A stretch of 64,000 nucleotides of DNA from a virus (IMGVR_UViG_3300036985_006490:1-64000); one strand, 5' to 3'; shown: positions 1 through 64,000, counted from the stretch's first letter. A program made the numbers and translations. The notes: generated from the letters alone by a model not told the origin.

Positions 1-588
1 CAGTTGTAGTAATTTTTGGGAAAATGTTTTAGCATATCTGTTAACCAAATCCATATCATCTACGTCCTTTTGGTTTGATTCCATATACTTAATTACACCC
101 TCTATAATTTTATTTTTGGATTCCTCAACATTATCCAAAACTTCTTGGAAGTTTTCATCATCTTCCATATTTTCTCCATAGTATCTTTCAATATGTGATT
201 TACCCGCATATAATAATGGAGCTGCTCCAAACATATTAACAATTCCCGAGTCTCTAATTGTTGTTAGATATTTTCTAAACCATCTCCAATCAAAGTTATT
301 TAATAAGTCAGAGTTTTGAGTTAAAAATTCCCAACTTGGATTACGTTGTTCATCTATTTTTTCTGAAGGAACCTTTTTCCAAGCGTCGGTAGAACTAATC
401 AAACTTAGTTTATTACCATTATCCCAATCAACATTAATAATTTGTTCATCTGAATCAAACTCGAATGGGTCTCTTGCAACACCAGTAACTTGACCTGATG
501 TACCAGGAGGAACTCCAAGTTCTCCCTCCATGTGATAACATATAATTTTATCTCCGACTTTTAACGGTGGATTTAACGTCCCTTTCAT
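1..588 (-). CDS. Conserved phage hypothetical protein, cut by window edge
   Basis: An open frame runs from an ATG at 588 to the window edge without a stop, so at least 196 residues are present and the C-terminus is missing. The N-terminal part (KVGDKIICYHMEGE, then PGTSGQVTGV and INVDWDNGNKLSL) reads like a small beta-barrel, SH3/KOW-like. The rest is charged and helical. I do not recognise a function. It diverges from the tagged gene at 622, and each has its own TATTTAT box (this one at 593-599) directly before the start. Confidence 0.85.
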   Translation of the reverse strand, partial: MKGTLNPPLKVGDKIICYHMEGELGVPPGTSGQVTGVARDPFEFDSDEQIINVDWDNGNKLSLISSTDAWKKVPSEKIDEQRNPSWEFLTQNSDLLNNFDWRWFRKYLTTIRDSGIVNMFGAAPLLYAGKSHIERYYGENMEDDENFQEVLDNVEESKNKIIEGVIKYMESNQKDVDDMDLVNRYAKTFSQKLLQL

Positions 589-592
589 AACA

Positions 593-616
593 ATAAATAT
601 AAGTAATATATTTATA
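593..616. promoter_or_regulatory. Divergent pair of TATTTAT boxes
   Basis: ATAAATA at 593-599 (read TATTTAT on the minus strand) lies 4 bases before the ATG at 588, and TATTTATA at 609-616 lies 5 bases before the ATG at 622. The same box precedes about 40 starts in this window. It is likely a phage late promoter giving nearly leaderless mRNAs; that reading is inference. Confidence 0.55.
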
Positions 617-621
617 ATCAT

Positions 622-1242
622 ATGGAATTTTTAATTACAGAATCTCAATTAAGGGCACTTCTTACAGAAGAAGAGAAATCGATGCTTGGAACCTATATGA
701 AACGATTAAATACATTTACAAAACAAATTGTAAATCGGGCGTTCAAATCATACGGGATTAATTTAAGGATGCTTCTAACTTGGGGTACTGCAGTAGGTGG
801 ATTGGTACTTCCATTAGACCAATTTCTAAGAGACCAAAATTTCAATTTAACCGAAGACCAAAGAATGTTGGTTTTAGCTGGTTTAGCATTTTCATTATTT
901 TTTGAGACAAGAAGACCAACAATGAAATTATTTTCAGTGATTAAAGAAGAAGGACTGGAAGAAATTTTCAAAGTTGGGTTAAGAAAAGGAACACAATTAA
1001 AAAATGCCTTCTTAAACTTTATGTCCTCTGTGGGAGCGGGTTCTGTCGCTTTTATTGACACGATAGCATACAGTTTCATGATACCTATCATTACAGATAT
1101 TCAATCTGTCCTTATGGAAACACAAGATATTGATGAGGCGGCAATTTTGATTGCGGAAAGATTGATTGCGTCAGGTGTTGTATTGATGAGTTCTCAGGCT
1201 TTAATCGAAACAGTTAAGAAAGTTTTAGAAAAATTAAAGTAA
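622..1242 (+). CDS. Tagged membrane protein (IITES-type N-terminus)
   Basis: 206 residues beginning MEFLITESQLRALLTEEE, a variant of the recurrent N-terminal tag of this genome. After the tag come a basic region, then hydrophobic stretches near residues 52-65, 82-98, 135-160 and 180-197, so a multi-pass or membrane-active protein is likely. No known family recognised. It is transcribed from its own TATTTATA box and converges on the 1244-1630 gene with one base between the stop codons. Confidence 0.85.
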   Translation: MEFLITESQLRALLTEEEKSMLGTYMKRLNTFTKQIVNRAFKSYGINLRMLLTWGTAVGGLVLPLDQFLRDQNFNLTEDQRMLVLAGLAFSLFFETRRPTMKLFSVIKEEGLEEIFKVGLRKGTQLKNAFLNFMSSVGAGSVAFIDTIAYSFMIPIITDIQSVLMETQDIDEAAILIAERLIASGVVLMSSQALIETVKKVLEKLK

Positions 1243-1243
1243 G

Positions 1244-1630
1244 TTAATCTTTAACGTCAACCAAATTAACAATTTTTTTACAAGTTACAGAATAGTCAAG
1301 TCCAAAAACATTCAGAAAATTTGACAATAACTCTTGTATTTTATACCTAACTTCAAGATGTGGATCGGATGTTGATGTAATTGGAGTTTCTTCTCCAAAA
1401 TATTTTTTGAGTGTTCCCCAAAATCTATCTGATTGTTCATTAGATGGTAAGACATACAAAGTATATTCAATATACTCTTTCTTTTCTCCAAAAGTGATAT
1501 AGTAGTCTATTCCTGTAAGTTTTACTTTGAAATCAGTTTCAAAATTGAAATTGTCCTCGGCAAATAGTTGAAAGGTATGATTCTCCAAAAATTTATTTAT
1601 TCTATCCCACAACTTATCTGACTCTTCCAT
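1244..1630 (-). CDS. Hypothetical protein, 128 aa
   Basis: Soluble, acidic protein with alternating strands (FKVKLTGIDYYITFG, YIEYTLYVLPSN) and a helical C-terminus (YKIQELLSNFLNVFGLDY). The closing helix-then-'NVFGLDYSVT' layout resembles the C-terminal part of the expanded MFSLS/WFE family elsewhere in the window, but it has no tag. Start chosen at the first ATG of the frame. Function unknown. Confidence 0.75.
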   Translation of the reverse strand: MEESDKLWDRINKFLENHTFQLFAEDNFNFETDFKVKLTGIDYYITFGEKKEYIEYTLYVLPSNEQSDRFWGTLKKYFGEETPITSTSDPHLEVRYKIQELLSNFLNVFGLDYSVTCKKIVNLVDVKD

Positions 1631-1721
1631 ACTATTCTAATTATTTAATTTTGACCACCAATTGGGAACTGTATTGCTATATTAATTTTATTATAAATAC
1701 CACATAACTTTATCTTTGATA

Positions 1722-1733
1722 TATTTATTTATA
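1722..1733 (+). promoter_or_regulatory. TATTTATTTATA promoter-like box of the lysis operon
   Basis: TATTTATTTATA stands 70 bases before the 1804 start. A TATCTTTG (Bacteroidota -7 type) lies just upstream at 1711-1718 with TTTA 20 bases before it. The 1631-1803 gap holds no gene that I can see. Either or both could drive the lysis genes. Confidence 0.4.
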
Positions 1734-1803
1734 CCAAGATACTATCTGGATGATTTTCCAACGTCTTAGATTTAATAAATGGGATTAATCAAAAAAAATA
1801 AAA

Positions 1804-2106
1804 ATGGCGACAAGAAAAACCGTATTAGACTCTGCTGTTTCAACAGTAAAACCACCAATTACATTTAAGGAATTCTCGAAAGACCCTGTTAAAGGTCTCC
1901 TATTCATTGTGTTAATCGCAATTGGATACCTCTATGTAGATATCAAACTATCAAACAAAGAAATCGTTAGTAAACAAGATACTAAAATCGAATCTTTGGA
2001 AGGTAAGGTAACAGTACTTGTGGACCAAATTCGTAAATCTGATAGTACTTCCGCCTCATTGGCATCAAAAATTTCAGTTCTACAAGAACTAGGTAAAATA
2101 AAATAA
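1804..2106 (+). CDS. Single-TM coiled-coil protein of lysis cassette
   Basis: 100 residues: a cytoplasmic N-terminus, one strong membrane segment (GLLFIVLIAIGYLYVDI, about residues 30-47), then a charged coiled coil to the end. It opens a four-gene run ending in the GH19 endolysin. The next gene starts 2 bases after its stop. Topology and position fit a holin/antiholin or inner-membrane spanin part; sequence alone does not decide which. Confidence 0.8.
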   Translation: MATRKTVLDSAVSTVKPPITFKEFSKDPVKGLLFIVLIAIGYLYVDIKLSNKEIVSKQDTKIESLEGKVTVLVDQIRKSDSTSASLASKISVLQELGKIK

Positions 2107-2107
2107 G

Positions 2108-2440
2108 ATGAAATACTCGATACTACTTCTATTAATAGTGTTGGGATGTACATCACCAACGGAAACTAAAATCGAAAATAATGAAACATATTCATCAATT
2201 GATTCAATCATTAATCAAAGTAAAAAAACCCTTGTTGGACTTGATTCAACAATTAAAAGAACTGATTCTACCATCACAGGAAAAGTAGAAAAAACGGTTA
2301 AACAAATCTCGTCTTTAAAAGAAGAGAACACAAAATTAAAAAAAGAAAATGAAAATCTTAAAAATAAGCTTGACGATGCTACTGATGTTGGTCAGCCTTT
2401 CAAGCTACTCCCAGTATCCAACGGTAAAGACAATAGGTAA
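2108..2440 (+). CDS. Lipoprotein, coiled coil; outer-membrane spanin candidate
   Basis: 110 residues with a lipoprotein signal (LLLLIVLGC, Cys at about residue 14) and a long Ser/Thr/Lys-rich coiled coil ending in a heptad-like 'LKEENTKLKKENENLKNKL'. Its last 92 bases overlap, in another frame, the signal-peptide gene at 2349. A lipoprotein overlapping a second envelope protein beside an endolysin is the arrangement of two-component spanins (Rz/Rz1), so an outer-membrane spanin role is plausible but not proven. Confidence 0.8.
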   Translation: MKYSILLLLIVLGCTSPTETKIENNETYSSIDSIINQSKKTLVGLDSTIKRTDSTITGKVEKTVKQISSLKEENTKLKKENENLKNKLDDATDVGQPFKLLPVSNGKDNR

Positions 2441-2774
2441 AGATACTGTTGTTATTATGACTGTAAAACAAGGCGAAGACATTAACCAAAGATTTATTTT
2501 ACTGAATGATAGTATCAAAAAAGTTAATGTAAGCTTCGATAAATACAGGTTAGAAAACGGGCGGCGTTTACAAAAAGTTTATTCCGATTATAACCTCGAA
2601 TTAAACAATCACAAACAAATAAGAGCGGAGGCGGACAGTATCAAAAATCTCTATCTTCTTAACAAACAACTTTATACGAACGCTGAAGAAGATCATAAAA
2701 GGGAAGTTAGACATTTATTTGGTCTTGCAGTAATATCTTTTTTTGTTACAGTATTCGTTTCTCTCGGTATATAA
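2349..2774 (+). CDS. Envelope protein with coiled coil and C-terminal TM; spanin-like
   Basis: 141 residues. The N-terminus is a hydrophobic signal (LTMLLMLVSLSSYS, likely cleaved before Q). The middle is a long coiled coil (DSIKKVNVSFDKYRLENGRRLQKVY and onward), and the C-terminus is a membrane segment (LFGLAVISFFVTVFVSLGI). The start lies inside the upstream lipoprotein gene in a different frame. With the lipoprotein it makes a candidate envelope-spanning pair; here the membrane anchor would be C-terminal, opposite to classic i-spanins, so the assignment is tentative. Confidence 0.75.
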   Translation: MKILKISLTMLLMLVSLSSYSQYPTVKTIGKDTVVIMTVKQGEDINQRFILLNDSIKKVNVSFDKYRLENGRRLQKVYSDYNLELNNHKQIRAEADSIKNLYLLNKQLYTNAEEDHKREVRHLFGLAVISFFVTVFVSLGI

Positions 2775-2826
2775 ATGATGTATGTCCAATTTTCAAAATA
2801 AAAATATTTCTTTAAAAAATTAATTT

Positions 2827-3654
2827 ATGTTACTTAAAAAAGGTTCCAAAGGTGAAGAAGTAAAACAACTTCAATCAAAATTAGGTTTGGGAGCCGATGG
2901 TGTATTCGGTTCTGGTACAGAAACTGCGGTTAAAAAATGGCAAGCCGCTAATGGATTAACCGCTGACGGTGTTGTTGGTGAGGGTACTTGGACAAAGATG
3001 TTCGGATCGAAACAACTAATTACAGAACCATCGACTCCAATCGTTAATGCAGGTCCTTTGAAGTTAGAAAACCTTAAGGGTCACATTCCTGATGCGGTAA
3101 TCGCACAGATTCCTGACGCAGCAAAAAAATTCAACATTTCAAATCCACTAAGATTGGCACACTTTTTGGCACAAGCGAGTCATGAAAGTGCCGGATTCAA
3201 AGCAGTTCAAGAAAATCTTAACTATTCTGCCGATGGTTTGAAAAAAATATTTCCTAAATATTTTCCTGGAAACTTGGCAGAAGGCTACGCTAAAAATCCA
3301 GAAAAAATTGCTTCAAAAGTTTATGGAAGTAGAATGGGTAATGGTGATGAAACAACCAAAGAAGGTTTCAAGTTTAGAGGTCGTGGTTTCATACAATTGA
3401 CAGGTAAAGACAACTATACAAAATTCGCTAAATTTATTGGTGAAGATACAGTTGGAAATCCTGATTTAGTTGCAACAAAATATCCTTTGGCGTCTGCAGC
3501 GTTTTTCTTTGACTCAAATAAATTGTGGGACATTTGTGACAAAGGAGCGGATGACGCAACTGTAACGGCTGTAACAAAAAGAGTTAATGGTGGTACAATT
3601 GGACTTGCAGATAGAATCAAACACTTCAAAGAATATTTTGGATTGTTGAAATAA
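2827..3654 (+). CDS. Endolysin: peptidoglycan-binding domain plus GH19 chitinase-like domain
   Basis: 275 residues. Residues 1-58 are a PG_binding_1 repeat region (KGEEVKQLQSKLGL, ADGVFGSGTETAVKKWQ). From about residue 85 follows a GH19 lysozyme/chitinase fold with the catalytic-Glu segment LAQASHESAGF and the substrate-groove motif GRGFIQLTGKDNY. No signal peptide is visible, so release would depend on a holin. Unlike the second lysozyme of the window (26592-27593) it carries no N-terminal tag, which fits a lysis enzyme rather than a virion one. Confidence 0.95.
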   Translation: MLLKKGSKGEEVKQLQSKLGLGADGVFGSGTETAVKKWQAANGLTADGVVGEGTWTKMFGSKQLITEPSTPIVNAGPLKLENLKGHIPDAVIAQIPDAAKKFNISNPLRLAHFLAQASHESAGFKAVQENLNYSADGLKKIFPKYFPGNLAEGYAKNPEKIASKVYGSRMGNGDETTKEGFKFRGRGFIQLTGKDNYTKFAKFIGEDTVGNPDLVATKYPLASAAFFFDSNKLWDICDKGADDATVTAVTKRVNGGTIGLADRIKHFKEYFGLLK

Positions 3655-3725
3655 GGAAGTCAAAAATAAACCACAACAATTTTAATTATTTATTCTTGTG
3701 GGTTTCGCAGAGTAAATTTTTATTG

Positions 3726-3733
3726 TATCTTTG
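3726..3733 (+). promoter_or_regulatory. TATCTTTG -7 box
   Basis: A Bacteroidota-type -7 element 16 bases before the 3750 start, with TTT-C about 19 bases upstream as a weak -33. Confidence 0.4.
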
Positions 3734-3749
3734 TTGTAAATAAATAACC

Positions 3750-3989
3750 ATGATGACAATGAATATGACTTCCGCAATCAAAGATTTCAAGTGGGTAATC
3801 AAACTACTCAAATCTTCAAAAAGTAAAGAACATTTGGATACAACACTTCGGTGTTTTAATCTTTGGGAAAACAAGCACACCAAAGAAATACTCACTGATG
3901 CGGATGCTGACGCAGTAAAGTATATGAGATATCAATTTTGGTGTTTTTTCAAAAATAAAAATTCAAGATTTGAAATCTTAGTAAAGTAG
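3750..3989 (+). CDS. Small basic hypothetical protein, 79 aa
   Basis: A mainly helical, Lys- and aromatic-rich protein (FKWVIKLLKSSKSKEHLD, KYMRYQFWCFFKNK). It is flanked by a -7 type promoter and by a strong terminator at 4094-4119, so it seems a single-gene unit. The true start may be either of two in-frame ATGs at the beginning. No family recognised. Confidence 0.7.
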   Translation: MMTMNMTSAIKDFKWVIKLLKSSKSKEHLDTTLRCFNLWENKHTKEILTDADADAVKYMRYQFWCFFKNKNSRFEILVK

Positions 3990-4093
3990 AAAAAATTACT
4001 CTGTGGATACTGTGAACCGAATTTTTTTGAAAATTCATATATTTATTAACACAATCGCTCACAAAGTGAGTGTTCTCATATATCCCTTTATTT

Positions 4094-4119
4094 AAGACCC
4101 ACATTTTTTGGTGGGTCTT
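4094..4119. terminator. Hairpin terminator
   Basis: AAGACCCAC and GTGGGTCTT form a stem with a T-rich loop followed by a T-run. The 3' half of the hairpin overlaps the -33 element of the next promoter, so termination and re-initiation are packed together. Confidence 0.75.
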
Positions 4120-4138
4120 ATTTTTTTTACTATATTTG
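4107..4138 (+). promoter_or_regulatory. Bacteroidota-type promoter TTTG-N20-TATATTTG
   Basis: TTTG at 4107-4110, exactly 20 bases, then TATATTTG at 4131-4138. It sits 19 bases before the start of the 4158 gene and matches the host consensus TTTG-N19/21-TAnnTTTG. Confidence 0.75.
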
Positions 4139-4157
4139 TATATTAAATCTAAAGACT

Positions 4158-4658
4158 ATGAACTGGCAAAGCCTCACTTATCCAATCCGAAGAAAATACC
4201 AACAAATCAAACGAGTAATCGACTTTTTACCGATTATTTGGAATGGATTTGATTTTGACTACATCTATTCCATTCAACTTTTCAAGAAACAATTGGAAAG
4301 ACAAGCAAAATTCTTTGAATCAGGTAAATCATATTCAGATAGGTCAAAACAAGATGCGTCAAGAATCAGAACCGCAATCCGTTTGATGGATAAAGTTTAT
4401 GATGAAGAATATTCCACAGAATGGCCTGATATACTCAGAGAGAAATACGGGGATGATGTATTAAATTGGGATTGGGAAGAAACAAGTCAAGGAAGTGGGT
4501 TATCTTATCACAGATGGAAGTATGAAAGTTGGGATAACGCCGAAGAAATCAGACAAGTGAAACTCGACCTGATTAGTAAAGGGGAAGCAAAACAAAAGAA
4601 AGCCGAAGAATTAGTTTGGAAATTTATAGGGCACAATATTCGTTACTGGTGGGATTGA
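4158..4658 (+). CDS. Conserved phage hypothetical protein, 166 aa
   Basis: Helical protein with a Trp-rich end (LVWKFIGHNIRYWWD). I have seen this kind of C-terminus in many large-phage hypothetical proteins, but no function is known to me. It begins an operon: the next gene starts one base after its stop, and the third overlaps by ATGA. Confidence 0.85.
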   Translation: MNWQSLTYPIRRKYQQIKRVIDFLPIIWNGFDFDYIYSIQLFKKQLERQAKFFESGKSYSDRSKQDASRIRTAIRLMDKVYDEEYSTEWPDILREKYGDDVLNWDWEETSQGSGLSYHRWKYESWDNAEEIRQVKLDLISKGEAKQKKAEELVWKFIGHNIRYWWD

Positions 4659-4659
4659 T

Positions 4660-4791
4660 ATGAAAATATACGAAATTTACGGACAAATCTATATTTTTCC
4701 ATTTGTAAAAATAACCCATACCAAAAAACTCAATGGTGATTTAGAACTAATTATTGGTTGGTTAAAATGGGAATTAACAATAAGATTATGA
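4660..4791 (+). CDS. Small protein, 43 aa, in phosphoesterase operon
   Basis: ATG one base after the upstream stop; 43 codons ending in a TGA that overlaps the ATG of the phosphoesterase (ATGA). Composition is hydrophobic and aromatic with strand-like segments (KIYEIYGQIYIFPFVKI, LELIIGWLKWELTI). The tight coupling on both sides is the main evidence that it is a real gene. Confidence 0.7.
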   Translation: MKIYEIYGQIYIFPFVKITHTKKLNGDLELIIGWLKWELTIRL

Positions 4792-5468
4792 AAAAGAAAA
4801 TAACATTCATCTCTGACACTCACAACAAACACAAACACCTTACAAGTAAGGGGATGGGAAACATATTGGGTAATGGTGATATTCTTGTCCATGCCGGTGA
4901 CTGCACAAGTATGGGATACAAACATGAAATCAATGGGTTTTTAGATTGGTTTTCAGATACTGATTTCAAACATAAAATCTTTATTGCCGGAAATCACGAT
5001 TTTGGTTTTGAACAACAAACCGATATCGAACAAGAATACAAAGATAAGGGGGTAACTTATCTTTTTGATAATGATGTTACTATTGATGGAATCAAATTTT
5101 ATGGTAGTCCTTGGCAACCTGAATTTCATAATTGGGCGTTCAATCTTCCAAGAGGAGAAGAATTGGCAGCAAAATGGGAAAAAATTCCCGATGATGTCGA
5201 CATCCTAATCACTCACGGGCCAGCATACGGTATTTTGGATTACGCTCCGATCGGAGGTCGTGTCGGTTGTGAAGAATTATATCGTAAAATCGTGGAGGTT
5301 AAACCAAAAATTCACGTTTGTGGTCACATCCATGATGGTTACGGTCAAAAGACAATGGGTGGAATTGAATTTCTAAATGCATCTGTTCTTAACGATAGAT
5401 ACGAATATGCTCACAAACCTATTGTTGTGGAGTATGATACAGAAACAAAAGAAATTACTTATATTTGA
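4788..5468 (+). CDS. Calcineurin-like metallophosphoesterase
   Basis: 226 residues from the ATG at 4788; the upstream in-frame ATG lies inside the 43-aa gene. All metal-binding blocks are visible: ISDTHNKH (D, H), GDILVHAGDC (GD-x-VH-x-GD), IAGNHD (GNHD), ILITHGP and VCGHIHDG. It is a cytosolic two-metal phosphodiesterase or phosphatase; the substrate is unknown. The next gene encodes a receiver-like domain associated in the literature with cyclic-phosphate processing, which makes an RNA or cyclic-nucleotide phosphate substrate worth considering. Confidence 0.93.
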   Translation: MKKKITFISDTHNKHKHLTSKGMGNILGNGDILVHAGDCTSMGYKHEINGFLDWFSDTDFKHKIFIAGNHDFGFEQQTDIEQEYKDKGVTYLFDNDVTIDGIKFYGSPWQPEFHNWAFNLPRGEELAAKWEKIPDDVDILITHGPAYGILDYAPIGGRVGCEELYRKIVEVKPKIHVCGHIHDGYGQKTMGGIEFLNASVLNDRYEYAHKPIVVEYDTETKEITYI

Positions 5469-5471
5469 ACT

Positions 5472-5897
5472 ATGGGAAAAAATTTAATCTCTTATCGTAT
5501 CTATCTCGATGACATTCGTACGCCAATAGAAAATGATTGGGAAATTGCAAGAAATTATGACCAATTCGTAGAAATAATCCGAAGGTTGGGATTAGATAAT
5601 ATCGAAGTAATTTCTTTGGATCATGATTTGGACGATTCAGCCATCGCAGAATATTACGCAAACGCCAAACCAAACAATATGTTAAATTATGACAACATAT
5701 TGGAAAAAACTGGAATGGACTGTTGTAAGTTCTTGGTTGAGGAAAGTATGAACACAAACATTTCTTTACCTCAGGTTTACATTCATTCATCTAATCCTCC
5801 AGGTAGAGAAAATATGATGAGTTTGATTAACAATTATTTAAAAAGTTGTGGATTACCCGAAACCTGTGAAAGAAGAATTACAAAATTCACTGTATAA
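5472..5897 (+). CDS. Receiver-like domain protein of the cyclic-phosphate-processing (cREC) type
   Basis: 141 residues with YLDDIRTP near the start and VISLDHDLDD in the middle. These are the acidic signatures of small stand-alone receiver-like proteins annotated as cyclic-phosphate-processing receiver domains. It follows the phosphoesterase by 3 bases. The family assignment is from motif memory and carries moderate certainty; an enzymatic role is not established. Confidence 0.7.
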   Translation: MGKNLISYRIYLDDIRTPIENDWEIARNYDQFVEIIRRLGLDNIEVISLDHDLDDSAIAEYYANAKPNNMLNYDNILEKTGMDCCKFLVEESMNTNISLPQVYIHSSNPPGRENMMSLINNYLKSCGLPETCERRITKFTV

Positions 5898-5898
5898 A

Positions 5899-5924
5899 AA
5901 AAAGATGGAGAAATCCATCTTTTT
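5899..5924. terminator. Bidirectional terminator
   Basis: Stem AAAAAGATGGA / TCCATCTTTTT with a GAAA tetraloop lies exactly between the converging 5472-5897 and 5923-6135 genes, with A-run and T-run on either side. Confidence 0.85.
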
Positions 5925-6135
5925 ATTTTTTAACTCGAGTCTGTTTTCTTGATTCTTTTGCCAAGTCACCCAAAGTTTTCTTTTTCTGTTCTGTCGGGTG
6001 TTTGAATCCTGGTTTGTATCTAAATTCTACCGATATTGGTCCATTTTTGTAAATATCGGAATTGTACTTGAATACCGACACTGATTCCTCATCCTCATAA
6101 GTAATTTCCCACTTTGTAGTTCCTGATGTTTTCAT
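5923..6135 (-). CDS. Small hypothetical protein, 70 aa
   Basis: Start set at the ATG at 6135 (MKTSGTTKWEITY) because TATATTTG lies at 6140-6147 just upstream; a longer frame would begin inside the promoter. The N-terminal half is strand-rich (SVSVFKYNSDIYKNGPISVEFRY), and the C-terminus is Lys/Arg-rich. Function unknown. Confidence 0.75.
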   Translation of the reverse strand: MKTSGTTKWEITYEDEESVSVFKYNSDIYKNGPISVEFRYKPGFKHPTEQKKKTLGDLAKESRKQTRVKK

Positions 6136-6139
6136 ATGA

Positions 6140-6147
6140 CAAATATA
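6140..6147 (-). promoter_or_regulatory. TATATTTG -7 box
   Basis: Host-type -7 element only 4 bases before the ATG at 6135, implying an almost leaderless transcript. The -33 position reads ATTT rather than TTTG. Confidence 0.5.
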
Positions 6148-6164
6148 CTTAATTTTTTCTAAAT

Positions 6165-6193
6165 AAAAAATCCCCACTTTTTCGGGTGGGGAT
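6165..6193 (-). terminator. Terminator after holin-like gene
   Basis: TCCCCAC (6171-6177) pairs with GTGGGGA (6186-6192). On the minus strand the hairpin is followed by a T-run, just past the stop of the 6202-6453 gene. Confidence 0.85.
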
Positions 6194-6201
6194 TAGTTAA
6201 T

Positions 6202-6453
6202 TTACTCTTCGATTTGGTCTGACTTTCCTTTGTTAATCCATTTGTCGACTGACCCGATTCCGAAGGAACCAAGAACTAACCATAAGAAGGCATTAAAGAT
6301 GAATTCGTTTATCACTAGGTCTTTGCCTAAAGTTCCGGTTACAATATCCGCAATAGCGAATCCTGTCATCATTACAAACGCCATAAATCCTACGACGCTT
6401 TTTTCATTGATTGTGTTGTTGTCATCAAACAACTGAGATAAGAATTTTTTCAT
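6202..6453 (-). CDS. Small two-TM protein, holin-like
   Basis: 83 residues: an acidic N-terminus (FDDNNTINEKS), two membrane segments (VVGFMAFVMMTGFAIADIV and FNAFLWLVLGSFGIGSV) and a charged tail (KSDQIEE). Size and topology are those of phage holins, and it lies next to the tail-adhesin genes. An ATAAATA box is at 6478-6484. The lysis cassette at 1.8-3.7 kb offers another holin candidate, so the role is uncertain. Confidence 0.8.
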   Translation of the reverse strand: MKKFLSQLFDDNNTINEKSVVGFMAFVMMTGFAIADIVTGTLGKDLVINEFIFNAFLWLVLGSFGIGSVDKWINKGKSDQIEE

Positions 6454-6495
6454 AGTATATTGGTAATTTACTTACCAATAAATATCTAAAAATTT

Positions 6496-8301
6496 TTAAT
6501 TGACCAACAAACTTACATAAACTGGGAATCCAATTGTATAGTTAGTTGTTGCAGATTGTATCAACACTGCAGTTCCTGAAGGAATATTTGTAGGTGGAGC
6601 TCCTATACCAGTTCCGAAGACAAATCCATTATCTGTTGGAGACGATTCCCAATATTTGAACGAATTTGTATCACCTGAATATATTGCAGTATTACCTGTT
6701 TGTGAGAATGTTATTGTAACACTTTGACCCGTAAATCCTGAGAAATAATTTCTTGTATCAGCGCTACTTGAATCAAACGAGTTAAAGTAAAAACCTCTGC
6801 CCGTTGATGATAGAAGATTGATTTCAGTGCTTCCTGAACCACTACCACCTGGATCGTTCATAATAGAATTTCCTAATTCTGGGAAGCCATATGGTAGGGC
6901 AATCAAATTATATCCATATCCTGTTACTGGTACTGGACTTGTCGATGGTGTTGGTGTTAATGTTGGTGTAACTGATGGAGTTGGTGTTGGAGATGACGTT
7001 TCTGTCGGTGTTCCTGTTGGTGTATTGGTTGGTGTTGCGGTATTTGTTGGAGTTACAGTTGGTGTTGATGTTGGAGTTGGGGTTGGGTCTATTATAAATG
7101 GTTTCACACTTGTTTGTGTTACACCATTATTATTTGTCACAGTTTGAGTTCCTGAACTATCCGTTGTTACTACCGCACCTAACATCAAATATTTGGTGTT
7201 TGCCAACGATGTTAATGGACCTCTTGGTGTTGCTTGAGTTGTTAAAGTTGAATTATACACTGCAGTTCCAATAGTCATTCTCATATTAGTCCAATAACCT
7301 GGCCAATATCCACCGTAGAATCTACCAATAGTGTCAGTTGCAGTGGTATAATTAAGTGTGTCAAGAGAAGTTGCTGTACATCTTACTCCATCAATATAAA
7401 CCGCAGTGGTTCCGTCAGCGTTTCTATTATAAATAAAATAATGCCATTGATTCAAACTAATTGGTGTCGCCATTGTATAGCTAAATGAACCTCCTCCACC
7501 ATTTCTGTCAGAAGTAATTGTTGTATTATTTGCAAAATATAAATTCATACATCCTATAGGGCTACTGACAGGAGAACCTATTATACCTCTGTTTGTAAAA
7601 TCTGAAGTGTTATAGAACCATCCTTCCAATGTGAATGTTCCCGCCCCAAAAGTTACACCAGGGCTTAATCCTAATGTTTGATTACTACCGTTGAATAGTA
7701 AACTACCTGCTAGTGTTGTATATGGAGTAGGACTTGGAGTTTGTGTTAGAGTTGCTGTTGGAGTTGGTGTTGATGAAGTTCTTGTTGGCGTAGGTGTCGT
7801 TGTTGTTGTCGGACTTACGGATGGAGTAACTGATGGTGTTTGAGTATTAGTTGGTGTTATTGTTGGAGTTGGTGTTTGAGTGTTAGTTGGTGTTTGAGTG
7901 TTAGTTGGTGTTTGAGTGTTAGTTGGTGTTGGTGTTGGAGTTTCAGGTATTGGTATAAATGAATTCCAATAACCATTTGCGGTTAAACCTAAAGATGCTT
8001 CTGAAGCTGTTGTATAATTTGAATTACTAACTGTATTTGCCAACTGAACGAATTCATTATCATCAAATGTGTTGGTTCTATAAAATCCTACAGAAGCAAA
8101 AACACCTGGTATCTCGGTCGGTTGTGTATTTCCTGATACTGATTGAGTAATAACATATCCTAACTCTTCATCAGGTCCGTTCCAATATTGAGGATTATTT
8201 GTAAATCCTGATGTAGGGGCACCAATTGATAAACTACCAACTTGTTCTGTTCCCGGTATTGGAGTTCCTGGATTGTATGAGAAAGGTCTTGCGAATGCCA
8301 T
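6496..8301 (-). CDS. Tail adhesin with LamG/concanavalin-like domain and Pro/Thr linkers
   Basis: 601 residues. The first 25 (MAFARPFSYNPG, then GTEQVGSLS) are nearly identical to the next gene and look like a tail-attachment module. A TPTNTQTP-type low-complexity linker covers about 120-185. A LamG-like lectin domain follows (GSLLFNGSNQTL, FTLEGWFYN, VYIDGVR) at about 195-375. A second TPTPT linker and a C-terminal beta domain complete it. Role inferred: receptor or glycan binding at the virion surface. Confidence 0.88.
   Translation of the reverse strand: MAFARPFSYNPGTPIPGTEQVGSLSIGAPTSGFTNNPQYWNGPDEELGYVITQSVSGNTQPTEIPGVFASVGFYRTNTFDDNEFVQLANTVSNSNYTTASEASLGLTANGYWNSFIPIPETPTPTPTNTQTPTNTQTPTNTQTPTPTITPTNTQTPSVTPSVSPTTTTTPTPTRTSSTPTPTATLTQTPSPTPYTTLAGSLLFNGSNQTLGLSPGVTFGAGTFTLEGWFYNTSDFTNRGIIGSPVSSPIGCMNLYFANNTTITSDRNGGGGSFSYTMATPISLNQWHYFIYNRNADGTTAVYIDGVRCTATSLDTLNYTTATDTIGRFYGGYWPGYWTNMRMTIGTAVYNSTLTTQATPRGPLTSLANTKYLMLGAVVTTDSSGTQTVTNNNGVTQTSVKPFIIDPTPTPTSTPTVTPTNTATPTNTPTGTPTETSSPTPTPSVTPTLTPTPSTSPVPVTGYGYNLIALPYGFPELGNSIMNDPGGSGSGSTEINLLSSTGRGFYFNSFDSSSADTRNYFSGFTGQSVTITFSQTGNTAIYSGDTNSFKYWESSPTDNGFVFGTGIGAPPTNIPSGTAVLIQSATTNYTIGFPVYVSLLVN
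8225..8301 (-). repeat. 5' gene-end repeat shared by the two adhesin genes
   Basis: About 75 bases at the 5' end of this gene are almost identical to 9497-9571 in the neighbouring adhesin (a few single-base differences). They encode the common anchor and are a natural site for recombination that swaps adhesin bodies. Confidence 0.85.
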
Positions 8302-8344
8302 GTTATCTAAATGTCTTATAAACTAATAATTGTTTTTAATTACA

Positions 8345-9571
8345 CTAAGTTGTTGAAATTGGACAATTCAATAAAGTCCCTAATGGAATACCATTTAAGA
8401 AAACAATGTCACCGACTTGATACCCATTGTACTCCAAGAATTGTCCCGCAACAAGATAAGTCCCATTATTTAACACATACCCAAGGTTAAATGTTCCTTC
8501 GAGATAAGTTAAACCTGTACCATAATCAAATGAATTATCTTTTGTACCATCATAATTTAACCTTATTAATCCATTTGCAGAAATGCCATTATAAGAATTA
8601 AAATCACCAGCTATAAAATATTTGTCGTTATATTTTACTACGGTATCTGCGGATGATAATCCTGAAATCCTACTGAATCCTGAACCAAAATTGAATGTAT
8701 TATCAAAAGACCCATCTGAATTTACTCTTACAATTTGATTAGATGATTGTCCGTCAAAACTAGTAAACAATCCAACAACCAAAATTTTTCCATCATTCTC
8801 AAATACTGCGGAGTAAGTTTGATTATTAAATCCATTTCCAATATTAAAAGTATTGTCTATTGTACCATCACTATTTAGTTTAATAAAATTATTAGATGTA
8901 ACACCACTATACACCGTGAATGATCCTAATACAAATATTTTATTATCATTAGTTTCATAAATGTTATAAACAATATTATTCATTCCCGTGTTGGTATTGA
9001 ATGTATTATCAAGTGTTCCATCCGTATTCAATCTAACTATTTTACGTAGGTTTTGTCCATTATAGGTTGCGAATCCTCCACCAACAAGTATTTTGTCGTC
9101 AGATTGTATCGTAATTGCAAAAACAGAAAAACTAAATCCAGTACCAGTATCAAACGTATTGTCAACAGACCCATTACTATTCAATCTTATAATTTTTCCT
9201 GCAGGAGTACCATTATATGTGTCAAAAAATCCTCCAACCAAAATTTTTCCATCTGATTGAATGGCTACTGCATAAACATCATTATCGAATCCTGTCCCTA
9301 CATTGAATGTATTATCAATGGTTGCGTCACTATTAAGTCTAACTATTCTATTATAAGATTGACCGCTATAGGTGGTAAAAATTCCTCCGATTATAAGTTT
9401 CCCATCTTCGGATTCAATTACCTGTTGGGGTTGGTTATTAAATGATCCATTTAAACTATAACAATAATTCCAAGGAGTTACTGTAGGTGATACTACTGAT
9501 AAACTACCAACTTGTTCTGTTCCCGGTATTGAAGTTCCTGGATTATATGAGAAAGGTCTTGCGAATGCCAT
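8345..9571 (-). CDS. Tail adhesin with delta-60 (beta-propeller) repeats
   Basis: 408 residues. The anchor (MAFARPFSYNPG) is shared with the 6496-8301 gene. It is followed by about seven repeats of the form 'G-x-x-NxIVRLNSDGTIDNTFNxGxGF...IQSDGKILVGGxF', which is the delta-60 / DUF5122 beta-propeller repeat. The propeller is likely the distal receptor-binding part. An ATAAATA box lies directly upstream of the start (near 9585-9591). Confidence 0.92.
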   Translation of the reverse strand: MAFARPFSYNPGTSIPGTEQVGSLSVVSPTVTPWNYCYSLNGSFNNQPQQVIESEDGKLIIGGIFTTYSGQSYNRIVRLNSDATIDNTFNVGTGFDNDVYAVAIQSDGKILVGGFFDTYNGTPAGKIIRLNSNGSVDNTFDTGTGFSFSVFAITIQSDDKILVGGGFATYNGQNLRKIVRLNTDGTLDNTFNTNTGMNNIVYNIYETNDNKIFVLGSFTVYSGVTSNNFIKLNSDGTIDNTFNIGNGFNNQTYSAVFENDGKILVVGLFTSFDGQSSNQIVRVNSDGSFDNTFNFGSGFSRISGLSSADTVVKYNDKYFIAGDFNSYNGISANGLIRLNYDGTKDNSFDYGTGLTYLEGTFNLGYVLNNGTYLVAGQFLEYNGYQVGDIVFLNGIPLGTLLNCPISTT

Positions 9572-9601
9572 TTATATTTTTATATATAAATATACGGGCA
9601 T

Positions 9602-9629
9602 AAAAAAAAGGAGATACCGTCGTACCTCC
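9602..9629 (-). terminator. Terminator of the minus-strand non-coding unit
   Basis: On the minus strand GGAGGTAC-GACG-GTATCTCC forms an 8-bp stem with one G-U pair, followed by eight T. No gene lies directly upstream on this strand except the tRNA and structured RNA, so this ends that transcript. Confidence 0.85.
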
Positions 9630-9900
9630 CAATTTTCTCCGTCGAGAAAATATAACGTGTCTTTTTGGATTGGGCTGATCACATAACCCCAAGGATGGAT
9701 GCTCCTTTGTTTTATTTATCGTCTCAAAACATCCAATAGTGACGTGTTTAATTCTATCTTTTTTCAAGGTCAAAGATACCGGAAACAACAACTTCTAACC
9801 TCCCATACCTGATTCTACGTTTTTCTAATTTATAAAGCGGAGAAGAAATTGTTAAGGTGAGTATGGGAAAACACCATGATAAAATATTCCGCTATCCATT
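9630..9900 (-). ncRNA. Candidate structured non-coding RNA downstream of tRNA
   Basis: Non-coding minus-strand stretch between a tRNA and a strong terminator, under a perfect host-type promoter. On the minus strand several local pairings are visible: ATTTTCTC-GACG-GAGAAAAT (9632-9651), TTGGG...CCCAA around GTTATGTGATCAG, GGATG...CATCC, and a long-range CCCATAC...GTATGGG pair. The reading frame on this strand (82 aa) has no protein-like composition. I do not recognise the RNA; it is not tmRNA, RNase P or a known riboswitch as far as I can see. Confidence 0.5.
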
Positions 9901-9993
9901 TGGTGGCCGGGAGTGGGTTCGAACCACTGGCTCATCGGAGTTCACCCGACTGCTCTACCATGAATTCCGAAGAACTCCTGAGCTACCACAACC
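9901..9993 (-). tRNA. Atypical tRNA, anticodon GAA (Phe) by position, with hairpin in D-loop
   Basis: The 3' half is canonical: T-arm AGTGG-TTCGAAC-CCACT, acceptor strand CCCGGCC, discriminator A and encoded CCA (9901-9903). The anticodon arm GTCGG-GTGAACT-CCGAT gives GAA. The D-stem GCTC/GAGC encloses an enlarged loop containing GAGTTC-TTCG-GAATTC, a perfect UUCG-capped hairpin. The 5' acceptor strand GGTTGTG pairs only partly (two wobbles, one mismatch). C37 is also unusual. It may be a modified tRNA, a tRNA mimic or a decaying gene. Confidence 0.55.
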
Positions 9994-10045
9994 ATATTGT
10001 TTCTCGGGGTTTGGAACCGAATATCTATTAGTCCCAAACCCTTTA

Positions 10046-10077
10046 CAAATATAGAAAATTCTTTTTGAACTGTCAAA
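10046..10077 (-). promoter_or_regulatory. Bacteroidota-type promoter of tRNA/ncRNA unit
   Basis: On the minus strand TTTG (10077-10074), exactly 20 bases, then TATATTTG (10053-10046). It drives the tRNA and structured RNA down to the 9602 terminator. Between promoter and tRNA, GGGTTTGG and CCAAACCC form another stem. Confidence 0.8.
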
Positions 10078-10142
10078 CTATTTATGAAAAAAAGCCTCCC
10101 CGTAATGGGGCGTTTAGGACCGTTCCAGTTATGGGACAATTT

Positions 10143-10178
10143 AAGAGAACGATTCGCTACCGTTCTCTTTTTTTTTAT
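10143..10178 (+). terminator. Isolated plus-strand terminator
   Basis: AAGAGAACG and CGTTCTCTT form a strong stem followed by a T-run on the plus strand. No plus-strand gene ends here. It may end a plus-strand small RNA from 10.0-10.14 kb (where CCCC-GTAAT-GGGG also pairs) or insulate the next gene. Confidence 0.6.
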
Positions 10179-10208
10179 GAATTAATTTTTTAACTGAAAT
10201 ATTTTTTC

Positions 10209-10216
10209 TATATTTG
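10209..10216 (+). promoter_or_regulatory. TATATTTG -7 box
   Basis: Host-type -7 element 46 bases before the small basic protein at 10263; the -33 position reads ATTT, so it is a partial match. Confidence 0.45.
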
Positions 10217-10262
10217 GATAAATAATTCATAAAAACAATCGTAAACTATTTATCACAAAAAA

Positions 10263-10397
10263 ATGGCAAAAGGCACAAAAGGAGGATCATCTCCATCTCG
10301 TAAAATCTCTTTCGGAAAGAAAAAATCAGGAGTTGCTAAGAAAGGTTTTTCCAAATACGATCAGAAACCTAAAAAATACCAAGGTCAGGGAAGGTAA
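10263..10397 (+). CDS. Small, highly basic protein, 44 aa
   Basis: 44 codons from ATG to TAA, rich in Lys, Gly and Ser (MAKGTKGGSSPSRKISFGKK, then KYDQKPKKYQGQGR). An A-rich stretch before the ATG is the usual Bacteroidota ribosome-binding context. Composition suggests nucleic-acid binding. No family recognised. Confidence 0.7.
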   Translation: MAKGTKGGSSPSRKISFGKKKSGVAKKGFSKYDQKPKKYQGQGR

Positions 10398-10434
10398 CTC
10401 AAGACTTTTTTTATTTTTTTAATATATTCTTATC

Positions 10435-10725
10435 ATGTCCGATAAGAAACAGAGGTTCTATCGCCTTTTGGAAACCTATATGAATGATTCTCGTAAGGAG
10501 GATTTGGAACTCATGTATGGCAACGGGTCAAAAATCAAAGTTCATAATTGGACACATAATGAAAAGGGAGACACCTTCATATTTGAATTGATTGTCGTTT
10601 TGGGAGATACAATTAACGAATCTGTAATCGATACAAACTTAGCAGAAGTACTATTGGAAGATGCCTTAATATACTTCTATCCTGAAGTTAAAAAAATAAG
10701 TTGTATGGTTAGGTTTGATGTTTAA
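10435..10725 (+). CDS. Hypothetical protein, 96 aa
   Basis: Alpha/beta protein starting MSDKKQRFYRLLETYMND. A central strand pair (KIKVHNWTHNE, TFIFELIVVLG) and a final 'YPEVKKISCMVRFDV' strand are visible. The overall helix-strand-helix-strand plan is like that of the tagged MFSLS/WFE family, but without a tag. It follows the basic protein by 37 bases and may be co-transcribed. Confidence 0.8.
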   Translation: MSDKKQRFYRLLETYMNDSRKEDLELMYGNGSKIKVHNWTHNEKGDTFIFELIVVLGDTINESVIDTNLAEVLLEDALIYFYPEVKKISCMVRFDV

Positions 10726-10727
10726 TA

Positions 10728-11012
10728 TTAAAGACCTGTTAGATTTTTATTTTGTAAAAATTCAACTTTAACTGAAAGAGCCGCAACTTGTTCAGTAAGT
10801 TTTAATATAGTCAATCTCATTTCATCTTTTTCTCTAGACGAATTTTCAAGTAGGGCTTCCAATTTGGAGATTCTATCTTTACAGTCGTGACGGATAAAGT
10901 CTTCATCTTTTTCTCTTTTTAGAGCTCTTTTTTCGTAAAATCTCCAAGCAGATGTTCCACCTAAAACTGTAACTAATGTTATTACTGCCGTCCAAATACT
11001 TTGTTCCTCCAT
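10728..11012 (-). CDS. Single-TM coiled-coil protein
   Basis: 94 residues: N-terminal membrane segment (IWTAVITLVTVLGGTSAW), then a basic stop-transfer (YEKRALKREK) and a coiled coil to the end. Small phage membrane proteins of this plan are common in lysis or host-takeover regions; the role is unknown. An ATAAATA box lies upstream at about 11026-11033. Confidence 0.8.
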   Translation of the reverse strand: MEEQSIWTAVITLVTVLGGTSAWRFYEKRALKREKDEDFIRHDCKDRISKLEALLENSSREKDEMRLTILKLTEQVAALSVKVEFLQNKNLTGL

Positions 11013-11080
11013 TTTGCGGTTTTTTCATAATAAATATGTAAAAAAAAATCTTTTACTCAAAATGGTAATAATAATTATTA

Positions 11081-11464
11081 TTATTCTGTTTTAGACCATG
11101 TCATATCACTGTTCAATACTGTAGAATAAAGAAATTTTTGGTTCCAAGAGGAAGGTTCAATTAAGGAAAGGAACTTATTACCATTCTTATCCTCGTAGAG
11201 GTGGTAAATATGACCTATAATCGGTTCAAATCTATAAGATGAGTCGTAGACCTCTTGAGTAATAACAAACGATTCTTGGAGGGTTTTAACCTCTTTTATA
11301 AGTTCTTCATACCTTCGATTGAATATCTTGTTGGCTTTGTCGGTCCCGTTTTGTTTGAATGGTGTCAAATCGGTAGGCACAATCTTCGGTGCCCCAACAT
11401 GATGAGGGTATTCCATCAAATTTGGGGTCAAATTAACTTTATCGATGTGGGATTGTGTTGACAT
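11081..11464 (-). CDS. DUF2452 family protein
   Basis: 127 residues matching the DUF2452 layout: HIDKVNLTPNLMEYPHHVGAP near the N-terminus, a central helix, then FEPIIGHIYHLYEDKNG and a C-terminal SLIEPSSWN segment. The family is typical of Bacteroidota and marine bacteria and has no known function. In a phage it points to acquisition from the host group. It is flanked upstream by a hairpin (AACCTCGG...CCGAGGTT). Confidence 0.85.
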   Translation of the reverse strand: MSTQSHIDKVNLTPNLMEYPHHVGAPKIVPTDLTPFKQNGTDKANKIFNRRYEELIKEVKTLQESFVITQEVYDSSYRFEPIIGHIYHLYEDKNGNKFLSLIEPSSWNQKFLYSTVLNSDMTWSKTE

Positions 11465-11520
11465 AAAAAAACCTCGGATATACCGAGGTTAAATATAATT
11501 AAATTTTTGTTGGATTCAAA

Positions 11521-11694
11521 TTATTCTCCTTTTTTCAGGAAAATCCATAATACAAGATATGCCGGTAAAAACCCACCAAAAAATACAAGGATTCTCCATA
11601 GTATTGGGTCTATTCCTGTGTGTTCACCTAATCCATGACACACACCACCGATGTATCCTTTCTTTGGGAATCTAAATAATTTTTCAGTTTTCAT
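11521..11694 (-). CDS. PspC-domain membrane protein, 57 aa
   Basis: 58 codons from ATG (11694) to TAA (11521). The sequence KKGYIGGVCHGLGEHTGID followed by a hydrophobic segment (LWRILVFFGGFLPAYLVLWIF) is the PspC domain: a short amphipathic part and a membrane span. PspC proteins act in the envelope stress response of bacteria; a phage copy might stabilise or modulate the inner membrane. The start is one base after the stop of the upstream tagged gene. Confidence 0.85.
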   Translation of the reverse strand: MKTEKLFRFPKKGYIGGVCHGLGEHTGIDPILWRILVFFGGFLPAYLVLWIFLKKGE

Positions 11695-11695
11695 A

Positions 11696-12193
11696 TTATT
11701 CTCCTTTAATCATTGCCAATCCATGCTTCAAAAATTCTTTTGCTCTCTGTGAAACATTTGATAATGCATAAACTTTCTCAATGTCTTTTACAAGTTCTTC
11801 TCCGTGTTCGTTTTCCTTGTATAACTCGATAATTTTATCCATCGCCTTATTACATTCTTTTTTTGTCTCATCGAAATAGTTGTAAGGTTTGAACTCTTTC
11901 AAGTGATTCATAATATTATATGCAATGTGTTCTCCACCATCAGAAACATTCGGGTGAATTCTTAAGGTCTTTAATAACTCAAGTCTATCTGTAAGACCTC
12001 CAACACCGTTCTTTCTAAGTTGAACTCCCTCGATGTAATCTTCAAGTTCGTCTGAACCAACAATATCTTCAAGAGTCTTCACATTTCCACCGTGGCAGAA
12101 TTTTCTATCCTCTTTTTCTTCTGATTGTTCAATCATGTATAATTTCTTGATTGAATCTTTTTCGTCTTCCGTAAGTACAAATCTTTTGCTCAT
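11696..12193 (-). CDS. Tagged protein, LTEDEK type, 165 aa
   Basis: Start set at ATG 12193 (MSKRFVLTEDEKDSIKKLYM), which is preceded by ATAAATA at 12198-12204. The first 25 residues form one of the recurrent tags, ending MIEQS, a possible (I/M)-x-E processing site. The body is helical and acidic with a CHGG motif and a repeated helix pattern; no known family recognised. The same tag type starts the 26181-26552 protein. Confidence 0.85.
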   Translation of the reverse strand: MSKRFVLTEDEKDSIKKLYMIEQSEEKEDRKFCHGGNVKTLEDIVGSDELEDYIEGVQLRKNGVGGLTDRLELLKTLRIHPNVSDGGEHIAYNIMNHLKEFKPYNYFDETKKECNKAMDKIIELYKENEHGEELVKDIEKVYALSNVSQRAKEFLKHGLAMIKGE

Positions 12194-12249
12194 ACCAATA
12201 AATATATCAATCATTACAAATTGACAATCTATTTATTCTTAAAATATAT

Positions 12250-12897
12250 ATGAAAAGATTTTTATATTCAGTCGCAATTGTTTTACTATCCCTTTTATTT
12301 GTAAGTTCATCTCAAAATAAAAATGAAGTTGTCCTAAAACACACAAATTACACATCAACATTCAGTATTTCCAAAAAATATCCTGTGATGGTTGAATGGT
12401 GGGTAACCAAAGCGATGGTAAGTTGTCCAACACCTCTCAAACGAAAAGATAATTTCAAACCAGATCCATTATTACCACAACACACAGACATCGCAAAGGA
12501 TTATGTCGGAAGTGGATATGATAGAGGACATATGATGCCCGCAGCAGACAATCTATGTCAGACACAACAAATTCAAGATGAAAGTTTTTATTTTTCTAAT
12601 ATGGCTGCTCAGACACATAGGCTAAATGCCGGAGATTGGAAATCATTGGAGACATTCACAAGAGATGAATCCAAATTAAAAGATTCAATTCACGTTTGGG
12701 CAGGAAATGTTGGTGAAATTAAGAAAATAGGTGGTGTGTCCGTCCCAAAATATTGTTGGAAGGTAATCCATATCAAAAAGGAAAATAAGTGGGTAGCGTA
12801 CTTGTTTGAAAACAATACGTCAAACCCTGACGGATTCAAAAACAACGAAGTTACCCTCAAGGACATCACATCCTTAACTGGTTTTACATTTCGCTAA
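12250..12897 (+). CDS. Secreted DNA/RNA non-specific endonuclease (NUC1 type)
   Basis: 215 residues with an N-terminal signal (FLYSVAIVLLSLLFVSSS) and the beta-beta-alpha-metal nuclease signature YDRGHMMPAADN (catalytic His in DRGH), followed by FSNMAAQTHRLNAGDWK with the metal-binding Asn. It would be exported to the periplasm or outside, where it could degrade nucleic acid from lysed or competing sources. A TATTTAT box lies 15-20 bases upstream of the start. Confidence 0.93.
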   Translation: MKRFLYSVAIVLLSLLFVSSSQNKNEVVLKHTNYTSTFSISKKYPVMVEWWVTKAMVSCPTPLKRKDNFKPDPLLPQHTDIAKDYVGSGYDRGHMMPAADNLCQTQQIQDESFYFSNMAAQTHRLNAGDWKSLETFTRDESKLKDSIHVWAGNVGEIKKIGGVSVPKYCWKVIHIKKENKWVAYLFENNTSNPDGFKNNEVTLKDITSLTGFTFR

Positions 12898-13150
12898 ACA
12901 AATACTTGTTGATATTGTCCAAGGTATAAGTAGATTCTCTTTTATCGTAGACATGTTCCCATAAGGTTTTATTTTTAAGATATGGGTGAGGTTGAGACTT
13001 CGCCCATCTTTTTCCCATCTTATAATCTTTAACATTATAAGTTAATTTTTTTGTTGGTTGTTTAGCCAACCAACCTCTCACGGTCATTTTTAATTTGTGT
13101 AACATAAGGAATAAATATGGATTATTGGGTTTATATGACTTTGAAAACAT
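12884..13150 (-). CDS. Basic hypothetical protein, 88 aa
   Basis: Lys-rich protein (LHKLKMTVRGWLAKQPTKK, YKMGKRWAKSQPHPYLKN) overlapping the converging nuclease gene by 14 bases. No obvious promoter. The start may be the internal Met at about residue 16. Function unknown. Confidence 0.6.
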   Translation of the reverse strand: MFSKSYKPNNPYLFLMLHKLKMTVRGWLAKQPTKKLTYNVKDYKMGKRWAKSQPHPYLKNKTLWEHVYDKRESTYTLDNINKYLFSEM

Positions 13151-13215
13151 TACTAAATTTAAAATATTTGATTATACATCTAATAACAATCACATATACA
13201 TACAAACAATAAAAA

Positions 13216-14682
13216 ATGGATAATATAAAATCAATTAAAATAAATGTAGCTTATAATAAAATATTAGTTTATGATGAAAATGGCGTACCATTATATGCTA
13301 CATCAAATGTAGCTAATTATGATATACATCCTTGGCATACAATAACATCTATACCTTTAGAAGAAACAGAAAAAAAATTAGGCATAAAGTTTCCATATAG
13401 AATTAAATCAAATGATACTCACCATCTAAGACATGAGCTGTTTCAATTTGCAAGTCAAAATATTGAAAATATATTGGATAATACTTACGATACATTTAGA
13501 AAAGGAACAATAGAGGAATTTTATTCTAAAAAAGAATCCTTTATATACCCAATTGTGATGTACAACAATGGTTTATTTCATAAATATACGACACTACAAT
13601 TGGATAAATTACTGGTTGAGGCAATACACAATGGGTATGGTAAATTGGTATTTATTCAACCTACGGAGGGATTTTTTGGCCAGCAAAACGATAATTTTAT
13701 ATGGATAGATAGTTTGTGTAAAAAATACAATCTAACAAAAGAATCAGTAGTAATAATAACTTCAAATATGATAGCCAAAGAAAAATATAATGGGCTAGTT
13801 AAAGATGGTACTATTACAGATTCTTTTGCAATATATCCATATTCATATTTTGGAAATAGTATTTGGTTTCATAATGGTCATAAATTAAATGTACATACTA
13901 AACAAACAATGAGAGATGTGTTTGAAAATTGTTTAAATTCAAATAGAAATACCAATAAAGTTCGTCATTTTTTAAATTTCAATAGAGAACCAAAATTGCA
14001 TAGAATTGCTTTATTTGGGGAATTTAAATCAAATGATAAATTAAAAAATACATCAATTACTACATTAGGAAGAGTTAATAATAATAATCCGCTTGAATAC
14101 CATATGTTAATGCGTTCATTTATAGATAACGATTATATGCATTCTAAAGATAGAGTGGTATTGTTTTTTGAAAACTACGATTCAACAAAACATACAATTT
14201 ATGATGAGCCTGATTTGGAAAATAATAAAGCAGGTACATTTAATAAAAAAGCACATACCGAATCATTTGTCAATATAGTATCCGAATCGTTAATCGATAC
14301 CGATTCTATCTTTTTTTCTGAAAAAATTTATAAACCAATATTTGGAGCTCAACCATTTATTTTATTTGGTAATCCCAATTCTATTAAAATGTTACAATCT
14401 ATGGGATTCAGAACATTTGATAAATGGTGGGATGAAAGTTATGATGAGGAAACCCAATTCTCTAAACGATTAGAAAAAATAGTTACCATATTAGAAGAAA
14501 TATCTAGTTGGAGTTTGGATGAGTGTTTTAGAATAACACAGGAAATGGAAGAAGTATTAGTACATAATTTTAATCATATGCTATCGGATGATGATATTTT
14601 TAATTTATTTAAATTACTTGCATCCAATACTAACGCAGATATTAATAGTCAAATAATTATAACTAATAAAAAATTAATATGA
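13216..14682 (+). CDS. Glycosyltransferase-like protein (phage type, EKIYKPI signature)
   Basis: 488 residues. The C-terminal third has FFSEKIYKPIFGAQPFILFG, then SMGFRTFDKWWDESYDEE. This block is shared with the 45609-46724 and 46734-47720 proteins and resembles the donor-binding end of fucosyltransferase/exostosin-like GT-B enzymes. The family name is uncertain. It probably modifies surface glycans or glycosylates a phage product. The coding sequence is more A/T-rich than its neighbours (ATA Ile, AAT Asn), suggesting recent transfer. The last four bases overlap the next gene (ATGA). Confidence 0.8.
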   Translation: MDNIKSIKINVAYNKILVYDENGVPLYATSNVANYDIHPWHTITSIPLEETEKKLGIKFPYRIKSNDTHHLRHELFQFASQNIENILDNTYDTFRKGTIEEFYSKKESFIYPIVMYNNGLFHKYTTLQLDKLLVEAIHNGYGKLVFIQPTEGFFGQQNDNFIWIDSLCKKYNLTKESVVIITSNMIAKEKYNGLVKDGTITDSFAIYPYSYFGNSIWFHNGHKLNVHTKQTMRDVFENCLNSNRNTNKVRHFLNFNREPKLHRIALFGEFKSNDKLKNTSITTLGRVNNNNPLEYHMLMRSFIDNDYMHSKDRVVLFFENYDSTKHTIYDEPDLENNKAGTFNKKAHTESFVNIVSESLIDTDSIFFSEKIYKPIFGAQPFILFGNPNSIKMLQSMGFRTFDKWWDESYDEETQFSKRLEKIVTILEEISSWSLDECFRITQEMEEVLVHNFNHMLSDDDIFNLFKLLASNTNADINSQIIITNKKLI

Positions 14683-14948
14683 AAATAGGTTTTATAGGAG
14701 TAGGTAAATTAGGTAAAGATGCTGCCGAAGTAATGGCTGAATATCACTATGTTGAAGGGTACGATATAAATAATGTTACACCAACTAATTTTAAAATGGT
14801 TGAAACATTAAAAGATGTATGTTTAGATAAACAAATAATTTTTGTAGCAGTTCCAACACCGCATCATACGGATTATGATGGTAGATATCCAACATCGCAT
14901 TTAGAGCCAAAAGATTTTAACTATTCCATAAAAAAACCCCTAATGTAA
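14679..14948 (+). pseudogene. 5' fragment of UDP-glucose/GDP-mannose dehydrogenase-like gene
   Basis: 89 residues: an N-terminal Rossmann motif (GFIGVGKLGKDAAEV) and IIFVAVPTPHHTDYDGRY, both characteristic of the NAD-binding domain of nucleotide-sugar dehydrogenases, which are normally about 300-440 residues long. The frame stops inside the terminator hairpin (CCCCTAATGTAAGGGG), so the rest of the enzyme is gone. It is translationally coupled to the glycosyltransferase upstream and shares its A/T-rich codon use. Confidence 0.75.
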
Positions 14949-14956
14949 GGGGTCTA
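14932..14956. terminator. Hairpin terminator at island end
   Basis: AAAAAACCCC-TAATGTAA-GGGGTCT lies between the truncated dehydrogenase and the converging 14961-15155 gene. On the minus strand it reads as a GC stem followed by T-run. Confidence 0.75.
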
Positions 14957-14960
14957 AAAT

Positions 14961-15155
14961 TTATTTATATAATCTTTGTGTATCCAAATAAAGTCGTCTC
15001 ATGTTTTCTTCCAAAAGATTAATTTGTTTTTGGTCTTCTAATGATACTTCAAAATTTTTGGCTTTAATTTGTCTTATTTGTTCGGACATTCTTTCGTATC
15101 TGAACAACATGTCGTTGTAAAGTTTTCCTTTTTCATCGTTTGTTAAGTAACCCAT
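14961..15155 (-). CDS. Small coiled-coil protein, 64 aa
   Basis: Helical throughout with a heptad-like pattern (FRYERMSEQIRQIKAKNFEV, LEENMRRLYLDTQRLYK). A TATAAATATA box lies 13-20 bases upstream, so it belongs to the late-type promoter group. N-terminus MGYLTNDEKGKLYND is loosely like the LTE-x-EK tag. No function recognised. Confidence 0.75.
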   Translation of the reverse strand: MGYLTNDEKGKLYNDMLFRYERMSEQIRQIKAKNFEVSLEDQKQINLLEENMRRLYLDTQRLYK

Positions 15156-15197
15156 AGTCTTTTTTTATAAATATATTGCGGGATTGATAATTGTAAA

Positions 15198-15482
15198 TTA
15201 TTTTTCGTATTTGATTTCGGAGTGAGCTTTCTTAATACCGTCCAATCCTTTATAGATTAAATCCTTAACTTCAGGACGAGTTTTCTTTCCTCCCTTGAAC
15301 ATGGATATTAACTCTTCCAAACTATCAATTACTTCTTCACTCGCATCTATTACATCCAAATTACCATTGTCAGTATCTGTTCGCATAGGTTGTGTATAGA
15401 TATCCAAATCCATAGCAACAGTATTGGAACCTGATTCAACTAATTTTTTATACTGATTTTCGGTAATAATGACTTTTAACAT
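15198..15482 (-). CDS. Tagged protein, IITE type, 94 aa
   Basis: Starts MLKVIITENQYKKLVESGSN, a member of the recurrent tag family, with L-V-E-S as a possible cleavage point at residues 14-17. The remainder is an acidic linker and a helical C-terminus (VIDSLEELISMFKGGKK). It is transcribed divergently from the 15515 lipoprotein across a palindromic TATTTATAAATA. Confidence 0.85.
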   Translation of the reverse strand: MLKVIITENQYKKLVESGSNTVAMDLDIYTQPMRTDTDNGNLDVIDASEEVIDSLEELISMFKGGKKTRPEVKDLIYKGLDGIKKAHSEIKYEK

Positions 15483-15493
15483 AATCTTAATTA

Positions 15494-15505
15494 TATTTAT
15501 AAATA
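15494..15505. promoter_or_regulatory. Palindromic TATTTATAAATA between divergent genes
   Basis: A perfect 12-base palindrome containing TATTTAT and TATAAATA. It lies 11 bases from the 15482 start and 9 from the 15515 start. It looks like a two-way late promoter; the TATAAATA half equals the T4 late -10 sequence. Confidence 0.6.
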
Positions 15506-15514
15506 CATAAAAGT

Positions 15515-16090
15515 ATGGATATGAGACAAATTATAAAATTATTCTTCGTTTTGTCATTAGTTATTATGACATCTTGTTTAACTCAACAACGAGTAGTTTA
15601 TAGAGACTGCGATTGTGACACCACAACATTTGGTTTTGGATGGAATAATAACCCTTATTGGGGGTTAAACGACACTTATTGGGGTTGGAATCGTTGGAAT
15701 TCATGGAATTACTCTCCATATCAGCATATTCCAAGACATTACATCTACCCTAATAGAATTCCACCATCACAACCTTCAAGATACGAAAGAAGACAATCTA
15801 TTGGTGCCAGACCAAGTAGATTACAACAAAATGAGCCTATAATATACGAGAAAAGACCTTCCATACCACAAATTCAGAGAAATCCTCAACCAAGTCGTGT
15901 AGATAATGTATATCCACAAAGGTCTCAACCAAGTCGTGTAGATAATGTATATCCACAAAGGTCTCAACCAAGTAGGGTTCAAAATAACACTCCAAGTCGG
16001 TCAGAAACACCTTCAAGGGTTCAACAACGTCAAAATACACCTGTTACAACTCAACCAACAAGAAGTAGGGTTCAAAACAGAGAAAATTAA
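15515..16090 (+). CDS. Lipoprotein with tandem QPSRVDNVYPQRS repeats
   Basis: 191 residues with a lipoprotein signal (FFVLSLVIMTSC). An aromatic Asn/Trp/Tyr-rich segment follows (NPYWGLNDTYWGWNRWNSW). The C-terminal half is Pro/Ser/Arg-rich, with 13-residue repeats. The start could be the second Met (15521). It is likely an outer-membrane or surface-exposed lipoprotein produced in infection, perhaps for superinfection exclusion; that role is a guess from location only. Confidence 0.8.
   Translation: MDMRQIIKLFFVLSLVIMTSCLTQQRVVYRDCDCDTTTFGFGWNNNPYWGLNDTYWGWNRWNSWNYSPYQHIPRHYIYPNRIPPSQPSRYERRQSIGARPSRLQQNEPIIYEKRPSIPQIQRNPQPSRVDNVYPQRSQPSRVDNVYPQRSQPSRVQNNTPSRSETPSRVQQRQNTPVTTQPTRSRVQNREN
15886..15980 (+). 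repeat. 39-bp tandem repeat inside lipoprotein gene
   Basis: Two exact 39-base copies (15886-15924, 15925-15963) and a partial third. Each encodes 13 residues, so copy-number change keeps the frame. Confidence 0.9.
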
Positions 16091-16296
16091 GGTTTTTTTG
16101 GTTTTTTGGACGATTTTTCCTTCCATTCTAACCAAAAACCTGTCGCAACAATGACATTCATACCAAAAGACATCAAAATTTCATGTAAATCTTGGTAAAT
16201 GTTCGTTGTTAGGTGTACATGACCAACAATCCAGAATGGAATTGATAAATTTGATGCAATCCACTTGATTAGAAACTTAATAAACTTCAATTTCAT
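16087..16296 (-). CDS. Small membrane protein, 69 aa
   Basis: Two hydrophobic segments (FIKFLIKWIASNLSIPFWIVG and LMSFGMNVIVATGFWL) and a Lys-rich tail (EWKEKSSKKPKKP). The start overlaps the end of the upstream gene by 20 bases, which suggests translational coupling. Function unknown. Confidence 0.7.
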   Translation of the reverse strand: MKLKFIKFLIKWIASNLSIPFWIVGHVHLTTNIYQDLHEILMSFGMNVIVATGFWLEWKEKSSKKPKKP

Positions 16297-16747
16297 GTAA
16301 AAAATGTTCTAATTTGATGTTTTCGTCTGAAAAATGTCTTTTTAGGTCTAAAAATTGCTTTACAACACCATATGAGAACCCATATCTCTCACTAAGTTCC
16401 CATTTTTTCACATTTCCTCTCGTAATTCCGTCAATATAGTAGGAAACGTCTATACTTCTACGTGATATTTGGTTAATTGAGTATCCAAAACTGCTTTCAA
16501 ACCACTTTTTTAGTAAAATCTGATATTGTTTTTGTTCCAAAGAGAAAATATAGAAAAAATCATCAAAAATCTTCGGATTATAGTGTAATTTACCCTCACT
16601 ATTGTATTGAAAATACCAATTTCGTTCATCCAAATCAAGAATCCATAACTCTTTACCATACGGATAGTAAATTTTATCCGATAATAGTTCAAAAAGTCGT
16701 TTAGAAATGAATTTCTTTAGTTTTACGTTGTCAATTATATCCACCAA
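16277..16747 (-). CDS. Untagged member of the MFSLS/WFE family, 156 aa
   Basis: The middle (LWILDLDERNWYFQYNSEGK, then FDDFFYIFSLEQKQYQILLKKWFES) matches the body of many tagged proteins of this window: a Trp/Phe strand pair, an 'F-x-x-(I/M)FSL' helix and a 'WFE' helix. It lacks the tag and has an added C-terminal segment with ITRGNVKKWELSE. Closest relative here is the repeat protein at 20968-21894. Function unknown. Confidence 0.78.
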   Translation of the reverse strand: MVDIIDNVKLKKFISKRLFELLSDKIYYPYGKELWILDLDERNWYFQYNSEGKLHYNPKIFDDFFYIFSLEQKQYQILLKKWFESSFGYSINQISRRSIDVSYYIDGITRGNVKKWELSERYGFSYGVVKQFLDLKRHFSDENIKLEHFLHEIEVY

Positions 16748-16771
16748 TCAAAAAATAGATAATAAATTACA

Positions 16772-16951
16772 TTATGAGTGTTTTACTTCAGGTTTTCTTT
16801 TTGTTAAAAAATACCGTATTTTTTTAATGTCAAAGAATTCACAACCAACTTCGTAAACAGGGTTTTTTAAGGGTTCAAACGTCAAAACTTCATTGGGGTA
16901 TTTTAAGAGAATCTTGTTACCATCGATTTTAATTAAATTTATATTTTTCAT
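16772..16951 (-). CDS. Small hypothetical protein, 59 aa
   Basis: Start set at ATG 16951 (MKNINLIKIDGNKILLKY). Strand-rich N-terminus, KKIRYFLTKRKPEVKHS basic end. Little else can be said. Confidence 0.6.
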   Translation of the reverse strand: MKNINLIKIDGNKILLKYPNEVLTFEPLKNPVYEVGCEFFDIKKIRYFLTKRKPEVKHS

Positions 16952-16978
16952 ATTCAAAATATAATAAATTTTTTCAAT

Positions 16979-17010
16979 AAAAAAACCCCACTCTAAATGA
17001 ATGGGGTTAT
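16979..17010 (-). terminator. Terminator after the tagged 17023 gene
   Basis: AACCCCACTC...GAATGGGGTT forms an imperfect hairpin which, on the minus strand, is followed by a T-run. Confidence 0.7.
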
Positions 17011-17022
17011 ATGATTCAAATA

Positions 17023-17736
17023 TTAATCTTTTTTAAAGACGAGTTTATCACTTGCCTCACTGTAGTCATTCTTTACTGTTGAAAGTCGGTAACCCTGTTG
17101 TGATAAATAAGATTGAAGTTTCTGACTATCTTGTTGAGATAAATCAGGTCCTTTATAAACCGCTCTTTTACCGTTTAATCTACCTACGATTAAACCACCC
17201 TTAACTAATCTATTATAAAGGTCTGAAGGCGACTCTGCGGTTGCAGGTGTAGTTCCTGCTGCTGGTGTAGTTCCTGCTGCTGGTGTAGTTCCTGCGGCTG
17301 GTGTTGTTGCCACGGGTGCCGCAGCAGATGCCGCAGATGGAGCTGTTGTTATCGTTGCTGCCGATGGTGTTCCACCATATTGTCCTCCTGGAGTAGGTGC
17401 TGCTGCAGTTGCCGCTGATGAAATCTCTGTAGAAGGCATTACATTTTTCGCATCAGATGTCGCTTGTTGACTCTGTTCTTTTCTTGCATTCTTCGTGGCA
17501 ACAACCTTTTCTAACGCATCTTGAGTTAATTTACCCCAATCTCCGTCAACACCATCTCCTGTGGAACCTGTTTTTCCTAAATCAACCTTGTATTTATCTA
17601 CCAATATTCTTTGAATTTGTTTAATAACATCCTCAACTGTTGCTGCAGGGGCATCTTGTTCTGAAATAACCATACCTCTTTGATATCCCAAAAGGTATTT
17701 CATTTTATTTAATTCTTCGTTTACTAAATGTTTCAT
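17023..17736 (-). CDS. Tagged low-complexity protein with PG-binding-like motif
   Basis: 237 residues. The tag is MKHLVNEELNKMKYLLGY, then GMVISEQDAP; V-I-S-E-Q is a likely processing point. A segment GSTGDGVDGDWGKLTQDAL resembles a peptidoglycan-binding repeat. An Ala/Pro/Thr linker with three PAAGTT repeats follows, then a C-terminal domain (SDLYNRLVKGGLIVGRLNGKR) that looks globular. It is read behind the 17748 gene from one promoter. I infer an abundant virion or core protein. Confidence 0.85.
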   Translation of the reverse strand: MKHLVNEELNKMKYLLGYQRGMVISEQDAPAATVEDVIKQIQRILVDKYKVDLGKTGSTGDGVDGDWGKLTQDALEKVVATKNARKEQSQQATSDAKNVMPSTEISSAATAAAPTPGGQYGGTPSAATITTAPSAASAAAPVATTPAAGTTPAAGTTPAAGTTPATAESPSDLYNRLVKGGLIVGRLNGKRAVYKGPDLSQQDSQKLQSYLSQQGYRLSTVKNDYSEASDKLVFKKD

Positions 17737-17747
17737 GATATATTTTA

Positions 17748-18383
17748 TTATGCTTTGAGTTGATTTAATAATGTTGTTAGTTGTGTTAAATCAGGTGTTT
17801 GTTGTGTTGTAGTACTGGTAGATTGTGTTACAGTTGATTGTGAACCGTCATCTTGCAACTTAGCTAATATTGATTGTAAAGTTTGTAAATCCATTTTATC
17901 AGATTTAACACCTAAGTCAGTTGCAGATTTTGCAAATCTAGTATTCACAACATTAGTACCACCTTTTTGAGTATTATCTGTCTTTTTTATTTCAAGTGCC
18001 TTTGATAAATCGTCTCCAAACTTATATCCAGCAGGTGATGCAACATCTGGAACAACGACATTTGGACAAGTTGTCTTCGCTGCGGCAATTTCTTCGGGAG
18101 TAATTGTATAGGAACTTACGTATTCATCGAAAGTTTTTCCATTGAATGCTAATTTTGCATTTTCTATTTTACCATTCTTTACACTACAATAATTAAAATT
18201 GATATTTTTTTGTCTCGGAGTAGCGGCCCCCACTGTATTCATGTAAGCCGCAAGGCCGTCTTGTTTGGTTTGAGGCTGACCTGCCGAATTCAACAATTGT
18301 TCCGATATCACGGTTCCCGCCTTGGCATGAATAAGACCTTTCATCTTATTTAGTTCTTCAAATATATTAGATTTATTATTCAT
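17748..18383 (-). CDS. Tagged protein, EELNKM...VISEQ type, 211 aa
   Basis: N-terminus MNNKSNIFEELNKMKGLIH, then AGTVISEQLLNSAG shares the tag of the 17023 and 26592 proteins. The body has two Cys (FNYCSVKNG, AAKTTCPNV) and a Ser/Thr/Gln-rich tail. No family recognised. It is preceded by an ATAAATA box (about 18403-18409) and followed 11 bases later by its tagged partner. Confidence 0.83.
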   Translation of the reverse strand: MNNKSNIFEELNKMKGLIHAKAGTVISEQLLNSAGQPQTKQDGLAAYMNTVGAATPRQKNINFNYCSVKNGKIENAKLAFNGKTFDEYVSSYTITPEEIAAAKTTCPNVVVPDVASPAGYKFGDDLSKALEIKKTDNTQKGGTNVVNTRFAKSATDLGVKSDKMDLQTLQSILAKLQDDGSQSTVTQSTSTTTQQTPDLTQLTTLLNQLKA

Positions 18384-18425
18384 TATATTTTTTATTTAAT
18401 ATAAATACTTTGATACAACATAAAT

Positions 18426-20870
18426 TTACTTTTTCAAATGGTTAAATCTGAATGTTATTAACTCTTCATCCTGATTTCCCAACTTAGGACCGAGATATTG
18501 TCTGAAGTTTTGTCGTAGTTTTGTTTCGATTTCCTTTTCAACCTTCTCAGGTGTTACATTTGGTATTTCTCCTTTGAGGTAATTTTCGGGTGTATCAATT
18601 TGTACTCCCGCTCGTGTTTTCAAAACATCATAGATATCCACATTGACAATATTAACATCATCAGTTTCCTCTACGGAAGAAATTTTGAACTTGATGCTTG
18701 TGTTAGGAACTTCACCATATAAAGATTTTGTGGTTGAAATTTTTGGGGAGGGGTTAACGTCTCGGAATGATTCTTTCTTTTTCTTCATGACATACTCATG
18801 AGAAAATCCACTTTCCAACAACTCCATTTCCCTTTTTGACATCAGGTAAACTTTGGTGTCTATCTCATTATTGTATGTGTACGGTGAGGATCTGAGCATT
18901 TGTTTGCTTGTGCTATTGCTATATCTATCAAAATTTTCATACCACTTACCCTCTTTGTAAATGTAAACAGGGTACCATCCATAAGATTTCACAACATAAT
19001 ATTTAACACCGTTTCTATCTTTTGTCCAATATCCTTGCAAGTTTGACCCTTCGAACGGAAGTTGAGCTTTTGTAAAATCACCAGATTGGTAGTTGGGAGT
19101 TTTTTGACCACGTTTGTTTCTTGGGTCAATAAAAGTTTCTTTCGTTAATCCAGAATAATCACCATCCTCTCTGTAGTTAAGGAGGTAAAGTTCCAACATA
19201 TAAGTTGCATATTCCTTACGAATTCCAAACAAAGGGAGATATTCCTTTATGATATTCAGTAATTCTTTTTTGGTTTTGGCGGTTTTCTTGTATTCATTAA
19301 ATAATTTGAACAATCTTACGATGACTTTGTCTGATGCAATCTCGAAGTCCTCGTTCATCATATCAAAATCTTCATCATCAAATTCATCTTGACATGTTGT
19401 TTGGTGATGTCCCAATAATCCGTCTTCGAACCAATCTTTACACACCATGGTCATCAAACCAATTTGTTCATGAAAGTTCCAATCACCTGAATACACATAC
19501 GGCTCCAATTCTTCTTGAAAGATAAAATCATCTATTGCTTTATTTATAACAGCGTCCGCATATTCAAACTCATTATCAAATTGATCACACAACTTTGGAA
19601 ACTCTGTTTCGGCATGATATATAAAATCCTGCATGGTCTTCTTATTAAACCTTCTTCTCAACTTTATCATAAAGTCGGATGTTTGTTCAACAATCCTTTT
19701 GAGTTGAGATTCTGTTAAAATATAATCTTTTTTGATTTTTGATTCTGAAGATTGTGTTGGTATTGTGCGTTTTGGATCGTTCCAACCCAGTAAAGGATAC
19801 TTTGAACTTAAATAAATATCTTTCATCGGTTCCATAGAAAGAGCATTTACGAGTTCAGATTCTATAGTTCCAAAATCTCTAAAACCAATTCTTATCAGTT
19901 TAATTCCGTTATCCAAACAAAATTTGTTTTTTGCCAAATCGTTTTCTACTCTTTCATTGAATGCCACTAAACCTTTGAATCGTCCTTCTTTGGGGAAGAA
20001 ATGTGGTTCCCCGTCAAATTCCGCAATCACTTTCGTTCCATCTTCCTTAACAAATAAAGCATCCGCTTTTAACCTGTTTCTTAGTCCTATCCCTTTTATA
20101 CTGTAAGCCCCGATTCTTTTATTTTTTTCAATCTTATATCCCAAAGATTTTAATGAATCTAACATTTTAGATTCTCCCTTCCAATCAACTCCTTTATTTT
20201 TATTGCAGATAGGACAAGCAAATTCGAAGTTAATCTCGTTTGCTCGGGCCCAATCGGGGAAAAGTGTTACTGGGTTTTCATGATTATCACTAACACACTT
20301 GATATTTTTTACGACCAATCTAGTTTGATTAGATCCGTCACCTCGTGGAATTAAGTCAAATTCGGCATCTGTAAAATCAAGGGGCAAGTCTTTAGGAACC
20401 CTAGTCATAAACACACCAATCTTACCCTCCTTACTTTGTGGAAATCTTATGTTACGATGCTCTAAATAACATTTTTTACAGGAATATTGTGTTAAAATAT
20501 CTAATCTAGTCTCATCTATCTCTCCATGAACTACTCCTTCTGAGTCTGTTTTTTCACATATTATTCCCTTGATGGTTTTGTTACTGTTTTCATTTCTACC
20601 ATAGGCAACATTTTCAAAATTATATTGAGGGAATTTTTGTTTTAGTTCTTCAGTGATTTGTTTATTTTCTTTTTCTTTCAAATCAGACAATAGATTTTGC
20701 ATAGAAAGATTTTGGTCACCAGTTTTAGTTTTTGTGTTTCCAATCCATCGTGATATACTAATGTATTCTGGATCTTTACGAAATTCGTCCACAGTATTGA
20801 ATCTCTCAATATACTTCTTAACTGAATCCATGTCCCATTTCAACGGTCGTACTTCCAAAATTACTTTCAT
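18426..20870 (-). CDS. Fusion: PD-(D/E)xK homing-endonuclease-like domain, internal tag, phage protein
   Basis: 814 residues in three parts. Residues 1-345 hold paired cysteines (C131/C134, C219/C222) and a nuclease-like core ADALFVKEDGTKVIAEFDG followed by FCLDNGIKLIRIGF, as in Vsr/PD-(D/E)xK homing enzymes. Residues 384-396 are DYILTESQLKRIVEQ, the tag normally found at a protein's start. Residues 397-814 are an acidic helical region and then a strand-rich region (LQGYWTKDRNGVKYYVV). A homing endonuclease seems to have fused upstream of a tagged gene. ATAAATA at 20875-20881 precedes the start. Confidence 0.85.
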   Translation of the reverse strand: MKVILEVRPLKWDMDSVKKYIERFNTVDEFRKDPEYISISRWIGNTKTKTGDQNLSMQNLLSDLKEKENKQITEELKQKFPQYNFENVAYGRNENSNKTIKGIICEKTDSEGVVHGEIDETRLDILTQYSCKKCYLEHRNIRFPQSKEGKIGVFMTRVPKDLPLDFTDAEFDLIPRGDGSNQTRLVVKNIKCVSDNHENPVTLFPDWARANEINFEFACPICNKNKGVDWKGESKMLDSLKSLGYKIEKNKRIGAYSIKGIGLRNRLKADALFVKEDGTKVIAEFDGEPHFFPKEGRFKGLVAFNERVENDLAKNKFCLDNGIKLIRIGFRDFGTIESELVNALSMEPMKDIYLSSKYPLLGWNDPKRTIPTQSSESKIKKDYILTESQLKRIVEQTSDFMIKLRRRFNKKTMQDFIYHAETEFPKLCDQFDNEFEYADAVINKAIDDFIFQEELEPYVYSGDWNFHEQIGLMTMVCKDWFEDGLLGHHQTTCQDEFDDEDFDMMNEDFEIASDKVIVRLFKLFNEYKKTAKTKKELLNIIKEYLPLFGIRKEYATYMLELYLLNYREDGDYSGLTKETFIDPRNKRGQKTPNYQSGDFTKAQLPFEGSNLQGYWTKDRNGVKYYVVKSYGWYPVYIYKEGKWYENFDRYSNSTSKQMLRSSPYTYNNEIDTKVYLMSKREMELLESGFSHEYVMKKKKESFRDVNPSPKISTTKSLYGEVPNTSIKFKISSVEETDDVNIVNVDIYDVLKTRAGVQIDTPENYLKGEIPNVTPEKVEKEIETKLRQNFRQYLGPKLGNQDEELITFRFNHLKK

Positions 20871-20967
20871 ATCTATAAATACCCAATAAAAACAAAATCC
20901 ACTCTATTATAAAATAGGATTGTTATATTGAAAAAAAAACAATATATTTGGTGTTATAATCGATGCT

Positions 20968-21894
20968 ATGAATCCACGTCTCAAAAAAATCATGTTCAGT
21001 AAGTTAAATGATGATTTATCCAAGGTTGAAATAATTGTTTCCGAAAATAAATCCATTTGGTTCATCGACCGTGCAAATAAGTATTGGTATTTTGAATTGG
21101 AAAAATCAGGTAAATTATGGTGGAGGTATGAATTTTTCACCGATTTTTTTATTCTTTTTTCTCTCGAAATTAATGATTTTCAACCTATACTCTCTGAATG
21201 GGTGGAGGGAATACTCAATCGTGGGGTATCTGCAACGACTTCCTTATCATATAGACCATATATCGTGGTGGAGGGAATACTCAATCGTGGGGTATCTGCA
21301 ACCGGAGACCTTGGCATGGAAAGAATTGCCACGGTGGAAAAGATTTTTGATAGTAATGTAAACATGACTACGAGATCCGGGCACAGGCTTCATAGCACTG
21401 TGGAAGGTATCCTCAATCATGGATACAGAAAAGGATCTCGTAAAGTAGATGAGGTGCTCAATCATAAGGTGGCTATAACAGAATACTGTGGCATTATCCC
21501 AAGTTGTGATTTAGAAGAGGTACTCAATCACAAGGTGGTTTCAACCTTACAAAGTCCCGATATCGACCCATCATTTGTGGAAGCAGTCCTTAATCGTGAG
21601 ATTAACGAAATAGATGGAGGAGAGTTGTTAGATAATATTACGCTGGAAAAAGTTCTCAATCATAAGGTAGTTTCAATTTCACATGCAAATGAACAAAATG
21701 AATTAATACAACAAATTCTTGTTCATGAATTAATATATGAAGTTGAATCTGCAACTCCTTTGGACACCCCAGCACACGATTCGGTGGATGAAGTATTATC
21801 ATACAAAGTAACCAGAACCATACCAGACCTGAACGAATCACTTACAGAAATCGATATTTTATTGAACTCAATAGTACCACTTGAAATTCCTTGA
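20968..21894 (+). CDS. MFSLS/WFE family protein with eleven 22-residue repeats
   Basis: 308 residues. Residues 1-78 are an untagged copy of the family domain (WFIDRANKYWYFELEKSGK, FFILFSLEI). From residue 79 a unit of the form V-E-G-I-L-N-R-G-V-S-A-T recurs at a 22-residue step (positions 79, 101, 123, 145, 160, 182, 204, 226, 247, 273, 295), the first two identical in DNA and later ones diverging (VLNHKV, VLNREI). The repeat seems to be an amplified C-terminal helix of the family. It overlaps the converging 21868 gene by 27 bases. Confidence 0.82.
   Translation: MNPRLKKIMFSKLNDDLSKVEIIVSENKSIWFIDRANKYWYFELEKSGKLWWRYEFFTDFFILFSLEINDFQPILSEWVEGILNRGVSATTSLSYRPYIVVEGILNRGVSATGDLGMERIATVEKIFDSNVNMTTRSGHRLHSTVEGILNHGYRKGSRKVDEVLNHKVAITEYCGIIPSCDLEEVLNHKVVSTLQSPDIDPSFVEAVLNREINEIDGGELLDNITLEKVLNHKVVSISHANEQNELIQQILVHELIYEVESATPLDTPAHDSVDEVLSYKVTRTIPDLNESLTEIDILLNSIVPLEIP
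21201..21302 (+). repeat. 36-bp exact direct repeat, 66-bp period
   Basis: 21201-21236 and 21267-21302 are identical; they are the newest pair in a 66-base (22-codon) tandem array running to about 21880. Confidence 0.92.
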
Positions 21895-22398
21895 CGACCT
21901 GAAACATGCCGAATAAAGTTTTGGAAATAATTTCTTTATAATAAAAAATAGTAATAATCCTCCCAAAGCAAATGTTGCCACCGCAGCCACAGCGGGTGGC
22001 ATCGCAACCCCCATAAACACCGCAGTCGACATGACTTGTTCGTTCTGTTGTCTTTCTTGTTTTCTGAAATCCTTGAATTGTCTTTTCAACTTTATTAATT
22101 CTGATAATGAGGCAGATTTCATCTTTTCCTGTAATTCGTTAATCTTCTGTTTCGCCTCACCTTGTTCTTCCTTTGGGACACTACTAAGGTTAACATCAAC
22201 AGGGGCATTAGGGTTTGTACAACCAAGGATATTTTGGAAATCTTCCGATGATATATTCTCTCCAACCTTCTGATTAAATATTGACGCAACCTTATCCATC
22301 TCCTCACTTTTAGGTTGATTAACAGAAGAGGCTTCCATCATCACTTTTTTAACCAATCTTGTTAAATCTGACTCTGTTAATCTTATAACTTTTTTCAT
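21868..22398 (-). CDS. Tagged membrane protein (IRLTESDL type), 176 aa
   Basis: Starts MKKVIRLTESDLTRLVKKVM and then M-E-A-S, a possible cleavage point. A long charged coiled coil follows (KINELQEKMKSASLSELIKL), then a hydrophobic stretch (MGVAMPPAVAAVATFALGGLLLFFII) with a basic end. Possibly a membrane-active packaged protein. TATTTAT box about 35 bases upstream. Confidence 0.88.
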   Translation of the reverse strand: MKKVIRLTESDLTRLVKKVMMEASSVNQPKSEEMDKVASIFNQKVGENISSEDFQNILGCTNPNAPVDVNLSSVPKEEQGEAKQKINELQEKMKSASLSELIKLKRQFKDFRKQERQQNEQVMSTAVFMGVAMPPAVAAVATFALGGLLLFFIIKKLFPKLYSACFRSSRNFKWYY

Positions 22399-22484
22399 CT
22401 CAAGGTTCTTTATTATTATAAATATAAGAACTCATTATTATAGTTTATTGTGGAGGTTTTATATTTTTTTATTATATTTTTAGT

Positions 22485-22868
22485 ATGGAAAACCCTAAAG
22501 TTCATAATGTAACGGAATGCCCCTCATGTAAAATTCCAAAAGGATGGGGTGAAGAAATCATTATCACAAATAATGAATTGTATTGTGGTAAATTATTGTG
22601 TTTCAAGGAAGGTGCGAAATTCTCAATGCACTACCACATGATTAAAGATGAAACTTGGTATGTTGATGAAGGTCAATTCATTTATAGATGGATTGATACA
22701 GAAACAGCGCAAGTCAATGAACAAATCCTTAATGTCGGAGATGTCGTAAGACAACGACCAGGACAACCACATCAACTCGAGGCTCTAACCAAAGGTGTGG
22801 TCTTTGAAGTGTCAACAGAACACTTCGATTCGGATTCATATAGAGTATGGAAGGGGGATACACTATGA
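22485..22868 (+). CDS. Cupin, mannose-6-phosphate-isomerase-like
   Basis: 127 residues with a single cupin barrel: metal-site segment KFSMHYHMIKDETWYV (His, His, Glu) and RPGQPHQLEAL (His). It opens a three-gene operon with a nucleotidyltransferase (ATGA overlap) and a PfkB kinase, so it likely acts on a sugar or sugar phosphate. A zinc-finger-like CPSCK near the N-terminus may be structural. Confidence 0.9.
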   Translation: MENPKVHNVTECPSCKIPKGWGEEIIITNNELYCGKLLCFKEGAKFSMHYHMIKDETWYVDEGQFIYRWIDTETAQVNEQILNVGDVVRQRPGQPHQLEALTKGVVFEVSTEHFDSDSYRVWKGDTL

Positions 22869-23266
22869 AGATTTGGTTAAATGGTTGTTTTGATGTCCTA
22901 CATCACGGGCACTTCAAATTAATACAACACGCAGCATCATTCGGTGGTGAATTAATAATCGGAATCGATTCTGATGAACGAGTTAAAAAACTAAAAGGAG
23001 AAGGAAGACCATTCCATTCTGAAAGTGAAAGAGCATTCAACCTTAAACAAATCAAAGGAGTTGATATCGTAATGGTGTTTGATTCTGATGAAAAGTTAAG
23101 AGAACTTCTTGAACGTTATAAACCTGATAAATTTTTCATCGGATCAGATTATATTGGAAAAGAAATAATCGGACAAGAGTTTGTAAAGCAAGTTGTAATC
23201 TTCAACAGATTAGATAAATTTTCAACCACAGATATTTTAAGTTATGAAAATAACAATAATAGGTGA
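22865..23266 (+). CDS. Cytidylyltransferase-family enzyme, HldE C-domain-like
   Basis: 133 residues from ATG 22865 (ATGA overlap with the cupin). Nucleotidyltransferase motifs: NGCFDVLHHGHFKLIQ (HxGH), and the C-terminal FSTTDIL segment equivalent to ISSTxIR/K. Together with the next gene it reproduces the two halves of bifunctional HldE (heptose-1-phosphate adenylyltransferase plus kinase). Glycerol-3-phosphate cytidylyltransferase is an alternative reading; context favours the heptose type. Confidence 0.88.
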   Translation: MKIWLNGCFDVLHHGHFKLIQHAASFGGELIIGIDSDERVKKLKGEGRPFHSESERAFNLKQIKGVDIVMVFDSDEKLRELLERYKPDKFFIGSDYIGKEIIGQEFVKQVVIFNRLDKFSTTDILSYENNNNR

Positions 23267-23987
23267 ATTATGTCATGATGTTTTCATCTATGGAAATGTC
23301 ACAAGATTATGCCCCGAAGCACCAGTTCCAGTCTTGACCGATGTTTATACTGAAACGAATTTTGGAATGGCAGGCAACGTCAAAGAAAATCTATTGGCAC
23401 ATAATCCCTCATTAAAAATCTCATTAATCAATCAAAACAACCCAATCAAGAAAACAAGATACCACGATGACAAGACAAACCATATGTTTCTTAGAGTCGA
23501 TGAAGGTGAAGATAATATTGATTCATTAATACTTACACCAGAAAAAATTGAAGATATATCAGAATCCAATTTGGTGATTGTTAGTGATTACAACAAAGGA
23601 TTTTTGAGTGAAGAAACCTTGATTCAAATTGGAAAGTTGTCAAAACTATCCGTTATTGATACCAAAAAAACTATTTCTAATAATTTAATTGATTCATTTA
23701 CATTTATTAAGTTAAATGAACACGAATATCAAAGAAATAAAAACATTTCTGATAAAAACAAAGATAAGTTTATAATTACATTAGGAATGAACGGAGCAAA
23801 ACATAATGATACAATTTTTTCATCTCCATCACCAAAACAAACCATAGACGTAAGTGGCGCTGGAGATACATTCACAGCGTTTTTTAGTTTGAAATATTAT
23901 GAAACAAAAAATATTTCAGAATCAATAACATTTGCAAACCAAATGGCATCAATTGTAGTATCCAAAAGAGGCGTAGCAACTCCCTAA
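23244..23987 (+). CDS. PfkB-family sugar kinase, HldE N-domain-like
   Basis: 247 residues starting 23 bases inside the upstream gene. Features of the RfaE/HldE kinase domain: ARLxPEAPVPV-like segment (VTRLCPEAPVPVL), FGMAGNVKENL, and the catalytic DVSGAGDTFTAFF loop. It is shorter than usual (about 315) in the lid and middle parts. With the adenylyltransferase it would make an ADP- or NDP-activated sugar. Confidence 0.9.
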   Translation: MKITIIGELCHDVFIYGNVTRLCPEAPVPVLTDVYTETNFGMAGNVKENLLAHNPSLKISLINQNNPIKKTRYHDDKTNHMFLRVDEGEDNIDSLILTPEKIEDISESNLVIVSDYNKGFLSEETLIQIGKLSKLSVIDTKKTISNNLIDSFTFIKLNEHEYQRNKNISDKNKDKFIITLGMNGAKHNDTIFSSPSPKQTIDVSGAGDTFTAFFSLKYYETKNISESITFANQMASIVVSKRGVATP

Positions 23988-23993
23988 ATCTGT

Positions 23994-24323
23994 TTATAGA
24001 CTAAAACTTTCTCCACAACCGCAGGTTCTTGTGGCGTTTGGATTAATCCATTCAAACCCTTTTCCATTCAATCCATCTCGGTAATCTAACTCAGTTCCAG
24101 CCAAGTACAAGAGAGATAATTTATTAATACAAACCTTAATAGATTCTAAATCAACAACAGTATCGTTCGGATCAATCTTATCATCAAATTTCATTTGATA
24201 TGACAACCCACTACAACCTCCACCAATAACTCCTACTCTTAAGTTATGAGTCTTAGGAGTGAACCCTTCATTTGCCATCAAATCAACAAGTTGATTTATT
24301 GCCCGTTCTGTAACATTTACCAT
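23994..24323 (-). CDS. IscA/HesB-type iron-sulfur cluster carrier
   Basis: 109 residues with the three conserved cysteines of A-type carriers: GGGCSGLSY (C37) and CGCGESF (C101, C103). Length matches IscA/ErpA. It would accept and deliver Fe-S clusters in the cytosol of the host. This is an unusual auxiliary gene for a phage. It converges on the kinase gene with 6 bases between. Confidence 0.94.
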   Translation of the reverse strand: MVNVTERAINQLVDLMANEGFTPKTHNLRVGVIGGGCSGLSYQMKFDDKIDPNDTVVDLESIKVCINKLSLLYLAGTELDYRDGLNGKGFEWINPNATRTCGCGESFSL

Positions 24324-24347
24324 AATAAAATTTTATATTTAACTATA

Positions 24348-24653
24348 TTAAAAAACACTTAATTCGGAAACTTCTACACCAGTTAAATCATATACAAGTT
24401 TTCTTATTATTTGCTGGACTTCTTTGTCACTGAGTAAAAATAAGTCCATAATTGAACCGAAAATATTTTCATCAATACTGAAGTAATACGCGTTTAGTTC
24501 AGGTGAATAGGATAACAGTGCAGTTTCATACCCATTTTTGAAAAAAATTTCCAAATTGGGGATAATCTCATCACGTTTCAACTCACCTAATTTGTCGAGT
24601 AGGTATTGTGTCGCAATTGTCTGTAATCTTGATTGGTTAATTTGATATTTCAT
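24348..24653 (-). CDS. MFSLS/WFE family protein with degenerate tag, 101 aa
   Basis: N-terminus MKYQINQSRLQTIATQYLLD is a divergent form of the MKYIITESRL tag. The body has a strand pair (LLSYSPELNAYYFSI), then IFGSIMDLFLLSDKEVQQII and a final VEVSEL strand. It overlaps the upstream tagged gene by 17 bases, an operon of two paralogues. Confidence 0.8.
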   Translation of the reverse strand: MKYQINQSRLQTIATQYLLDKLGELKRDEIIPNLEIFFKNGYETALLSYSPELNAYYFSIDENIFGSIMDLFLLSDKEVQQIIRKLVYDLTGVEVSELSVF

Positions 24654-24981
24654 CTAAATCGATATGATTAAAGGTTCCAAAATAAATCTTTGTTGGTGGT
24701 TCGATGCCAAGGTAATCGGAGAACCATTTTCTGATTGACTCTTTTTTTTGTTCATAGTCAAGTGAAAACATATCTACTAATGGATCCGAAATTTTTGCTC
24801 TGTCAAAGACTATTTTATCTTCAGGTTTTGACCACATGAAAACAATTTCCCCATCTTTTAATGCGAAATCCCATTCTTTATATAATTTTCCACCTGAAAA
24901 CGAATTCAAATTATTATAGGTATCATTCAAAAAATATGCCCCCAAGTCAATCAGTCTCGATTCTGTAATTATTACCTTCAT
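24637..24981 (-). CDS. Tagged MFSLS/WFE family protein, 114 aa
   Basis: MKVIITESRLIDLGAYFLND tag, a strand pair (WDFALKDGEIVFMWSKP), the family core (LVDMFSLDYEQKKESIRKWFS) and C-terminal IYFGTFNHID. ATAAATA at 24987-24993, six bases before the start. Function unknown. Confidence 0.87.
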   Translation of the reverse strand: MKVIITESRLIDLGAYFLNDTYNNLNSFSGGKLYKEWDFALKDGEIVFMWSKPEDKIVFDRAKISDPLVDMFSLDYEQKKESIRKWFSDYLGIEPPTKIYFGTFNHIDLDEISN

Positions 24982-24993
24982 AAGTAATAAATA

Positions 24994-25818
24994 TCAAAGA
25001 TAAGGGTTCGTAAGAGTATTTTTTTCAATAAAACGTATTTTCTCGATAATGCTGTCAGCAATTATTCTGTGAAATTTTTTTGAAGGGTGATAATCAATAG
25101 GTGGGTTTTTACCAAAGAATTCATAATCCTTATGGATTGTTAAATTTTTATCAATATCCATAACATTGCACAAAGAGTTAAATTCTTTATTATTATATTT
25201 TATATAAATTTTTCTTTGATTCATATAATCATCATTTTCTATTAATTCGTTATAATGATTAGACCAATTAAAAATTAAAGGTATTATACCTTTATTTTCA
25301 TAATAAATAAAAGTTTCTTTTATTTTGTTAAAAAGTTGTTCAGACAATTTTTGGTTATAATCATCATAATTAATAAAATTATACTTTTCTAAAATTTTAT
25401 AAGATTTGTTTTCATCATAATCACTTAATCTGAATTTACTACCGTCGGGAGTAATATAATGACATCTTTCGGGCATTGATGTTTGAAAAACAATATATTT
25501 TACTTCATCATATTTGTAATTATGTTTTGACCATCGTGGATTTAAGTGATAAAGACCAAAAATTTGGTTTATAAATTCAATACTCTCCTCATCACATCCC
25601 GAATAATCCTCTCTTGTTATTTCAAACATTTCCAGTTCCTGAGATACTAATCTTGGAAATCTTAAAATATCTTTATATTTTAAATGATGTATTGGCCTAT
25701 CTCTAACTATTAAATCGAACGATGAATCACCTTCATATTGACGATATAAATCTTTATTATAAAACCATAGACCATGTCCATGTGTAAATGAACATCCGGC
25801 AAAAATTATTCCACTCAT
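24994..25818 (-). CDS. SGNH/GDSL-like hydrolase, phage type
   Basis: 274 residues. Block I is FAGCSFTHGHGL (Ser in GCSFT), and the C-terminal IDYHPSKKFHRII supplies the Asp-x-His pair. The middle is Asn/Tyr/Lys-rich. A close relative sits at 43916-44833. Such enzymes remove acetyl or acyl groups from glycans; in a phage they may modify host or own surface sugars. Catalysis is inferred from motif positions only. Confidence 0.8.
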   Translation of the reverse strand: MSGIIFAGCSFTHGHGLWFYNKDLYRQYEGDSSFDLIVRDRPIHHLKYKDILRFPRLVSQELEMFEITREDYSGCDEESIEFINQIFGLYHLNPRWSKHNYKYDEVKYIVFQTSMPERCHYITPDGSKFRLSDYDENKSYKILEKYNFINYDDYNQKLSEQLFNKIKETFIYYENKGIIPLIFNWSNHYNELIENDDYMNQRKIYIKYNNKEFNSLCNVMDIDKNLTIHKDYEFFGKNPPIDYHPSKKFHRIIADSIIEKIRFIEKNTLTNPYL

Positions 25819-25856
25819 TGATTTAATTTAATATACCACATATTTCTTTATAATTA

Positions 25857-26069
25857 TCAATTAACACAAAACATCTCAAGAAGTTCATTTTCAACGTCAT
25901 CAATATTTCCTGGCCTATCATCATCCCAAGAAATCTCAATCCATTTTTGTTCTCCGGCAGTCTCATTGACTTCCACAGAAAAAGGGTACATAAACCCATG
26001 ATTATCAGTATAATAACCATAGGATGTCTTAACAACCATATAGTTTTCTTTATCAATTGTAATTCCCAT
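25857..26069 (-). CDS. Small hypothetical protein, 70 aa
   Basis: Acidic, strand-rich (YMVVKTSYGYYTDNHGF, WIEISWDDDRPGNID). I prefer this frame over an overlapping one because a host-type promoter (26082-26112) stands directly before its ATG. Function unknown. Confidence 0.75.
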   Translation of the reverse strand: MGITIDKENYMVVKTSYGYYTDNHGFMYPFSVEVNETAGEQKWIEISWDDDRPGNIDDVENELLEMFCVN

Positions 26070-26081
26070 ATCTTTTTTTTA

Positions 26082-26112
26082 CAAAAATAATAAATTACCT
26101 TTTAAATTCAAA
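26082..26112 (-). promoter_or_regulatory. Bacteroidota-type promoter TTTG-N19-TATTTTTG
   Basis: On the minus strand TTTG (26112-26109), 19 bases, TATTTTTG (26089-26082), 12 bases before the ATG at 26069. Confidence 0.65.
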
Positions 26113-26124
26113 ACTAATTATAAA

Positions 26125-26161
26125 CAAAAAAAACCTCCATTTAAAAATATAAATGGAGGTT
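26125..26161 (-). terminator. Terminator after the 26181 gene
   Basis: AACCTCCATTT (26132-26142) pairs with AAATGGAGGTT (26151-26161); on the minus strand the stem is followed by a T-run. Confidence 0.88.
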
Positions 26162-26180
26162 CAAGTTTTCATTATGTAAA

Positions 26181-26552
26181 TTACATACTCCAACTAGGAT
26201 TTGCAATCATTAACATACCATCTTCAACTCTTGGTAAGTTTCCAGTGTCTTGATAATCGGCATATTGAATTTGTTCTGGAAAAAATTTTTGTCCCTGAAA
26301 AACCAAATAGTTTTCGTCAGGTCTTTCTTCATCGTCTTTACCGCTATAGCTATATCCTTGTCCTTTTAATTGAGTGTTAGCCGCGTCACCTACGGTTGGA
26401 TTACCAAAGATACTATTCCAAAAGCTCTCCTTCATTTCATCTTTTGGCTTATTCTCAGGTGATTCATTTATTGATTTATTATAACCACGTTTTTCATGCA
26501 TTTTGAGAATTTGTGATTTTTCAGATTCCGTTAAATTGAAATTTTTGTTCAT
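26181..26552 (-). CDS. Tagged protein, LTESEK type, 123 aa
   Basis: N-terminus MNKNFNLTESEKSQILKMHE, later SINESPENK: this is the LTE-x-EK tag with an I-N-E-S site at about residues 28-31. The body contains an acidic Gly/Tyr-rich region and a strand-like end (NYLVFQGQKFFPEQIQY). No family recognised. ATAAATAG box about 20 bases upstream. Confidence 0.83.
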   Translation of the reverse strand: MNKNFNLTESEKSQILKMHEKRGYNKSINESPENKPKDEMKESFWNSIFGNPTVGDAANTQLKGQGYSYSGKDDEERPDENYLVFQGQKFFPEQIQYADYQDTGNLPRVEDGMLMIANPSWSM

Positions 26553-26591
26553 ATTAATTAATTTATATATAAATAGTCATGACCTTGGTAA

Positions 26592-27593
26592 TTACGACAA
26601 AAATATCTGAGATTCTTCATTTCTTCTTCTTTGTAACCCGCTGTAAAATTTACCGCTCACAGCTCCAGTCGTTGGTCCTCCCTGAATATAAGATGCCGCT
26701 AGCTCCATGTCATCATTTTCGATTGCATTTTTTATTTTTTTACCATATTCTCGAGCAGAAACAAAATATGGACCAGCGTTATATCCCAAACTAACTAAGG
26801 AAGCCTTTTGTCTGTCATTTAATTTGTTCCAATTACCCATTCCAAGTTGATTTGCAATTGTTGGTCCATAAAAATTTTTCAATTCATGTTCTAAGGTATT
26901 CTCAGCTTCAGCCTGTGTCCAAGTTGTATTTTTAGTAACATCAACCAAACGTCCGTTTTCTAATTTTTTACTAGATCCATAACCACCTCTATATTTATTC
27001 TCATCCCAAGAAGCTTTGTCAGTAAACGATTCCCATTTTTTAATCAAATCTTTAGAAATATTTATCCAATCTCCTGAAAGTGAAACGGTTGACGCTCCAC
27101 TAACAATTCGTTTATCAATAAGTTCTTTTAAATCTTCAGAGGTGATATTTTTTTGTTTCAACAGTTCAACCATCTTGTTCAACATTTCAGGTGTTACCTC
27201 ATCTACTTTAGAACTGTTGAATTTATTTCCAAAGTTTTTTTCCATAAACTTCGTGGCCATTTCTGAAGTTTCAGGACCAAATACGCCATCAATACCGTTT
27301 TTCGGTAATTCGTAACCAAGAAGACTCAATCCAATTTGTAGTGATTCAACTTCTTTTTGAAATGTATTGGAACCTTTGTCTTGTAGTGTTATCCCGCCTT
27401 GATTAGAAGCTGTCTCCAAGGTATTAAACAAATCATCTACATTTGAGGAAACCAAATCACTCTTTTTGGGGTCATCTTTTTTGGGGAAAAACCACTTCAA
27501 TATATTATTTAAAAAATCTTGTTCCTCAATAATCTTTTTTCCATAAGTTATTTCATGGATTCTTTTTAGCTCTTCCGATAAAATTTGTTTCAT
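26592..27593 (-). CDS. Tagged lysozyme: PG-binding domain plus GH24 (T4-type) domain
   Basis: 333 residues. Tag MKQILSEELKRIHEITYGKK, then I-I-E-E-Q (residues 21-25). A peptidoglycan-binding repeat lies at about 85-120 (IDGVFGPETSEMATKFM). The GH24 domain starts near 180 with the Glu/Asp catalytic pair nine residues apart (E188, D197), as in T4 lysozyme, and a GGYG turn with Arg where T4 has Thr26. A C-terminal YSGLQRRRNEE matches the family end. The tag suggests a virion-borne rather than a lysis enzyme. Confidence 0.9.
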   Translation of the reverse strand: MKQILSEELKRIHEITYGKKIIEEQDFLNNILKWFFPKKDDPKKSDLVSSNVDDLFNTLETASNQGGITLQDKGSNTFQKEVESLQIGLSLLGYELPKNGIDGVFGPETSEMATKFMEKNFGNKFNSSKVDEVTPEMLNKMVELLKQKNITSEDLKELIDKRIVSGASTVSLSGDWINISKDLIKKWESFTDKASWDENKYRGGYGSSKKLENGRLVDVTKNTTWTQAEAENTLEHELKNFYGPTIANQLGMGNWNKLNDRQKASLVSLGYNAGPYFVSAREYGKKIKNAIENDDMELAASYIQGGPTTGAVSGKFYSGLQRRRNEESQIFLS

Positions 27594-27620
27594 ATTATAT
27601 AAATACCCAAATACTCTTAT

Positions 27621-27938
27621 TTACTTAATCATTCGTTGGTCATCTCCAAACAAAACGGAGTTAATCTCCAAATTATATCTACTTTCAGCGTACCTCTTAA
27701 TTAAATCAAGGGTATTACCACTATCCATGGAAAACATAAGTTTAATCTCCATAAATAATTCACTATCAATGAACAACCCATAGGGGTCCTCAAATCCCAT
27801 CACTCCCAAGGTTTCACCAGGAAAACCGAAAACAATATTTGAATATTTTCCCTTCATGGCTTTAATACCATCTAATTTATCATCCAAATATTGAAATATC
27901 AGATTTTCTAATCTACTTTCAGTTATAATGTACTTCAT
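27621..27938 (-). CDS. Tagged MFSLS/WFE family protein, 105 aa
   Basis: MKYIITESRLENLIFQYLDD tag leading straight into the family body: Gly/Phe strand pair (IVFGFPGETLGVMGF), LFMEIKLMFSMDSGNTLDLI, and YNLEINSVLFG. Here the WFE segment is replaced by RYAESRYN. ATAAATA directly upstream (about 27943-27949). Confidence 0.87.
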   Translation of the reverse strand: MKYIITESRLENLIFQYLDDKLDGIKAMKGKYSNIVFGFPGETLGVMGFEDPYGLFIDSELFMEIKLMFSMDSGNTLDLIKRYAESRYNLEINSVLFGDDQRMIK

Positions 27939-27984
27939 ATCAATAAATATACGAATAAAACAAGTGTAATAAGATACTTAAACT

Positions 27985-28389
27985 TTAGTCAATAAAGTTG
28001 ACATCATTAACGGTCAAAAAACTCCCTTTTGGGAACCCCAACAACTTTTCAAGTTCACCATAATTATGTGTAATTTCTTCACCATCCCCAATGTCCTTTG
28101 TTGAAATCAAATAAACCTCCCCGTCCCTCATATCAAATTTTGTATTTGGATTAGATGAATGATTACAAAATCTTCCCAATACATCGGTCTCATAGGCGTT
28201 CTTTTTTATTTTTCTTCCAATCATTCCTTGCTCCTTTGATAGTATCATTCCAATCTCTTCCCCTTTGCCAATTTTACCTTTAGTAATAACACCATACCCT
28301 TTGTTTGGTATTTGTTTAATATATATTAAATCGGGGTTAATCGATTCTATTAACATTTTTTTTTGAGACTCCGTAATAATAATTTTCAT
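27985..28389 (-). CDS. Tagged SET-domain protein (putative protein lysine methyltransferase)
   Basis: 134 residues. Residues 1-16 are the tag (MKIIITESQKKMLIES). The rest is a compact SET domain: GYGVITKGKIGKGEEIG near the N-terminus, RFCNHSSNPNTKF (the NHS-x-x-PN motif, residues 76-82) and GEEITHNYGE (104-112) with the catalytic Tyr. Residues of AdoMet binding are recognisable. Post-SET cysteines are absent. If the tag is a packaging signal, this would be an enzyme carried in the virion. ATAAATA follows the start immediately. Confidence 0.9.
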   Translation of the reverse strand: MKIIITESQKKMLIESINPDLIYIKQIPNKGYGVITKGKIGKGEEIGMILSKEQGMIGRKIKKNAYETDVLGRFCNHSSNPNTKFDMRDGEVYLISTKDIGDGEEITHNYGELEKLLGFPKGSFLTVNDVNFID

Positions 28390-28433
28390 ATATCAATAAA
28401 TATGCTATCCTGAGAAAAGGGGTTGGGATTATC

Positions 28434-28685
28434 TTACTGAAGAAATCTTCTTCGACCCGTTCTACCTCGACCAATCAATCTCATACGTTCCCAATCATTT
28501 CTATCAAAGACAACAACCACATGTCTACGACGAACAATAACCTTTGTAGCCTTAGGAAACATATCATATTTCTTATTTACCATTTTTTCTGAATCCAGCA
28601 AATGATTCAAATAACTTTTTTCCATTGTTTGAGCATTAACTCCCAAACCCAATAACATCATTACAATAAAAATAATCTTTTTCAT
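28434..28685 (-). CDS. Secreted basic protein, 83 aa
   Basis: Signal peptide FIVMMLLGLGVNAQ, then a mature part with a strongly basic C-terminus (KVIVRRRHVVVVFDR, RGRTGRRRFLQ). It would act in the periplasm or outer envelope. No family recognised. Confidence 0.75.
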   Translation of the reverse strand: MKKIIFIVMMLLGLGVNAQTMEKSYLNHLLDSEKMVNKKYDMFPKATKVIVRRRHVVVVFDRNDWERMRLIGRGRTGRRRFLQ

Positions 28686-28704
28686 ATTAAAAAATATAAT
28701 AAAA

Positions 28705-28735
28705 AAACCCCACCTATTAAAGGGTGAGGTTTTAA
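28705..28735 (-). terminator. Terminator after the 28755 gene
   Basis: ACCCCACC...GGGTGAGGT hairpin followed on the minus strand by a T-run. The same sequence type recurs after many genes between 28 and 48 kb. Confidence 0.75.
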
Positions 28736-28754
28736 TAATTCATATTATATTATT

Positions 28755-29264
28755 TTACTTGAGTTCATAATTGTAAGCAACTCGTATTTTTGGATTCCTC
28801 AAGATATTTTTTATCTTTTGAATATTTGAGGATAAATCTCCCTCATTCCACATCATGCTTAAAGAATTTCGACCTAGAGGGGCTAATCCATTTTCTATCC
28901 CTATTTGTTTTGTCTCAGGTGTCTCGTACATAAAGATTACGCTTCCATTGTCATTAATCGAAAGATAATATGTAGCTTTAGCACCTTTACCTTGAACCCA
29001 CACCGCATCATTATAGTTTAAACCAGTCTCTGGCACCCCCTCAACTTCGTATTCATCAAATCTAGTGGGTTTTTTGAATGCCATCAATTCTGTTTTAACT
29101 TTTTCGAAAGCTTCTTTATTTGGATTGATAGATTGCCCTTTTTTTGGTTCTGAAGGGACTTTTTTTGTGGGGTCAAGCTCAATATTCAAGTCACCTTGTT
29201 CCTTAATAACTCGTTTTACCAATTTAACCAAATCGGATTCGGTTAATCTTATTGTTTTTTTCAT
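28755..29264 (-). CDS. Tagged protein (IRLTESDL type), 169 aa
   Basis: MKKTIRLTESDLVKLVKRVI, then K-E-Q-G: classic basic tag with V-I-K-E-Q processing-like site. A Pro/Lys linker (residues 30-50) separates it from a C-terminal globular part with strands (TYYLSINDNGSVIFMYETP). Function unknown. It is read behind the tagged gene at 29277-29585. Confidence 0.87.
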   Translation of the reverse strand: MKKTIRLTESDLVKLVKRVIKEQGDLNIELDPTKKVPSEPKKGQSINPNKEAFEKVKTELMAFKKPTRFDEYEVEGVPETGLNYNDAVWVQGKGAKATYYLSINDNGSVIFMYETPETKQIGIENGLAPLGRNSLSMMWNEGDLSSNIQKIKNILRNPKIRVAYNYELK

Positions 29265-29276
29265 TTTATTTTTTTT

Positions 29277-29585
29277 TTATAATTTATGATTTACAGTACA
29301 AAAAACTTTTTTAGTTGCACCTCTCAATAATCCATCAATCTTGAGGAGAGGAGATTTTATCTGATTATGTACTTCTTGATATTCTTCAACTTCGGAATCT
29401 TTTGGAACTAGTTTTCCTAACTTACAAACATCATTGTAATATTTCTCTTTAAGTTTTTTGTCCAATTTTAAGAATCTTACTTTGGAGTCAGTACCAGTTT
29501 CGGTAATTACATTCTCAACTAATCTTTTCTCCAATCTTTGGTTGGCTTCTTGAATATGCCTGATTTTGCTAAAACTTCTATTCAT
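29277..29585 (-). CDS. Tagged protein, SKIRHIQEANQRLEKRL type, 102 aa
   Basis: N-terminus MNRSFSKIRHIQEANQRLEK, then NVITETGTD, a distinct tag class ending V-I-T-E-T. The body is a small Lys-rich domain with two Cys (DVCKLGKLV, KVFCTVNHKL). ATAAATA box upstream at about 29600. Function unknown. Confidence 0.8.
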   Translation of the reverse strand: MNRSFSKIRHIQEANQRLEKRLVENVITETGTDSKVRFLKLDKKLKEKYYNDVCKLGKLVPKDSEVEEYQEVHNQIKSPLLKIDGLLRGATKKVFCTVNHKL

Positions 29586-29626
29586 AATTTTGTATTTCTA
29601 ATAAATATCTATACTGTATAATTTAA

Positions 29627-29770
29627 TTATCTCGGTATTCATTAATTTTATCAAGAGCCATTTGTCGTGCCAATTTTTCGAAATAACGATGAATCCAATT
29701 TTCATCTCCAAAATATGTCATTAATCCTTCGTCAGCACCAAATACCGTATTTCCCTCTTCGTATCTCATA
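29627..29770 (-). CDS. Small acidic protein, 47 aa
   Basis: ATG at 29770 directly preceded by the ATCAATAAATATA promoter-like sequence used by neighbouring genes, and ending in TAA at 29627. The sequence MRYEEGNTVFGADEGLMTYF, then ENWIHRYFEKLARQMALDKI is amphipathic helical. The promoter match and absence of another gene in the gap support it. Confidence 0.7.
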
Positions 29771-29787
29771 TCAATAAATATACATAA

Positions 29788-30378
29788 TTAAAATCTTAAA
29801 ATTCTTTCTCTGTCTTGAATATCTACGATGTGCAAATATATATCTTCAAGGTCTTCACCTGATTTAATTTTTTCAATAACATCTTCCTTTTTATAAAGAG
29901 TGTTTCTAACAATAAAGTCAATCATTTCTTCATCTGTGATTCCTTCAGGTTTTTTGGGTTCAGGAGTACACTCATAGTCTCTATCCAATGTACCAATGTC
30001 TTCAATAGATAACCCTGACTCTCCAACGATTTGTTCAAACTTAGGAACCATCGTCTCATCATACCATTCAAGAATTACATGTAGAACATATGATTTTCTT
30101 AAACTCAATGCGGTTGTAAGAACATCAACAAAACTTTTGGATATCATCAAATAACCTTGGTCAAATCTGCCATCCTCAAAATAATAAACTGCGGTAATTA
30201 CTTCTTTTCCATCAACACACCAATCCTCACGAAGATTTCCGTAATTACGTGCCTTCGGAGTGACCTTACGTTTGCCACCATCAATATATTGATTTATATA
30301 TTTGACAATAGCGTTGCTAATAGACTGGCTACTCCTGTTAAGTTTTCTATATTGGTCTTCTGTTATAATATATTTCAT
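29788..30378 (-). CDS. Tagged protein, 196 aa
   Basis: MKYIITEDQYRKLNRSSQSI tag; then a domain with strands (ITAVYYFEDGRFDQGYLMI) and a helix-rich acidic C-terminus (EGITDEEMIDFIVRNTLYKK). The C-terminal 60 residues look like a separate helical domain. Translationally close to the upstream tagged gene (2 bases apart). Confidence 0.85.
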   Translation of the reverse strand: MKYIITEDQYRKLNRSSQSISNAIVKYINQYIDGGKRKVTPKARNYGNLREDWCVDGKEVITAVYYFEDGRFDQGYLMISKSFVDVLTTALSLRKSYVLHVILEWYDETMVPKFEQIVGESGLSIEDIGTLDRDYECTPEPKKPEGITDEEMIDFIVRNTLYKKEDVIEKIKSGEDLEDIYLHIVDIQDRERILRF

Positions 30379-30380
30379 AA

Positions 30381-30623
30381 TTAAAAATTATAAATCATTA
30401 TATAATTCCCTTTAGTGCGAGATGGTTTATATATTTCACCGTGATAATCAAACATCGTTTTTACTGAATTAGCCAAAGCTTTAATCTCATCAACTTGAAA
30501 GGGACGTTTCAAATAAATAATTACCTTTCCATCCTCTATTTGGGCATCATCAATAAAGTCTTTCTCTTCCAAAAACCTTAAAACAAGTTTTCCCAAACGG
30601 TCTTCCGTAACAATAATTTTCAT
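30381..30623 (-). CDS. Short tagged family protein, 80 aa
   Basis: MKIIVTEDRLGKLVLRFLEE tag, short strand pair (GKVIIYLKRPFQV), helix with KTMFDYHG and a final YIMIYNF strand: a compact version of the MFSLS family. AATAAATA follows the start codon region (30626-30634). Confidence 0.83.
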   Translation of the reverse strand: MKIIVTEDRLGKLVLRFLEEKDFIDDAQIEDGKVIIYLKRPFQVDEIKALANSVKTMFDYHGEIYKPSRTKGNYIMIYNF

Positions 30624-30645
30624 GTCAATAAATACTCAAACATTC

Positions 30646-30697
30646 AAAAAAGGGGATGGGGATTAGAACGACCGAAGGGAGAACGCGGTATACGAAC
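30646..30697. repeat. Dispersed repeat, copy 1
   Basis: AAAAAAGGGG-x-(T)GGGGATT...ACGACCGAAGGGAGAACGCGGTATACGAAC. The central 18 bases ACGACCGAAGGGAGAACG recur exactly at two more sites within 1.2 kb. GC-rich against an AT-rich background. Confidence 0.85.
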
Positions 30698-30702
30698 AAC
30701 AA

Positions 30703-30736
30703 TAAAAAACCCCCACCTTTATGGGGTGGGGTCATT
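30703..30736 (-). terminator. Terminator after sulfotransferase-like gene
   Basis: CCCCCACC-TTTAT-GGGGTGGGG hairpin with a T-run on the minus strand, directly past the 30762 stop. Confidence 0.8.
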
Positions 30737-30761
30737 TAATTAACCTTTATCATATTAATTT

Positions 30762-31298
30762 TTATGGATTATCATTTATTCTCATTTTTAATTTAAAATC
30801 TAAATTTGTTTTAGGGGTAAATCCAACATAATCTGATATTAATTCTTGTCCTATTTTATCCTCAAAAATTTCTTCATAACTTATCTTAAAACCAAATTTT
30901 AAATTTAACATTTTATTTTTTTCCTCATCCAACTGACATTTTGAATTCCAAATGGTTTCATGATTATTTATTAAAAAATCTTCATCAATTTCATAATAAC
31001 CATCAATAATACTATCAGAATAGTGGTGCCATTTTTTTCTTAATATAGCATATAAACCACTTTCGGCTTGCTTTAATGTATTTTTTCTGTATAGTATAAT
31101 AATTTTATTAAAAAATATTATATCTTTCAAATCGAAATCATTATTAGACAATGTCCTTTTTAAAATAAAATTATCCTCAACTTTATAATTTAAAGAGTGG
31201 TCTATTTCGGTTATAAATTTTATGTTTAATTCGTTAGATAACCATTTACAGATACTATATGATCCAGTTCTACCGTTACTTATTAATAAAATTTTCAT
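30762..31298 (-). CDS. Sulfotransferase-like P-loop protein, 178 aa
   Basis: Start set at ATG 31298 (MKILLISNGRTGSYSICKWL), just after an AATAAATA box; the longer frame reads through a dispersed repeat. ISNGRTGSYSICKW is the phosphate-loop (5'-PSB) motif of sulfotransferases, and IIILYRKNTLKQAESGL is the 3'-PAPS-binding RxxxxQAxS-like motif. The partner at 54747-55370 has the same layout. It may sulfate a surface glycan. Activity inferred. Confidence 0.78.
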   Translation of the reverse strand: MKILLISNGRTGSYSICKWLSNELNIKFITEIDHSLNYKVEDNFILKRTLSNNDFDLKDIIFFNKIIILYRKNTLKQAESGLYAILRKKWHHYSDSIIDGYYEIDEDFLINNHETIWNSKCQLDEEKNKMLNLKFGFKISYEEIFEDKIGQELISDYVGFTPKTNLDFKLKMRINDNP

Positions 31299-31321
31299 TG
31301 ACAATAAATATCCATTATTCC

Positions 31322-31380
31322 AAAAAAGGGGCTGGGGATTCCCACGACCGAAGGGAGAACGGACGGCCGTATACGAATAT
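31322..31380. repeat. Dispersed repeat, copy 2
   Basis: Same element as at 30646 with the 18-base core intact and a few extra bases (GGACGGCCG) before TATACGAATAT. Confidence 0.85.
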
Positions 31381-31383
31381 CCA

Positions 31384-31551
31384 TCATTTATCACAGACAA
31401 TATCATTCCCCTTCTTTCCACATACCTCACAAACATTTCCCTGTGAAGCGCAAGTTCCCTTAAACTCCCCACCTTTAAGAAATATCAGTCTCACGGACAT
31501 CAATATAAAAAATAAAGAAATAAATCCAATCGTTATCAGCAGTGTAATCAT
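31384..31551 (-). CDS. Small membrane/secreted protein with Cys cluster, 55 aa
   Basis: ATG at 31551 preceded by ATCAATAAATA. One membrane segment (LLITIGFISLFFILMSVRL), then LKGGEFKGTCASQG and VCEVCGKKGNDIVC. Short proteins with this hydrophobic helix, 'GGEFxGTCA' and C-x-x-C ending are common in Bacteroidota, annotated as 'membrane or secreted protein'. Role unknown; it marks gene flow from that phylum. Confidence 0.8.
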   Translation of the reverse strand: MITLLITIGFISLFFILMSVRLIFLKGGEFKGTCASQGNVCEVCGKKGNDIVCDK

Positions 31552-31572
31552 ATCAATAAATATCTTAATCCA

Positions 31573-31734
31573 TCAAGACATCTTATTCTTTAATATCTTC
31601 ATCTCCCTCTCCAAACCTTCAATCTTATATCTTATCATCCGTTGTATATCCTCCTCACCATACCTAATAGCAGACACCAACATCTTATTCAATTTCTCAA
31701 TTCGGTCTTCCAAATCATTAAGTTGTTTTTTCAT
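31573..31734 (-). CDS. Small coiled-coil protein, 53 aa
   Basis: ATG at 31734 preceded by ATCATAAATATA. Entirely helical and charged (KQLNDLEDRIEKLNKML, MIRYKIEGLEREMKILKNK). Probably oligomeric; function unknown. Confidence 0.75.
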   Translation of the reverse strand: MKKQLNDLEDRIEKLNKMLVSAIRYGEEDIQRMIRYKIEGLEREMKILKNKMS

Positions 31735-31763
31735 ATCATAAATATAATAAAAAACCCCAATTC

Positions 31764-31820
31764 AAAAAAGGGGTCGGGGATTCCCACGACCGAAGGGAGA
31801 ACGCGGTATACGAATATCCC
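31764..31820. repeat. Dispersed repeat, copy 3
   Basis: Same element with the intact 18-base core ACGACCGAAGGGAGAACG and CGGTATACGAATATCCC end. Confidence 0.85.
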
Positions 31821-31825
31821 CAATC

Positions 31826-32077
31826 TTATTCTTTTGAGAAAATATCATTAATTACATCTTCCGTATCAAAAAGAAATCTCGGGTCATCCAATGACATGTA
31901 ATTCTCAATACCAACATACTGCAAATCAATATCCTCATGACCCGAACGTTTCACAATTCCATGCTCAAATTTCCCCCCATCAATTATTGATTGTGCCTCC
32001 TCCAAACTCTCACACTCCAACTCAACGGTAATAAACTCCGTATAAACCCTAACCCCATTAAATTGATATGTATTCAT
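31826..32077 (-). CDS. Hypothetical protein, 83 aa
   Basis: Alpha/beta protein (YQFNGVRVYTEFITVELECE, then SLEEAQSIIDGG and ENYMSLDDPRFLFDTEDV). Single gene under a perfect host-type promoter. It is not tagged, in keeping with that promoter class. No family recognised. Confidence 0.82.
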   Translation of the reverse strand: MNTYQFNGVRVYTEFITVELECESLEEAQSIIDGGKFEHGIVKRSGHEDIDLQYVGIENYMSLDDPRFLFDTEDVINDIFSKE

Positions 32078-32092
32078 AGTTTCCTTTTTTTA

Positions 32093-32124
32093 CAAAGATA
32101 CATATTCCCCAAAATTTTTCCAAA
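32093..32124 (-). promoter_or_regulatory. Bacteroidota-type promoter TTTG-N20-TATCTTTG
   Basis: On the minus strand TTTG (32124-32121), 20 bases, TATCTTTG (32100-32093), 15 bases before the ATG at 32077. Confidence 0.75.
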
Positions 32125-32191
32125 AATTTTTTTTAGGATTTGGGGTCTATTTCAGAAGGGAGGTTATGTTTATAGAAATGACTACCCCATA

Positions 32192-32575
32192 TTATGAATT
32201 GGTCCTTACAAACTTATCCATATATGACTTGTCATTTATTCTTACATCTTTAGGTGTTATCCCAAAATTATCGGTAAACCATTTTTCAAAAAACTTAATG
32301 GTATATTCACTTTCAGTCAAAGCAGGATAATACCTAAACATTTCCCAATACACATGATAGGTAACATATAGTAAATCCTTGTTTGGATAATATTCCATTA
32401 TCACCGATGGGTCCTTGTGTCTATTATTACTATAATCATAATTAGCACTTAACTTATCCCCATGATAAACATACCACTTGGTTTTAGTCTTTTTGTATCT
32501 TGTTCTTGGATATAGAATATCAAACAATTTACCCATCGTTTTAAATAATTGACTTTCCGTTATGACATATTCCAT
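32192..32575 (-). CDS. Tagged MFSLS/WFE family protein, 127 aa
   Basis: MEYVITESQLFKTMGKLFDI tag, Lys/Tyr strand region (KTKWYVYHGDKLSANYDY), family helix (LTESEYTIKFFEKWFTDNFG) and a final VRINDKSYMDKFV. TATAAATAG directly upstream. Function unknown. Confidence 0.86.
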   Translation of the reverse strand: MEYVITESQLFKTMGKLFDILYPRTRYKKTKTKWYVYHGDKLSANYDYSNNRHKDPSVIMEYYPNKDLLYVTYHVYWEMFRYYPALTESEYTIKFFEKWFTDNFGITPKDVRINDKSYMDKFVRTNS

Positions 32576-32592
32576 AACATATAAATAGACAG

Positions 32593-32622
32593 GAGGGGAA
32601 ATAAAAACCCCACTCTTATGAA
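32593..32622 (-). terminator. Terminator after the 32629 gene
   Basis: AACCCCACTC...GAATGGGGGTT hairpin, T-run on the minus strand. Confidence 0.75.
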
Positions 32623-32628
32623 TGGGGG

Positions 32629-32946
32629 TTAAAAATATATTGAATAATAAACATCATAAATGGGTTCATCAGGATATTTTTTCTCAAACCATCGTTGAAT
32701 TAATTTTTCAGTCTCAGAAAAATTCCTCCCGAACAATTCACTTATTGTTACAAACAAATTCTTACTAACTCCCAAGTGTTTACCAAAATACTGAAATACC
32801 ATATTTCCATTTTCATCAACAATGTCGAAGTCCTTTTCATCCCCAAGTTGATGACTTGACTCTCTATGAATAAGTTCCCCCACCACTGAAGTAATATACT
32901 CATCAACCAATCTTAAAAGTCTATCTTCACTTATAATATATTTCAT
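32629..32946 (-). CDS. Tagged MFSLS/WFE family protein, 105 aa
   Basis: MKYIISEDRLLRLVDEYITS tag, FDIVDENGNMVFQYF strand pair, LFVTISELFGRNFSETEKLI-QRWFEKKYPDEP core and closing DVYYSIYF. Own ATAAATA box (32951-32957) and own terminator: a self-contained cassette. Confidence 0.87.
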   Translation of the reverse strand: MKYIISEDRLLRLVDEYITSVVGELIHRESSHQLGDEKDFDIVDENGNMVFQYFGKHLGVSKNLFVTISELFGRNFSETEKLIQRWFEKKYPDEPIYDVYYSIYF

Positions 32947-32967
32947 ACTAATAAATACCCATAAAAT

Positions 32968-32997
32968 AAAAAACCCCTCTTAGTGGAGGGGTCATTT
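32968..32997 (-). terminator. Terminator after the 33000 gene
   Basis: ACCCCTC-TTAGTG-GAGGGGT hairpin with T-run on the minus strand. Confidence 0.8.
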
Positions 32998-32999
32998 AA

Positions 33000-33263
33000 T
33001 TAATCTTTATTTACTTTATTAGTTTCCCAAAATTGTCTTATACGAGATCTAGATGCTTGATCAGTATAATCTTCCCATCTATCGTCCATACCATTTGGAG
33101 TTTCCAATCCAATAACTATATCAGGGTTAAACATACTCAGTCTTTTAACTTCACGAAAATCTGAATCTATTGACAAATGTTTAGATCTAACAACATCATT
33201 GTCCACATCATAAATAAGTTCGATAGTGCTTCCAAATGAATCTACAATTGTTTCTTGTATCAT
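33000..33263 (-). CDS. Hypothetical protein, 87 aa
   Basis: Start set at ATG 33263 (MIQETIVDSFGSTIELIYDV); the longer frame begins in the promoter region. Acidic, with a strand-rich start and RSRIRQFWETNKVNKD end. TTATAAATA lies about 20 bases upstream. Function unknown. Confidence 0.78.
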   Translation of the reverse strand: MIQETIVDSFGSTIELIYDVDNDVVRSKHLSIDSDFREVKRLSMFNPDIVIGLETPNGMDDRWEDYTDQASRSRIRQFWETNKVNKD

Positions 33264-33298
33264 AATATTAATGTTTATTATAAATATCATGGAGAATA

Positions 33299-33330
33299 AA
33301 AAAACCCCTCTATCGGGAGGGGTTCATTAA
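33299..33330 (-). terminator. Terminator after the 33347 gene
   Basis: ACCCCTC-TATCGG-GAGGGGT hairpin followed by a T-run on the minus strand. Confidence 0.8.
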
Positions 33331-33346
33331 AAATTACTTATATAAC

Positions 33347-33799
33347 TTAGAATCTATCACTGTCATCATTTGATTTTGACATTCGACTTTGAGTTGCAAA
33401 TGGAATAAGCTTACGGAAAAGTGACCTTGTCTCCCCTTGAATGTCATTTAACTCCAAAGAATTACCTCCCCATAGAATTTCTGATGTTTCTGAATCTACA
33501 ACCAAACTCTTACCGTTTAACCGAGCTATCATGACCCGAGGTTTGATTTCCCTAACATTAGTTACCATCTCATATGAGGGGTCCATCTCCAATGTTCGAT
33601 AAATGGTCTCCAAAGATTTACGGTCTTTAGAATTTTCAATACCCATAGCATCCTTTGCTCCTTTCATTATCTTAGAAAAGAATCCCTCAGGCTTTCTCAT
33701 TGGACCTTCCTTAAAATCCTCATTCATTTCTTGTTCTTTAATAGCCTTCTTTACCAATCTGACAAGATCTGATTCCGTTAATCTTATTACCTTTTTCAT
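33347..33799 (-). CDS. Tagged protein (IRLTESDL type), 150 aa
   Basis: MKKVIRLTESDLVRLVKKAI, then K-E-Q-E: basic tag with A-I-K-E-Q site. Then a Lys/Gly linker (FKEGPMRKPEGFFSKIMKG) and a domain with strands (KPRVMIARLNGKSLVVDSET). The PEGFFSKIMKGAKDAMG segment is amphipathic and could be membrane-active. TTATAAATAG upstream. Confidence 0.86.
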   Translation of the reverse strand: MKKVIRLTESDLVRLVKKAIKEQEMNEDFKEGPMRKPEGFFSKIMKGAKDAMGIENSKDRKSLETIYRTLEMDPSYEMVTNVREIKPRVMIARLNGKSLVVDSETSEILWGGNSLELNDIQGETRSLFRKLIPFATQSRMSKSNDDSDRF

Positions 33800-33834
33800 A
33801 TAAAAATTGTTTTATTATAAATAGTCAGAAAATA

Positions 33835-33863
33835 AAAAAACCCCTCGTTGAAGGGAGGGGTTA
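33835..33863 (-). terminator. Terminator after the 33867 gene
   Basis: AACCCCTC-GTTGAAG-GGAGGGGTT hairpin, T-run on the minus strand. Confidence 0.8.
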
Positions 33864-33866
33864 ATA

Positions 33867-34163
33867 TTAGTTCAACTTCTTTATGTATTTACCAACACCC
33901 ATACTCATCATACTCATGAATCCATTTTTTCTCAACTTACCTTTAATCCTAATACCTGTATCCTTATCAAACCCCTCCGATTCAAAATAACCTGGACTTT
34001 CCACATCAACCACAACATAACTCCCCACATATTTTACCGTCACACATCCCGAATCCATATAAGGTTCCAAGTCATCAATAATATCAATACCCCGACCTTC
34101 TTCAATAACCTTTTGTACAATCTTAACCAATTCAGATTCCGTAAGTCTTACTATCTTTTTCAT
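33867..34163 (-). CDS. Tagged protein (IVRLTESELV type), 98 aa
   Basis: Start set at ATG 34163 (MKKIVRLTESELVKIVQKVI, then E-E-G-R) by tag and by ATAAATA directly upstream. A small domain follows with strands (CVTVKYVGSYVVVDVESP) and a Lys/Gly end (RIKGKLRKNGFMSMMSMG). Function unknown. It is the last gene before the non-coding region. Confidence 0.86.
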   Translation of the reverse strand: MKKIVRLTESELVKIVQKVIEEGRGIDIIDDLEPYMDSGCVTVKYVGSYVVVDVESPGYFESEGFDKDTGIRIKGKLRKNGFMSMMSMGVGKYIKKLN

Positions 34164-34644
34164 ATTAATAAATACCCAAAAAAGGTCATTTTTTTTCCCA
34201 AAAATTTTTTTGCGCAATATTGGGGATTATCCCCCCAAAACTGACATTCTGACAGGAGGGGAGGGGGGATACGGGGGGTAGGGGCCCCATATGGGGGGGT
34301 GTACCCCATGCCAGAGGGGAGGTATCAGGTATATTTATTTATCCCCCACCCCCTATGAGTTATCCACAAGTTGTTAGTGTGGATAACTTGTGGACATAAA
34401 CAGAATAATATATTGTGGATAAGTGGTATGACAAGCGGACAGTAATCAAAACCACGTAGGGGTAACCGAAGAATGTTCTGTATGATAGTACAATTATATC
34501 TTGGTTTTGTATGCTCTACTTAACATAATCCAGATTATGTAACATACTTCTATAACTCCCCCAACCTTTTATTGTATTATGTGGGGAATGTTTAGACACA
34601 CCTTAAAAGTTTTGTGGACTCTAATGTCCCCGACCACAGGGAGG
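34164..34644. other. Non-coding region with G-runs and DnaA boxes (candidate origin, left part)
   Basis: No reading frame of note. It holds five G-runs of 4-7 at 34258-34299 on the plus strand and three exact DnaA boxes (TTATCCACA 34360-34368; reverse complement at 34378-34386 and 34414-34422), the first two facing each other. ACTGACATTCTG at 34240 recurs at 35557. A TATTTATTTAT lies at 34333-34342. The combination suits a replication origin or packaging/recombination site. Confidence 0.55.
34258..34299 (+). other. Potential G-quadruplex tract
   Basis: Runs GGGG, GGGGGG, GGGGGG, GGGG and GGGGGGG are separated by loops of 1, 4, 2 and 8 bases, in a genome where such runs are otherwise rare. 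Located 60 bases from the first DnaA box. Confidence 0.65.
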
Positions 34645-35082
34645 TTAGAACGTATACTTAGGTTTCCCCTCCTTACGGTTAACATGCCATGTTCCAATAG
34701 CAACAGGACGCTGTCCTTGTATCTTTAACTCAGGGGGGACAGCATCTGAATTGACAACCTCTGACATAACCTTCTCAATACTTTTCTTAATTGATTGGTA
34801 ATCATCATACGTCATATCGGTTGCTGTAATGGGGTATGACAAATCAATATAACTACCCAAGTCCGTTTCCTCCTTTAACCAACCCTTCATTTCATCATCA
34901 TACATCTCTCCCCAAATGGCGGGGTCAAAATCAAAGTTAAGGAATATACTATTGTATTTCCCCAAGTCAGATTGATTAACAAACACATCCTTAATGTAGG
35001 GGAACTCCCTTGTTAATGATCTCTTTATTAATTTGAATGTATAATTGTCATACAATTTCTCCGTACTGTACTGATATCCCAT
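34645..35082 (-). CDS. Hypothetical protein, 145 aa
   Basis: A soluble alpha/beta protein (FKLIKRSLTREFPYIKDVFV, FLNFDFDPAIWG) with a Lys/Pro end (WHVNRKEGKPKYTF). Untagged, but TTATAAATA lies upstream. It sits between the two parts of the candidate origin. No family recognised. Confidence 0.8.
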   Translation of the reverse strand: MGYQYSTEKLYDNYTFKLIKRSLTREFPYIKDVFVNQSDLGKYNSIFLNFDFDPAIWGEMYDDEMKGWLKEETDLGSYIDLSYPITATDMTYDDYQSIKKSIEKVMSEVVNSDAVPPELKIQGQRPVAIGTWHVNRKEGKPKYTF

Positions 35083-35114
35083 TGAAATTTAGTTTATTAT
35101 AAATACCAAAATAG

Positions 35115-35145
35115 TTGGAACTTCCCCAAACTTATATTACATTTG
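35115..35145 (+). promoter_or_regulatory. Bacteroidota-type promoter TTG-N20-TACATTTG
   Basis: TTG at 35115-35117, 20 bases, TACATTTG at 35138-35145, five bases before the ATG at 35151. Confidence 0.6.
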
Positions 35146-35150
35146 TAATT

Positions 35151-35252
35151 ATGAGAAAAATATTGTTCTACGTGCTTTTGGGATGGTTTGCTTACAACGT
35201 GTTTAAGTGGTATAAAAAATCACAGAAACCACAAGCCCCACAGAATCCCTAA
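35151..35252 (+). CDS. Small membrane protein, 33 aa
   Basis: 34 codons including stop. A hydrophobic aromatic helix (ILFYVLLGWFAYNVFKWY) and a Lys/Pro/Gln tail (KKSQKPQAPQNP). The host-type promoter directly in front supports it. Its stop region touches the stop of the 35249-35509 gene. Confidence 0.65.
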   Translation: MRKILFYVLLGWFAYNVFKWYKKSQKPQAPQNP

Positions 35253-35509
35253 CCATTCATATATTCACGTATGAGTGATTGACACTTGCCCACAATATCC
35301 TTGGGGGTAATGTCATAGTCAGTCATCTCATACAACCCTTCGACCTTCGCATCGACACAAGCCCATGAGTTCATACTCACAGGCTTTCGATGGAAGGTCT
35401 TTTTTGCTTTCTCGAAATATAAGGAACCTGCCTCAACATCGTTGAGAGAAATAATAAACCTTATTCTTCCCTCCTCCATTAACTCCATCTTATAAACAAA
35501 ATCTTCCAT
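35249..35509 (-). CDS. Hypothetical protein, 86 aa
   Basis: Start set at ATG 35509 (MEDFVYKMELMEEGRIRFII), preceded by a TATATTTAT box that overlaps a DnaA box (35509-35517). Strand-rich N-terminal half and a helical end (DIVGKCQSLIREYMNG). Function unknown. Confidence 0.78.
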   Translation of the reverse strand: MEDFVYKMELMEEGRIRFIISLNDVEAGSLYFEKAKKTFHRKPVSMNSWACVDAKVEGLYEMTDYDITPKDIVGKCQSLIREYMNG

Positions 35510-35546
35510 GTGGATAAATATACACTCGGAACATATAAAAATAAAG

Positions 35547-35612
35547 TTATCCACACACTGACATTCTGTCCGTAGGGGGCAACATGTGGAAAACTTTTTC
35601 CTTTGTGGATAA
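35547..35612. promoter_or_regulatory. DnaA box pair, right cluster
   Basis: TTATCCACA at 35547-35555 and its reverse complement at 35604-35612, face to face, with another at 35509-35517. Exact matches to the consensus. Confidence 0.6.
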
Positions 35613-36190
35613 ATAAATAGGGGGAAAAACTTGACTTTGACAAAATGTCAGGGGAGCTTTGCATGGGGGATAATCCCTTTGGGGGGTTTTGGTTCCCCCA
35701 CTCTCTACCACTTTCCCCCACCATTAGTAGTGTATTCATGGCTGGTTATAGTGTAATGACCACTTTTTTCCCCCTGACGATAGTGTGAAGACCATATTTT
35801 TACTATCTTTGTTTCCTAGCAAAAAAAGGAATAGTAAGTGAGAGGTCGCGTGTAACGAACGTAGTGAGTGTTATATGAGTATTCACTCATAGTTTTAACC
35901 CCCCTTCAACGAACATTAGGGTATCTTAGATGACCCCTCATATAGACCATTACATTCCCCTTCAACGACATATCGTAGATGGTGGGAGAATGTGGGACTA
36001 ATGAATATAACATCTAATTACTACCGAAGGTCTTATCTTTAATGTTATCTCACCATAGAATTGTAATGTGAAATAATATATGTTAATTCGGATCCCCACC
36101 GAATAGGTGGTGCTTATTTAACATCTCACCTTCACACAATATCACCATGTCATTTGATGTCCTGTAGTTGGCGGGGGACACTATATTAGG

Positions 36191-36209
36191 TGGGGACAGT
36201 TTGTCCCCA
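36191..36209. other. Hairpin GGGGACA-GTT-TGTCCCC
   Basis: Perfect 7-bp stem with a 3-base loop in the non-coding region; no T-run follows, so not an ordinary terminator. Confidence 0.6.
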
Positions 36210-36293
36210 TGTATAACTCTCCAAATGTGTGTTAAAAAATGAGTTTTGGAGGATTATACAGTAATAAGAATGTGGAATAAATGAACGAATGAA

Positions 36294-36332
36294 ATGGTCG
36301 GGAACACGACAGTGTTCCTCATCCGACCATGT
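36294..36332. other. Long composite hairpin
   Basis: ATGGTCGG-GAACAC-GACA-GTGTTC-CTCAT-CCGACCAT: two stacked stems (8 and 6 bp), a GACA tetraloop and a 5-base bulge on one side. It looks like a structured RNA or a protein-binding site. Confidence 0.65.
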
Positions 36333-36367
36333 AGTGAGTGAATTATATTACACATTCTCTATAATAT

Positions 36368-36400
36368 AAAAACCCCCACCTTTTGAGTGAGGGTTGTAAA
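36368..36400 (-). terminator. Terminator after homing endonuclease gene
   Basis: AACCCCCACC-TTTTGA-GTGAGGGTT hairpin with a T-run on the minus strand, 45 bases past the 36444 stop. Confidence 0.7.
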
Positions 36401-36443
36401 ATTTAGAATGCCAAACTAATGACCCACAAGAATCCTCCGAGAG

Positions 36444-37886
36444 TTATTTACATTCATATTTAATTGAGTAGTCGTTAAATCTTGGGTGTTTATTTTTTAT
36501 TCTTCCTATAGTACCCCATCCTGAATTTGTTAACTTAATCACTTCAGTTAAAGTGTGGTTCCCTGATTCTATGAGTTGTCTTATATTTTTATAATCTTCA
36601 TAACTAATTAAACCTAAGAATTTCTTTTTAGATGAGGAGTCGTCTCCGAAATAGTCTACTTGGAACTCTCCCCATGTTTTATATTTAGAGTTACCGTTTT
36701 TTCTGATAGAAAGATAAAAAAACATACAGACATCGTCGTGTGAATGTTTTTTTAATTCCCTTTGATATTGAGGGAATTTACCTAACTTTTTAGTTATATA
36801 TGAAACCGCCCATTTAAAAACATCCTCATTAGAAAAATCATATAGTTTATCATATGGTGCGGAGTCTCCCAATATTTCATGAATAAGGTGATAATTCTCA
36901 CCTGCTTCGTACAAATTACGTTTGAACGATTCTGTTCCACCATGTTTAGGTAAAAAATTTACAACATTTTGAAATCCGTTTTTTCTCATTTCATCCACAG
37001 TTGGGAATCTATTAAGTGTCTTAATCAAATCACTCATGACCCTAACGCAGTAATTAACATCGTTACATTCAAAAGTTTTTTCCTCGTATACCCACGTCTC
37101 ATTAAAATGTTTATTACAGTACTTAACAAAAGTAGAAAACTTACTAAAATAGTGTGTTACCTGATGTCGTAAAGTTGGACTTAATGTATGGTATCTTGGA
37201 TTTTCACTACCAAAATAACTTTTAACATTATTATAGATATCCTCTAATTTTAACACTTTACCTGTAATTAAATCTAATGGAGAAAAATCTTTACCCTCAT
37301 TGAATTTAATATCTACCCCATTTGTTAATAGTAGTTCCTTCAAATGAGTATAAAACCAATCAACCCCTTTTTTTGAACAGTCATCATCATATGTTGATAT
37401 TAAATTATACCCTAACTTTAAATACTGTTCTTTTTTATAATCATTTCTTTTATTCAATCCCCCCCAATGTTCCCAATATATGTTATAGTCAACTAAATAA
37501 CCATCAGCCAAGTAATTTTCGAACACTTTTGGATTTCCGTCAATGTTTACCCCCCAAGCTTTCATAAAACAAAAGGCAACAAATTCATAAAACCCCCTGA
37601 AAACATTACCATCTAAATAATAACCCGATTTTTTTTCAGGATAGTCGTAACCGAGTTCATCCAAAACCTTTTTGTACCATTCAGAACGTGATAATTTTCT
37701 ATTTGCAATTGCACTAGTTATTTTTCCATACTCAGGATGATTTCTGAAGTACACAAATGGAGGAGCGAATCCAAATTTATCCACTGTAATTTGAACCGCA
37801 TCTTTTAATTCGGAATAGATTGAATCTATATTCCAAATTTCATTATGATGAACCCCACTAAGAAATTGACCTTTATCGTTTCGCAT
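36444..37886 (-). CDS. Putative homing endonuclease (PD-(D/E)xK-like) with C-terminal HTH
   Basis: 480 residues. MRNDKGQFLSGVHHNEIW has the 'GQFxxG' start frequent in phage homing endonucleases. A nuclease-like core (ADGYLVDYNIYWEHWGG, then KKEQYLKLGYNLI) has the D-x-E and K spacing of PD-(D/E)xK enzymes. The C-terminus NHTLTEVIKLTNSGWGTIGRI is a helix-turn-helix for DNA binding. It lies beside the candidate origin as a free-standing mobile gene. Confidence 0.75.
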   Translation of the reverse strand: MRNDKGQFLSGVHHNEIWNIDSIYSELKDAVQITVDKFGFAPPFVYFRNHPEYGKITSAIANRKLSRSEWYKKVLDELGYDYPEKKSGYYLDGNVFRGFYEFVAFCFMKAWGVNIDGNPKVFENYLADGYLVDYNIYWEHWGGLNKRNDYKKEQYLKLGYNLISTYDDDCSKKGVDWFYTHLKELLLTNGVDIKFNEGKDFSPLDLITGKVLKLEDIYNNVKSYFGSENPRYHTLSPTLRHQVTHYFSKFSTFVKYCNKHFNETWVYEEKTFECNDVNYCVRVMSDLIKTLNRFPTVDEMRKNGFQNVVNFLPKHGGTESFKRNLYEAGENYHLIHEILGDSAPYDKLYDFSNEDVFKWAVSYITKKLGKFPQYQRELKKHSHDDVCMFFYLSIRKNGNSKYKTWGEFQVDYFGDDSSSKKKFLGLISYEDYKNIRQLIESGNHTLTEVIKLTNSGWGTIGRIKNKHPRFNDYSIKYECK

Positions 37887-37986
37887 AACACAAAGGAACT
37901 AAAAAAATTCGACTAATCCAAAAATTATGAAAAAATATCGTGGATAATCATCACAATTATTTAATATGGTGTGAGTTTCTTTATTC

Positions 37987-37993
37987 TATTTAT
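37987..37993 (+). promoter_or_regulatory. TATTTAT box
   Basis: Four bases before the ATG at 37998; spacing as at many other starts. Confidence 0.5.
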
Positions 37994-37997
37994 TGTT

Positions 37998-38696
37998 ATG
38001 ATAAAAGACTTACTAACAATCGTTATACCTTGTAAGAATGAATCAGAGTTAATTGATTTGACTCTGAGTTTATTAAACAAACAAAAAGATATATCAGGCA
38101 CAAAAGTTATTATTGCTGATTCATCTGATGATTCTACAAGAGATATTATATTATCAGGAGACCATAGTAATTTAAACATTACTATTATTGATGGTGGGTA
38201 TCCGAGTGTTGCAAGAAACAAGGGTGCCATGATGTCCACAACCCCTTACATTTTATTCTTGGACGCTGATATATACTTAATTGATAATGCCACCATAAAA
38301 GAGTGTATGGATATTATACAGAAAGAATCATTGGAGTTATTAACCTGTAAGTTTAGATGTGAAGGTAGGTATTCATTTGTTTTCCCCATCTTTGAATTCT
38401 TTAGAGATTTATCGATTAGATATTCCCCATGTGCTATTGGAGGTTTTATGTTGTTTGAGTATGATTCCTTTATAAGAGTCGGAGGGTTTGATGATGAAGA
38501 TAAATTTGCTGAGGACTTTCATCTTAGTAGTAAAATCCCCTCTGAATCTTTTAAGGTTATAAATAAAAAGATATATACCACAGATAGAAGATTTCAGAAG
38601 AAGGGATTATTTTATATGGTTCGTGTTGCCATTTTATCCATAATGAATAAAAACAATCCCGCGTTTTTCAAATATGACCACAACTACTGGCTATAA
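37998..38696 (+). CDS. Family 2 glycosyltransferase
   Basis: 232 residues from ATG 37998 (MIKDLLTIVIPCKNESELID). GT2 hallmarks: TIVIPCKNE at the N-terminus, KVIIADSSDDSTRDI, the DxD segment FLDADIYL, and GGFDDEDKFAEDFHLSSK near the acceptor side. The C-terminal basic helix may touch the membrane. It overlaps the LpxH-like gene by 23 bases. Confidence 0.92.
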   Translation: MIKDLLTIVIPCKNESELIDLTLSLLNKQKDISGTKVIIADSSDDSTRDIILSGDHSNLNITIIDGGYPSVARNKGAMMSTTPYILFLDADIYLIDNATIKECMDIIQKESLELLTCKFRCEGRYSFVFPIFEFFRDLSIRYSPCAIGGFMLFEYDSFIRVGGFDDEDKFAEDFHLSSKIPSESFKVINKKIYTTDRRFQKKGLFYMVRVAILSIMNKNNPAFFKYDHNYWL

Positions 38697-39399
38697 GGTC
38701 GTGATAATGTCCGACCTCCACTTGGGAATGAAAGACTGTAAACCTAAACGTATTCTTGAATTCCTTGATACCATCGATACAAACCTCCTTATACTTAACG
38801 GAGATATTATTGATATTGATGCTCTTCGTCGTGGTAGTAAGTGGAAAGATAAACATATGAAGGTTCTTATTAAGTTATTGGATATGTCCCGCCATACAGA
38901 GATTATCTATATCAGAGGGAACCACGATAATGATGTGAAGGATCTATATAACAGCATCCTCGGGAATATTAAATTCATGGATGAATATATGTTTTTTGCT
39001 GGTGGCAAGAAGTATCTCATATTCCATGGTGATAAGATTGATATCACAACCAAATATAAATTGCTTACTCAGATTGGTTCCATTGGTTATGACCTCGCCC
39101 TTCGTCTTAATACATGGTACAACAGGTATAGAGAATTCACAGGCAAACCATATTATAGCATTTCTAAAGTTATTAAGGAGAACTTTAAGAATGCCGTATC
39201 ATTCATTAACGACTTCGAGGTGAATGCCTGTGATTATGCTAAGACCCTTGGTTGTGATGGTGTTATCTGCGGACATATTCATATCCCCTCCGCTAAGGTT
39301 ATTAACAACATAGAATACTACAACTCAGGTGATTGGGTGGAGAACTTCTCCGCTCTTGTTCTTACTCAGGATAATGAATGGAAATTGATTGATTCTTAA
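38674..39399 (+). CDS. LpxH-like metallophosphoesterase
   Basis: 241 residues with all phosphoesterase blocks: VVIMSDLHLGM, LLILNGDIIDID, YIRGNHDND, YLIFHGDKID and CGHIHIPSA. The long insertion with Arg/Tyr (LNTWYNRYREFTGKPYY) is typical of LpxH-type UDP-diacylglucosamine pyrophosphatases and their Bacteroidota homologues. In host genomes such enzymes often sit beside glycosyltransferases, as here. It may act on a lipid- or glycan-phosphate. Confidence 0.92.
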   Translation: MTTTTGYKVVIMSDLHLGMKDCKPKRILEFLDTIDTNLLILNGDIIDIDALRRGSKWKDKHMKVLIKLLDMSRHTEIIYIRGNHDNDVKDLYNSILGNIKFMDEYMFFAGGKKYLIFHGDKIDITTKYKLLTQIGSIGYDLALRLNTWYNRYREFTGKPYYSISKVIKENFKNAVSFINDFEVNACDYAKTLGCDGVICGHIHIPSAKVINNIEYYNSGDWVENFSALVLTQDNEWKLIDS

Positions 39400-39406
39400 A
39401 TCAATC

Positions 39407-39437
39407 TTGTTAATCTCATTCTTATTCCGTACCTTTG
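39407..39437 (+). promoter_or_regulatory. Bacteroidota-type promoter TTG-N20-TACCTTTG
   Basis: TTG 39407-39409, 20 bases, TACCTTTG 39430-39437. The start codon at 39443 is only five bases downstream, so the mRNA would be leaderless or nearly so. Confidence 0.6.
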
Positions 39438-39442
39438 TAACT

Positions 39443-39823
39443 ATGAAGAATACCCTGAAGATGAAGAGACTTATGATATCGTATTTGGATTCGATGTATC
39501 CTGGAATTTACCTGTTGAAATTGGATTTCTTGGGTGATGTGGTAGAGACCTTTGATAAGGATCCACAAGGCAATTGGTTTGACGATAGAAGAGTCGGTAG
39601 ATCTAAAAATAGTTGGTTTGACATGAGAAAGGAAATCATCTCGAGATTGGAGTTGATGTTCTCTGTGAATTATATCACCGCTGATAGTGTATTGAATGAT
39701 TGGGTAAACTGTCGACCTAAGTATAAATATGTGAGAAAGTCTATGGACGAGCAAGTTCTTGTGCAAGTGAAAGAGGAATGGGTTCTTGCCCCAGTGATTG
39801 AGAAATGTCATACAATGATGTAA
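39443..39823 (+). CDS. Untagged MFSLS/WFE family protein, 126 aa
   Basis: Start set at ATG 39443 by the promoter. MKNTLKMKRLMISYLDSMYP keeps the helix-plus-YLD that normally follows the tag but has lost the IITES part. The family body follows (WFDMRKEIISRLELMFSVNY, DSVLNDWVNCRP). Notably this untagged copy uses a host-type promoter rather than TATTTAT. Confidence 0.8.
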   Translation: MKNTLKMKRLMISYLDSMYPGIYLLKLDFLGDVVETFDKDPQGNWFDDRRVGRSKNSWFDMRKEIISRLELMFSVNYITADSVLNDWVNCRPKYKYVRKSMDEQVLVQVKEEWVLAPVIEKCHTMM

Positions 39824-39875
39824 CTGTCATATGCCGGGTTCGATTATCCCCCAACCCCCTTTTTTATTTTAATGA

Positions 39876-39883
39876 TATTTATA
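39876..39883 (+). promoter_or_regulatory. TATTTATA box
   Basis: Three bases before the ATG of the tagged gene at 39887. Confidence 0.5.
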
Positions 39884-39886
39884 ACT

Positions 39887-40198
39887 ATGAAGTATATCAT
39901 ATCTGAACAAAGATTAGGACGAATAGTGAACAAGTACTTAGATGACTTGGGATTTACAGAAGGAAACGATGATGCTGATGGGTTTGATATAATGCGTGGC
40001 AATAGTCAAGTACTGGCTTACCGCAATGAAGAAGAGAGATTATATATTAGTACTGATTTAATTAGAGATGTAAGAGACCTTTTTGGATTACCCCAAAAAG
40101 AAAGTATGAACTATATCAGGAATTGGTTTCAGGATGAATATAATACACCAGCAAGGACAGTATGGTTGTTATTTCCTGATGAACCATTCACCTATTAA
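39887..40198 (+). CDS. Tagged MFSLS/WFE family protein, 103 aa
   Basis: MKYIISEQRLGRIVNKYLDD tag; strand pair (FDIMRGNSQVLAYRNEEERL); YISTDLIRDVRDLFGLPQKE and YIRNWFQDEYNTP core; final VWLLFPDEPFTY. One of three adjacent family genes on the plus strand (39443, 39887, 40218), a clear local duplication. Confidence 0.87.
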   Translation: MKYIISEQRLGRIVNKYLDDLGFTEGNDDADGFDIMRGNSQVLAYRNEEERLYISTDLIRDVRDLFGLPQKESMNYIRNWFQDEYNTPARTVWLLFPDEPFTY

Positions 40199-40206
40199 TT
40201 TCCTTA

Positions 40207-40213
40207 TATTTAT
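40207..40213 (+). promoter_or_regulatory. TATTTAT box
   Basis: Four bases before the ATG of the tagged gene at 40218. Confidence 0.5.
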
Positions 40214-40217
40214 CTAT

Positions 40218-40502
40218 ATGAAATACATTATCTCCGAGAGTCGACTTGATGGTATTATGACAGAATATTTGAATTCATCCCTATTGAATAAGAATATTAT
40301 TGATAACCAAGCGGGTATCGCCGTGTATGACGATGAGGAGGATTATTTACAATATTTTCCGAGAAAAAGAGAACTGTTCATATTGGGTGAATTCTTGGAT
40401 GAGTTCGAAACTATGTTCGGTCTTAGTCGAAAGGAATCAGTTAGATTCATTACGAATTGGTTCGAAAATGAATTTTATGTGAAAGTTCACATGGCTGGGT
40501 AA
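40218..40502 (+). CDS. Tagged MFSLS/WFE family protein, 94 aa
   Basis: Start set at ATG 40218 by tag (MKYIISESRLDGIMTEYLNS) and box. Strand pair (GIAVYDDEEDYLQYF), core FLDEFETMFGLSRKESVRFI-TNWFENEFY and a short final strand (VKVHMAG). Converges on the GINE-tag gene with 7 bases between. Confidence 0.87.
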   Translation: MKYIISESRLDGIMTEYLNSSLLNKNIIDNQAGIAVYDDEEDYLQYFPRKRELFILGEFLDEFETMFGLSRKESVRFITNWFENEFYVKVHMAG

Positions 40503-40509
40503 TTGGTTT

Positions 40510-40851
40510 CTACCCAACATATTTTCTAGCACCACGTGTATATAAATCCACAAACTTCTCAAACAACTTCTTATCATTTTTGATTAAATTACGAAGTCCG
40601 TCTTCTAATTCTTTCATTTGTGGAACATGGGTATCAGCATAGTCCATAGGTATTACACTTACAACCCCCGAGTATATTGCTCTATCTAAGTATGTATCGA
40701 AGTCGGGCACGGAATATGGTATGTACCAATCTGCGGCTTGAATAACTGCATTGATGAGTTCGGGCAATCTTCTTTTAAGGTATGGATTTACGTTACCTTC
40801 ATTAATCCCCATCACTTCTTTAATTCTATCTATGTCTTCTTGTAAATTCAT
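40510..40851 (-). CDS. GINE-tagged helical protein, 113 aa
   Basis: Start set at ATG 40851 (MNLQEDIDRIKEVMGINEGN). The tag, ending G-I-N-E-G, is shared with the next two genes. The body (KRRLPELINAVIQAADWY, FDTYLDRAIY) is homologous to each half of the neighbouring 40856-41488 protein. Function unknown. Confidence 0.83.
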   Translation of the reverse strand: MNLQEDIDRIKEVMGINEGNVNPYLKRRLPELINAVIQAADWYIPYSVPDFDTYLDRAIYSGVVSVIPMDYADTHVPQMKELEDGLRNLIKNDKKLFEKFVDLYTRGARKYVG

Positions 40852-40855
40852 TTGG

Positions 40856-41488
40856 TTATATGTTGGAGATATAGTGGTCATAAATCTCATCGTGTATCGA
40901 ATGTTTCTTGATTAAATCCAATATCATTGGCTCTAACTCCTCACGAATGTTTAACTGATCCTCGTATTCCCCTCCTATTTCATCGTGAACGAAATCTCTT
41001 GTTGCCATGAATACAACCCTTTTTAGAAAATGGTCAAAGTCTCTGAATCTACGTGGAGATAACCAATCATATGAATGTTCAATATAATCAATTAAAGCAT
41101 CCATTCTTCTTTTAACAAGAAGTAGTTCTTTAGATTCATTAATCCCCTCGCTTGTATCAGACTTTTGCGAATAGTAGTTTTCTTTGATTTTTCTAAATAA
41201 TCTTTTATCATTACGTAATAATTGAAGAGCAAGTGGGAGTAACTCATCTATTTCTTCAGAAGTCACGAGAGTATTATTATATTCAAAGAAACCATCTATT
41301 GAATGCCTTAAAATTAACTTAAGATATTCTTCAAAACTATCCATTTCTTCTATAAATTCATCCATCCATTCGAAAGAATTAAGGAGAACATCAAGAAATT
41401 CATTTTGTCTTCTCTTGAAGAAAGTATCACGACTTTCGTTAATCCCCATGACTTCCTTAATCCTGTTTATGTCTTCACTCAAATTCAT
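40856..41488 (-). CDS. GINE-tagged protein with duplicated tag-plus-domain, 210 aa
   Basis: MNLSEDINRIKEVMGINESR tag (GINES 15-19), a helical domain (KRRQNEFLDVLLNSFEWM, FEEYLKLIL), then a second GINES at 115-119 followed by another copy (VKRRMDALIDYIEHSYDWL, FDHFLKRVV). The internal site makes it look like two processed products joined in one frame. ATAAATA at 41493-41499. Confidence 0.85.
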   Translation of the reverse strand: MNLSEDINRIKEVMGINESRDTFFKRRQNEFLDVLLNSFEWMDEFIEEMDSFEEYLKLILRHSIDGFFEYNNTLVTSEEIDELLPLALQLLRNDKRLFRKIKENYYSQKSDTSEGINESKELLLVKRRMDALIDYIEHSYDWLSPRRFRDFDHFLKRVVFMATRDFVHDEIGGEYEDQLNIREELEPMILDLIKKHSIHDEIYDHYISNI

Positions 41489-41492
41489 ATTG

Positions 41493-41499
41493 ATAAATA
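41493..41499 (-). promoter_or_regulatory. TATTTAT box
   Basis: Reads TATTTAT on the minus strand, four bases before the ATG at 41488; the same arrangement stands at 42233-42239 for the 42228 start. Confidence 0.5.
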
Positions 41500-41509
41500 T
41501 AAAGGAAAT

Positions 41510-41540
41510 GAAAAACCCCTACTTTTTGGGTGAGGGTTAA
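41510..41540 (-). terminator. Terminator after the 41545 gene
   Basis: ACCCCTACTTTTTGGGTGAGGGTT forms a hairpin, T-run on the minus strand. Confidence 0.65.
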
Positions 41541-41544
41541 TTTG

Positions 41545-42228
41545 TTATTCATAATTTCTCATATTTTCAAACAGACCTGGCGGTTTTTCAATTATATTCA
41601 TTCTGTAACTTGGTATTCTATAAACAATTACCATGAATGCTTTTGCTTGGTCTTCAGTTATTTCACCTTTTTCTAATAACTCCAATATTGCCATGACTCT
41701 GTGCCATCCTTCTTGAAGGTATAGTTTGTTGTTCACAGATTCAAAAACCAATGGTTCATTTTCAGGTGTAACAACTGTAGTGTCATAACCATTCTCCCTT
41801 ATTTTATTCAATTGAAATTCTAATCTTTTTTGGAATGTTGGAGTATTCTTTTTCATTTGAAACCAACTTTGAGTTCTATCCGCAAACTGACTCGGATTAA
41901 TTGTTTTTACACCAATAGTGATATTCCTCGTATCTCTATTTTCAACTTTCGCCATCTGCTCAAGTGTAAAAGTATATGGTTGACCAAAATTTAATCTCAT
42001 TGGATCTTGTGGAATGAACGAACCATTTGGCATTAACGGAAACAACCATTCTCTAACCGCGCTTACAGGAAATTTTTTCGGTTCCCCTGTAAAACATGAA
42101 AACATAGATGCCAATTCATCTCTCCCAAATTTATCACCATTGCGATATGTTTTTGGTAAACAATTTTTTGAAGATTCATTAATCCCCATTACTTGTTTAA
42201 TCCTTTCTATGTCTTCACGTAAATTCAT
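41545..42228 (-). CDS. GINE-tagged ParB-like protein, 227 aa
   Basis: MNLREDIERIKQVMGINESS tag (G-I-N-E-S). The C-terminal part has LYLQEGWHRVMAILELLEKG, which resembles the ParB/sulfiredoxin 'G-x-HR-x-x-A' nucleotide-binding motif, followed by FMVIVYRIPSYR. The middle is basic with Arg/Gln helices. ParB-like phage proteins may act as CTPase or nuclease; here the tag suggests it is packaged. Family assignment moderate. Confidence 0.8.
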   Translation of the reverse strand: MNLREDIERIKQVMGINESSKNCLPKTYRNGDKFGRDELASMFSCFTGEPKKFPVSAVREWLFPLMPNGSFIPQDPMRLNFGQPYTFTLEQMAKVENRDTRNITIGVKTINPSQFADRTQSWFQMKKNTPTFQKRLEFQLNKIRENGYDTTVVTPENEPLVFESVNNKLYLQEGWHRVMAILELLEKGEITEDQAKAFMVIVYRIPSYRMNIIEKPPGLFENMRNYE

Positions 42229-42249
42229 AATGATAAATATATTGGAAAT

Positions 42250-42282
42250 GAAAAACCCCCACCTTTTGAGTGAGGGTTTGTC
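42250..42282 (-). terminator. Terminator after the 42285 gene
   Basis: AACCCCCACCTTTTGAGTGAGGGTTT hairpin, T-run on the minus strand; nearly the same sequence recurs at 42925-42955 and 47766-47796. Confidence 0.7.
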
Positions 42283-42284
42283 TA

Positions 42285-42893
42285 TTAGTTATTTTTCTTA
42301 ATATCATTGATTAAATTTACAGGAATGATTGTTCCTACTGAGTATGTTGACCCTACAGGTGCTTGTGTTACAGATGTTTCACCTGGACGAGCTCTAAGTG
42401 CTTTTCTCATTGGAAATGCTAACTCATTAAGTGGGCCATAACATTCTGCGATTGTTACACCATTAACTTTATTTGGTAATATATTACATGGCATACACCA
42501 CATATTACTCATTCCACCCTCAGGACCTTTTGCTACAATAAATGTTCTGCTCACCGTTGGTAAGTTCTTCCAAGTTGGTGCTTGAGGAACACTATCATAA
42601 TACCAAAAATAAGACCATACAGTCTTATCTGTACCGTCAGGTGTAACTGAAGGATTAGGAACCAAGATTGTATTTGCAACTGAAGGACCATCCATTACAG
42701 GACAAACGGAAACACCTTCGAAGAACTTTCTGCCTTCTATGGTTATTACCTTTCCCGTTGGTTTTGCTGATGATGCTCCACAGAATGCAAACTTTCCTAC
42801 AACAATTGTTAATGCTTTGTCTTTGTGTTGTCTTTGGGCAAATACTGTTGTTGCTAACCCCAATACCGCCAATAGTAATAATAATTTTTTCAT
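42285..42893 (-). CDS. Secreted protein with Cys pairs, 202 aa
   Basis: Signal peptide LLLLLAVLGLATTVFAQ. The mature part is strand-rich with cysteines (FAFCGASS, VSVCPVMDG, NMWCMPCNI, IAECYGPLN) that may form disulfides. No known domain recognised. Its upstream sequence is nearly identical to that of the lipoprotein gene at 42960, so both probably share regulation. Confidence 0.82.
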   Translation of the reverse strand: MKKLLLLLAVLGLATTVFAQRQHKDKALTIVVGKFAFCGASSAKPTGKVITIEGRKFFEGVSVCPVMDGPSVANTILVPNPSVTPDGTDKTVWSYFWYYDSVPQAPTWKNLPTVSRTFIVAKGPEGGMSNMWCMPCNILPNKVNGVTIAECYGPLNELAFPMRKALRARPGETSVTQAPVGSTYSVGTIIPVNLINDIKKNN

Positions 42894-42907
42894 AGTTTTG
42901 TTTTATT

Positions 42908-42914
42908 ATAAATA
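42908..42914 (-). promoter_or_regulatory. TATTTAT box of secreted-protein gene
   Basis: ATAAATA on the plus strand 14 bases past the start at 42893. The whole CTATTTAT-A/T-ATAAAACAAAACTATG leader is conserved with the 43841-43847 copy before 43826. Confidence 0.5.
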
Positions 42915-42959
42915 GTTTTGAAATGAAAAACCCCCACCGTTTGGGTGAGGGTTTCATTA

Positions 42960-43826
42960 TTATAATTGACTTTCTGCCGTGACTTTGACGTTTAATAACT
43001 TCCATCCCGCATCACATAGTTGGTCACTGTAACAATTTCCCGTGAACCACGGAGTTGATGACGGTCCTTTAGGTGAATATCCTTCCCAATATGATGGTGT
43101 TATCCACCATCCTTTTTCCATACTTGATTTTAGTGTGGACATATCTACTGTTGTACCATCCGCTCCACCATCTGCTAATACATCATATATTACAGCACTC
43201 ATTCCGTTTTGTGAAACAGATACTGTCATATTAGTATAATCAGAGTTGAACTCTATTATCATATCAAATGGTTTATCAATATCTAATACATCAACCAAAT
43301 TATGTGTACCTTTAGATGAATCGTTTGACAAATTTGCCTGAGTATAACAATTATCATCTAATATCCCATCAGTATATGAATATTCATATCTTTGGGTATT
43401 GTTCAAATGAATAGTTTGTTGAAAGATTCTATTACCATTTGTTTCCAAGAAATCAATTTCATTACAATAAGGTGATCCAGCGTTTCCCGCGTCACAATAG
43501 TTAGTTCCTTTAGGTTGAACTGAATTGTTAACCATGTAGAAAGAAGCATTTAACCAATTGTTTTTTTGTACACTGTTTGGTTCTAAACCTGATAAATCAA
43601 TTGTCGCAGTGATTTTGGATATGTTCTTATATCCATGAGTTGAGACAACCCGACCTGGATTAAATGTAACACTTGAATCTGTAATAACAGGATCGAGTGT
43701 TGGATTACACCAATCACTAACCCAATCTTCTTCAAATGTAACATCATACGTTGTATTCGTGACGGTTTTTGGTTGACATCCGAATACCAATAATGTCATT
43801 AAACCAAGGATAAATAATTTTTTCAT
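42960..43826 (-). CDS. Lipoprotein with jelly-roll (glucanase/lectin-like) domain
   Basis: 288 residues: lipoprotein signal (LFILGLMTLLVFGC), then a concanavalin-like beta domain. YCNEIDFLETNGNRIF is similar to the catalytic E-x-D-x-x-E strand of GH16/GH7 glucanases, and GWWITPSYWEGYSPKG forms part of the concave face. Several Cys pairs. It could be a surface glycan-binding or degrading lipoprotein. Exact family unresolved. Confidence 0.78.
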   Translation of the reverse strand: MKKLFILGLMTLLVFGCQPKTVTNTTYDVTFEEDWVSDWCNPTLDPVITDSSVTFNPGRVVSTHGYKNISKITATIDLSGLEPNSVQKNNWLNASFYMVNNSVQPKGTNYCDAGNAGSPYCNEIDFLETNGNRIFQQTIHLNNTQRYEYSYTDGILDDNCYTQANLSNDSSKGTHNLVDVLDIDKPFDMIIEFNSDYTNMTVSVSQNGMSAVIYDVLADGGADGTTVDMSTLKSSMEKGWWITPSYWEGYSPKGPSSTPWFTGNCYSDQLCDAGWKLLNVKVTAESQL

Positions 43827-43915
43827 AGTTTTGTTTTATAATAAATAGTTTTGAATTAGGACGGTGAACTAAAACTACAACCAAAAATATATAAATTATT
43901 TTTTATCGTAGAAAG

Positions 43916-44833
43916 TCAAATTAATTTCTTAATTTTATAATCATTACTGATTGAGTTAATTACATTTTTCGCAATTACTTCATGACAATATTTTGACGGA
44001 TGAATATCGCTCAAAGCATTTTCAGGTATCTTCCCCCCAAATCCCTCTTTATCATTTGCAATAACAAATCTTTCTTCGCAACTATTTTGTAAATCCCATA
44101 TCGTTTTATAGGTTTTACCCTCGTGTTCTAATAATATATGTCTGTCTTTATAGAAATCATCATCAAACACTACTGAGGATTCATTCATCCAAAACAATAC
44201 TTTAGTTTTTATACCGTTGGCCTCTAAGTATTTAAGATAATTTTTAATTTCATTATTAAAATGATTCATATGTAAATCAAGGTAGTCTTGAATAGTGTAA
44301 TTATTCTCATCTAACCATTTAAGAAAAATATCATCAATACCATTTTCAACATTTTCCTCCAAACCGTCCTCTAACATCTCACGAATAATAGACACATTAT
44401 TAAATTTAGGAGTGGGATACACAATATAATTTTTTCCCTTATATATAAACTTGAATCCAGATCTATATGGTTGTGTCATTTGAAAAATAACATATTCAAT
44501 ATCATCAAAATAATAATTTTCTTCACTTAACCAAGGACAACTTCTAATTAAAGGATTTGCGGTTTGCTGATATTTATCGAATATTTTTTTTAAAAACATT
44601 AAACTTGTTACATCACTGCCACCATTTGTTGCTTTACACACGTCGAAAGTATTAAAATGATTTGCAACTAGTCTTGGAAACCTAATTGTGTCCTTAAATT
44701 TAATTAACGCATCCGTCATTAAACTGTAGTCATACACCCAATCATCAAATTTAGGAGTGTGATTAAGGTCGGAGTAAAAATATAACCCTTGACCCCAAGT
44801 AAAGGAACAACCCGCAAAAACTAATCCTTTCAT
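43916..44833 (-). CDS. SGNH/GDSL-like hydrolase, phage type
   Basis: 305 residues; FAGCSFTWGQGLYFY (block I Ser) and LSDIHPSKYCHEVIAK (Asp-x-His) frame an Asn/Tyr-rich body. It is a paralogue of the 24994-25818 protein, including FPRLVANHF near residue 70. First of a run of glycan-type genes; the next gene overlaps by one base. Confidence 0.82.
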   Translation of the reverse strand: MKGLVFAGCSFTWGQGLYFYSDLNHTPKFDDWVYDYSLMTDALIKFKDTIRFPRLVANHFNTFDVCKATNGGSDVTSLMFLKKIFDKYQQTANPLIRSCPWLSEENYYFDDIEYVIFQMTQPYRSGFKFIYKGKNYIVYPTPKFNNVSIIREMLEDGLEENVENGIDDIFLKWLDENNYTIQDYLDLHMNHFNNEIKNYLKYLEANGIKTKVLFWMNESSVVFDDDFYKDRHILLEHEGKTYKTIWDLQNSCEERFVIANDKEGFGGKIPENALSDIHPSKYCHEVIAKNVINSISNDYKIKKLI

Positions 44834-45600
44834 TATATAAATTTATTTTTTTTACTAAAATCGACAAAATGTCTGTTATTTGTTTTTTTTAAATCAATTA
44901 TTTTTTTTGGAATACTATTTTCCCAATTTTCACAGATTAAATCCATTTCTTTTACGTAATATTTTTTCATGTTTTGTTTAACCCATTCTAAATATGTTGA
45001 AGTTGGTGGGTGACCGTCAATTTTGTTTGGTAAATCATCAAAATAATAATGTTGATTTTTTTTAGTATGAAATTCAACGAAACTTTCCCCTATAATCATT
45101 TTATTTATTATGTCCAAACAAATATCCACTTTTGAATTTGGGTTATTTGGTTTTTCATATTCTCTTGCACCATCAATTTGATTGAAATTAAAAGATTTCA
45201 TTAATTGATACTCACAACCTATTGAATCTAAGAGTTGTTTTGCCGATGTTATCGAAAACCAACTATTATATAAACCAAATTCTTCACTCCATTTATTAAA
45301 AACAAAATCTCCATATAAACTATGACTCTCACCATATATACTACCATTAGTTTCAAAATCAGAATTTTGATTTATATAATCAAATCTATCTATGGATGAA
45401 AACATAATCAAAACCACATCGTCTTTAGTAATCTTATTCATAGAGTGACACTCATATAGGCCACTTGATATGAAAAAATTACCAGCACCTGGCTTACCCC
45501 AATTTTGAAATTCTTCAAATTGGGTTCCAATAATATCAGCCCACGTTTGCCATTTATAATTTGTAAAACTACAACCAAAAGTAAAAAGTCTGCCCTTCAT
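44833..45600 (-). CDS. SGNH/GDSL-like hydrolase, 255 aa
   Basis: FGCSFTNYKWQTWADIIG (block I), NWGKPGAGNFFISSGLYE (block II Gly, Asn region) and KIDGHPPTSTYLEWV (Asp-x-x-His). All of the SGNH elements are recognisable. Likely esterase or acyl-transfer activity on a sugar. Co-transcribed with its neighbours. Confidence 0.83.
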   Translation of the reverse strand: MKGRLFTFGCSFTNYKWQTWADIIGTQFEEFQNWGKPGAGNFFISSGLYECHSMNKITKDDVVLIMFSSIDRFDYINQNSDFETNGSIYGESHSLYGDFVFNKWSEEFGLYNSWFSITSAKQLLDSIGCEYQLMKSFNFNQIDGAREYEKPNNPNSKVDICLDIINKMIIGESFVEFHTKKNQHYYFDDLPNKIDGHPPTSTYLEWVKQNMKKYYVKEMDLICENWENSIPKKIIDLKKTNNRHFVDFSKKNKFI

Positions 45601-45608
45601 ATTTAAAA

Positions 45609-46724
45609 TTAAACTCTATTTGAATATTTTTTATAAAACTCTACATATGGGTTGAATTCATCATTTTCACAATTTTCCCATATCTTGAGCGCAAGATTCT
45701 TATTGTATTCTAACTTAAGTTCGATTTTTTTGTATAAATCGTAATAATTTTTTTCTTTCAAATTATTTAAGTTTTCAATTATTCCTGATATTCTATCGTT
45801 GATATTATCTTTTGAATCAAATTCATAATCAAATATTTCATCATATAATTCAAATCCATATTTGGTAATTTCCTTATTTTGATTTTTTGCCCCAAAACAA
45901 AGAAATGGATGTTTTAACAGAATTGGACGATAAGTTTTTTCGGTTACAAACGGTATATACATAGAAGTTTCACCAACTAAAGACATAAAACAGTCTGGAT
46001 TTGTAATTATGTCAGTATATTCATCTGTGAATCCAAATTCTTTTATCCCATACCCATCTACATTCATGTGTTTTTCTTCCCAATATTTTAATTTATAAAC
46101 AAAATCATCATTTACTAATAAATCCGTTATTCCAGATTCAGCTATTGTTTGATTCCAAGAATTAATCCCGAATTCAAATAAATTATTATAATATAATTGG
46201 TCAATCATTAAACATCTATGATATCTCGACTTGTTGTTAAGGTTTAAATACAATTTACTAAAACTATTTTTTACTGATAAATCTTTGATATTTAATAGTC
46301 CTTTTAATCCTCTCGGGCCAAGGCAAAAATCTTCTAAACCGTTATATGTATGCGATATTAAATAAGTTGGCCAATATAAAATTTTGAAATTCTTTATTGA
46401 ATTTTCAAACGGTTTATATAATTCAGGGTAATGGCCACCAAGTACTAAATAAAAATTACAATTATTTTGTAGTAATATATTTTCTAATTCAAAAAATTCA
46501 GGATGAATGGCGAAACCTGTATTCAAAGTGTAACATCGAGTCAACCACTCCACCTGCATCTCTGTTGGATAATTATAAATTATACATTCTGGTTTCTTTT
46601 CAAGAACTAAATCAATTATTGGCCTTAATGTTAAATCAGAATGATTTATTGATCTATCAATAAACAAACATTTATCATTGTTGTGATGATGGTAAAAATA
46701 CCCTAAATAATCTTTTGCTAGCAT
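45609..46724 (-). CDS. Glycosyltransferase-like protein (EKTYRPI signature), 371 aa
   Basis: The N-terminal half has Rossmann-like strands (CNFYLVLGGHYPELYKP). The C-terminal half has FVTEKTYRPILLKHPFLCFG and KYGFELYDEIFDYEFDS, nearly the same as in the 46734 protein and related to the 13216 protein. I read it as a GT-B-fold transferase related to fucosyl/exostosin-type enzymes. Confidence 0.78.
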   Translation of the reverse strand: MLAKDYLGYFYHHHNNDKCLFIDRSINHSDLTLRPIIDLVLEKKPECIIYNYPTEMQVEWLTRCYTLNTGFAIHPEFFELENILLQNNCNFYLVLGGHYPELYKPFENSIKNFKILYWPTYLISHTYNGLEDFCLGPRGLKGLLNIKDLSVKNSFSKLYLNLNNKSRYHRCLMIDQLYYNNLFEFGINSWNQTIAESGITDLLVNDDFVYKLKYWEEKHMNVDGYGIKEFGFTDEYTDIITNPDCFMSLVGETSMYIPFVTEKTYRPILLKHPFLCFGAKNQNKEITKYGFELYDEIFDYEFDSKDNINDRISGIIENLNNLKEKNYYDLYKKIELKLEYNKNLALKIWENCENDEFNPYVEFYKKYSNRV

Positions 46725-46733
46725 CCCTTTTTG

Positions 46734-47720
46734 TTATTTTATTAATAAATCAATCAAAATATCCATCATCATATCTCTATTTTTATTTTTGAATTCGAAA
46801 AAATGTTCTTTATGTTTATGAAAAAGTTCACGAATCTCTGTAGAAATATAATAATCATTTTTCAATATAGAAATCGCATTATCTTTATTATATTTTATTT
46901 TTTCTTTAACTAAATCATACAGTTCTTCAGGTTTCCGAGTTTTTAACTTATTAAGATTTTTAATTATACCGTCAATTCTATTTTCTATTAATAGATCAGA
47001 ATCAAACTCATAATCGAATATTTCATCATATAGTTCAAAACCATATTTTTTTAAATAAAGATTTTGATTTGGAAATCCATAACATAAAAATGCCTGTTCA
47101 CCTAAAATTGGTTTAAATGTTTTCTCACTAAAAAATAATCTTTCTGAATTAGATTCGGAAACCAAGTTTAAAAAACATTTAGAGTCAAAATAAAAGTCTT
47201 CATCATATCCATTTATTTCCATTCTGGTTTCTTTCCAATGCTCGAAAATATGATTATTTAAAATTGTATCAACTTGTCTCCAAGATATTTTTCCATAGGG
47301 AAATAAATCATTTTTAAAAAGTGAGTCGATTAATTTCGATCTATGTGTGTGTGATCTTCTGTTTAAACATATAAATAAGTTCTCGAATTCATCATTAGAG
47401 TTTATATTTTTTATGCATCTGTCAGTATAATGTAACAATGATGTTGGCCATCCTAAAATTTTGATATTATTACTTCGGTCGTTATCATAAAAATTTTGCT
47501 CAAATGGTGAACCAAATAACGCAAAAAAAGTTACGTTTTTTTCATTTATTAACGTTATCAGTTTATTGAAACTCTCACCACTATCATTGAAACGTCCGTC
47601 GCCAGGAAAATAATGTTCCATTGGTGACCAAAAAAGAAATTCATCAATTAAATCTCTTTCAATGTCACTAATTATTTCATTCAATACTATTTTACTCGGC
47701 GCATAAATTTTAAAACTCAT
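46734..47720 (-). CDS. Glycosyltransferase-like protein (EKTFKPI signature), 328 aa
   Basis: FFSEKTFKPILGEQAFLCYG, then KKYGFELYDEIFDYEFDSD; NLFICLNRRSHTHRSKLIDS in the middle is a basic motif also found in the 45609 protein (NLNNKSRYHRCLMIDQL). The two are tandem paralogues. TATTTAT near 47755. Role: surface or DNA/virion glycosylation, inferred. Confidence 0.78.
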   Translation of the reverse strand: MSFKIYAPSKIVLNEIISDIERDLIDEFLFWSPMEHYFPGDGRFNDSGESFNKLITLINEKNVTFFALFGSPFEQNFYDNDRSNNIKILGWPTSLLHYTDRCIKNINSNDEFENLFICLNRRSHTHRSKLIDSLFKNDLFPYGKISWRQVDTILNNHIFEHWKETRMEINGYDEDFYFDSKCFLNLVSESNSERLFFSEKTFKPILGEQAFLCYGFPNQNLYLKKYGFELYDEIFDYEFDSDLLIENRIDGIIKNLNKLKTRKPEELYDLVKEKIKYNKDNAISILKNDYYISTEIRELFHKHKEHFFEFKNKNRDMMMDILIDLLIK

Positions 47721-47765
47721 TATTTATATCTTCTTGTAGATTTATTTTAATAAATATCTGCATAA

Positions 47766-47796
47766 TAAAACCCCCCACCTTTTGGGTGAGGGTCTT
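47766..47796 (-). terminator. Terminator after DoxX-like gene
   Basis: ACCCCCCACC-TTTTGG-GTGAGGGT hairpin and T-run on the minus strand. Confidence 0.7.
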
Positions 47797-47798
47797 AA

Positions 47799-48137
47799 TT
47801 AAAATACTCTTAGAAAATGTCCCAAGAGACCCGTTACTCCAATCATAATTGGAATGTAGGTTTTTGCTCCACCCATTAATGACAAGTGCATTACGACCGC
47901 AGCACTCATGAATGATGCGATTAGAATTGCTCCGAATAATGATGTGGTTGGAATCAATAGTAATACAACTCCTAATAATTCACCTAATCCTGTGACAACT
48001 CTATACTTCTCTATCTTCATAAATGCGAAGTTTCCCACCATTTCTTGTGTTCCGATAAGTTTATCGATTGCACCTTTTCCTAAAAATAGTGCTGTGATTA
48101 CGGATAGTGTCCATCCGATAATTTGTAGTAGTTCCAT
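47799..48137 (-). CDS. DoxX-like four-TM membrane protein
   Basis: 112 residues with four hydrophobic helices and the DoxX_2 pattern: ALFLGKGAIDKLIG after helix 1, VVTGLGELLGVVLLLIP in helix 2-3, and HLSLMGGAKTYIPI before helix 4. An inner-membrane protein; the family has only loosely described redox links. Often host-derived. Confidence 0.88.
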   Translation of the reverse strand: MELLQIIGWTLSVITALFLGKGAIDKLIGTQEMVGNFAFMKIEKYRVVTGLGELLGVVLLLIPTTSLFGAILIASFMSAAVVMHLSLMGGAKTYIPIMIGVTGLLGHFLRVF

Positions 48138-48142
48138 AATTT

Positions 48143-48397
48143 TTATTTTTTATATTTTTCTTCTAATTTTTTTAATTCTTCTTCATTCAAATCTTGTTCA
48201 TCATCTAATGAATATTCAATGTCATATGAATCAGTATAAACATTTTCATCATCGTGGTGATAGATATCATCACATTCTCCATCAGGACAATTTTCAACTA
48301 ATTCTAATGCATCATCGTAATTTTCAGCCAAAACACTATATGTCCACGCGTGAACAAATGTTCTTTCCGCAATAATTGTAAACTTTTTCTTTCCCAT
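48143..48397 (-). CDS. Acidic hypothetical protein, 84 aa
   Basis: N-terminal KKKFTIIAERTFVHAWTYSV strand pair and a helix (NYDDALELVENC), then a strongly acidic C-terminus. The plan resembles phage 'DpnD/PcfM-like' small proteins, a weak guess. TATATTTG (host-type -7) about 30 bases upstream. Confidence 0.75.
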   Translation of the reverse strand: MGKKKFTIIAERTFVHAWTYSVLAENYDDALELVENCPDGECDDIYHHDDENVYTDSYDIEYSLDDEQDLNEEELKKLEEKYKK

Positions 48398-48482
48398 ATT
48401 ATTATTTTTATTTTAGATGTAATCCAAATATAAGAAAAAATATTAAATAAAAAAACCCCACCGTTATAATAAGGTTAATTAT

Positions 48483-49361
48483 TTACCAAGCTTTGCATGA
48501 CCAATATCTCGGACGGTCTTTAGGACCTGGATTTTCACAATGGTGTCTAGCCCTAAATGATTTACGACGTGACGGAATATTTTTTTTAATTCTCATATTT
48601 GGGTCACCAAAATTAACTTTTACAATGTTTCCTTTATCGTTTTTAACATATACTGAACGTTTTTTAGGGCCTTTTGGGGTTAAAAATGGTTTATTAAGAG
48701 TAACTTTTCTTCCTTGATATTCCGCTTCAGTTAATAAGTCTCCAACAACAAAGTTTGTCTCTTCGACTGACCCATATTCATCTTCATACAAAGTTTCATT
48801 TTTGGGTTCGATACCATTTTTCTTCATGTTGATAGTAATGGCATCCTGTTGTGCCGGATTTATCGCTTCATCTGTCTCTCCCACCGATTCTTTTTTAACA
48901 CAGTTTGGATATCTTTTTCCAAACATAGTTTTCATACCTTTTTGTGTGTAACCCTTCCAACATCTTTCTGTGATTTCACCCTCTTTCATCTCCTCAGTTT
49001 TCTTTTTTGATTTTTCTTTTTGAGTTTCGATATACTCAAAAGCCGTTTTCAATCTTTCTTTAACTTCAGGGTCTTTTGCTCTTTCTAAAGCTACCCTCAA
49101 TCTTTGATGAATTAAGTTAATAATTTGTGATTGTCTTTGATGTGATTTTGATTTAAAACTATCCTTATTTAACGTATCGATAATATCTTGTTTAGTCCTG
49201 AACTTTACAGATACAGTATCTTTAGGATTTTCATCAGTATATAATCTCCTTTCTGAATCTTTTGGTTTTTTTCCAGTACCAACTTTTGGGTCAGACTCAT
49301 TAATCACTTTTTTAACTATTGTTAAAAGTTCTAATTCAGTTAATTTAATTATTTTTTTCAT
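48483..49361 (-). CDS. Tagged prohead-core-like protein with zinc-type C-terminus, 292 aa
   Basis: MKKIIKLTELELLTIVKKVI, then N-E-S-D: basic tag with V-I-N-E-S. The middle has CWKGYTQKGMKTMFGKRYPN, a DUF5872-like block, and Lys/Glu-rich helices with further I/V-x-E sites. The C-terminus (KRSVYVKNDKGNIVKVNFGD, then FRARHHCENPGPKD and RYWSCKAW) is a conserved block I associate with virion or head-core genes of large phages. This supports a capsid link for the tag family. Confidence 0.83.
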   Translation of the reverse strand: MKKIIKLTELELLTIVKKVINESDPKVGTGKKPKDSERRLYTDENPKDTVSVKFRTKQDIIDTLNKDSFKSKSHQRQSQIINLIHQRLRVALERAKDPEVKERLKTAFEYIETQKEKSKKKTEEMKEGEITERCWKGYTQKGMKTMFGKRYPNCVKKESVGETDEAINPAQQDAITINMKKNGIEPKNETLYEDEYGSVEETNFVVGDLLTEAEYQGRKVTLNKPFLTPKGPKKRSVYVKNDKGNIVKVNFGDPNMRIKKNIPSRRKSFRARHHCENPGPKDRPRYWSCKAW

Positions 49362-49365
49362 AATA

Positions 49366-49824
49366 TTATCTGTTATATGGCCTAAATCTCATGGGAGTGG
49401 ACTTTATTGCAGATTTAGGGAATCTTAATCCAACACCCTGTTGTCTTGCGTTTTTTAATGTTCTTGAGTATTCTGATAATTCTTCATCAGAGGAATCTAC
49501 GTTTTTACAACCTCTAACGTACTTTCTTTTCAGATTTGGCTGTATATCAAAATGACTATCCAACAACATATAAATGTCATTCATAATATCCTCTTGCACT
49601 GAAGAACCTCCAAAAGCATTCGCCATTACTTGAAACGGATCGATATCGAAAGTCACAGTAACTAAATAACTTTTGTATTCACCAGCCTCTATTACATCGA
49701 TATCAACATCACAGATTTCTTTTTCGTACTGACGAACAATAATTCCGTTAATCAGTTTTCTAATCAATGGAGTTAAATCTTTTCGAGTTTCTTCGTGTAA
49801 TATTTTTCTAATAAGGTCTCTCAT
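49366..49824 (-). CDS. Tagged protein, MRDLIRKILHEE type, 152 aa
   Basis: Start set at ATG 49824 (MRDLIRKILHEETRK), after a TATAAATA box; tag of another class ending I-L-H-E-E. A domain with strands (YKSYLVTVTFDIDPFQVMAN) and helix (DIMNDIYMLLDSHF) follows, then a basic tail. Its partner 48483 begins 4 bases after its stop, so two tagged proteins share one mRNA. Confidence 0.83.
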   Translation of the reverse strand: MRDLIRKILHEETRKDLTPLIRKLINGIIVRQYEKEICDVDIDVIEAGEYKSYLVTVTFDIDPFQVMANAFGGSSVQEDIMNDIYMLLDSHFDIQPNLKRKYVRGCKNVDSSDEELSEYSRTLKNARQQGVGLRFPKSAIKSTPMRFRPYNR

Positions 49825-49861
49825 TGTATATAAATACCACAAGAATGAATTACTTCCGATA

Positions 49862-50671
49862 TTAGAACAATTTTGAGTAAACTTCAAGTTTTTTTGGATA
49901 AGGTGTATTTGTTAAGTACGAATAAAAAATTTCCGCCTGTACTTTGTGACCTGTTCCTCCTAAGTGCATATTATCATCAGCCGTACCATCGGAATCATCC
50001 ACAACAGTTTTTGCTCCATATTCTTTGAATATATTAAATGGAATACAACAAAAATTATAATTATACTTCGTTGAATCATATTTTTCAATCAAGTCGTGTA
50101 TTATATACTTTTCTTGATTTAAGTTGAATTCTAATTTAGAAAAGTTTTTAAATAAAAAATCATCGGTGAACCAATAATATACTTTAAACCCGACTGAACT
50201 TGCTAAAGAATCAATGAGTTGTTGGTATCTTAATACCTCATATGTCCATGAAAAATGTGTTCTATTAACAGCAATTATATCATATGCACTTTTATATATC
50301 TTATGAGGGTCATAGTGTTCTCCATGATAAGGGCTAGTACTTGTTAGATGGTTTTGGTTATCATCCTCAACATCAGACATTACCCAAAGACACCTTTGTA
50401 TGTAAGTCCAATTTATTATAACAATATCATCCTTTTTTAATTTTGAAGACTGCTCACAAAACCTTAAAAGAGTTTCATGATTTGACGAGCCACCTTTAGC
50501 ATAGTTAAAAGATTCTACCCCTAATTTTTCACCAAGTATTTCTGACCATATGGGTGGCATATCCATAGGGTCATCAACTCCCAATGATTTTCTGTATGCT
50601 ACATATGGAGGAAATAATATATCCTTTTTGTATCCTTCCGTATAACTATCTCCGAAACAATATAGTGCCAT
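49862..50671 (-). CDS. SGNH/GDSL hydrolase, 269 aa
   Basis: YCFGDSYTEGYKKD (block I GDS), YAKGGSSNHETLLRF (block II) , IVINWTYIQRCLWV (block III-like) and DDNMHLGGTGHKVQAEIF with the Asp/His pair of block V: the clearest SGNH enzyme in the window. Presumably deacylates a glycan. Confidence 0.88.
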   Translation of the reverse strand: MALYCFGDSYTEGYKKDILFPPYVAYRKSLGVDDPMDMPPIWSEILGEKLGVESFNYAKGGSSNHETLLRFCEQSSKLKKDDIVIINWTYIQRCLWVMSDVEDDNQNHLTSTSPYHGEHYDPHKIYKSAYDIIAVNRTHFSWTYEVLRYQQLIDSLASSVGFKVYYWFTDDFLFKNFSKLEFNLNQEKYIIHDLIEKYDSTKYNYNFCCIPFNIFKEYGAKTVVDDSDGTADDNMHLGGTGHKVQAEIFYSYLTNTPYPKKLEVYSKLF

Positions 50672-50698
50672 AAAATATTTTCTTAATAACTTAACTTA

Positions 50699-51043
50699 TC
50701 AAAATAACTTTGACAAAAATTTGAGTTTGATGTTGTCCATCTTTGTAGCACCATCACGGGTCCATAACGCTTTATCAATTAAACTTTCGTATTTCTTGTA
50801 AAGGTAATTTCTTAAAAATAAAAAATCCCAATGGTCAACAACAAACCTCTTTACATTAGTCTTATTTGGTAACCTGAAAGAAAAAGATAATAATGACCTC
50901 TTTTTAAGTTTATTGAGGATTGTGAAAACTCTGAAGTTAAATGACGAAGAGTCTCCATAATACCCAACAGTAAATAAATTAACTTTAAACCTAACTCTAT
51001 GTAGTTTCCACGAAACTTTCTCTAAAAACGCATTTATATTCAT
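50699..51043 (-). CDS. Basic hypothetical protein, 114 aa
   Basis: Lys/Arg/Phe-rich protein (LEKVSWKLHRVRFKVNLF, KKRSLLSFSFRLPNK, WDFLFLRNYLYKKYES). Helical and possibly membrane- or RNA-associated. It follows the SGNH gene's 5' side with 27 bases between. Function unknown. Confidence 0.68.
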   Translation of the reverse strand: MNINAFLEKVSWKLHRVRFKVNLFTVGYYGDSSSFNFRVFTILNKLKKRSLLSFSFRLPNKTNVKRFVVDHWDFLFLRNYLYKKYESLIDKALWTRDGATKMDNIKLKFLSKLF

Positions 51044-51124
51044 AATAAAAAAATAAGAAAAATTATCTCATTATAAAGAAATTGAAATCATTTTTTCAAT
51101 CTTTTTTTTGTTATATTTTTTAAT

Positions 51125-51388
51125 ATGACAACCATCGAAAAACATATTGTGAAATACATTGATGATAAATTCGGTTTCCCTTACCTTCATTATAGCCGAG
51201 AAGAACAGACATGGGTAAATGAGTTTTTCTTATTTGATATCAAAACAAAGACAATGTATATTTCAGATTTGGTTAAGTTTGATTTGAATAAAAAATTTGG
51301 TAAAGGATATATTGATAATATACTTTTGACCGTAATTAATTATTGGTTTAAAAAAACATATAAACTTGAAGTAAACGAAGTTGAATAG
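51125..51388 (+). CDS. Untagged MFSLS/WFE family-like protein, 87 aa
   Basis: MTTIEKHIVKYIDDKFGFPY replaces the tag but keeps the following helix; strand pair (WVNEFFLFDIKTKTMYISDL) and ILLTVINYWFKKTYKLEVNE agree with the family body. TATATTTT before the start is close to a -7 box. Like 39443 it is an untagged copy without TATTTAT. Confidence 0.78.
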   Translation: MTTIEKHIVKYIDDKFGFPYLHYSREEQTWVNEFFLFDIKTKTMYISDLVKFDLNKKFGKGYIDNILLTVINYWFKKTYKLEVNEVE

Positions 51389-51434
51389 ATTTTACAAACT
51401 AACTAATTTTTCGTATTTTTGAAAAAAACAATTT

Positions 51435-52148
51435 ATGTCATATTTGAACACACCCTTACCAATAGTCGAAGCATACATCCGAGGAAATTTTTTGAGAAAT
51501 CAAGAAGATTCCTTCGATAAAAAATTTCCCTGTTATATTTTTGGAATGTCATCAATACCTGCACAAGCTCCACTTTTTCATTTTATGATGGAAGATGGTG
51601 GAATATGGTGGAGAATGCCAATACACGCATTTTGTTGGAAAGAGGATGCTCCTCAACAAGAATTAGATGAACTTGTCTTATGGGACTCTTTTACTTATCA
51701 CGTAGGTGTCACAGCATTTCCAATCCTTAAAAACAAAACCTGTAAATTTACCTCAAGAAGAAGGGTTCAATATTCAGGTCGTTATTTATTTACATTAGAT
51801 TGGGGGAGTTCAACTGATATGTCAGATACTGATTTTGGATTGAGTGAATTCCCATCCCAACACAAATGTGGGCATTTTATACAAATGGATAATGGTAACT
51901 TCGCAATACAACCTAATAATCGTTTGATAATGCATGACCCATCTTTCACAGTGAAACAAGATATTGTTATACACAGAAAATATAACACAACTCTTTGGAC
52001 TGCAGAAAGAAATGGAAGGTGGGTAACCCCTGATACAGATGTATTCAATTACGACCATACAGACTTAGAATCGGGTGAGTCCAACAAAGATAGGTCTGAA
52101 GAATACGACAGGTTAGACTTAAAATATACCAATGAAAATAATCTTTGA
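51435..52148 (+). CDS. Conserved phage hypothetical protein, 237 aa
   Basis: A Trp/Phe-rich globular protein (APLFHFMMEDGGIWWRMPIH, LVLWDSFTYHVGVTAFPIL, YLFTLDWGSSTDMSDT). The frame starts after TATTTTTG (-7 type, 51412-51419). It is the first of three overlapping or adjacent genes. I recall similar proteins in large myoviruses but no function. Confidence 0.85.
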   Translation: MSYLNTPLPIVEAYIRGNFLRNQEDSFDKKFPCYIFGMSSIPAQAPLFHFMMEDGGIWWRMPIHAFCWKEDAPQQELDELVLWDSFTYHVGVTAFPILKNKTCKFTSRRRVQYSGRYLFTLDWGSSTDMSDTDFGLSEFPSQHKCGHFIQMDNGNFAIQPNNRLIMHDPSFTVKQDIVIHRKYNTTLWTAERNGRWVTPDTDVFNYDHTDLESGESNKDRSEEYDRLDLKYTNENNL

Positions 52149-52752
52149 TCATTTACACGGACATGTAAAAAATGATAGAGTTTTTTGTGAAGCGTTTGCA
52201 TTACCTGAAGGAGAAACAGAGGATGAACTTTTGGAATTAGGGTTTCTTCCGAACATTCAACCTCCAGTTTATTGGTACCAAGCAAAGAGTTGTAGAATCA
52301 ATAATGATAAAATCAAATTATCCTACAAACGAAGAAAATTATTATCGGAACTCGAAGTTAGAGTATTCCCTTATGAAAAAAATAGTGAGGAGGTAAACTT
52401 ATTTTTTCAGAGGTATTTCCAAAGAAAAAAATTCAATTTATTAGATTATTATGATAATAATTCAAATTTTGGGGATTTGAAAATTATTGAACTTAGACAC
52501 AACGGTGAAATAGTTGCCTTAACACGTTTCAGGGAGTTCAAAAAAGTTCTTTTAGGATTAGAAACTGCTTTCCTCGAAAATATACCTAAATTTTCTTTGG
52601 GTAAAGATGCTATCTTAGTATTAAGTAATTACGGAAAAATCCAAAGTAAAAATTTATTATACATTTATGAATCTTATGAAAATTATTTCCCATATAAATT
52701 AGAAATCACAGGTTGCGAATATTGGGAAGGTGAAAAATGGATTACACCATAG
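52132..52752 (+). CDS. Hypothetical protein, 206 aa (acyltransferase-like features)
   Basis: Overlaps the upstream gene by 17 bases. The C-terminal half (LKIIELRHNGEIVALTRFRE, then ILVLSNYGKIQSKNLLYIYE) resembles the central strands of GNAT or aminoacyl-transferase folds, with charged N-terminal helices. The resemblance is general and no family is assigned. Confidence 0.8.
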   Translation: MKIIFDHLHGHVKNDRVFCEAFALPEGETEDELLELGFLPNIQPPVYWYQAKSCRINNDKIKLSYKRRKLLSELEVRVFPYEKNSEEVNLFFQRYFQRKKFNLLDYYDNNSNFGDLKIIELRHNGEIVALTRFREFKKVLLGLETAFLENIPKFSLGKDAILVLSNYGKIQSKNLLYIYESYENYFPYKLEITGCEYWEGEKWITP

Positions 52753-52764
52753 TATTTATCGTAT

Positions 52765-53472
52765 ATGGAAGGAAATCACAAAAAATTAGTAGATACAATT
52801 TTATCCCTAAAAAAATTCAATAAAGTATTATTTTTGACTTGCTCCAATAGATACAAAAATATTCTAAAAACCCAATCTCCTAAGTCTACCATTTTAGCAG
52901 AAGTAATGTTAAAAAAATTGGATAATGTGACAATTATTAACGTTCCTGATTTAGTAATTCATCCCTGTGAAGGAAACGTATCAAGAGAAGATGGAAATAA
53001 ATGTGGAATAAAACAAGCATTACTTAAAGACAAAGAAAAAAATCCTTCAGGTTATCACAGATGTTGGGCTTCTCTACATAACCCTGACGATGAATTATGG
53101 AAAATTTCTAAAGAATTATTCGAGTCAGATTGTGTTATATTTTTTTCCTCCGTAAGATGGGGATCGGCCAATATGTTTTATCAAAAATTAATTGAACGGT
53201 TGAATTGGATTAACAATAGATACATTCCTTATGGAGAGTCTAACATTATAAAAGACGTTACTTCAGGTTTCATCTGTGTTGGTCAACATAAGTATGCCGA
53301 GGAAATTTGTGAACGTCAATACGATAATCACGAGTATTATGGATTTAAACCTGATAAAAATCTATATTGGTATTGGAATGCTGAGGATATTGATTATGAT
53401 GATGAAACACTTGAAGGATATTTAGAAAGTTATCCTGAGTTTTACGAAGAATTTAAAATAGTAAAAAGTTAA
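52765..53472 (+). CDS. Flavodoxin-fold NAD(P)H-dependent reductase-like protein
   Basis: 235 residues: KVLFLTCSNRYKN (phosphate-binding loop after strand 1), DNVTIINVPDLVIHPCEGNV, DCVIFFSSVRWGSANMFYQK (flavin-binding loop) and GFICVGQHKYAEE. This set matches phage-borne flavodoxin-family oxidoreductases. A TATTTAT box stands seven bases before the start. It would be a cytosolic FMN enzyme of unknown partner. Confidence 0.87.
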   Translation: MEGNHKKLVDTILSLKKFNKVLFLTCSNRYKNILKTQSPKSTILAEVMLKKLDNVTIINVPDLVIHPCEGNVSREDGNKCGIKQALLKDKEKNPSGYHRCWASLHNPDDELWKISKELFESDCVIFFSSVRWGSANMFYQKLIERLNWINNRYIPYGESNIIKDVTSGFICVGQHKYAEEICERQYDNHEYYGFKPDKNLYWYWNAEDIDYDDETLEGYLESYPEFYEEFKIVKS

Positions 53473-54266
53473 ATTTCACCAATCAAAACTATTGGAGTAA
53501 TCCCTAAAGCCGCTGCGGTTGAAAGTCTTGTGTTTCCGGCAACTAAATGATATCTGTCACCAAACTTCAATATTAGTGGTCTGTCATATTCACCACTAAT
53601 AAGTTTCTTAGCCAATTTGATTGGATTAGATTTACGATATCTTTTTGCCAACTCCTTAACCTTATCCATTTCACCTTTTTTTATTTGATTGGATTCGGTA
53701 TTTTCCAATTTACCCCAAACTTCGGCAGGAAGTAAGGTCTCTTCAGCATTTCTAAATGCTCTGATTACGTCTATTACGGAAATATCAATACCCTCATCTC
53801 TTGATAAGTCTTGAACAACTCTTTGGAACTCGTCCATTTCCTTGTCAAGTTGGATTTCTTCTTTCTTACCTTCGTAAAGTCTATCTTTGAAATCAGGATT
53901 TTGTTTGTCAAACTTCTTAATAAAAATACCTGAGAGGACATTACTCATGTTCTCCTCAGGTCCCCCAATGTCTTGTATTTTTTCTTTTTCGTCAACACCC
54001 ATTTCCTGAGTCTGATACTCATGAACCCATTCATGCGATAAGGTTCTTAAGATATCAACTAACATTCTACCTTTAGCTAAAATGCTAATCTTACTATCTG
54101 GCATTCTCACACCTGTTGTACCAGTTTGGTTTTGGTCATCCACAAATTTTATTTCTACATCTGAAGACAACGGAAGTTGGCTTTGTAAAAATTTGATAAA
54201 TGAAGAGATAACCTCCACTTGTTCCTTGCTAACTCCTGATTTTGATATTTTGATACAAACTTTCAT
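53469..54266 (-). CDS. Fusion of HExxH metallopeptidase-like and ParB-like domains
   Basis: 265 residues. N-terminal half: LRTLSHEWVHEYQTQEMG with the zinc motif HEWVH (78-82) inside a helix. The middle is a charged coiled coil. The C-terminal end (LILKFGDRYHLVAGNTRLST, then AALGITPIVLIGEI) is a ParB-type nucleotide-binding domain. TATTTATA box directly before the start. A combination I do not know from other phages; it converges on the flavodoxin gene with 4 bases overlap. Confidence 0.82.
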   Translation of the reverse strand: MKVCIKISKSGVSKEQVEVISSFIKFLQSQLPLSSDVEIKFVDDQNQTGTTGVRMPDSKISILAKGRMLVDILRTLSHEWVHEYQTQEMGVDEKEKIQDIGGPEENMSNVLSGIFIKKFDKQNPDFKDRLYEGKKEEIQLDKEMDEFQRVVQDLSRDEGIDISVIDVIRAFRNAEETLLPAEVWGKLENTESNQIKKGEMDKVKELAKRYRKSNPIKLAKKLISGEYDRPLILKFGDRYHLVAGNTRLSTAAALGITPIVLIGEI

Positions 54267-54296
54267 CAGGTATAAATATTATGAAATATTGTAATT

Positions 54297-54434
54297 TTAT
54301 TGAGAAGTGTCTTTTCGTCTTTTACTTTCAATTTTTTTACACTTATTTGTAACAACTTTAATAAATTCTCCCAGTGGATTGTTAGCCAAAAAAAACCTCA
54401 TTCTTGTGTCCGATTCTAATCTTCTTACGTTCAT
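54297..54434 (-). CDS. Small basic protein, 45 aa
   Basis: ATG 54434 to TAA 54297. MNVRRLESDTRMRFFLANNP, then FIKVVTNKCKKIESKRRK. An ATAAATA box lies about 25 bases upstream. The position fills an otherwise empty gap. Confidence 0.6.
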   Translation of the reverse strand: MNVRRLESDTRMRFFLANNPLGEFIKVVTNKCKKIESKRRKDTSQ

Positions 54435-54483
54435 ATTTTGTTATTGTTTACTACTTAAATAAATAGTTGTATTTAACCAAATA

Positions 54484-54735
54484 TTATTTGGTGTGATGTG
54501 ATTTGTCAATTGCTTTAATACACTTTTTCATGGCTTCGAACTGACCCCAAGTCAACATAAATCGAAGTGGACCGTTTACGTCCTCGATATGTATATCATA
54601 CCCATCACCATTTGACCATTCAGTGACTTCCAAAAAATCACCTTTACCTTTTCTATCACCTAATGAATGATGACAAAAATCTTCCAAATCAACAAACGTT
54701 GATTTTCTGTTTTCAACTTTTATTTCTTTTTTCAT
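54484..54735 (-). CDS. Hypothetical protein, 83 aa
   Basis: DLEDFCHHSLGDRKGKGDF, then a strand pair (VTEWSNGDGYDIHIEDVNG), and LRFMLTWGQFEAMKKCIKAI. A compact alpha/beta domain of a size seen in phage anti-host proteins, without assignable family. Confidence 0.8.
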   Translation of the reverse strand: MKKEIKVENRKSTFVDLEDFCHHSLGDRKGKGDFLEVTEWSNGDGYDIHIEDVNGPLRFMLTWGQFEAMKKCIKAIDKSHHTK

Positions 54736-54746
54736 TTATAGTTTAA

Positions 54747-55370
54747 TTATATTAATGTCTTCCTCACTTTTAATTTACTTGATAAAATATATTTTTTATA
54801 CAACTCATCATCTAAAGTAATACCTATGTATTCAAACATTTCGATTATTTTATTTTTGTTTTTTTGGAGGTAAATGTCTTCATAAAAGAATAAGGGATAT
54901 CCAATTTGTGAATACTCAAATAATTTTTGAGATTCGACTGATAGTTTATTTACTAAATCCTCTATTTCAAGTTTCGTGATATTCGAAAGATTGTAATATT
55001 CTTTTTTGTGCCAACTTTTTAAATTAGATTGTTTATTATGATACAAAAAACTCTCACTTTGTGAAACTTTATCAATTCTATCTAAGAGTATAATTTTGTC
55101 AAAATACCCAAAAAACCAATCCCAATAAGATTTCAAATCACTCTGAAATATTGAAGGAATGTGTACTTCATCAATAAATGTTTTTATAAAAACATTTTTA
55201 TGGTTTGAAAAAAAAATTGTATCTAGTTGTTCAAGTCCCACGTCATGTCTCCAATGATAATTAAATGGTTCCGATTCCATTATGTAATTATCAAAACTAA
55301 GATGGTTGGCAATAAAATCATAAAGAGATTGTGATCCAGTACGCGGACTTCCTAACAATGCTATTCTCAT
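54747..55370 (-). CDS. Sulfotransferase-like P-loop protein, 207 aa
   Basis: IALLGSPRTGSQSLYDFI is the 5'-phosphosulfate-binding loop; IILLDRIDKVSQSESFLYHN corresponds to the R-x-x-x-x-(Q)S segment. C-terminal half is Lys/Tyr-rich with LFFYEDIYLQ, as in many sulfotransferase-family proteins. Second one of the window after 30762-31298. Confidence 0.82.
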   Translation of the reverse strand: MRIALLGSPRTGSQSLYDFIANHLSFDNYIMESEPFNYHWRHDVGLEQLDTIFFSNHKNVFIKTFIDEVHIPSIFQSDLKSYWDWFFGYFDKIILLDRIDKVSQSESFLYHNKQSNLKSWHKKEYYNLSNITKLEIEDLVNKLSVESQKLFEYSQIGYPLFFYEDIYLQKNKNKIIEMFEYIGITLDDELYKKYILSSKLKVRKTLI

Positions 55371-55386
55371 ACTATTCTGTTTTCAT

Positions 55387-55755
55387 CTACATTTGATTTG
55401 TACCATATGATTTAGGTGAAGGTAATCCACTATACTCACAAAACAATTCTTCTCTTTCTTTCTCCAACTTTTCCTTTACTTCATCAGAAAAATACATACC
55501 ATCCGATTCCATATCAGCAATAGTTCTATCAAGAGTTTTGATTAGTTTAGCCTTATCTTCTTTTGTTTGTTTAGTATCATCAAACATTCGTTCCATCATA
55601 TCATATATCGCGTCTCTACCAAACTTTTTACTATTAGTTGACGACTTATATTCCTCTTTTCCCATCTTAGAGAATTCTCTAAAGCAACCTACAATAAAGA
55701 TTAAAAATCCAATTGCAACAAATGCAGATAAGATTATTACATCAAGATTTTCCAT
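55387..55755 (-). CDS. Single-TM protein with acidic cytoplasmic domain, 122 aa
   Basis: N-terminal membrane helix (VIILSAFVAIGFLIFIVGCF) followed by a charged helical domain (YDMMERMFDDTKQTKEDKAK). The start overlaps the next upstream gene by 14 bases, so the two small membrane proteins are likely co-made. Confidence 0.8.
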   Translation of the reverse strand: MENLDVIILSAFVAIGFLIFIVGCFREFSKMGKEEYKSSTNSKKFGRDAIYDMMERMFDDTKQTKEDKAKLIKTLDRTIADMESDGMYFSDEVKEKLEKEREELFCEYSGLPSPKSYGTNQM

Positions 55756-55927
55756 TTCTACCCTTAAGATTAAAGATTATCACAAAAAGCAAGATTGTAG
55801 GACACCACAATCCAATAAAGATTGCCTTAAAAGGGTCGTCCAAAACTACGAAATAATATTCCGATACAGCAATCAGACTCAATACAATTACAAGGAGAGC
55901 TAACTCCGATTTTTTAAATTTATTCAT
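55742..55927 (-). CDS. Two-TM small membrane protein, 61 aa
   Basis: KKSELALLVIVLSLIAVSEYYFVV and FKAIFIGLWCPTILLFVIIF are hydrophobic segments joined by a short loop, with basic ends. TACCTTTG (host-type -7) on the minus strand at 55957-55950. Confidence 0.75.
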   Translation of the reverse strand: MNKFKKSELALLVIVLSLIAVSEYYFVVLDDPFKAIFIGLWCPTILLFVIIFNLKGRNGKS

Positions 55928-55995
55928 ATTCCTTTTTTTTAGTTGATTACAAAGGTAAATGAAATAAATAAGTTAAAAAAGTTTTGATATAAATT

Positions 55996-56391
55996 TTATT
56001 CCCAAGTTCCCTCAGAGGTGATGAGAGGTTTATTATTTCTATCAATCATTATCCATTCCGCTTTAACTAATCCGAATGATTTAAAACATTCCATGACTTG
56101 TTCCAAAGTAAAAGATTTACAGGAATAAATGTCGAATTGTGCCATGGGTAATTCTAAATTATCCCATATATGTATGGATGCATGTGAAGTTGCCAAAGTT
56201 ACAGTACCAGTCAAACCTTCATTACCTGGATCCGATACATATACACTTGTTGGTCCAGCGACAACTTTCATCCCCACCTTTTCAACTAAGTTTATGAACC
56301 AATCATTCAATTCTTCCACCTTTTTAGGTGGATTAGTCGCCCAGCATCTAACTAATAAATGTTGGTGGTAAGGATTAAATTTTCTCATCAA
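55996..56391 (-). CDS. S-adenosylmethionine decarboxylase-like proenzyme
   Basis: 131 residues with the AdoMetDC signature: TVTLATSHASIHIWDN, with S69 as the predicted self-cleavage serine (pyruvoyl precursor) next to His70, followed by FDIYSCKSFTLEQVMECF with the conserved Cys. Length fits prokaryotic SpeH/SpeD-type enzymes. It would supply decarboxylated AdoMet for spermidine synthesis, an auxiliary function seen in some phages. The second Met could be the start. Confidence 0.9.
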   Translation of the reverse strand: MMRKFNPYHQHLLVRCWATNPPKKVEELNDWFINLVEKVGMKVVAGPTSVYVSDPGNEGLTGTVTLATSHASIHIWDNLELPMAQFDIYSCKSFTLEQVMECFKSFGLVKAEWIMIDRNNKPLITSEGTWE

Positions 56392-56439
56392 TATATCATG
56401 TAATTTTTACATATATATCAGGATTTTGGAAAAAATTAA

Positions 56440-56754
56440 TTATCCACAATTATCAGGGTTAGGACAAGTTTGGCCAGCTCCTTCAATATAACCGTAGCGA
56501 AGATTAATATTTGTACTTTTGAGATATGGAGTTATCTTTCCACACACAACACAAGTATCATAGTCATCAGAACGATTTATAGCGGTCACCAGTCCATCTT
56601 CATTGATTGTGAGACCAACGTGTTCATCATCAAATTGAGGACCTTCTAAGTCCCTCTTTGCTTGCCAATATTTGTTGTTTACTAACTTACCCAACTCAAA
56701 ATAATTTGGGGTTTCTAAAATTTCTTTTTCGGTTACAATGATTTGAAATGACAT
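56440..56754 (-). CDS. Zinc-ribbon hypothetical protein, 104 aa
   Basis: MSFQIIVTEKEILETPNYFE at the start resembles an IITE tag only superficially. The C-terminal half has TCVVCGKITPY and TCPNPDNCG, a four-Cys zinc-binding pattern. 'LGKLVNNKYWQAKRDLEGPQ' forms a basic helix. Function unknown. Confidence 0.82.
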   Translation of the reverse strand: MSFQIIVTEKEILETPNYFELGKLVNNKYWQAKRDLEGPQFDDEHVGLTINEDGLVTAINRSDDYDTCVVCGKITPYLKSTNINLRYGYIEGAGQTCPNPDNCG

Positions 56755-56816
56755 AATATGTTTTTTATATTCAAAACATAATCAGATAAAAAGAAAAACT
56801 AAATGTATTTATCAAT

Positions 56817-57182
56817 ATGATTGACACAAAAAAACTATCAGAAAAATTAAAATATTTAATAGAACAAGAATCAAATCAACAATTTGAAATATTTGATTTG
56901 GATGTGGATTTTTATGACGGAAACAGTGGTTATCAATTATTCATTAAGTTTGATTACTTTGGGGTAATCGATTCTCAGATGCCTGGCTTTGCTAGAGATA
57001 TATCTATAATGATAGAAAAAATAGAAAAAATTGTATCCAAAGTTACAATCACACCTGAAAAAAAATTATCTTTGTCTCAGAAAGTTGAGGTCGAATCTTT
57101 TATCGATAAAATTGATTATAAGATTGAAGATAAACATATTTTTACTATTTCTTTCTTAGTTCACTACCTTGATAATAATTAA
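56817..57182 (+). CDS. Hypothetical protein, 121 aa
   Basis: MIDTKKLSEKLKYLIEQESN, a helical start with L-I-E-Q that might be a tag variant, then strands (FEIFDLDVDFYDGNSGYQLF) and a helix-strand end. TATTTAT five bases before the ATG. It runs into the zinc protein gene with 3 bases between. Confidence 0.8.
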   Translation: MIDTKKLSEKLKYLIEQESNQQFEIFDLDVDFYDGNSGYQLFIKFDYFGVIDSQMPGFARDISIMIEKIEKIVSKVTITPEKKLSLSQKVEVESFIDKIDYKIEDKHIFTISFLVHYLDNN

Positions 57183-57185
57183 TTT

Positions 57186-58016
57186 ATGAACGAGAAATTA
57201 AAAAAAATTGCCCTAAAACTCGAGGACTCAATCAAAAAATTTGATTCGATACAGGACTTGTATTTCAAGTTGAAGAGAATTGCTATATCTCAGTCAGATT
57301 ATTTTTCTTATTTAGGCCCTGCCAACTTAATTAAATTATCCTTATACATTTACTCATACAAAATGACGAAAGGTTTTGATATGGGAGATAAAATGATAAA
57401 CAATTTATCATTTGCTGAATTGATGAACCCACTCGAGATACAATACTTGAAAACTTGCGAAGAATGTGAGGGAGATGGAGAGATGAAATGTCTATATTGT
57501 GGTGGAACCCATGAAATCAATTGTAAAAAGTGTAAAGGTGAGGGAGAAATAGATTGTGAATATTGCAATCCTGAAGTATATTCATATGAGTGTGATGAAT
57601 GTTTTGGTGAAGAGAGGGTCGATTGTGACGAATGTTATGGTAGAGGAGTTGTAAAATGTGAGGAATGTGATGTAAATGGAACAGTAGAATGTGATGAATG
57701 TGAAGGACAAGGGGAAATCGAAACGGATGAAGTTGTAGTACGGTTTGTTTTTATCGCAACTTGGAGCAAGAGAATCAAAGACCAATGTGAACTAAGTGTT
57801 GGAACCAAAACCCCAATTATATCTGAAGATGAATTTTTGTCATTGCAATCTGACTTTATAATATTATCTTCTGGCGAAGGTCATCAAATTTTAGATGTAG
57901 AACCATATCAAATGTATTGTTTAAGTTATTCTGATGAACCAGCAATAACTCTACATCCAAATTCTATGAACATTCTACCTACCAACAAAACGAAAAACTT
58001 AGAATATTGGAAATAA
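57186..58016 (+). CDS. DnaJ-type zinc-finger repeat protein, 276 aa
   Basis: Residues about 91-180 contain at least eight C-x-x-C-x-G/E-x-G type repeats (CEECEGDGEMKC, CKKCKGEGEIDC, CDECYGRGVVKC), like the DnaJ central zinc domain but longer and without a J domain. Flanking helical N-terminus and a strand-rich C-terminal domain. Probably a zinc-dependent protein- or RNA-binding scaffold. Terminator follows. Confidence 0.85.
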   Translation: MNEKLKKIALKLEDSIKKFDSIQDLYFKLKRIAISQSDYFSYLGPANLIKLSLYIYSYKMTKGFDMGDKMINNLSFAELMNPLEIQYLKTCEECEGDGEMKCLYCGGTHEINCKKCKGEGEIDCEYCNPEVYSYECDECFGEERVDCDECYGRGVVKCEECDVNGTVECDECEGQGEIETDEVVVRFVFIATWSKRIKDQCELSVGTKTPIISEDEFLSLQSDFIILSSGEGHQILDVEPYQMYCLSYSDEPAITLHPNSMNILPTNKTKNLEYWK

Positions 58017-58018
58017 AA

Positions 58019-58042
58019 AAGGAGACCGAAGTCTCCTTTAAT
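58019..58042 (+). terminator. Terminator after zinc-repeat protein
   Basis: AAGGAGAC-CGAA-GTCTCCTTT stem with tetraloop and T-run. Confidence 0.88.
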
Positions 58043-58079
58043 TGGGCTCACAGGTTTGTGAAGCGTCCACCACCAAGTT

Positions 58080-58379
58080 TCATCTAACTTGGAAATCGTC
58101 CTTTCTGAAAAGTACATTGGCAAAATCCTCCAAGTCTTTTCCACTCACATAACCAACAACATCATCCCCACTTTCAGGAAAAAAGAACTTGGTAATGAAT
58201 CTATGGTCTTGAGAATCAAATACCGCAATCTCGAAAGTTTTTTCGAAATCCCCATAAAGGCCCCGACCACCTCCAACAATAGATAACTCGTATTTACGGT
58301 TGAATATGTTTGTCACCCTACCGTTTTGATCCGAAGGGTGAGGTTTTGACCATTTTTTTATGTCCTTGATTGTAATCAT
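58080..58379 (-). CDS. Hypothetical protein, 99 aa
   Basis: MITIKDIKKWSKPHPSDQNG, RKYELSIVGGGRGLYGDF, FEIAVFDSQDHRFITKFFFP and DVVGYVSGKDLEDFANVLF: a beta-rich small domain. Overlaps the upstream gene by 4 bases (operon). No family recognised. Confidence 0.8.
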   Translation of the reverse strand: MITIKDIKKWSKPHPSDQNGRVTNIFNRKYELSIVGGGRGLYGDFEKTFEIAVFDSQDHRFITKFFFPESGDDVVGYVSGKDLEDFANVLFRKDDFQVR

Positions 58380-58657
58380 TTTGTTACTTCCGCCTCAATT
58401 TTAGATTTGTTAATAAGATGCTCCGCTAATGTATAAGTATCCACATTCGTGGTAATGATGGATTCAACCAAATGTTTGTAAGGGACGTGCACAAAGAAAT
58501 CCACTCCATTGAAGAAAGTCAAATCGTTTTTCAACTCAATACTTCCCTGAACCATTTTAAGGAACAGTTTGAACTGAGTACCATTCACAAAGGTCTCATT
58601 CAAAAGGACTCCAAATTTTTCGTGTTGAATCTTGATGTTGTGGGATGCCATGTTCAT
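58376..58657 (-). CDS. Hypothetical protein, about 93 aa
   Basis: Start at ATG 58657 (MNMASHNIKIQHEKFGVLLN) or the inner MASHN at 58651; the longer frame reaches back into the promoter and terminator. ATG is preceded by TATATTTG at 58677-58684. Strand-rich protein (FKLFLKMVQGSIELKNDLTF, VDFFVHVPYKHLVESIITT). Function unknown. Confidence 0.77.
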   Translation of the reverse strand: MNMASHNIKIQHEKFGVLLNETFVNGTQFKLFLKMVQGSIELKNDLTFFNGVDFFVHVPYKHLVESIITTNVDTYTLAEHLINKSKIEAEVTK

Positions 58658-58676
58658 ATCTTCGTCGTTTGTCTTA

Positions 58677-58684
58677 CAAATATA
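58677..58684 (-). promoter_or_regulatory. TATATTTG -7 box
   Basis: Host-type -7 element about 20 bases upstream of the 58657 start. Confidence 0.5.
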
Positions 58685-58697
58685 ATTAAATTCCGAA

Positions 58698-58740
58698 CAA
58701 TAAAAAAAAAATCCCCTACTTTTTTTTTTAGTAGGGGAAG
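58698..58740 (-). terminator. Terminator after initiator-type tRNA
   Basis: On the minus strand TCCCCTACT-AAAAAAAAA-AGTAGGGGA followed by ten T. It closes the tRNA transcript. Confidence 0.85.
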
Positions 58741-58808
58741 TGAGAAAAATAAGAAGAGGGTTTACGACCCTCCACATTGATGACCGAACTTATCTATTCG
58801 GTCGGCTG

Positions 58809-58880
58809 TTGCAGGAGAAAGATTCGAACTTTCGACCTTCAGGTTATGAGCCTGACGAGCTTCCACTGCTCTACCCTGCG
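58809..58880 (-). tRNA. tRNA-Met (CAT), initiator-type
   Basis: 72 bases: acceptor CGCAGGG/TCCTGCA, D-arm GAGC/GCTC, anticodon arm TCAGG-CTCATAA-CCTGA, T-arm GAAAG-TTCGAAT-CTTTC, discriminator A. The first pair is C1-A72, the unpaired feature that marks bacterial initiator tRNA, and the D/anticodon region resembles E. coli tRNA-fMet (GCTCGTC-x-GGCTCATAACC-x-GAAGGTCG). The third G-C of the initiator anticodon stem is A-T here. CCA is not encoded. Confidence 0.9.
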
Positions 58881-58966
58881 ATATATTTTACGTTTAAAAA
58901 CTTCTAACAAAAAAGTCCCACAAACTCTTTTTCTCTCGAACTCTCATTTGTAGGACAAATGTTTCA

Positions 58967-58998
58967 CAAACATAGTAAGAATATTTTATTATATCAAA
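58967..58998 (-). promoter_or_regulatory. Bacteroidota-type promoter of tRNA-Met
   Basis: On the minus strand TTTG (58998-58995), exactly 20 bases, TATGTTTG (58974-58967); about 86 bases of leader precede the tRNA. Confidence 0.8.
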
Positions 58999-59071
58999 CT
59001 AAAATGAAACTTTTTGGGGGTGTTGAATCTCTCGACTCAGTTTTATAAATATAAGCAAGTTTAATGAAAAA

Positions 59072-59485
59072 TCAAACTACCTCGAAATATTTTTTTAATA
59101 TTGTTTGTAAATTGGATTCCAATCCCAATTTTTTTGTTTCTTGGAAGGTGAAGTATCCACATTTGGTATGCTCATGTCCGTCTACAGCTGAATCCAAATC
59201 AGGTAATATTTCATCGCTAAGTTCAGATATAAACACATAAATGAAACCCTTGTCGGACTTATCATCATTGTCGATTACAGGAATTGTTCCAATGAAATCA
59301 ATATCATTCTCCGATAATTCAAAATCAGTTTCTTCATAAAGTTCACGAACAGCAGCCTCGCGTGGAGTTTCCCCTCTTTCAATTTTACCTGTAGGAATGA
59401 ACCATTGGTTAGGATTCGAATCCTCTCCATTTCGTTTACACAGTAAACACTTATCCTTGTATTTTAATATTACACCTGAGTACAT
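59072..59485 (-). CDS. Nudix hydrolase
   Basis: 137 residues with the full Nudix box GKIERGETPREAAVREL-YEETDF (G-x5-E-x7-RE-x-x-EE). N-terminal YSGVILKYKDKCLLCKRNG and C-terminal GYFTFQETKKLGL fit the fold. It would hydrolyse a nucleoside diphosphate derivative (oxidised dNTP, NDP-sugar, cap or NAD type); the substrate is not deducible. Confidence 0.93.
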   Translation of the reverse strand: MYSGVILKYKDKCLLCKRNGEDSNPNQWFIPTGKIERGETPREAAVRELYEETDFELSENDIDFIGTIPVIDNDDKSDKGFIYVFISELSDEILPDLDSAVDGHEHTKCGYFTFQETKKLGLESNLQTILKKYFEVV

Positions 59486-59512
59486 TTCAACTTAAATTGT
59501 ATTTATATAATT

Positions 59513-59860
59513 ATGGACGTATCAATAAATAATCATAGATTCGAAGTTACAACATTAATCGACCCGAAATCCCAAAGAATTGGAATGATGGGTAAAAGAT
59601 TTTCACACATCAAACAAGGTATGTTGTTTTTGATGGGGGGAAAAGAACAATGTTTTTGGATGAAAAACTGTATCATTCCCCTCGATATAATCATAATAAA
59701 GAATAATGTTATTGTCAACATCCATCACGATTGTCCTCCGTGCCAACAAGATGATTGTGCTTCTTACTGTGGCAACGGAAATATTGTGTTAGAATTACGT
59801 GGAGGCGCTTGTCTGAAGTTAGATATCAAACCAGGAGATACTATCAATTATTTGTTTTAG
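59513..59860 (+). CDS. DUF192 family protein
   Basis: 115 residues: RIGMMGKRFSHIKQGMLFLM, CFWMKNCIIPLDIIIIKNN and GGACLKLDIKPGDTI are the DUF192 signatures (WMKNT-x-IPLD type). Most DUF192 proteins are exported; this one has no signal peptide and an extra CPPCQQDDCASYC cysteine cluster. TATTTATA seven bases before the start. Confidence 0.88.
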   Translation: MDVSINNHRFEVTTLIDPKSQRIGMMGKRFSHIKQGMLFLMGGKEQCFWMKNCIIPLDIIIIKNNVIVNIHHDCPPCQQDDCASYCGNGNIVLELRGGACLKLDIKPGDTINYLF

Positions 59861-61247
59861 ACAACTCAATTTTTTCTTTCAATGTTTTTTGAAATTGATT
59901 TGCTATCATCTTTGTGAACTTAACTGTTGGTGAATCTTCCGATTCTCCGTATCTTACTCCTCCACTTGGAGGTCTTGTACTTCTCCCAAGATAATTTAAC
60001 CCTGAAATGTTTGTTATACATTTGTGACCTCCCGAGTTGGCTTGTATCAAATCCCAAGCATTTACACCGATTTTGTCCAAAATCTTCATTTCATCTTCAG
60101 TCAAACTTTTGAAAGATTTTTCCATCATGGTACCAATCTTATCTAAGATTTGTTCACCATTATCCATGAACATTATTTTTTCGCCATATAGGGCTTTGAA
60201 ATCTTTGAATGTAAATCCAATACTTTCAGGCCCAACACTAGTTTCACTCACCCACTTTATTGTTGATAGTGGTACAGTTTTTTGTTTTAATTGGTCTTCC
60301 CATTTACTTAAAACTTCTTGTGCGATTTCCCCTAAATTAACACCTTTGAGTTCTCTATCTTTCTTAAACGGATTACAGGATGCTTGAACAAGTCCCATAG
60401 GCCATGCCATAATTAAAAAATCAGCCTCAGGATTATTTTTATAAGGAGTGTATCTATCATAAGAACCTGGCTTGAACATACTACCTCCACCATATTGGAA
60501 AATAATATTATCAGTTACAGTTGGGAAAGATTTCATTTGTTGAGTGTAATCTTGAGCATTCTTTTGTAACTGATCGGGTGATGCAGCACTTGTAGATTTC
60601 ATCCAAGATTTAATGTTATTTAAAATAGACAATAACGAGGGTTCGGAGTCCATTACCAACATTTCCAAAAACCCTGGTTTATTTTTGAATGCCAATAAAA
60701 GTTTGTTAATAACTAACCCTAATAACATTTTATTGGATTGAAGAGATTTTTCTTTATCGAATCGATATAAATAATTAACAACATCTTCAGGTGTTAAGTT
60801 TTTTCTGGCAAAGTCCGCAGAGTCAACAGTGCTAATCAATAAAATGTCGGATGATGGAAATAATTCTTTTGGTGAAACAATCTGAGAAAGTGTTTCTACG
60901 TTTGAACGTGATTGTCTAAAAGAAGTAGACTTGGTATCTTCGGCACCTGCCTGTCTATCATGGTGGTCAGTATGAATTACAAACATTGGTTTACCATGGG
61001 CAAAATCAACAAGAACAGGCATTGTGTCTCCTTGAGCGTCATTCTTCTTTACTGCAAATTCTTTGTCTCCATATTGAATGATATGGGTATCAACAACATC
61101 AATACCATTGTTTTCCAAATACTTTTTCATGGCAATGGCAGTCGTAACACCGTCCAAGTCTTGATGAAAATAAATTTCTGCTTTGGGATATCTTTTACTT
61201 AACTCTTTTATATCCCTTATTCCGCTCTCCTTTAATATTTTTTTCAT
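59844..61247 (-). CDS. DHH-family phosphoesterase-like protein, 467 aa
   Basis: YFHQDLDGVTTAIAMKKYL (D-x-D-G block), VIHTDHHDRQAG (DHH block, as H-T-DHH-D) and a C-terminal SGGHKCITNISGL (GGH motif of the DHHA1 part). The family includes oligoribonucleases and c-di-AMP phosphodiesterases. The N-terminus MKKILKESGIRDIKELSKR may be a tag-like extension. The insert between blocks is larger than usual. Converges on DUF192 gene with 17 bases overlap. Confidence 0.87.
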   Translation of the reverse strand: MKKILKESGIRDIKELSKRYPKAEIYFHQDLDGVTTAIAMKKYLENNGIDVVDTHIIQYGDKEFAVKKNDAQGDTMPVLVDFAHGKPMFVIHTDHHDRQAGAEDTKSTSFRQSRSNVETLSQIVSPKELFPSSDILLISTVDSADFARKNLTPEDVVNYLYRFDKEKSLQSNKMLLGLVINKLLLAFKNKPGFLEMLVMDSEPSLLSILNNIKSWMKSTSAASPDQLQKNAQDYTQQMKSFPTVTDNIIFQYGGGSMFKPGSYDRYTPYKNNPEADFLIMAWPMGLVQASCNPFKKDRELKGVNLGEIAQEVLSKWEDQLKQKTVPLSTIKWVSETSVGPESIGFTFKDFKALYGEKIMFMDNGEQILDKIGTMMEKSFKSLTEDEMKILDKIGVNAWDLIQANSGGHKCITNISGLNYLGRSTRPPSGGVRYGESEDSPTVKFTKMIANQFQKTLKEKIELSKTNN

Positions 61248-61278
61248 TGAAATTTTGTCAACCCAATTTAGAAACTAT

Positions 61279-61650
61279 TTAATATTTCAATGTTACGAGA
61301 TATTTCGACTTATTTATCAAAGCCAACATTTCATCTCGAATATTCAACAAATCAGTATCGTATCTCGAATCAAGTTGGTCTGAAAAACTCACCAAAAATT
61401 CTGTTATTCCATCCATAAAATTTTGAATGCTAAGTGATGATATATCTTGAAACATAAGAGCAAATTCAGGTTCGAACTCAGGTCTTCCATATTTACCCAT
61501 CATTGCCTCAGTAAAATCATCTATTAAATCTCCGAGTCCGTCATATATTTTTCCATAAGTTTTGTGTTTAGCATCTCCAAATGTTTGCCAATGTAAAAAC
61601 TTCCATTGTAATTGTATCTGTACTAATTTTTTAATAAATTCTTCTTTCAT
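61279..61650 (-). CDS. DUF5856-type ferritin-like helical protein, 123 aa
   Basis: IQLQWKFLHWQTFGDAKHKT, then KIYDGLGDLIDDFTEAMMGK: a helical bundle with His, Glu and Asp positioned as in Dps/ferritin-like proteins. This matches the phage family DUF5856 as I remember it. A metal-binding or DNA-protecting role is possible but unproven. Confidence 0.82.
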   Translation of the reverse strand: MKEEFIKKLVQIQLQWKFLHWQTFGDAKHKTYGKIYDGLGDLIDDFTEAMMGKYGRPEFEPEFALMFQDISSLSIQNFMDGITEFLVSFSDQLDSRYDTDLLNIRDEMLALINKSKYLVTLKY

Positions 61651-61662
61651 AGTTGTATTTTA

Positions 61663-62748
61663 TTATACTCCAGGAATAGGGTTTAATTGGCCCAAAAGCA
61701 GATTCTTGAGAAATTTAGCAAGTGGATCCATCACTTCACCACTACTTGAAGAATTTGCTTCGGTGTTTTGTGGTTGTGATGGCTGTGATTGTTGTGATTC
61801 TTGTCCTTGTGATCCTTCAGGGAATTCCTGATTAAAATATTCTTTGGCTTGAGGTGTGGACTGATACTCTTCAAGTTTTTTCATAAATTGTTCATCTCCC
61901 ATTTTTTTAGAAATTTCCTCAACTCCCACATAATTACCTAAACCAATATAGTCCAAAAATCCTAACCACCATTTTGTTGATTGCATTAAAATTCTAAGTC
62001 TTCTACCATCTGAAGACCTAAATAATCTTGGAATACCTCCAAAAAAAGTTTGACTTAAAAATCCAGGTTTAGACAATGCCGCGGCGTCAAATATTTTACT
62101 TGTTTTAAGAAATTTTTGAATTACAGGAATATTTCTTTGAAGATTTGCCGGAGATGGGGCTTGTAATAATACTTTTAATCTACTTTGAAGCCCGACACTT
62201 TTTTCACCAGCCCTTCCTAACAAAGTAATATAATCCATCAATGCGTTTTTCATACCTTTGAAAGGTCCTAAAGGTATCATGTCTAAAACTTTATTTACTT
62301 TTTGTGCCCATCCATTTGCTCCTCCCGCAGCCTGTAAAAATTTTCCAACAGGTCCAGATTCTTTGGATAATACCCTAAGAGTGTCAAGTGCGGCATCGTA
62401 TTGTTTACTCCCTTTCGCAGCGGTTTGTGCGGTTTTTAAAGCTGATTGTAATGCCTTTGTACTTTTTGATCCCAATTTTAACGCTCCCATTACTGGTTTT
62501 GCCACCGCATCTCCAGCGTATGGAATGGCCGAAACTATACTTAAAACGCCAAATAACATATCCCCTTGGACAAAATAAGAAATACCATTTACTATGTCTA
62601 CTATACCAGTTGGGTCAGCTAAACCTAATATTTCCATGGCAGTATTGTACCATTCCTCATTTAAAGTTTCTTGCTCTGTGTCTTCGGAAGGTCTATAAGT
62701 TTCTTGAAGTCTGTTTAGTTGACTTTCAGTAATAATAATTTGAGACAT
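61663..62748 (-). CDS. Tagged pretoxin-like membrane protein, 361 aa
   Basis: MSQIIITESQLNRLQETYRP tag. Residues about 33-95 (WYNTAMEILGLADPTGIVDI, then VNGISYFVQGDMLFGVLSIV and IPYAGDAVAKPVMGALKLG) look like the pretoxin / translocation segment found before toxin domains in polymorphic toxins. The remainder is helical and basic, followed by a Gln/Ser linker and a C-terminal helix (DPLAKFLKNLLLGQLNPIP). No catalytic toxin domain is obvious. Possibly a membrane-penetrating injected protein. ATAAATA about 15 bases upstream. Confidence 0.82.
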   Translation of the reverse strand: MSQIIITESQLNRLQETYRPSEDTEQETLNEEWYNTAMEILGLADPTGIVDIVNGISYFVQGDMLFGVLSIVSAIPYAGDAVAKPVMGALKLGSKSTKALQSALKTAQTAAKGSKQYDAALDTLRVLSKESGPVGKFLQAAGGANGWAQKVNKVLDMIPLGPFKGMKNALMDYITLLGRAGEKSVGLQSRLKVLLQAPSPANLQRNIPVIQKFLKTSKIFDAAALSKPGFLSQTFFGGIPRLFRSSDGRRLRILMQSTKWWLGFLDYIGLGNYVGVEEISKKMGDEQFMKKLEEYQSTPQAKEYFNQEFPEGSQGQESQQSQPSQPQNTEANSSSSGEVMDPLAKFLKNLLLGQLNPIPGV

Positions 62749-62777
62749 TTACAGTTTTTTAAATAAATATCATTATA

Positions 62778-62804
62778 AACAAAAAAAAGGTCGTTAAGAC
62801 CTTT
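62778..62804 (-). terminator. Terminator after methyltransferase
   Basis: AAAAAGGTC-GTTA-AGACCTTTTT stem, directly past the 62805 stop. Confidence 0.85.
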
Positions 62805-63665
62805 TTAAGTTTTAGATTCAAAATCAAGAACTCCTTGTTTTTTTTGATTAATAAAATGTTGTACTCTTTTAGTCGCCACTTCACAATAATTCGAACTGAG
62901 TTCGATTCCAATCCATCTGCGTCCTAAAATTTCTGCAGAAACCAAACTTGTTCCGCTTCCAGCGAAAGGATCCATAACAATATCATTTTTATACGTAAGA
63001 ATTTTTATCGCTTTAGTCGGGATATCCATTGAAAAAGTTGCCTTTGTTTGTTGTCTTGTATCCGCAAAATATTCCCATTGACCATACACCAAACTCATGA
63101 AGTCTTTCTTATCTTCATCTTGATACATGGTTTTCTTCTTTATTGTTCCGTCTTCTTGTTCAACATCAACAACTTCCCCAACCCACTGAGGTTCCCCTTT
63201 AACTTTCTTAATCCTATCTTTCTTATAAGCAAGGATTACACATTCTTTTGGATTGTAAATGTAAGGTGAAGATGGAGACATCCAAGAACCCCAAGCGGTG
63301 GTCTTGCTTCTGTGTGGTGCATTCTCATCAAGGTCAACAAGTCCATAAAATTTGAACCCAACCTTTTTCATAACAGACCAAAATTCTGACATGAACAATA
63401 CTCTACCACCTCTATCTTGGACGTTAATTTCATATGGAATATTGACCGCAATCCTCCCATCATCTTTAAGAACACGAAATGATTCACCCACCCATTCTTC
63501 TGTAAATTTCCAATATTCCTCCATCGATTGGTTATCGTCATGGTTATCGTAGTCAATACCGACATTATAAGGTGGAGAGGTAACAATTAAATCAATTATT
63601 GACTCAGGTAATTTACCCATCTCAACAACACAATCGCCATTTATAATCCTATTTGTTTCTAACAT
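62805..63665 (-). CDS. DNA methyltransferase (beta-type, TSPPYN)
   Basis: 286 residues. [15 protein letters not shown] is the catalytic (D/N/S)PPY block, located before the AdoMet motif [20 protein letters not shown], as in beta-class N4-cytosine or N6-adenine enzymes. No endonuclease partner is present, so protection of the phage DNA from host restriction is likely. Overlaps the upstream gene by 7 bases. Confidence 0.94.
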
Positions 63666-64000
63666 CGTAATTTACCTTCGTTTCTTAATTGTTCTCTAAT
63701 TTTGGTCGCAGAAATATCACTAACTTCTTGAGGTGGAATATGTTCTATAATATCATAACCAACACCTCTTCCGAAGTTTATCGATTCAATATCAGGTATT
63801 ATCATAACTTTCACCCTTTTGTCCACAATCAATTCCTCGAGTTCAAGGGAAATATTTTCATAAACTTGTTGTGCTGTAAATGGATTTTTATCATCAGGTT
63901 CGATATCCCTTACACAAATAAGAACATTTTTGCCATCGTTTAAGATTTCATCCACAATCCATCGGTGGCCCCCATGAAATGGCTGGAACCGCCCCACAAA
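63659..64000 (-). CDS. Nicotinamide-nucleotide adenylyltransferase-like protein, cut at window edge
   Basis: Frame open to the right edge; at least 113 residues. [18 protein letters not shown] is the HxGH nucleotidyltransferase motif in the NMNAT/NadM form, and [14 protein letters not shown] is the C-terminal ISxTxxR block. The first residues (probably ending F-V-G-R) lie outside. Likely part of NAD+ synthesis or another adenylyl transfer. Confidence 0.87.

What the first reader, a model, noticed from the sequence alone, without database searches (positions are those of the whole stretch)
11696..49824. Tags end in (I/V/L/M)-x-E, like prohead-protease sites
The tag-body border repeatedly reads V-I-K-E-Q, A-I-K-E-Q, V-I-N-E-S, V-I-E-E-G, V-M-M-E-A, G-I-N-E-S/G, V-I-S-E-Q, I-I-E-E-Q, V-I-T-E-T, M-I-E-Q-S, I-L-H-E-E. 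The residue before x-E is aliphatic and the residue after is small or polar. T4 gp21-type protease cleaves after (I/L)-x-E in head proteins and internal proteins. This predicts that tags are removed inside the prohead.
Basis: partly seen in the sequence, partly recalled or inferred. Interest (0 to 1): 0.78.

Follow-up and report, generated by a model that had tools for sequence, protein, structure and literature searches.

The report
Prohead-protease cleavage sites end phage tags
A large T4-like phage appears to put short removable address labels on many unrelated proteins so that they are packed into the virus head and then cut free by the head protease; T4 does this with a few proteins, but this group of phages carries about 13 to 24 labelled genes per genome and several different kinds of label.

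Summary
Among 47 distinct tags defined only by their helical part, whose linker to the border varies in length, 36 carry [ILVM]-x-E-[QSATGN] against 7.6 expected (0 of 2000 shuffles); Asp, Lys or altered spacing show no comparable signal except I..E, a by-product of VIxE. In 48 distinct orthologs of one conserved tagged gene, aliphatic-x-E is kept 48/48 while x varies. One protein body carries two unrelated tags, with homology starting at the same Glu. The window's 163-kb record is a fragment whose gene order stops short of the head genes, so protease absence there means nothing. Six ~310-326-kb relatives encode a gp21-type S77 protease and gp23. In five whose head proteins were aligned, protease motifs are kept and the gp23 propeptide ends LINE|A, aligned to T4's FLTE|A. 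Best reading: head-targeting tags removed in the prohead by the gp21-like protease. It works like T4's capsid-targeting sequences, but the tags are not sequence relatives of them. Cleavage and virion location remain untested.

The parts
12128..12193 (-). D2-type tag MSKRFVLTEDEKDSIKKLYMIE|Q of gene 11696-12214; predicted cut after Glu codon 12128-12130
   Evidence: orthologs keep aliphatic-x-E with different tag sequence in 5 relatives
17659..17736 (-). D1-type tag MKHLVNEELNKMKYLLGYQRGMVISE|Q of gene 17023-17736
18300..18383 (-). D1-type tag MNNKSNIFEELNKMKGLIHAKAGTVISE|Q of gene 17748-18383
19686..19727 (-). Internal tag copy DYILTESQLKRIVE|Q (residues 382-395) of the 814-aa gene 18426-20870, after an HNH/homing-endonuclease-like region
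22333..22398 (-). Class A tag MKKVIRLTESDLTRLVKKVMME|A of gene 21868-22398
26463..26552 (-).
27522..27593 (-). D1-type tag MKQILSEELKRIHEITYGKKIIEE|Q on a lysozyme (gene 26592-27593); cut could be one residue earlier (IIE|E)
   Evidence: (PF00959 E=4e-9)
29199..29264 (-). Class A tag MKKTIRLTESDLVKLVKRVIKE|Q of gene 28755-29264
29499..29585 (-). Class F tag MNRSFSKIRHIQEANQRLEKRLVENVITE|T of gene 29277-29585; same body has a class A tag in relative G001, junction at this Glu
33734..33799 (-). Class A tag MKKVIRLTESDLVRLVKKAIKE|Q of gene 33347-33799
34098..34163 (-). Class A tag MKKIVRLTESELVKIVQKVIEE|G of gene 33867-34217 (start probably at the internal Met, residue 19)
40798..40851 (-). Class C tag MNLQEDIDRIKEVMGINE|G of gene 40510-40890 (internal Met)
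41435..41488 (-). Class C tag MNLSEDINRIKEVMGINE|S of gene 40856-41488
42175..42228 (-). Class C tag MNLREDIERIKQVMGINE|S of gene 41545-42228
49296..49361 (-). Class A tag MKKIIKLTELELLTIVKKVINE|S of gene 48483-49361
49792..49824 (-). Short class E tag MRDLIRKILHE|E of gene 49366-49887 (internal Met, residue 22), similar in length to T4's 10-residue CTS

Best explanation
The tags are capsid-targeting propeptides. An N-terminal helix (several unrelated sequence classes) docks the protein onto the prohead core; a short linker then ends in an aliphatic-x-Glu site where the phage's gp21-like S77 protease cuts during head maturation, freeing the mature protein inside the head, probably to be ejected with the DNA at the next infection. 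Shown: the motif, its position-specific conservation, its independence from linker length and helix class, tag swapping at the same Glu, the protease gene and catalytic motifs in close relatives, and the same motif at the gp23 propeptide border. Inferred: that the window's own phage has the protease (the head module lies outside the 163-kb fragment), that the tags dock on the core, that cutting occurs, and that the cargo is injected.
For: Motif enrichment specific for aliphatic P3, Glu P1 and small/polar P1' over Asp, Lys or spacing controls (earlier set). 48/48 distinct orthologs of the tagged gene near gp23 keep aliphatic-x-E with x = S,K,R,N,I,T,A,E,Q and no Asp at P1. Class F helix MN(R/K)SxSK(I/L)RH(I/M)QE on several different bodies with changing border: ITE, MSE, LRE, LKE, LNE. 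Same body, tags F versus A, join at ITE|TGTDSKV versus IAE|TGTDSKV. gp21-type protease and gp23 in six of six near-complete relatives. gp23 LINE|A aligns to T4 FLTE|A, immuto IVSE|A. T4 ipI and ipIII show the same plan, similar start, variable linker, ITE|A or IAE|A. Tagged genes sit within 8 kb of gp23 in all five relatives surveyed, 11 seen versus about 4.5 expected. T4 rule and CTS mutagenesis: PMC9026906.
Against: No proteomics. The window's own record lacks the head genes. P1' is mostly Gln in the tags but Ala at the gp23 site. The tags show no convincing sequence similarity to T4, RM378 or immuto proteins and none to the scaffold. Mature parts are not notably basic as T4 internal proteins are (-0.005 versus -0.016 net charge per residue). 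The excess near gp23 is modest; most tagged genes lie in a distant accessory island. Some helices sit at C-termini or inside proteins, where a cut would do something else.
Confidence: 0.78

Rival explanations
1. The tags are permanent docking helices for a virion or core protein and are never cut; the Glu is conserved because it caps or contacts in the docked helix.
For: C-terminal and internal copies of the same helices exist and would not need cutting; no proteomic proof of cleavage.
Against: The aliphatic-x-Glu is kept when the linker between helix and site changes length by up to about 18 residues; P1 is Glu and never Asp in 48 orthologs, and P2 is free; the same motif ends the gp23 propeptide.
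Confidence: 0.12
2. The tags address proteins to somewhere other than the head (tail, baseplate, membrane, host surface) and any cutting is by a host protease.
For: Several tagged bodies carry peptidoglycan-active or -binding domains (lysozyme, M23, LysM, a TseH-like domain), which would also suit a tail or lysis role; one conserved tagged gene lies beside tail-side genes.
Against: Motif matches the phages' own gp23 propeptide site; tagged genes are mildly enriched around gp23; no tail-targeting propeptide of this kind is known to me.
Confidence: 0.07
3. The tags are a spreading N-terminal or start-codon cassette (repeat module aiding translation or copied by recombination) with no sorting role, so the motif is inherited by copying.
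For: Tags are paralogous and cluster in an accessory island.
Against: Six differing tag sequences converge on the same three-residue rule; tag classes swap at the same Glu; controls show nothing.
Confidence: 0.03

Closest known systems
T4 capsid-targeting sequences (CTS) of internal proteins IPI, IPII, IPIII and Alt, cut by gp21
   Same: Short N-terminal propeptide ending (L/I)-x-E on unrelated and poorly conserved proteins; gp21-family protease; gp23 propeptide ends with the same motif
   Different: No sequence similarity of the targeting part; about six tag classes; about 13-24 candidate genes per genome instead of four; P1' mostly Gln; helix copies also at C-termini and inside proteins
phiKZ / SPN3US giant-phage head and ejection proteins with propeptides cut by gp175 / gp245 (S80)
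   Same: Propeptide removal after a short motif ending in Glu and many head-packed, ejected proteins (PMC5694885)
   Different: Protease family S80 and motif S/A-x-E; here S77 and aliphatic-x-E
Phage P1 Dar/Hdf head-associated anti-restriction proteins
   Same: Head-internal proteins delivered with DNA
   Different: Different phage group; no comparable shared tag families known to me
Flavobacterium phage immuto (NC_055915), cultured T4-like relative
   Same: gp21-type protease, gp23 with VSE|A, and its own pair of genes starting MKKQILSEQF(K/R)RMQ(F/K)LAGIITE|S
   Different: Tags not detected by the window's tag profiles; 160-kb genome

Membership tests
gp21 (S77) prohead-processing system | S77 protease gene encoded near gp23 | tested here: met
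   Met in six of six near-complete relatives, E 1e-22 to 1e-25, gp23 within a few kb. In the window's own 163-kb record no match, but the record stops short of the head module by gene order, so for this phage itself it is inferred
gp21 (S77) prohead-processing system | Catalytic His, Ser and Asp motifs kept | tested here: met
   NHP, SSRG and D-x-x-x-PS aligned with T4 gp21 in five relatives
gp21 (S77) prohead-processing system | Major capsid propeptide ends (L/I)-x-E at the T4 site | tested here: met
   LINE|A aligned to FLTE|A
gp21 (S77) prohead-processing system | Observed cleavage of the substrates | not testable with these tools
   needs virion mass spectrometry or a protease assay
T4-type capsid-targeting sequence | N-terminal propeptide ending (L/I)-x-E on unrelated proteins | tested here: met
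   (sequence level)
T4-type capsid-targeting sequence | Sequence relation to the T4 CTS | tested here: not met
   No tag profile (A, C, D1, D2, F) finds a convincing match among ORFs of the T4 region held; T4 ipIII CTS reads MKTYQEFIAE|A
T4-type capsid-targeting sequence | Tag is sufficient to bring a protein into the head | not testable with these tools
   experiment proposed
phiKZ/SPN3US S80 propeptides | S/A-x-E motif | tested here: not met
   [AGP].E is depleted (5 seen, 11.2 expected) and [STNQ].E is at expectation (17 seen, 17.9 expected)

The most novel reading that the evidence does not exclude
These phages run an enlarged, multi-code head-loading system: several unrelated address helices, found at N-termini, C-termini and inside proteins, are recognised by the prohead core, perhaps through or in mimicry of one conserved acidic protein that carries both a class A-like and a D1-like segment (record coordinates 78670-80136), while aliphatic-x-Glu is an independent release site. 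Tags can be exchanged between cargo genes, so the genome spells out which of its unknown genes are packed and injected.
Probability: 0.35. Interest if true: 0.82.

Novelty: new variant of a known kind. Interest (0 to 1): 0.68.

Why it matters
If right, the tag plus aliphatic-x-Glu rule is a readable label for head-packed, probably injected proteins in a widespread group of uncultured aquatic T4-like phages. It would assign a location and a delivery route to about 13-24 otherwise mostly unknown genes per genome, including a lysozyme and an M23 peptidase (and a SET-domain gene if class B counts), and would extend the T4 internal-protein principle, known from a handful of proteins, to a large modular repertoire. 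No paper in the open-access library contains any of the tag strings searched.

Tried and rejected
Looking for the protease in the window's own genome: no S77 hit and no capsid hit in the 20 proteins scanned; explained by the fragment's span in gene order, not by absence. Genome-wide frequency of [ILVM].E by position: only about a two-fold rise near N-termini, too diluted to decide. The scaffold segment KEEINQLVKESLSEQ looked like a class A tag by eye but does not rank (score -13, rank about 270): rejected. Basic mature parts as in T4 internal proteins: no real difference. Automatic hunt for tag swaps by BLAST start positions: mostly low-complexity or generic noise; only hand-checked cases are used. 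Searching phages with the bare 23-aa tag: no match. Endolysin homologs in viral contigs: none confirmed. The body of the gene at 29277 in ten further records: none. Rfam in the interval: nothing.

Full report
OBSERVATION. I grouped the tags by their helical part: A (LTESDLxxLVKKVIxE), C (NLxEDIxRIKEVMG..IxE), D1 (EELxxMxxLxGY..IxE), D2 ([IL]xxEEKxxIxxLH..IxE), E (MRxLIRKILxE, 11-13 residues) and F (MNRSxSKIRHIQEANQRLEKR..IxE). One more N-terminal case, SINE|S at 26181-26552, and one internal case, RIVE|Q in the 814-aa gene 18426-20870, were missed.

CHANCE. In classes C, D1, D2 and F the distance from helix to border varies. Defining 47 distinct tags by the helix alone, 36 have [ILVM].E[QSATGN] in the following stretch against 7.6 expected, and 0 of 2000 shuffles reach it. 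With Asp or Lys in place of Glu, or Glu one residue closer, counts are at expectation; charged residues at P3 are depleted; I..E is enriched because most sites read VIxE. In an earlier set of 41 the downstream parts of the same proteins gave 1 to 5 of about 40. In class A the border Glu is the most conserved position outside the N-terminal LTE core. The definitions were made after reading sequences, so the independent tests below weigh more.

INDEPENDENT TESTS. (a) A 155-aa class A gene near gp23 has many relatives in viral contigs; 48 distinct complete N-termini all keep aliphatic-x-Glu, with nine different residues at x, seven different residues after the Glu (Q mostly, then E, H, G, D, S, A), linkers of varying length, and never Asp at P1. 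In T4 IPIII, residues 8 and 10 (P3, P1) govern processing and Asp at 10 blocks it (PMC9026906). (b) The class F start occurs on several different bodies and the border then reads ITE|T, ITE|G, MSE|Q, LKE|N, LRE|E, LNE|K. (c) The body GTDSKVRFLKLDKKLKEKYYNDV carries tag F in the window and tag A in relative G001, 93% identical, joining at ITE|T and IAE|T. (d) The gene at 11696 (MIE|Q) has orthologs in five relatives whose tags read MIE|Q, MME|Q, LVE|Q, ISE|D and ILE|E.

PROTEASE AND CAPSID. The window lies in a 162,812-bp virus record with no S77 match. Gene order against relative G001 (129 genes, mean 84.5% identity) shows the record spanning G001 185 kb to its end and round to about 26 kb, while G001's head genes lie at 130-148 kb. 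All six near-complete relatives carry a gp21-type protease and gp23; several shorter fragments lack both. In the five relatives whose head proteins I aligned, protease motifs and gp23 agree with T4: LINE|A against FLTE|A, with immuto IVSE|A and RM378 LME|T at the same column. The scaffold-like gene between protease and gp23 contains many copies of the same short motif (not tested against chance).

CONTEXT. Tagged genes number 13 to 24 in the five relatives surveyed by pattern; they cluster in an accessory island that the window samples, with a modest second group within 8 kb of gp23 (11 seen, about 4.5 expected; some of these are orthologs of one another). One relative has three tagged genes just beside gp23, plus a fourth by eye. 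Recognisable bodies: lysozyme (window 26592-27593), lysozyme plus M23 peptidase, LysM, a TseH-like domain. A SET-domain gene (27985-28389) carries only the short class B start.

A POSSIBLE HUB. One conserved acidic protein (record 78670-80136, 488 aa; all six genomes) has a class A-like segment in its middle and a D1-like segment at its C-terminal end. A profile trained only on N-terminal D1 tags finds the latter at E 2.8e-4 to 0.2 in a search of about 2,260 proteins; the class A resemblance is a score ranking only. Class C-like helices also end several unrelated proteins, most without a nearby aliphatic-x-Glu. This suggests that helix and cut site are separable, but no function is shown.

INTERPRETATION. 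I file it as working like the T4 CTS-gp21 system; the processing machinery is of that family in the relatives, whereas the tags are not sequence relatives of the T4 CTS: none of five tag profiles gives a convincing match in the T4, RM378 or immuto stretches held. Immuto has its own analogous pair of genes. What is missing is any direct evidence of packaging, cutting or injection.

Noticed in passing
record G000 78670-80136 (-) (locus L001 15670-17136), outside the window: Conserved acidic 488-aa protein with class A-like internal segment LTEDELIDMIEQIVLEQ and D1-like C-terminus VISEEMNKMKNLIGYNRKTQ; orthologs in all six genomes; could be a core or scaffold component.
   Followed up: partly
G001 237671-238441, G003 133370-134665, G005 224429-225067, G006 96493-97215 and 97217-97786: Class C-like helices (e.g. 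KLQEEIIRIKELLYL, KLTEDIKRIKNLL) form the very C-terminus of unrelated proteins.
   Followed up: partly
window 18426-20870 (-): 814-aa gene with an HNH/homing-endonuclease-like N-terminal region followed by an internal tag and further conserved parts; possibly an endonuclease inserted at or near a tag.
   Followed up: partly
window 622, 15198, 24637, 27621, 27985, 29788, 30381, 32192, 32629, 39872, 40134, 61663: Class B short start MKYIITE|S on many genes, including a paralogous ~105-aa family and a SET-domain protein; I-T-E near residue 7 is close to the length of the T4 CTS, but most lack a second site.
   Followed up: partly
NC_055915 25061-25456 and 111675-112139: Cultured Flavobacterium phage immuto has two different genes starting MKKQILSEQF(K/R)RMQ(F/K)LAGIITES, an apparent tag of its own and a ready test system.
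   Followed up: partly
G005 202751-205567 (-): Portal gene of 938 aa contains an insertion starting CIAGDTKIATPDGFITIKELA and ending NFATDTIFSHN, intein-like by eye with an HNH-like stretch; not tested.
   Followed up: no
L109 16153-16617 (C-terminal ~45 aa): The tagged gene near gp23 shares its C-terminal segment with Pelagibacter and Prochlorococcus phage proteins at 60-71% identity.
   Followed up: no
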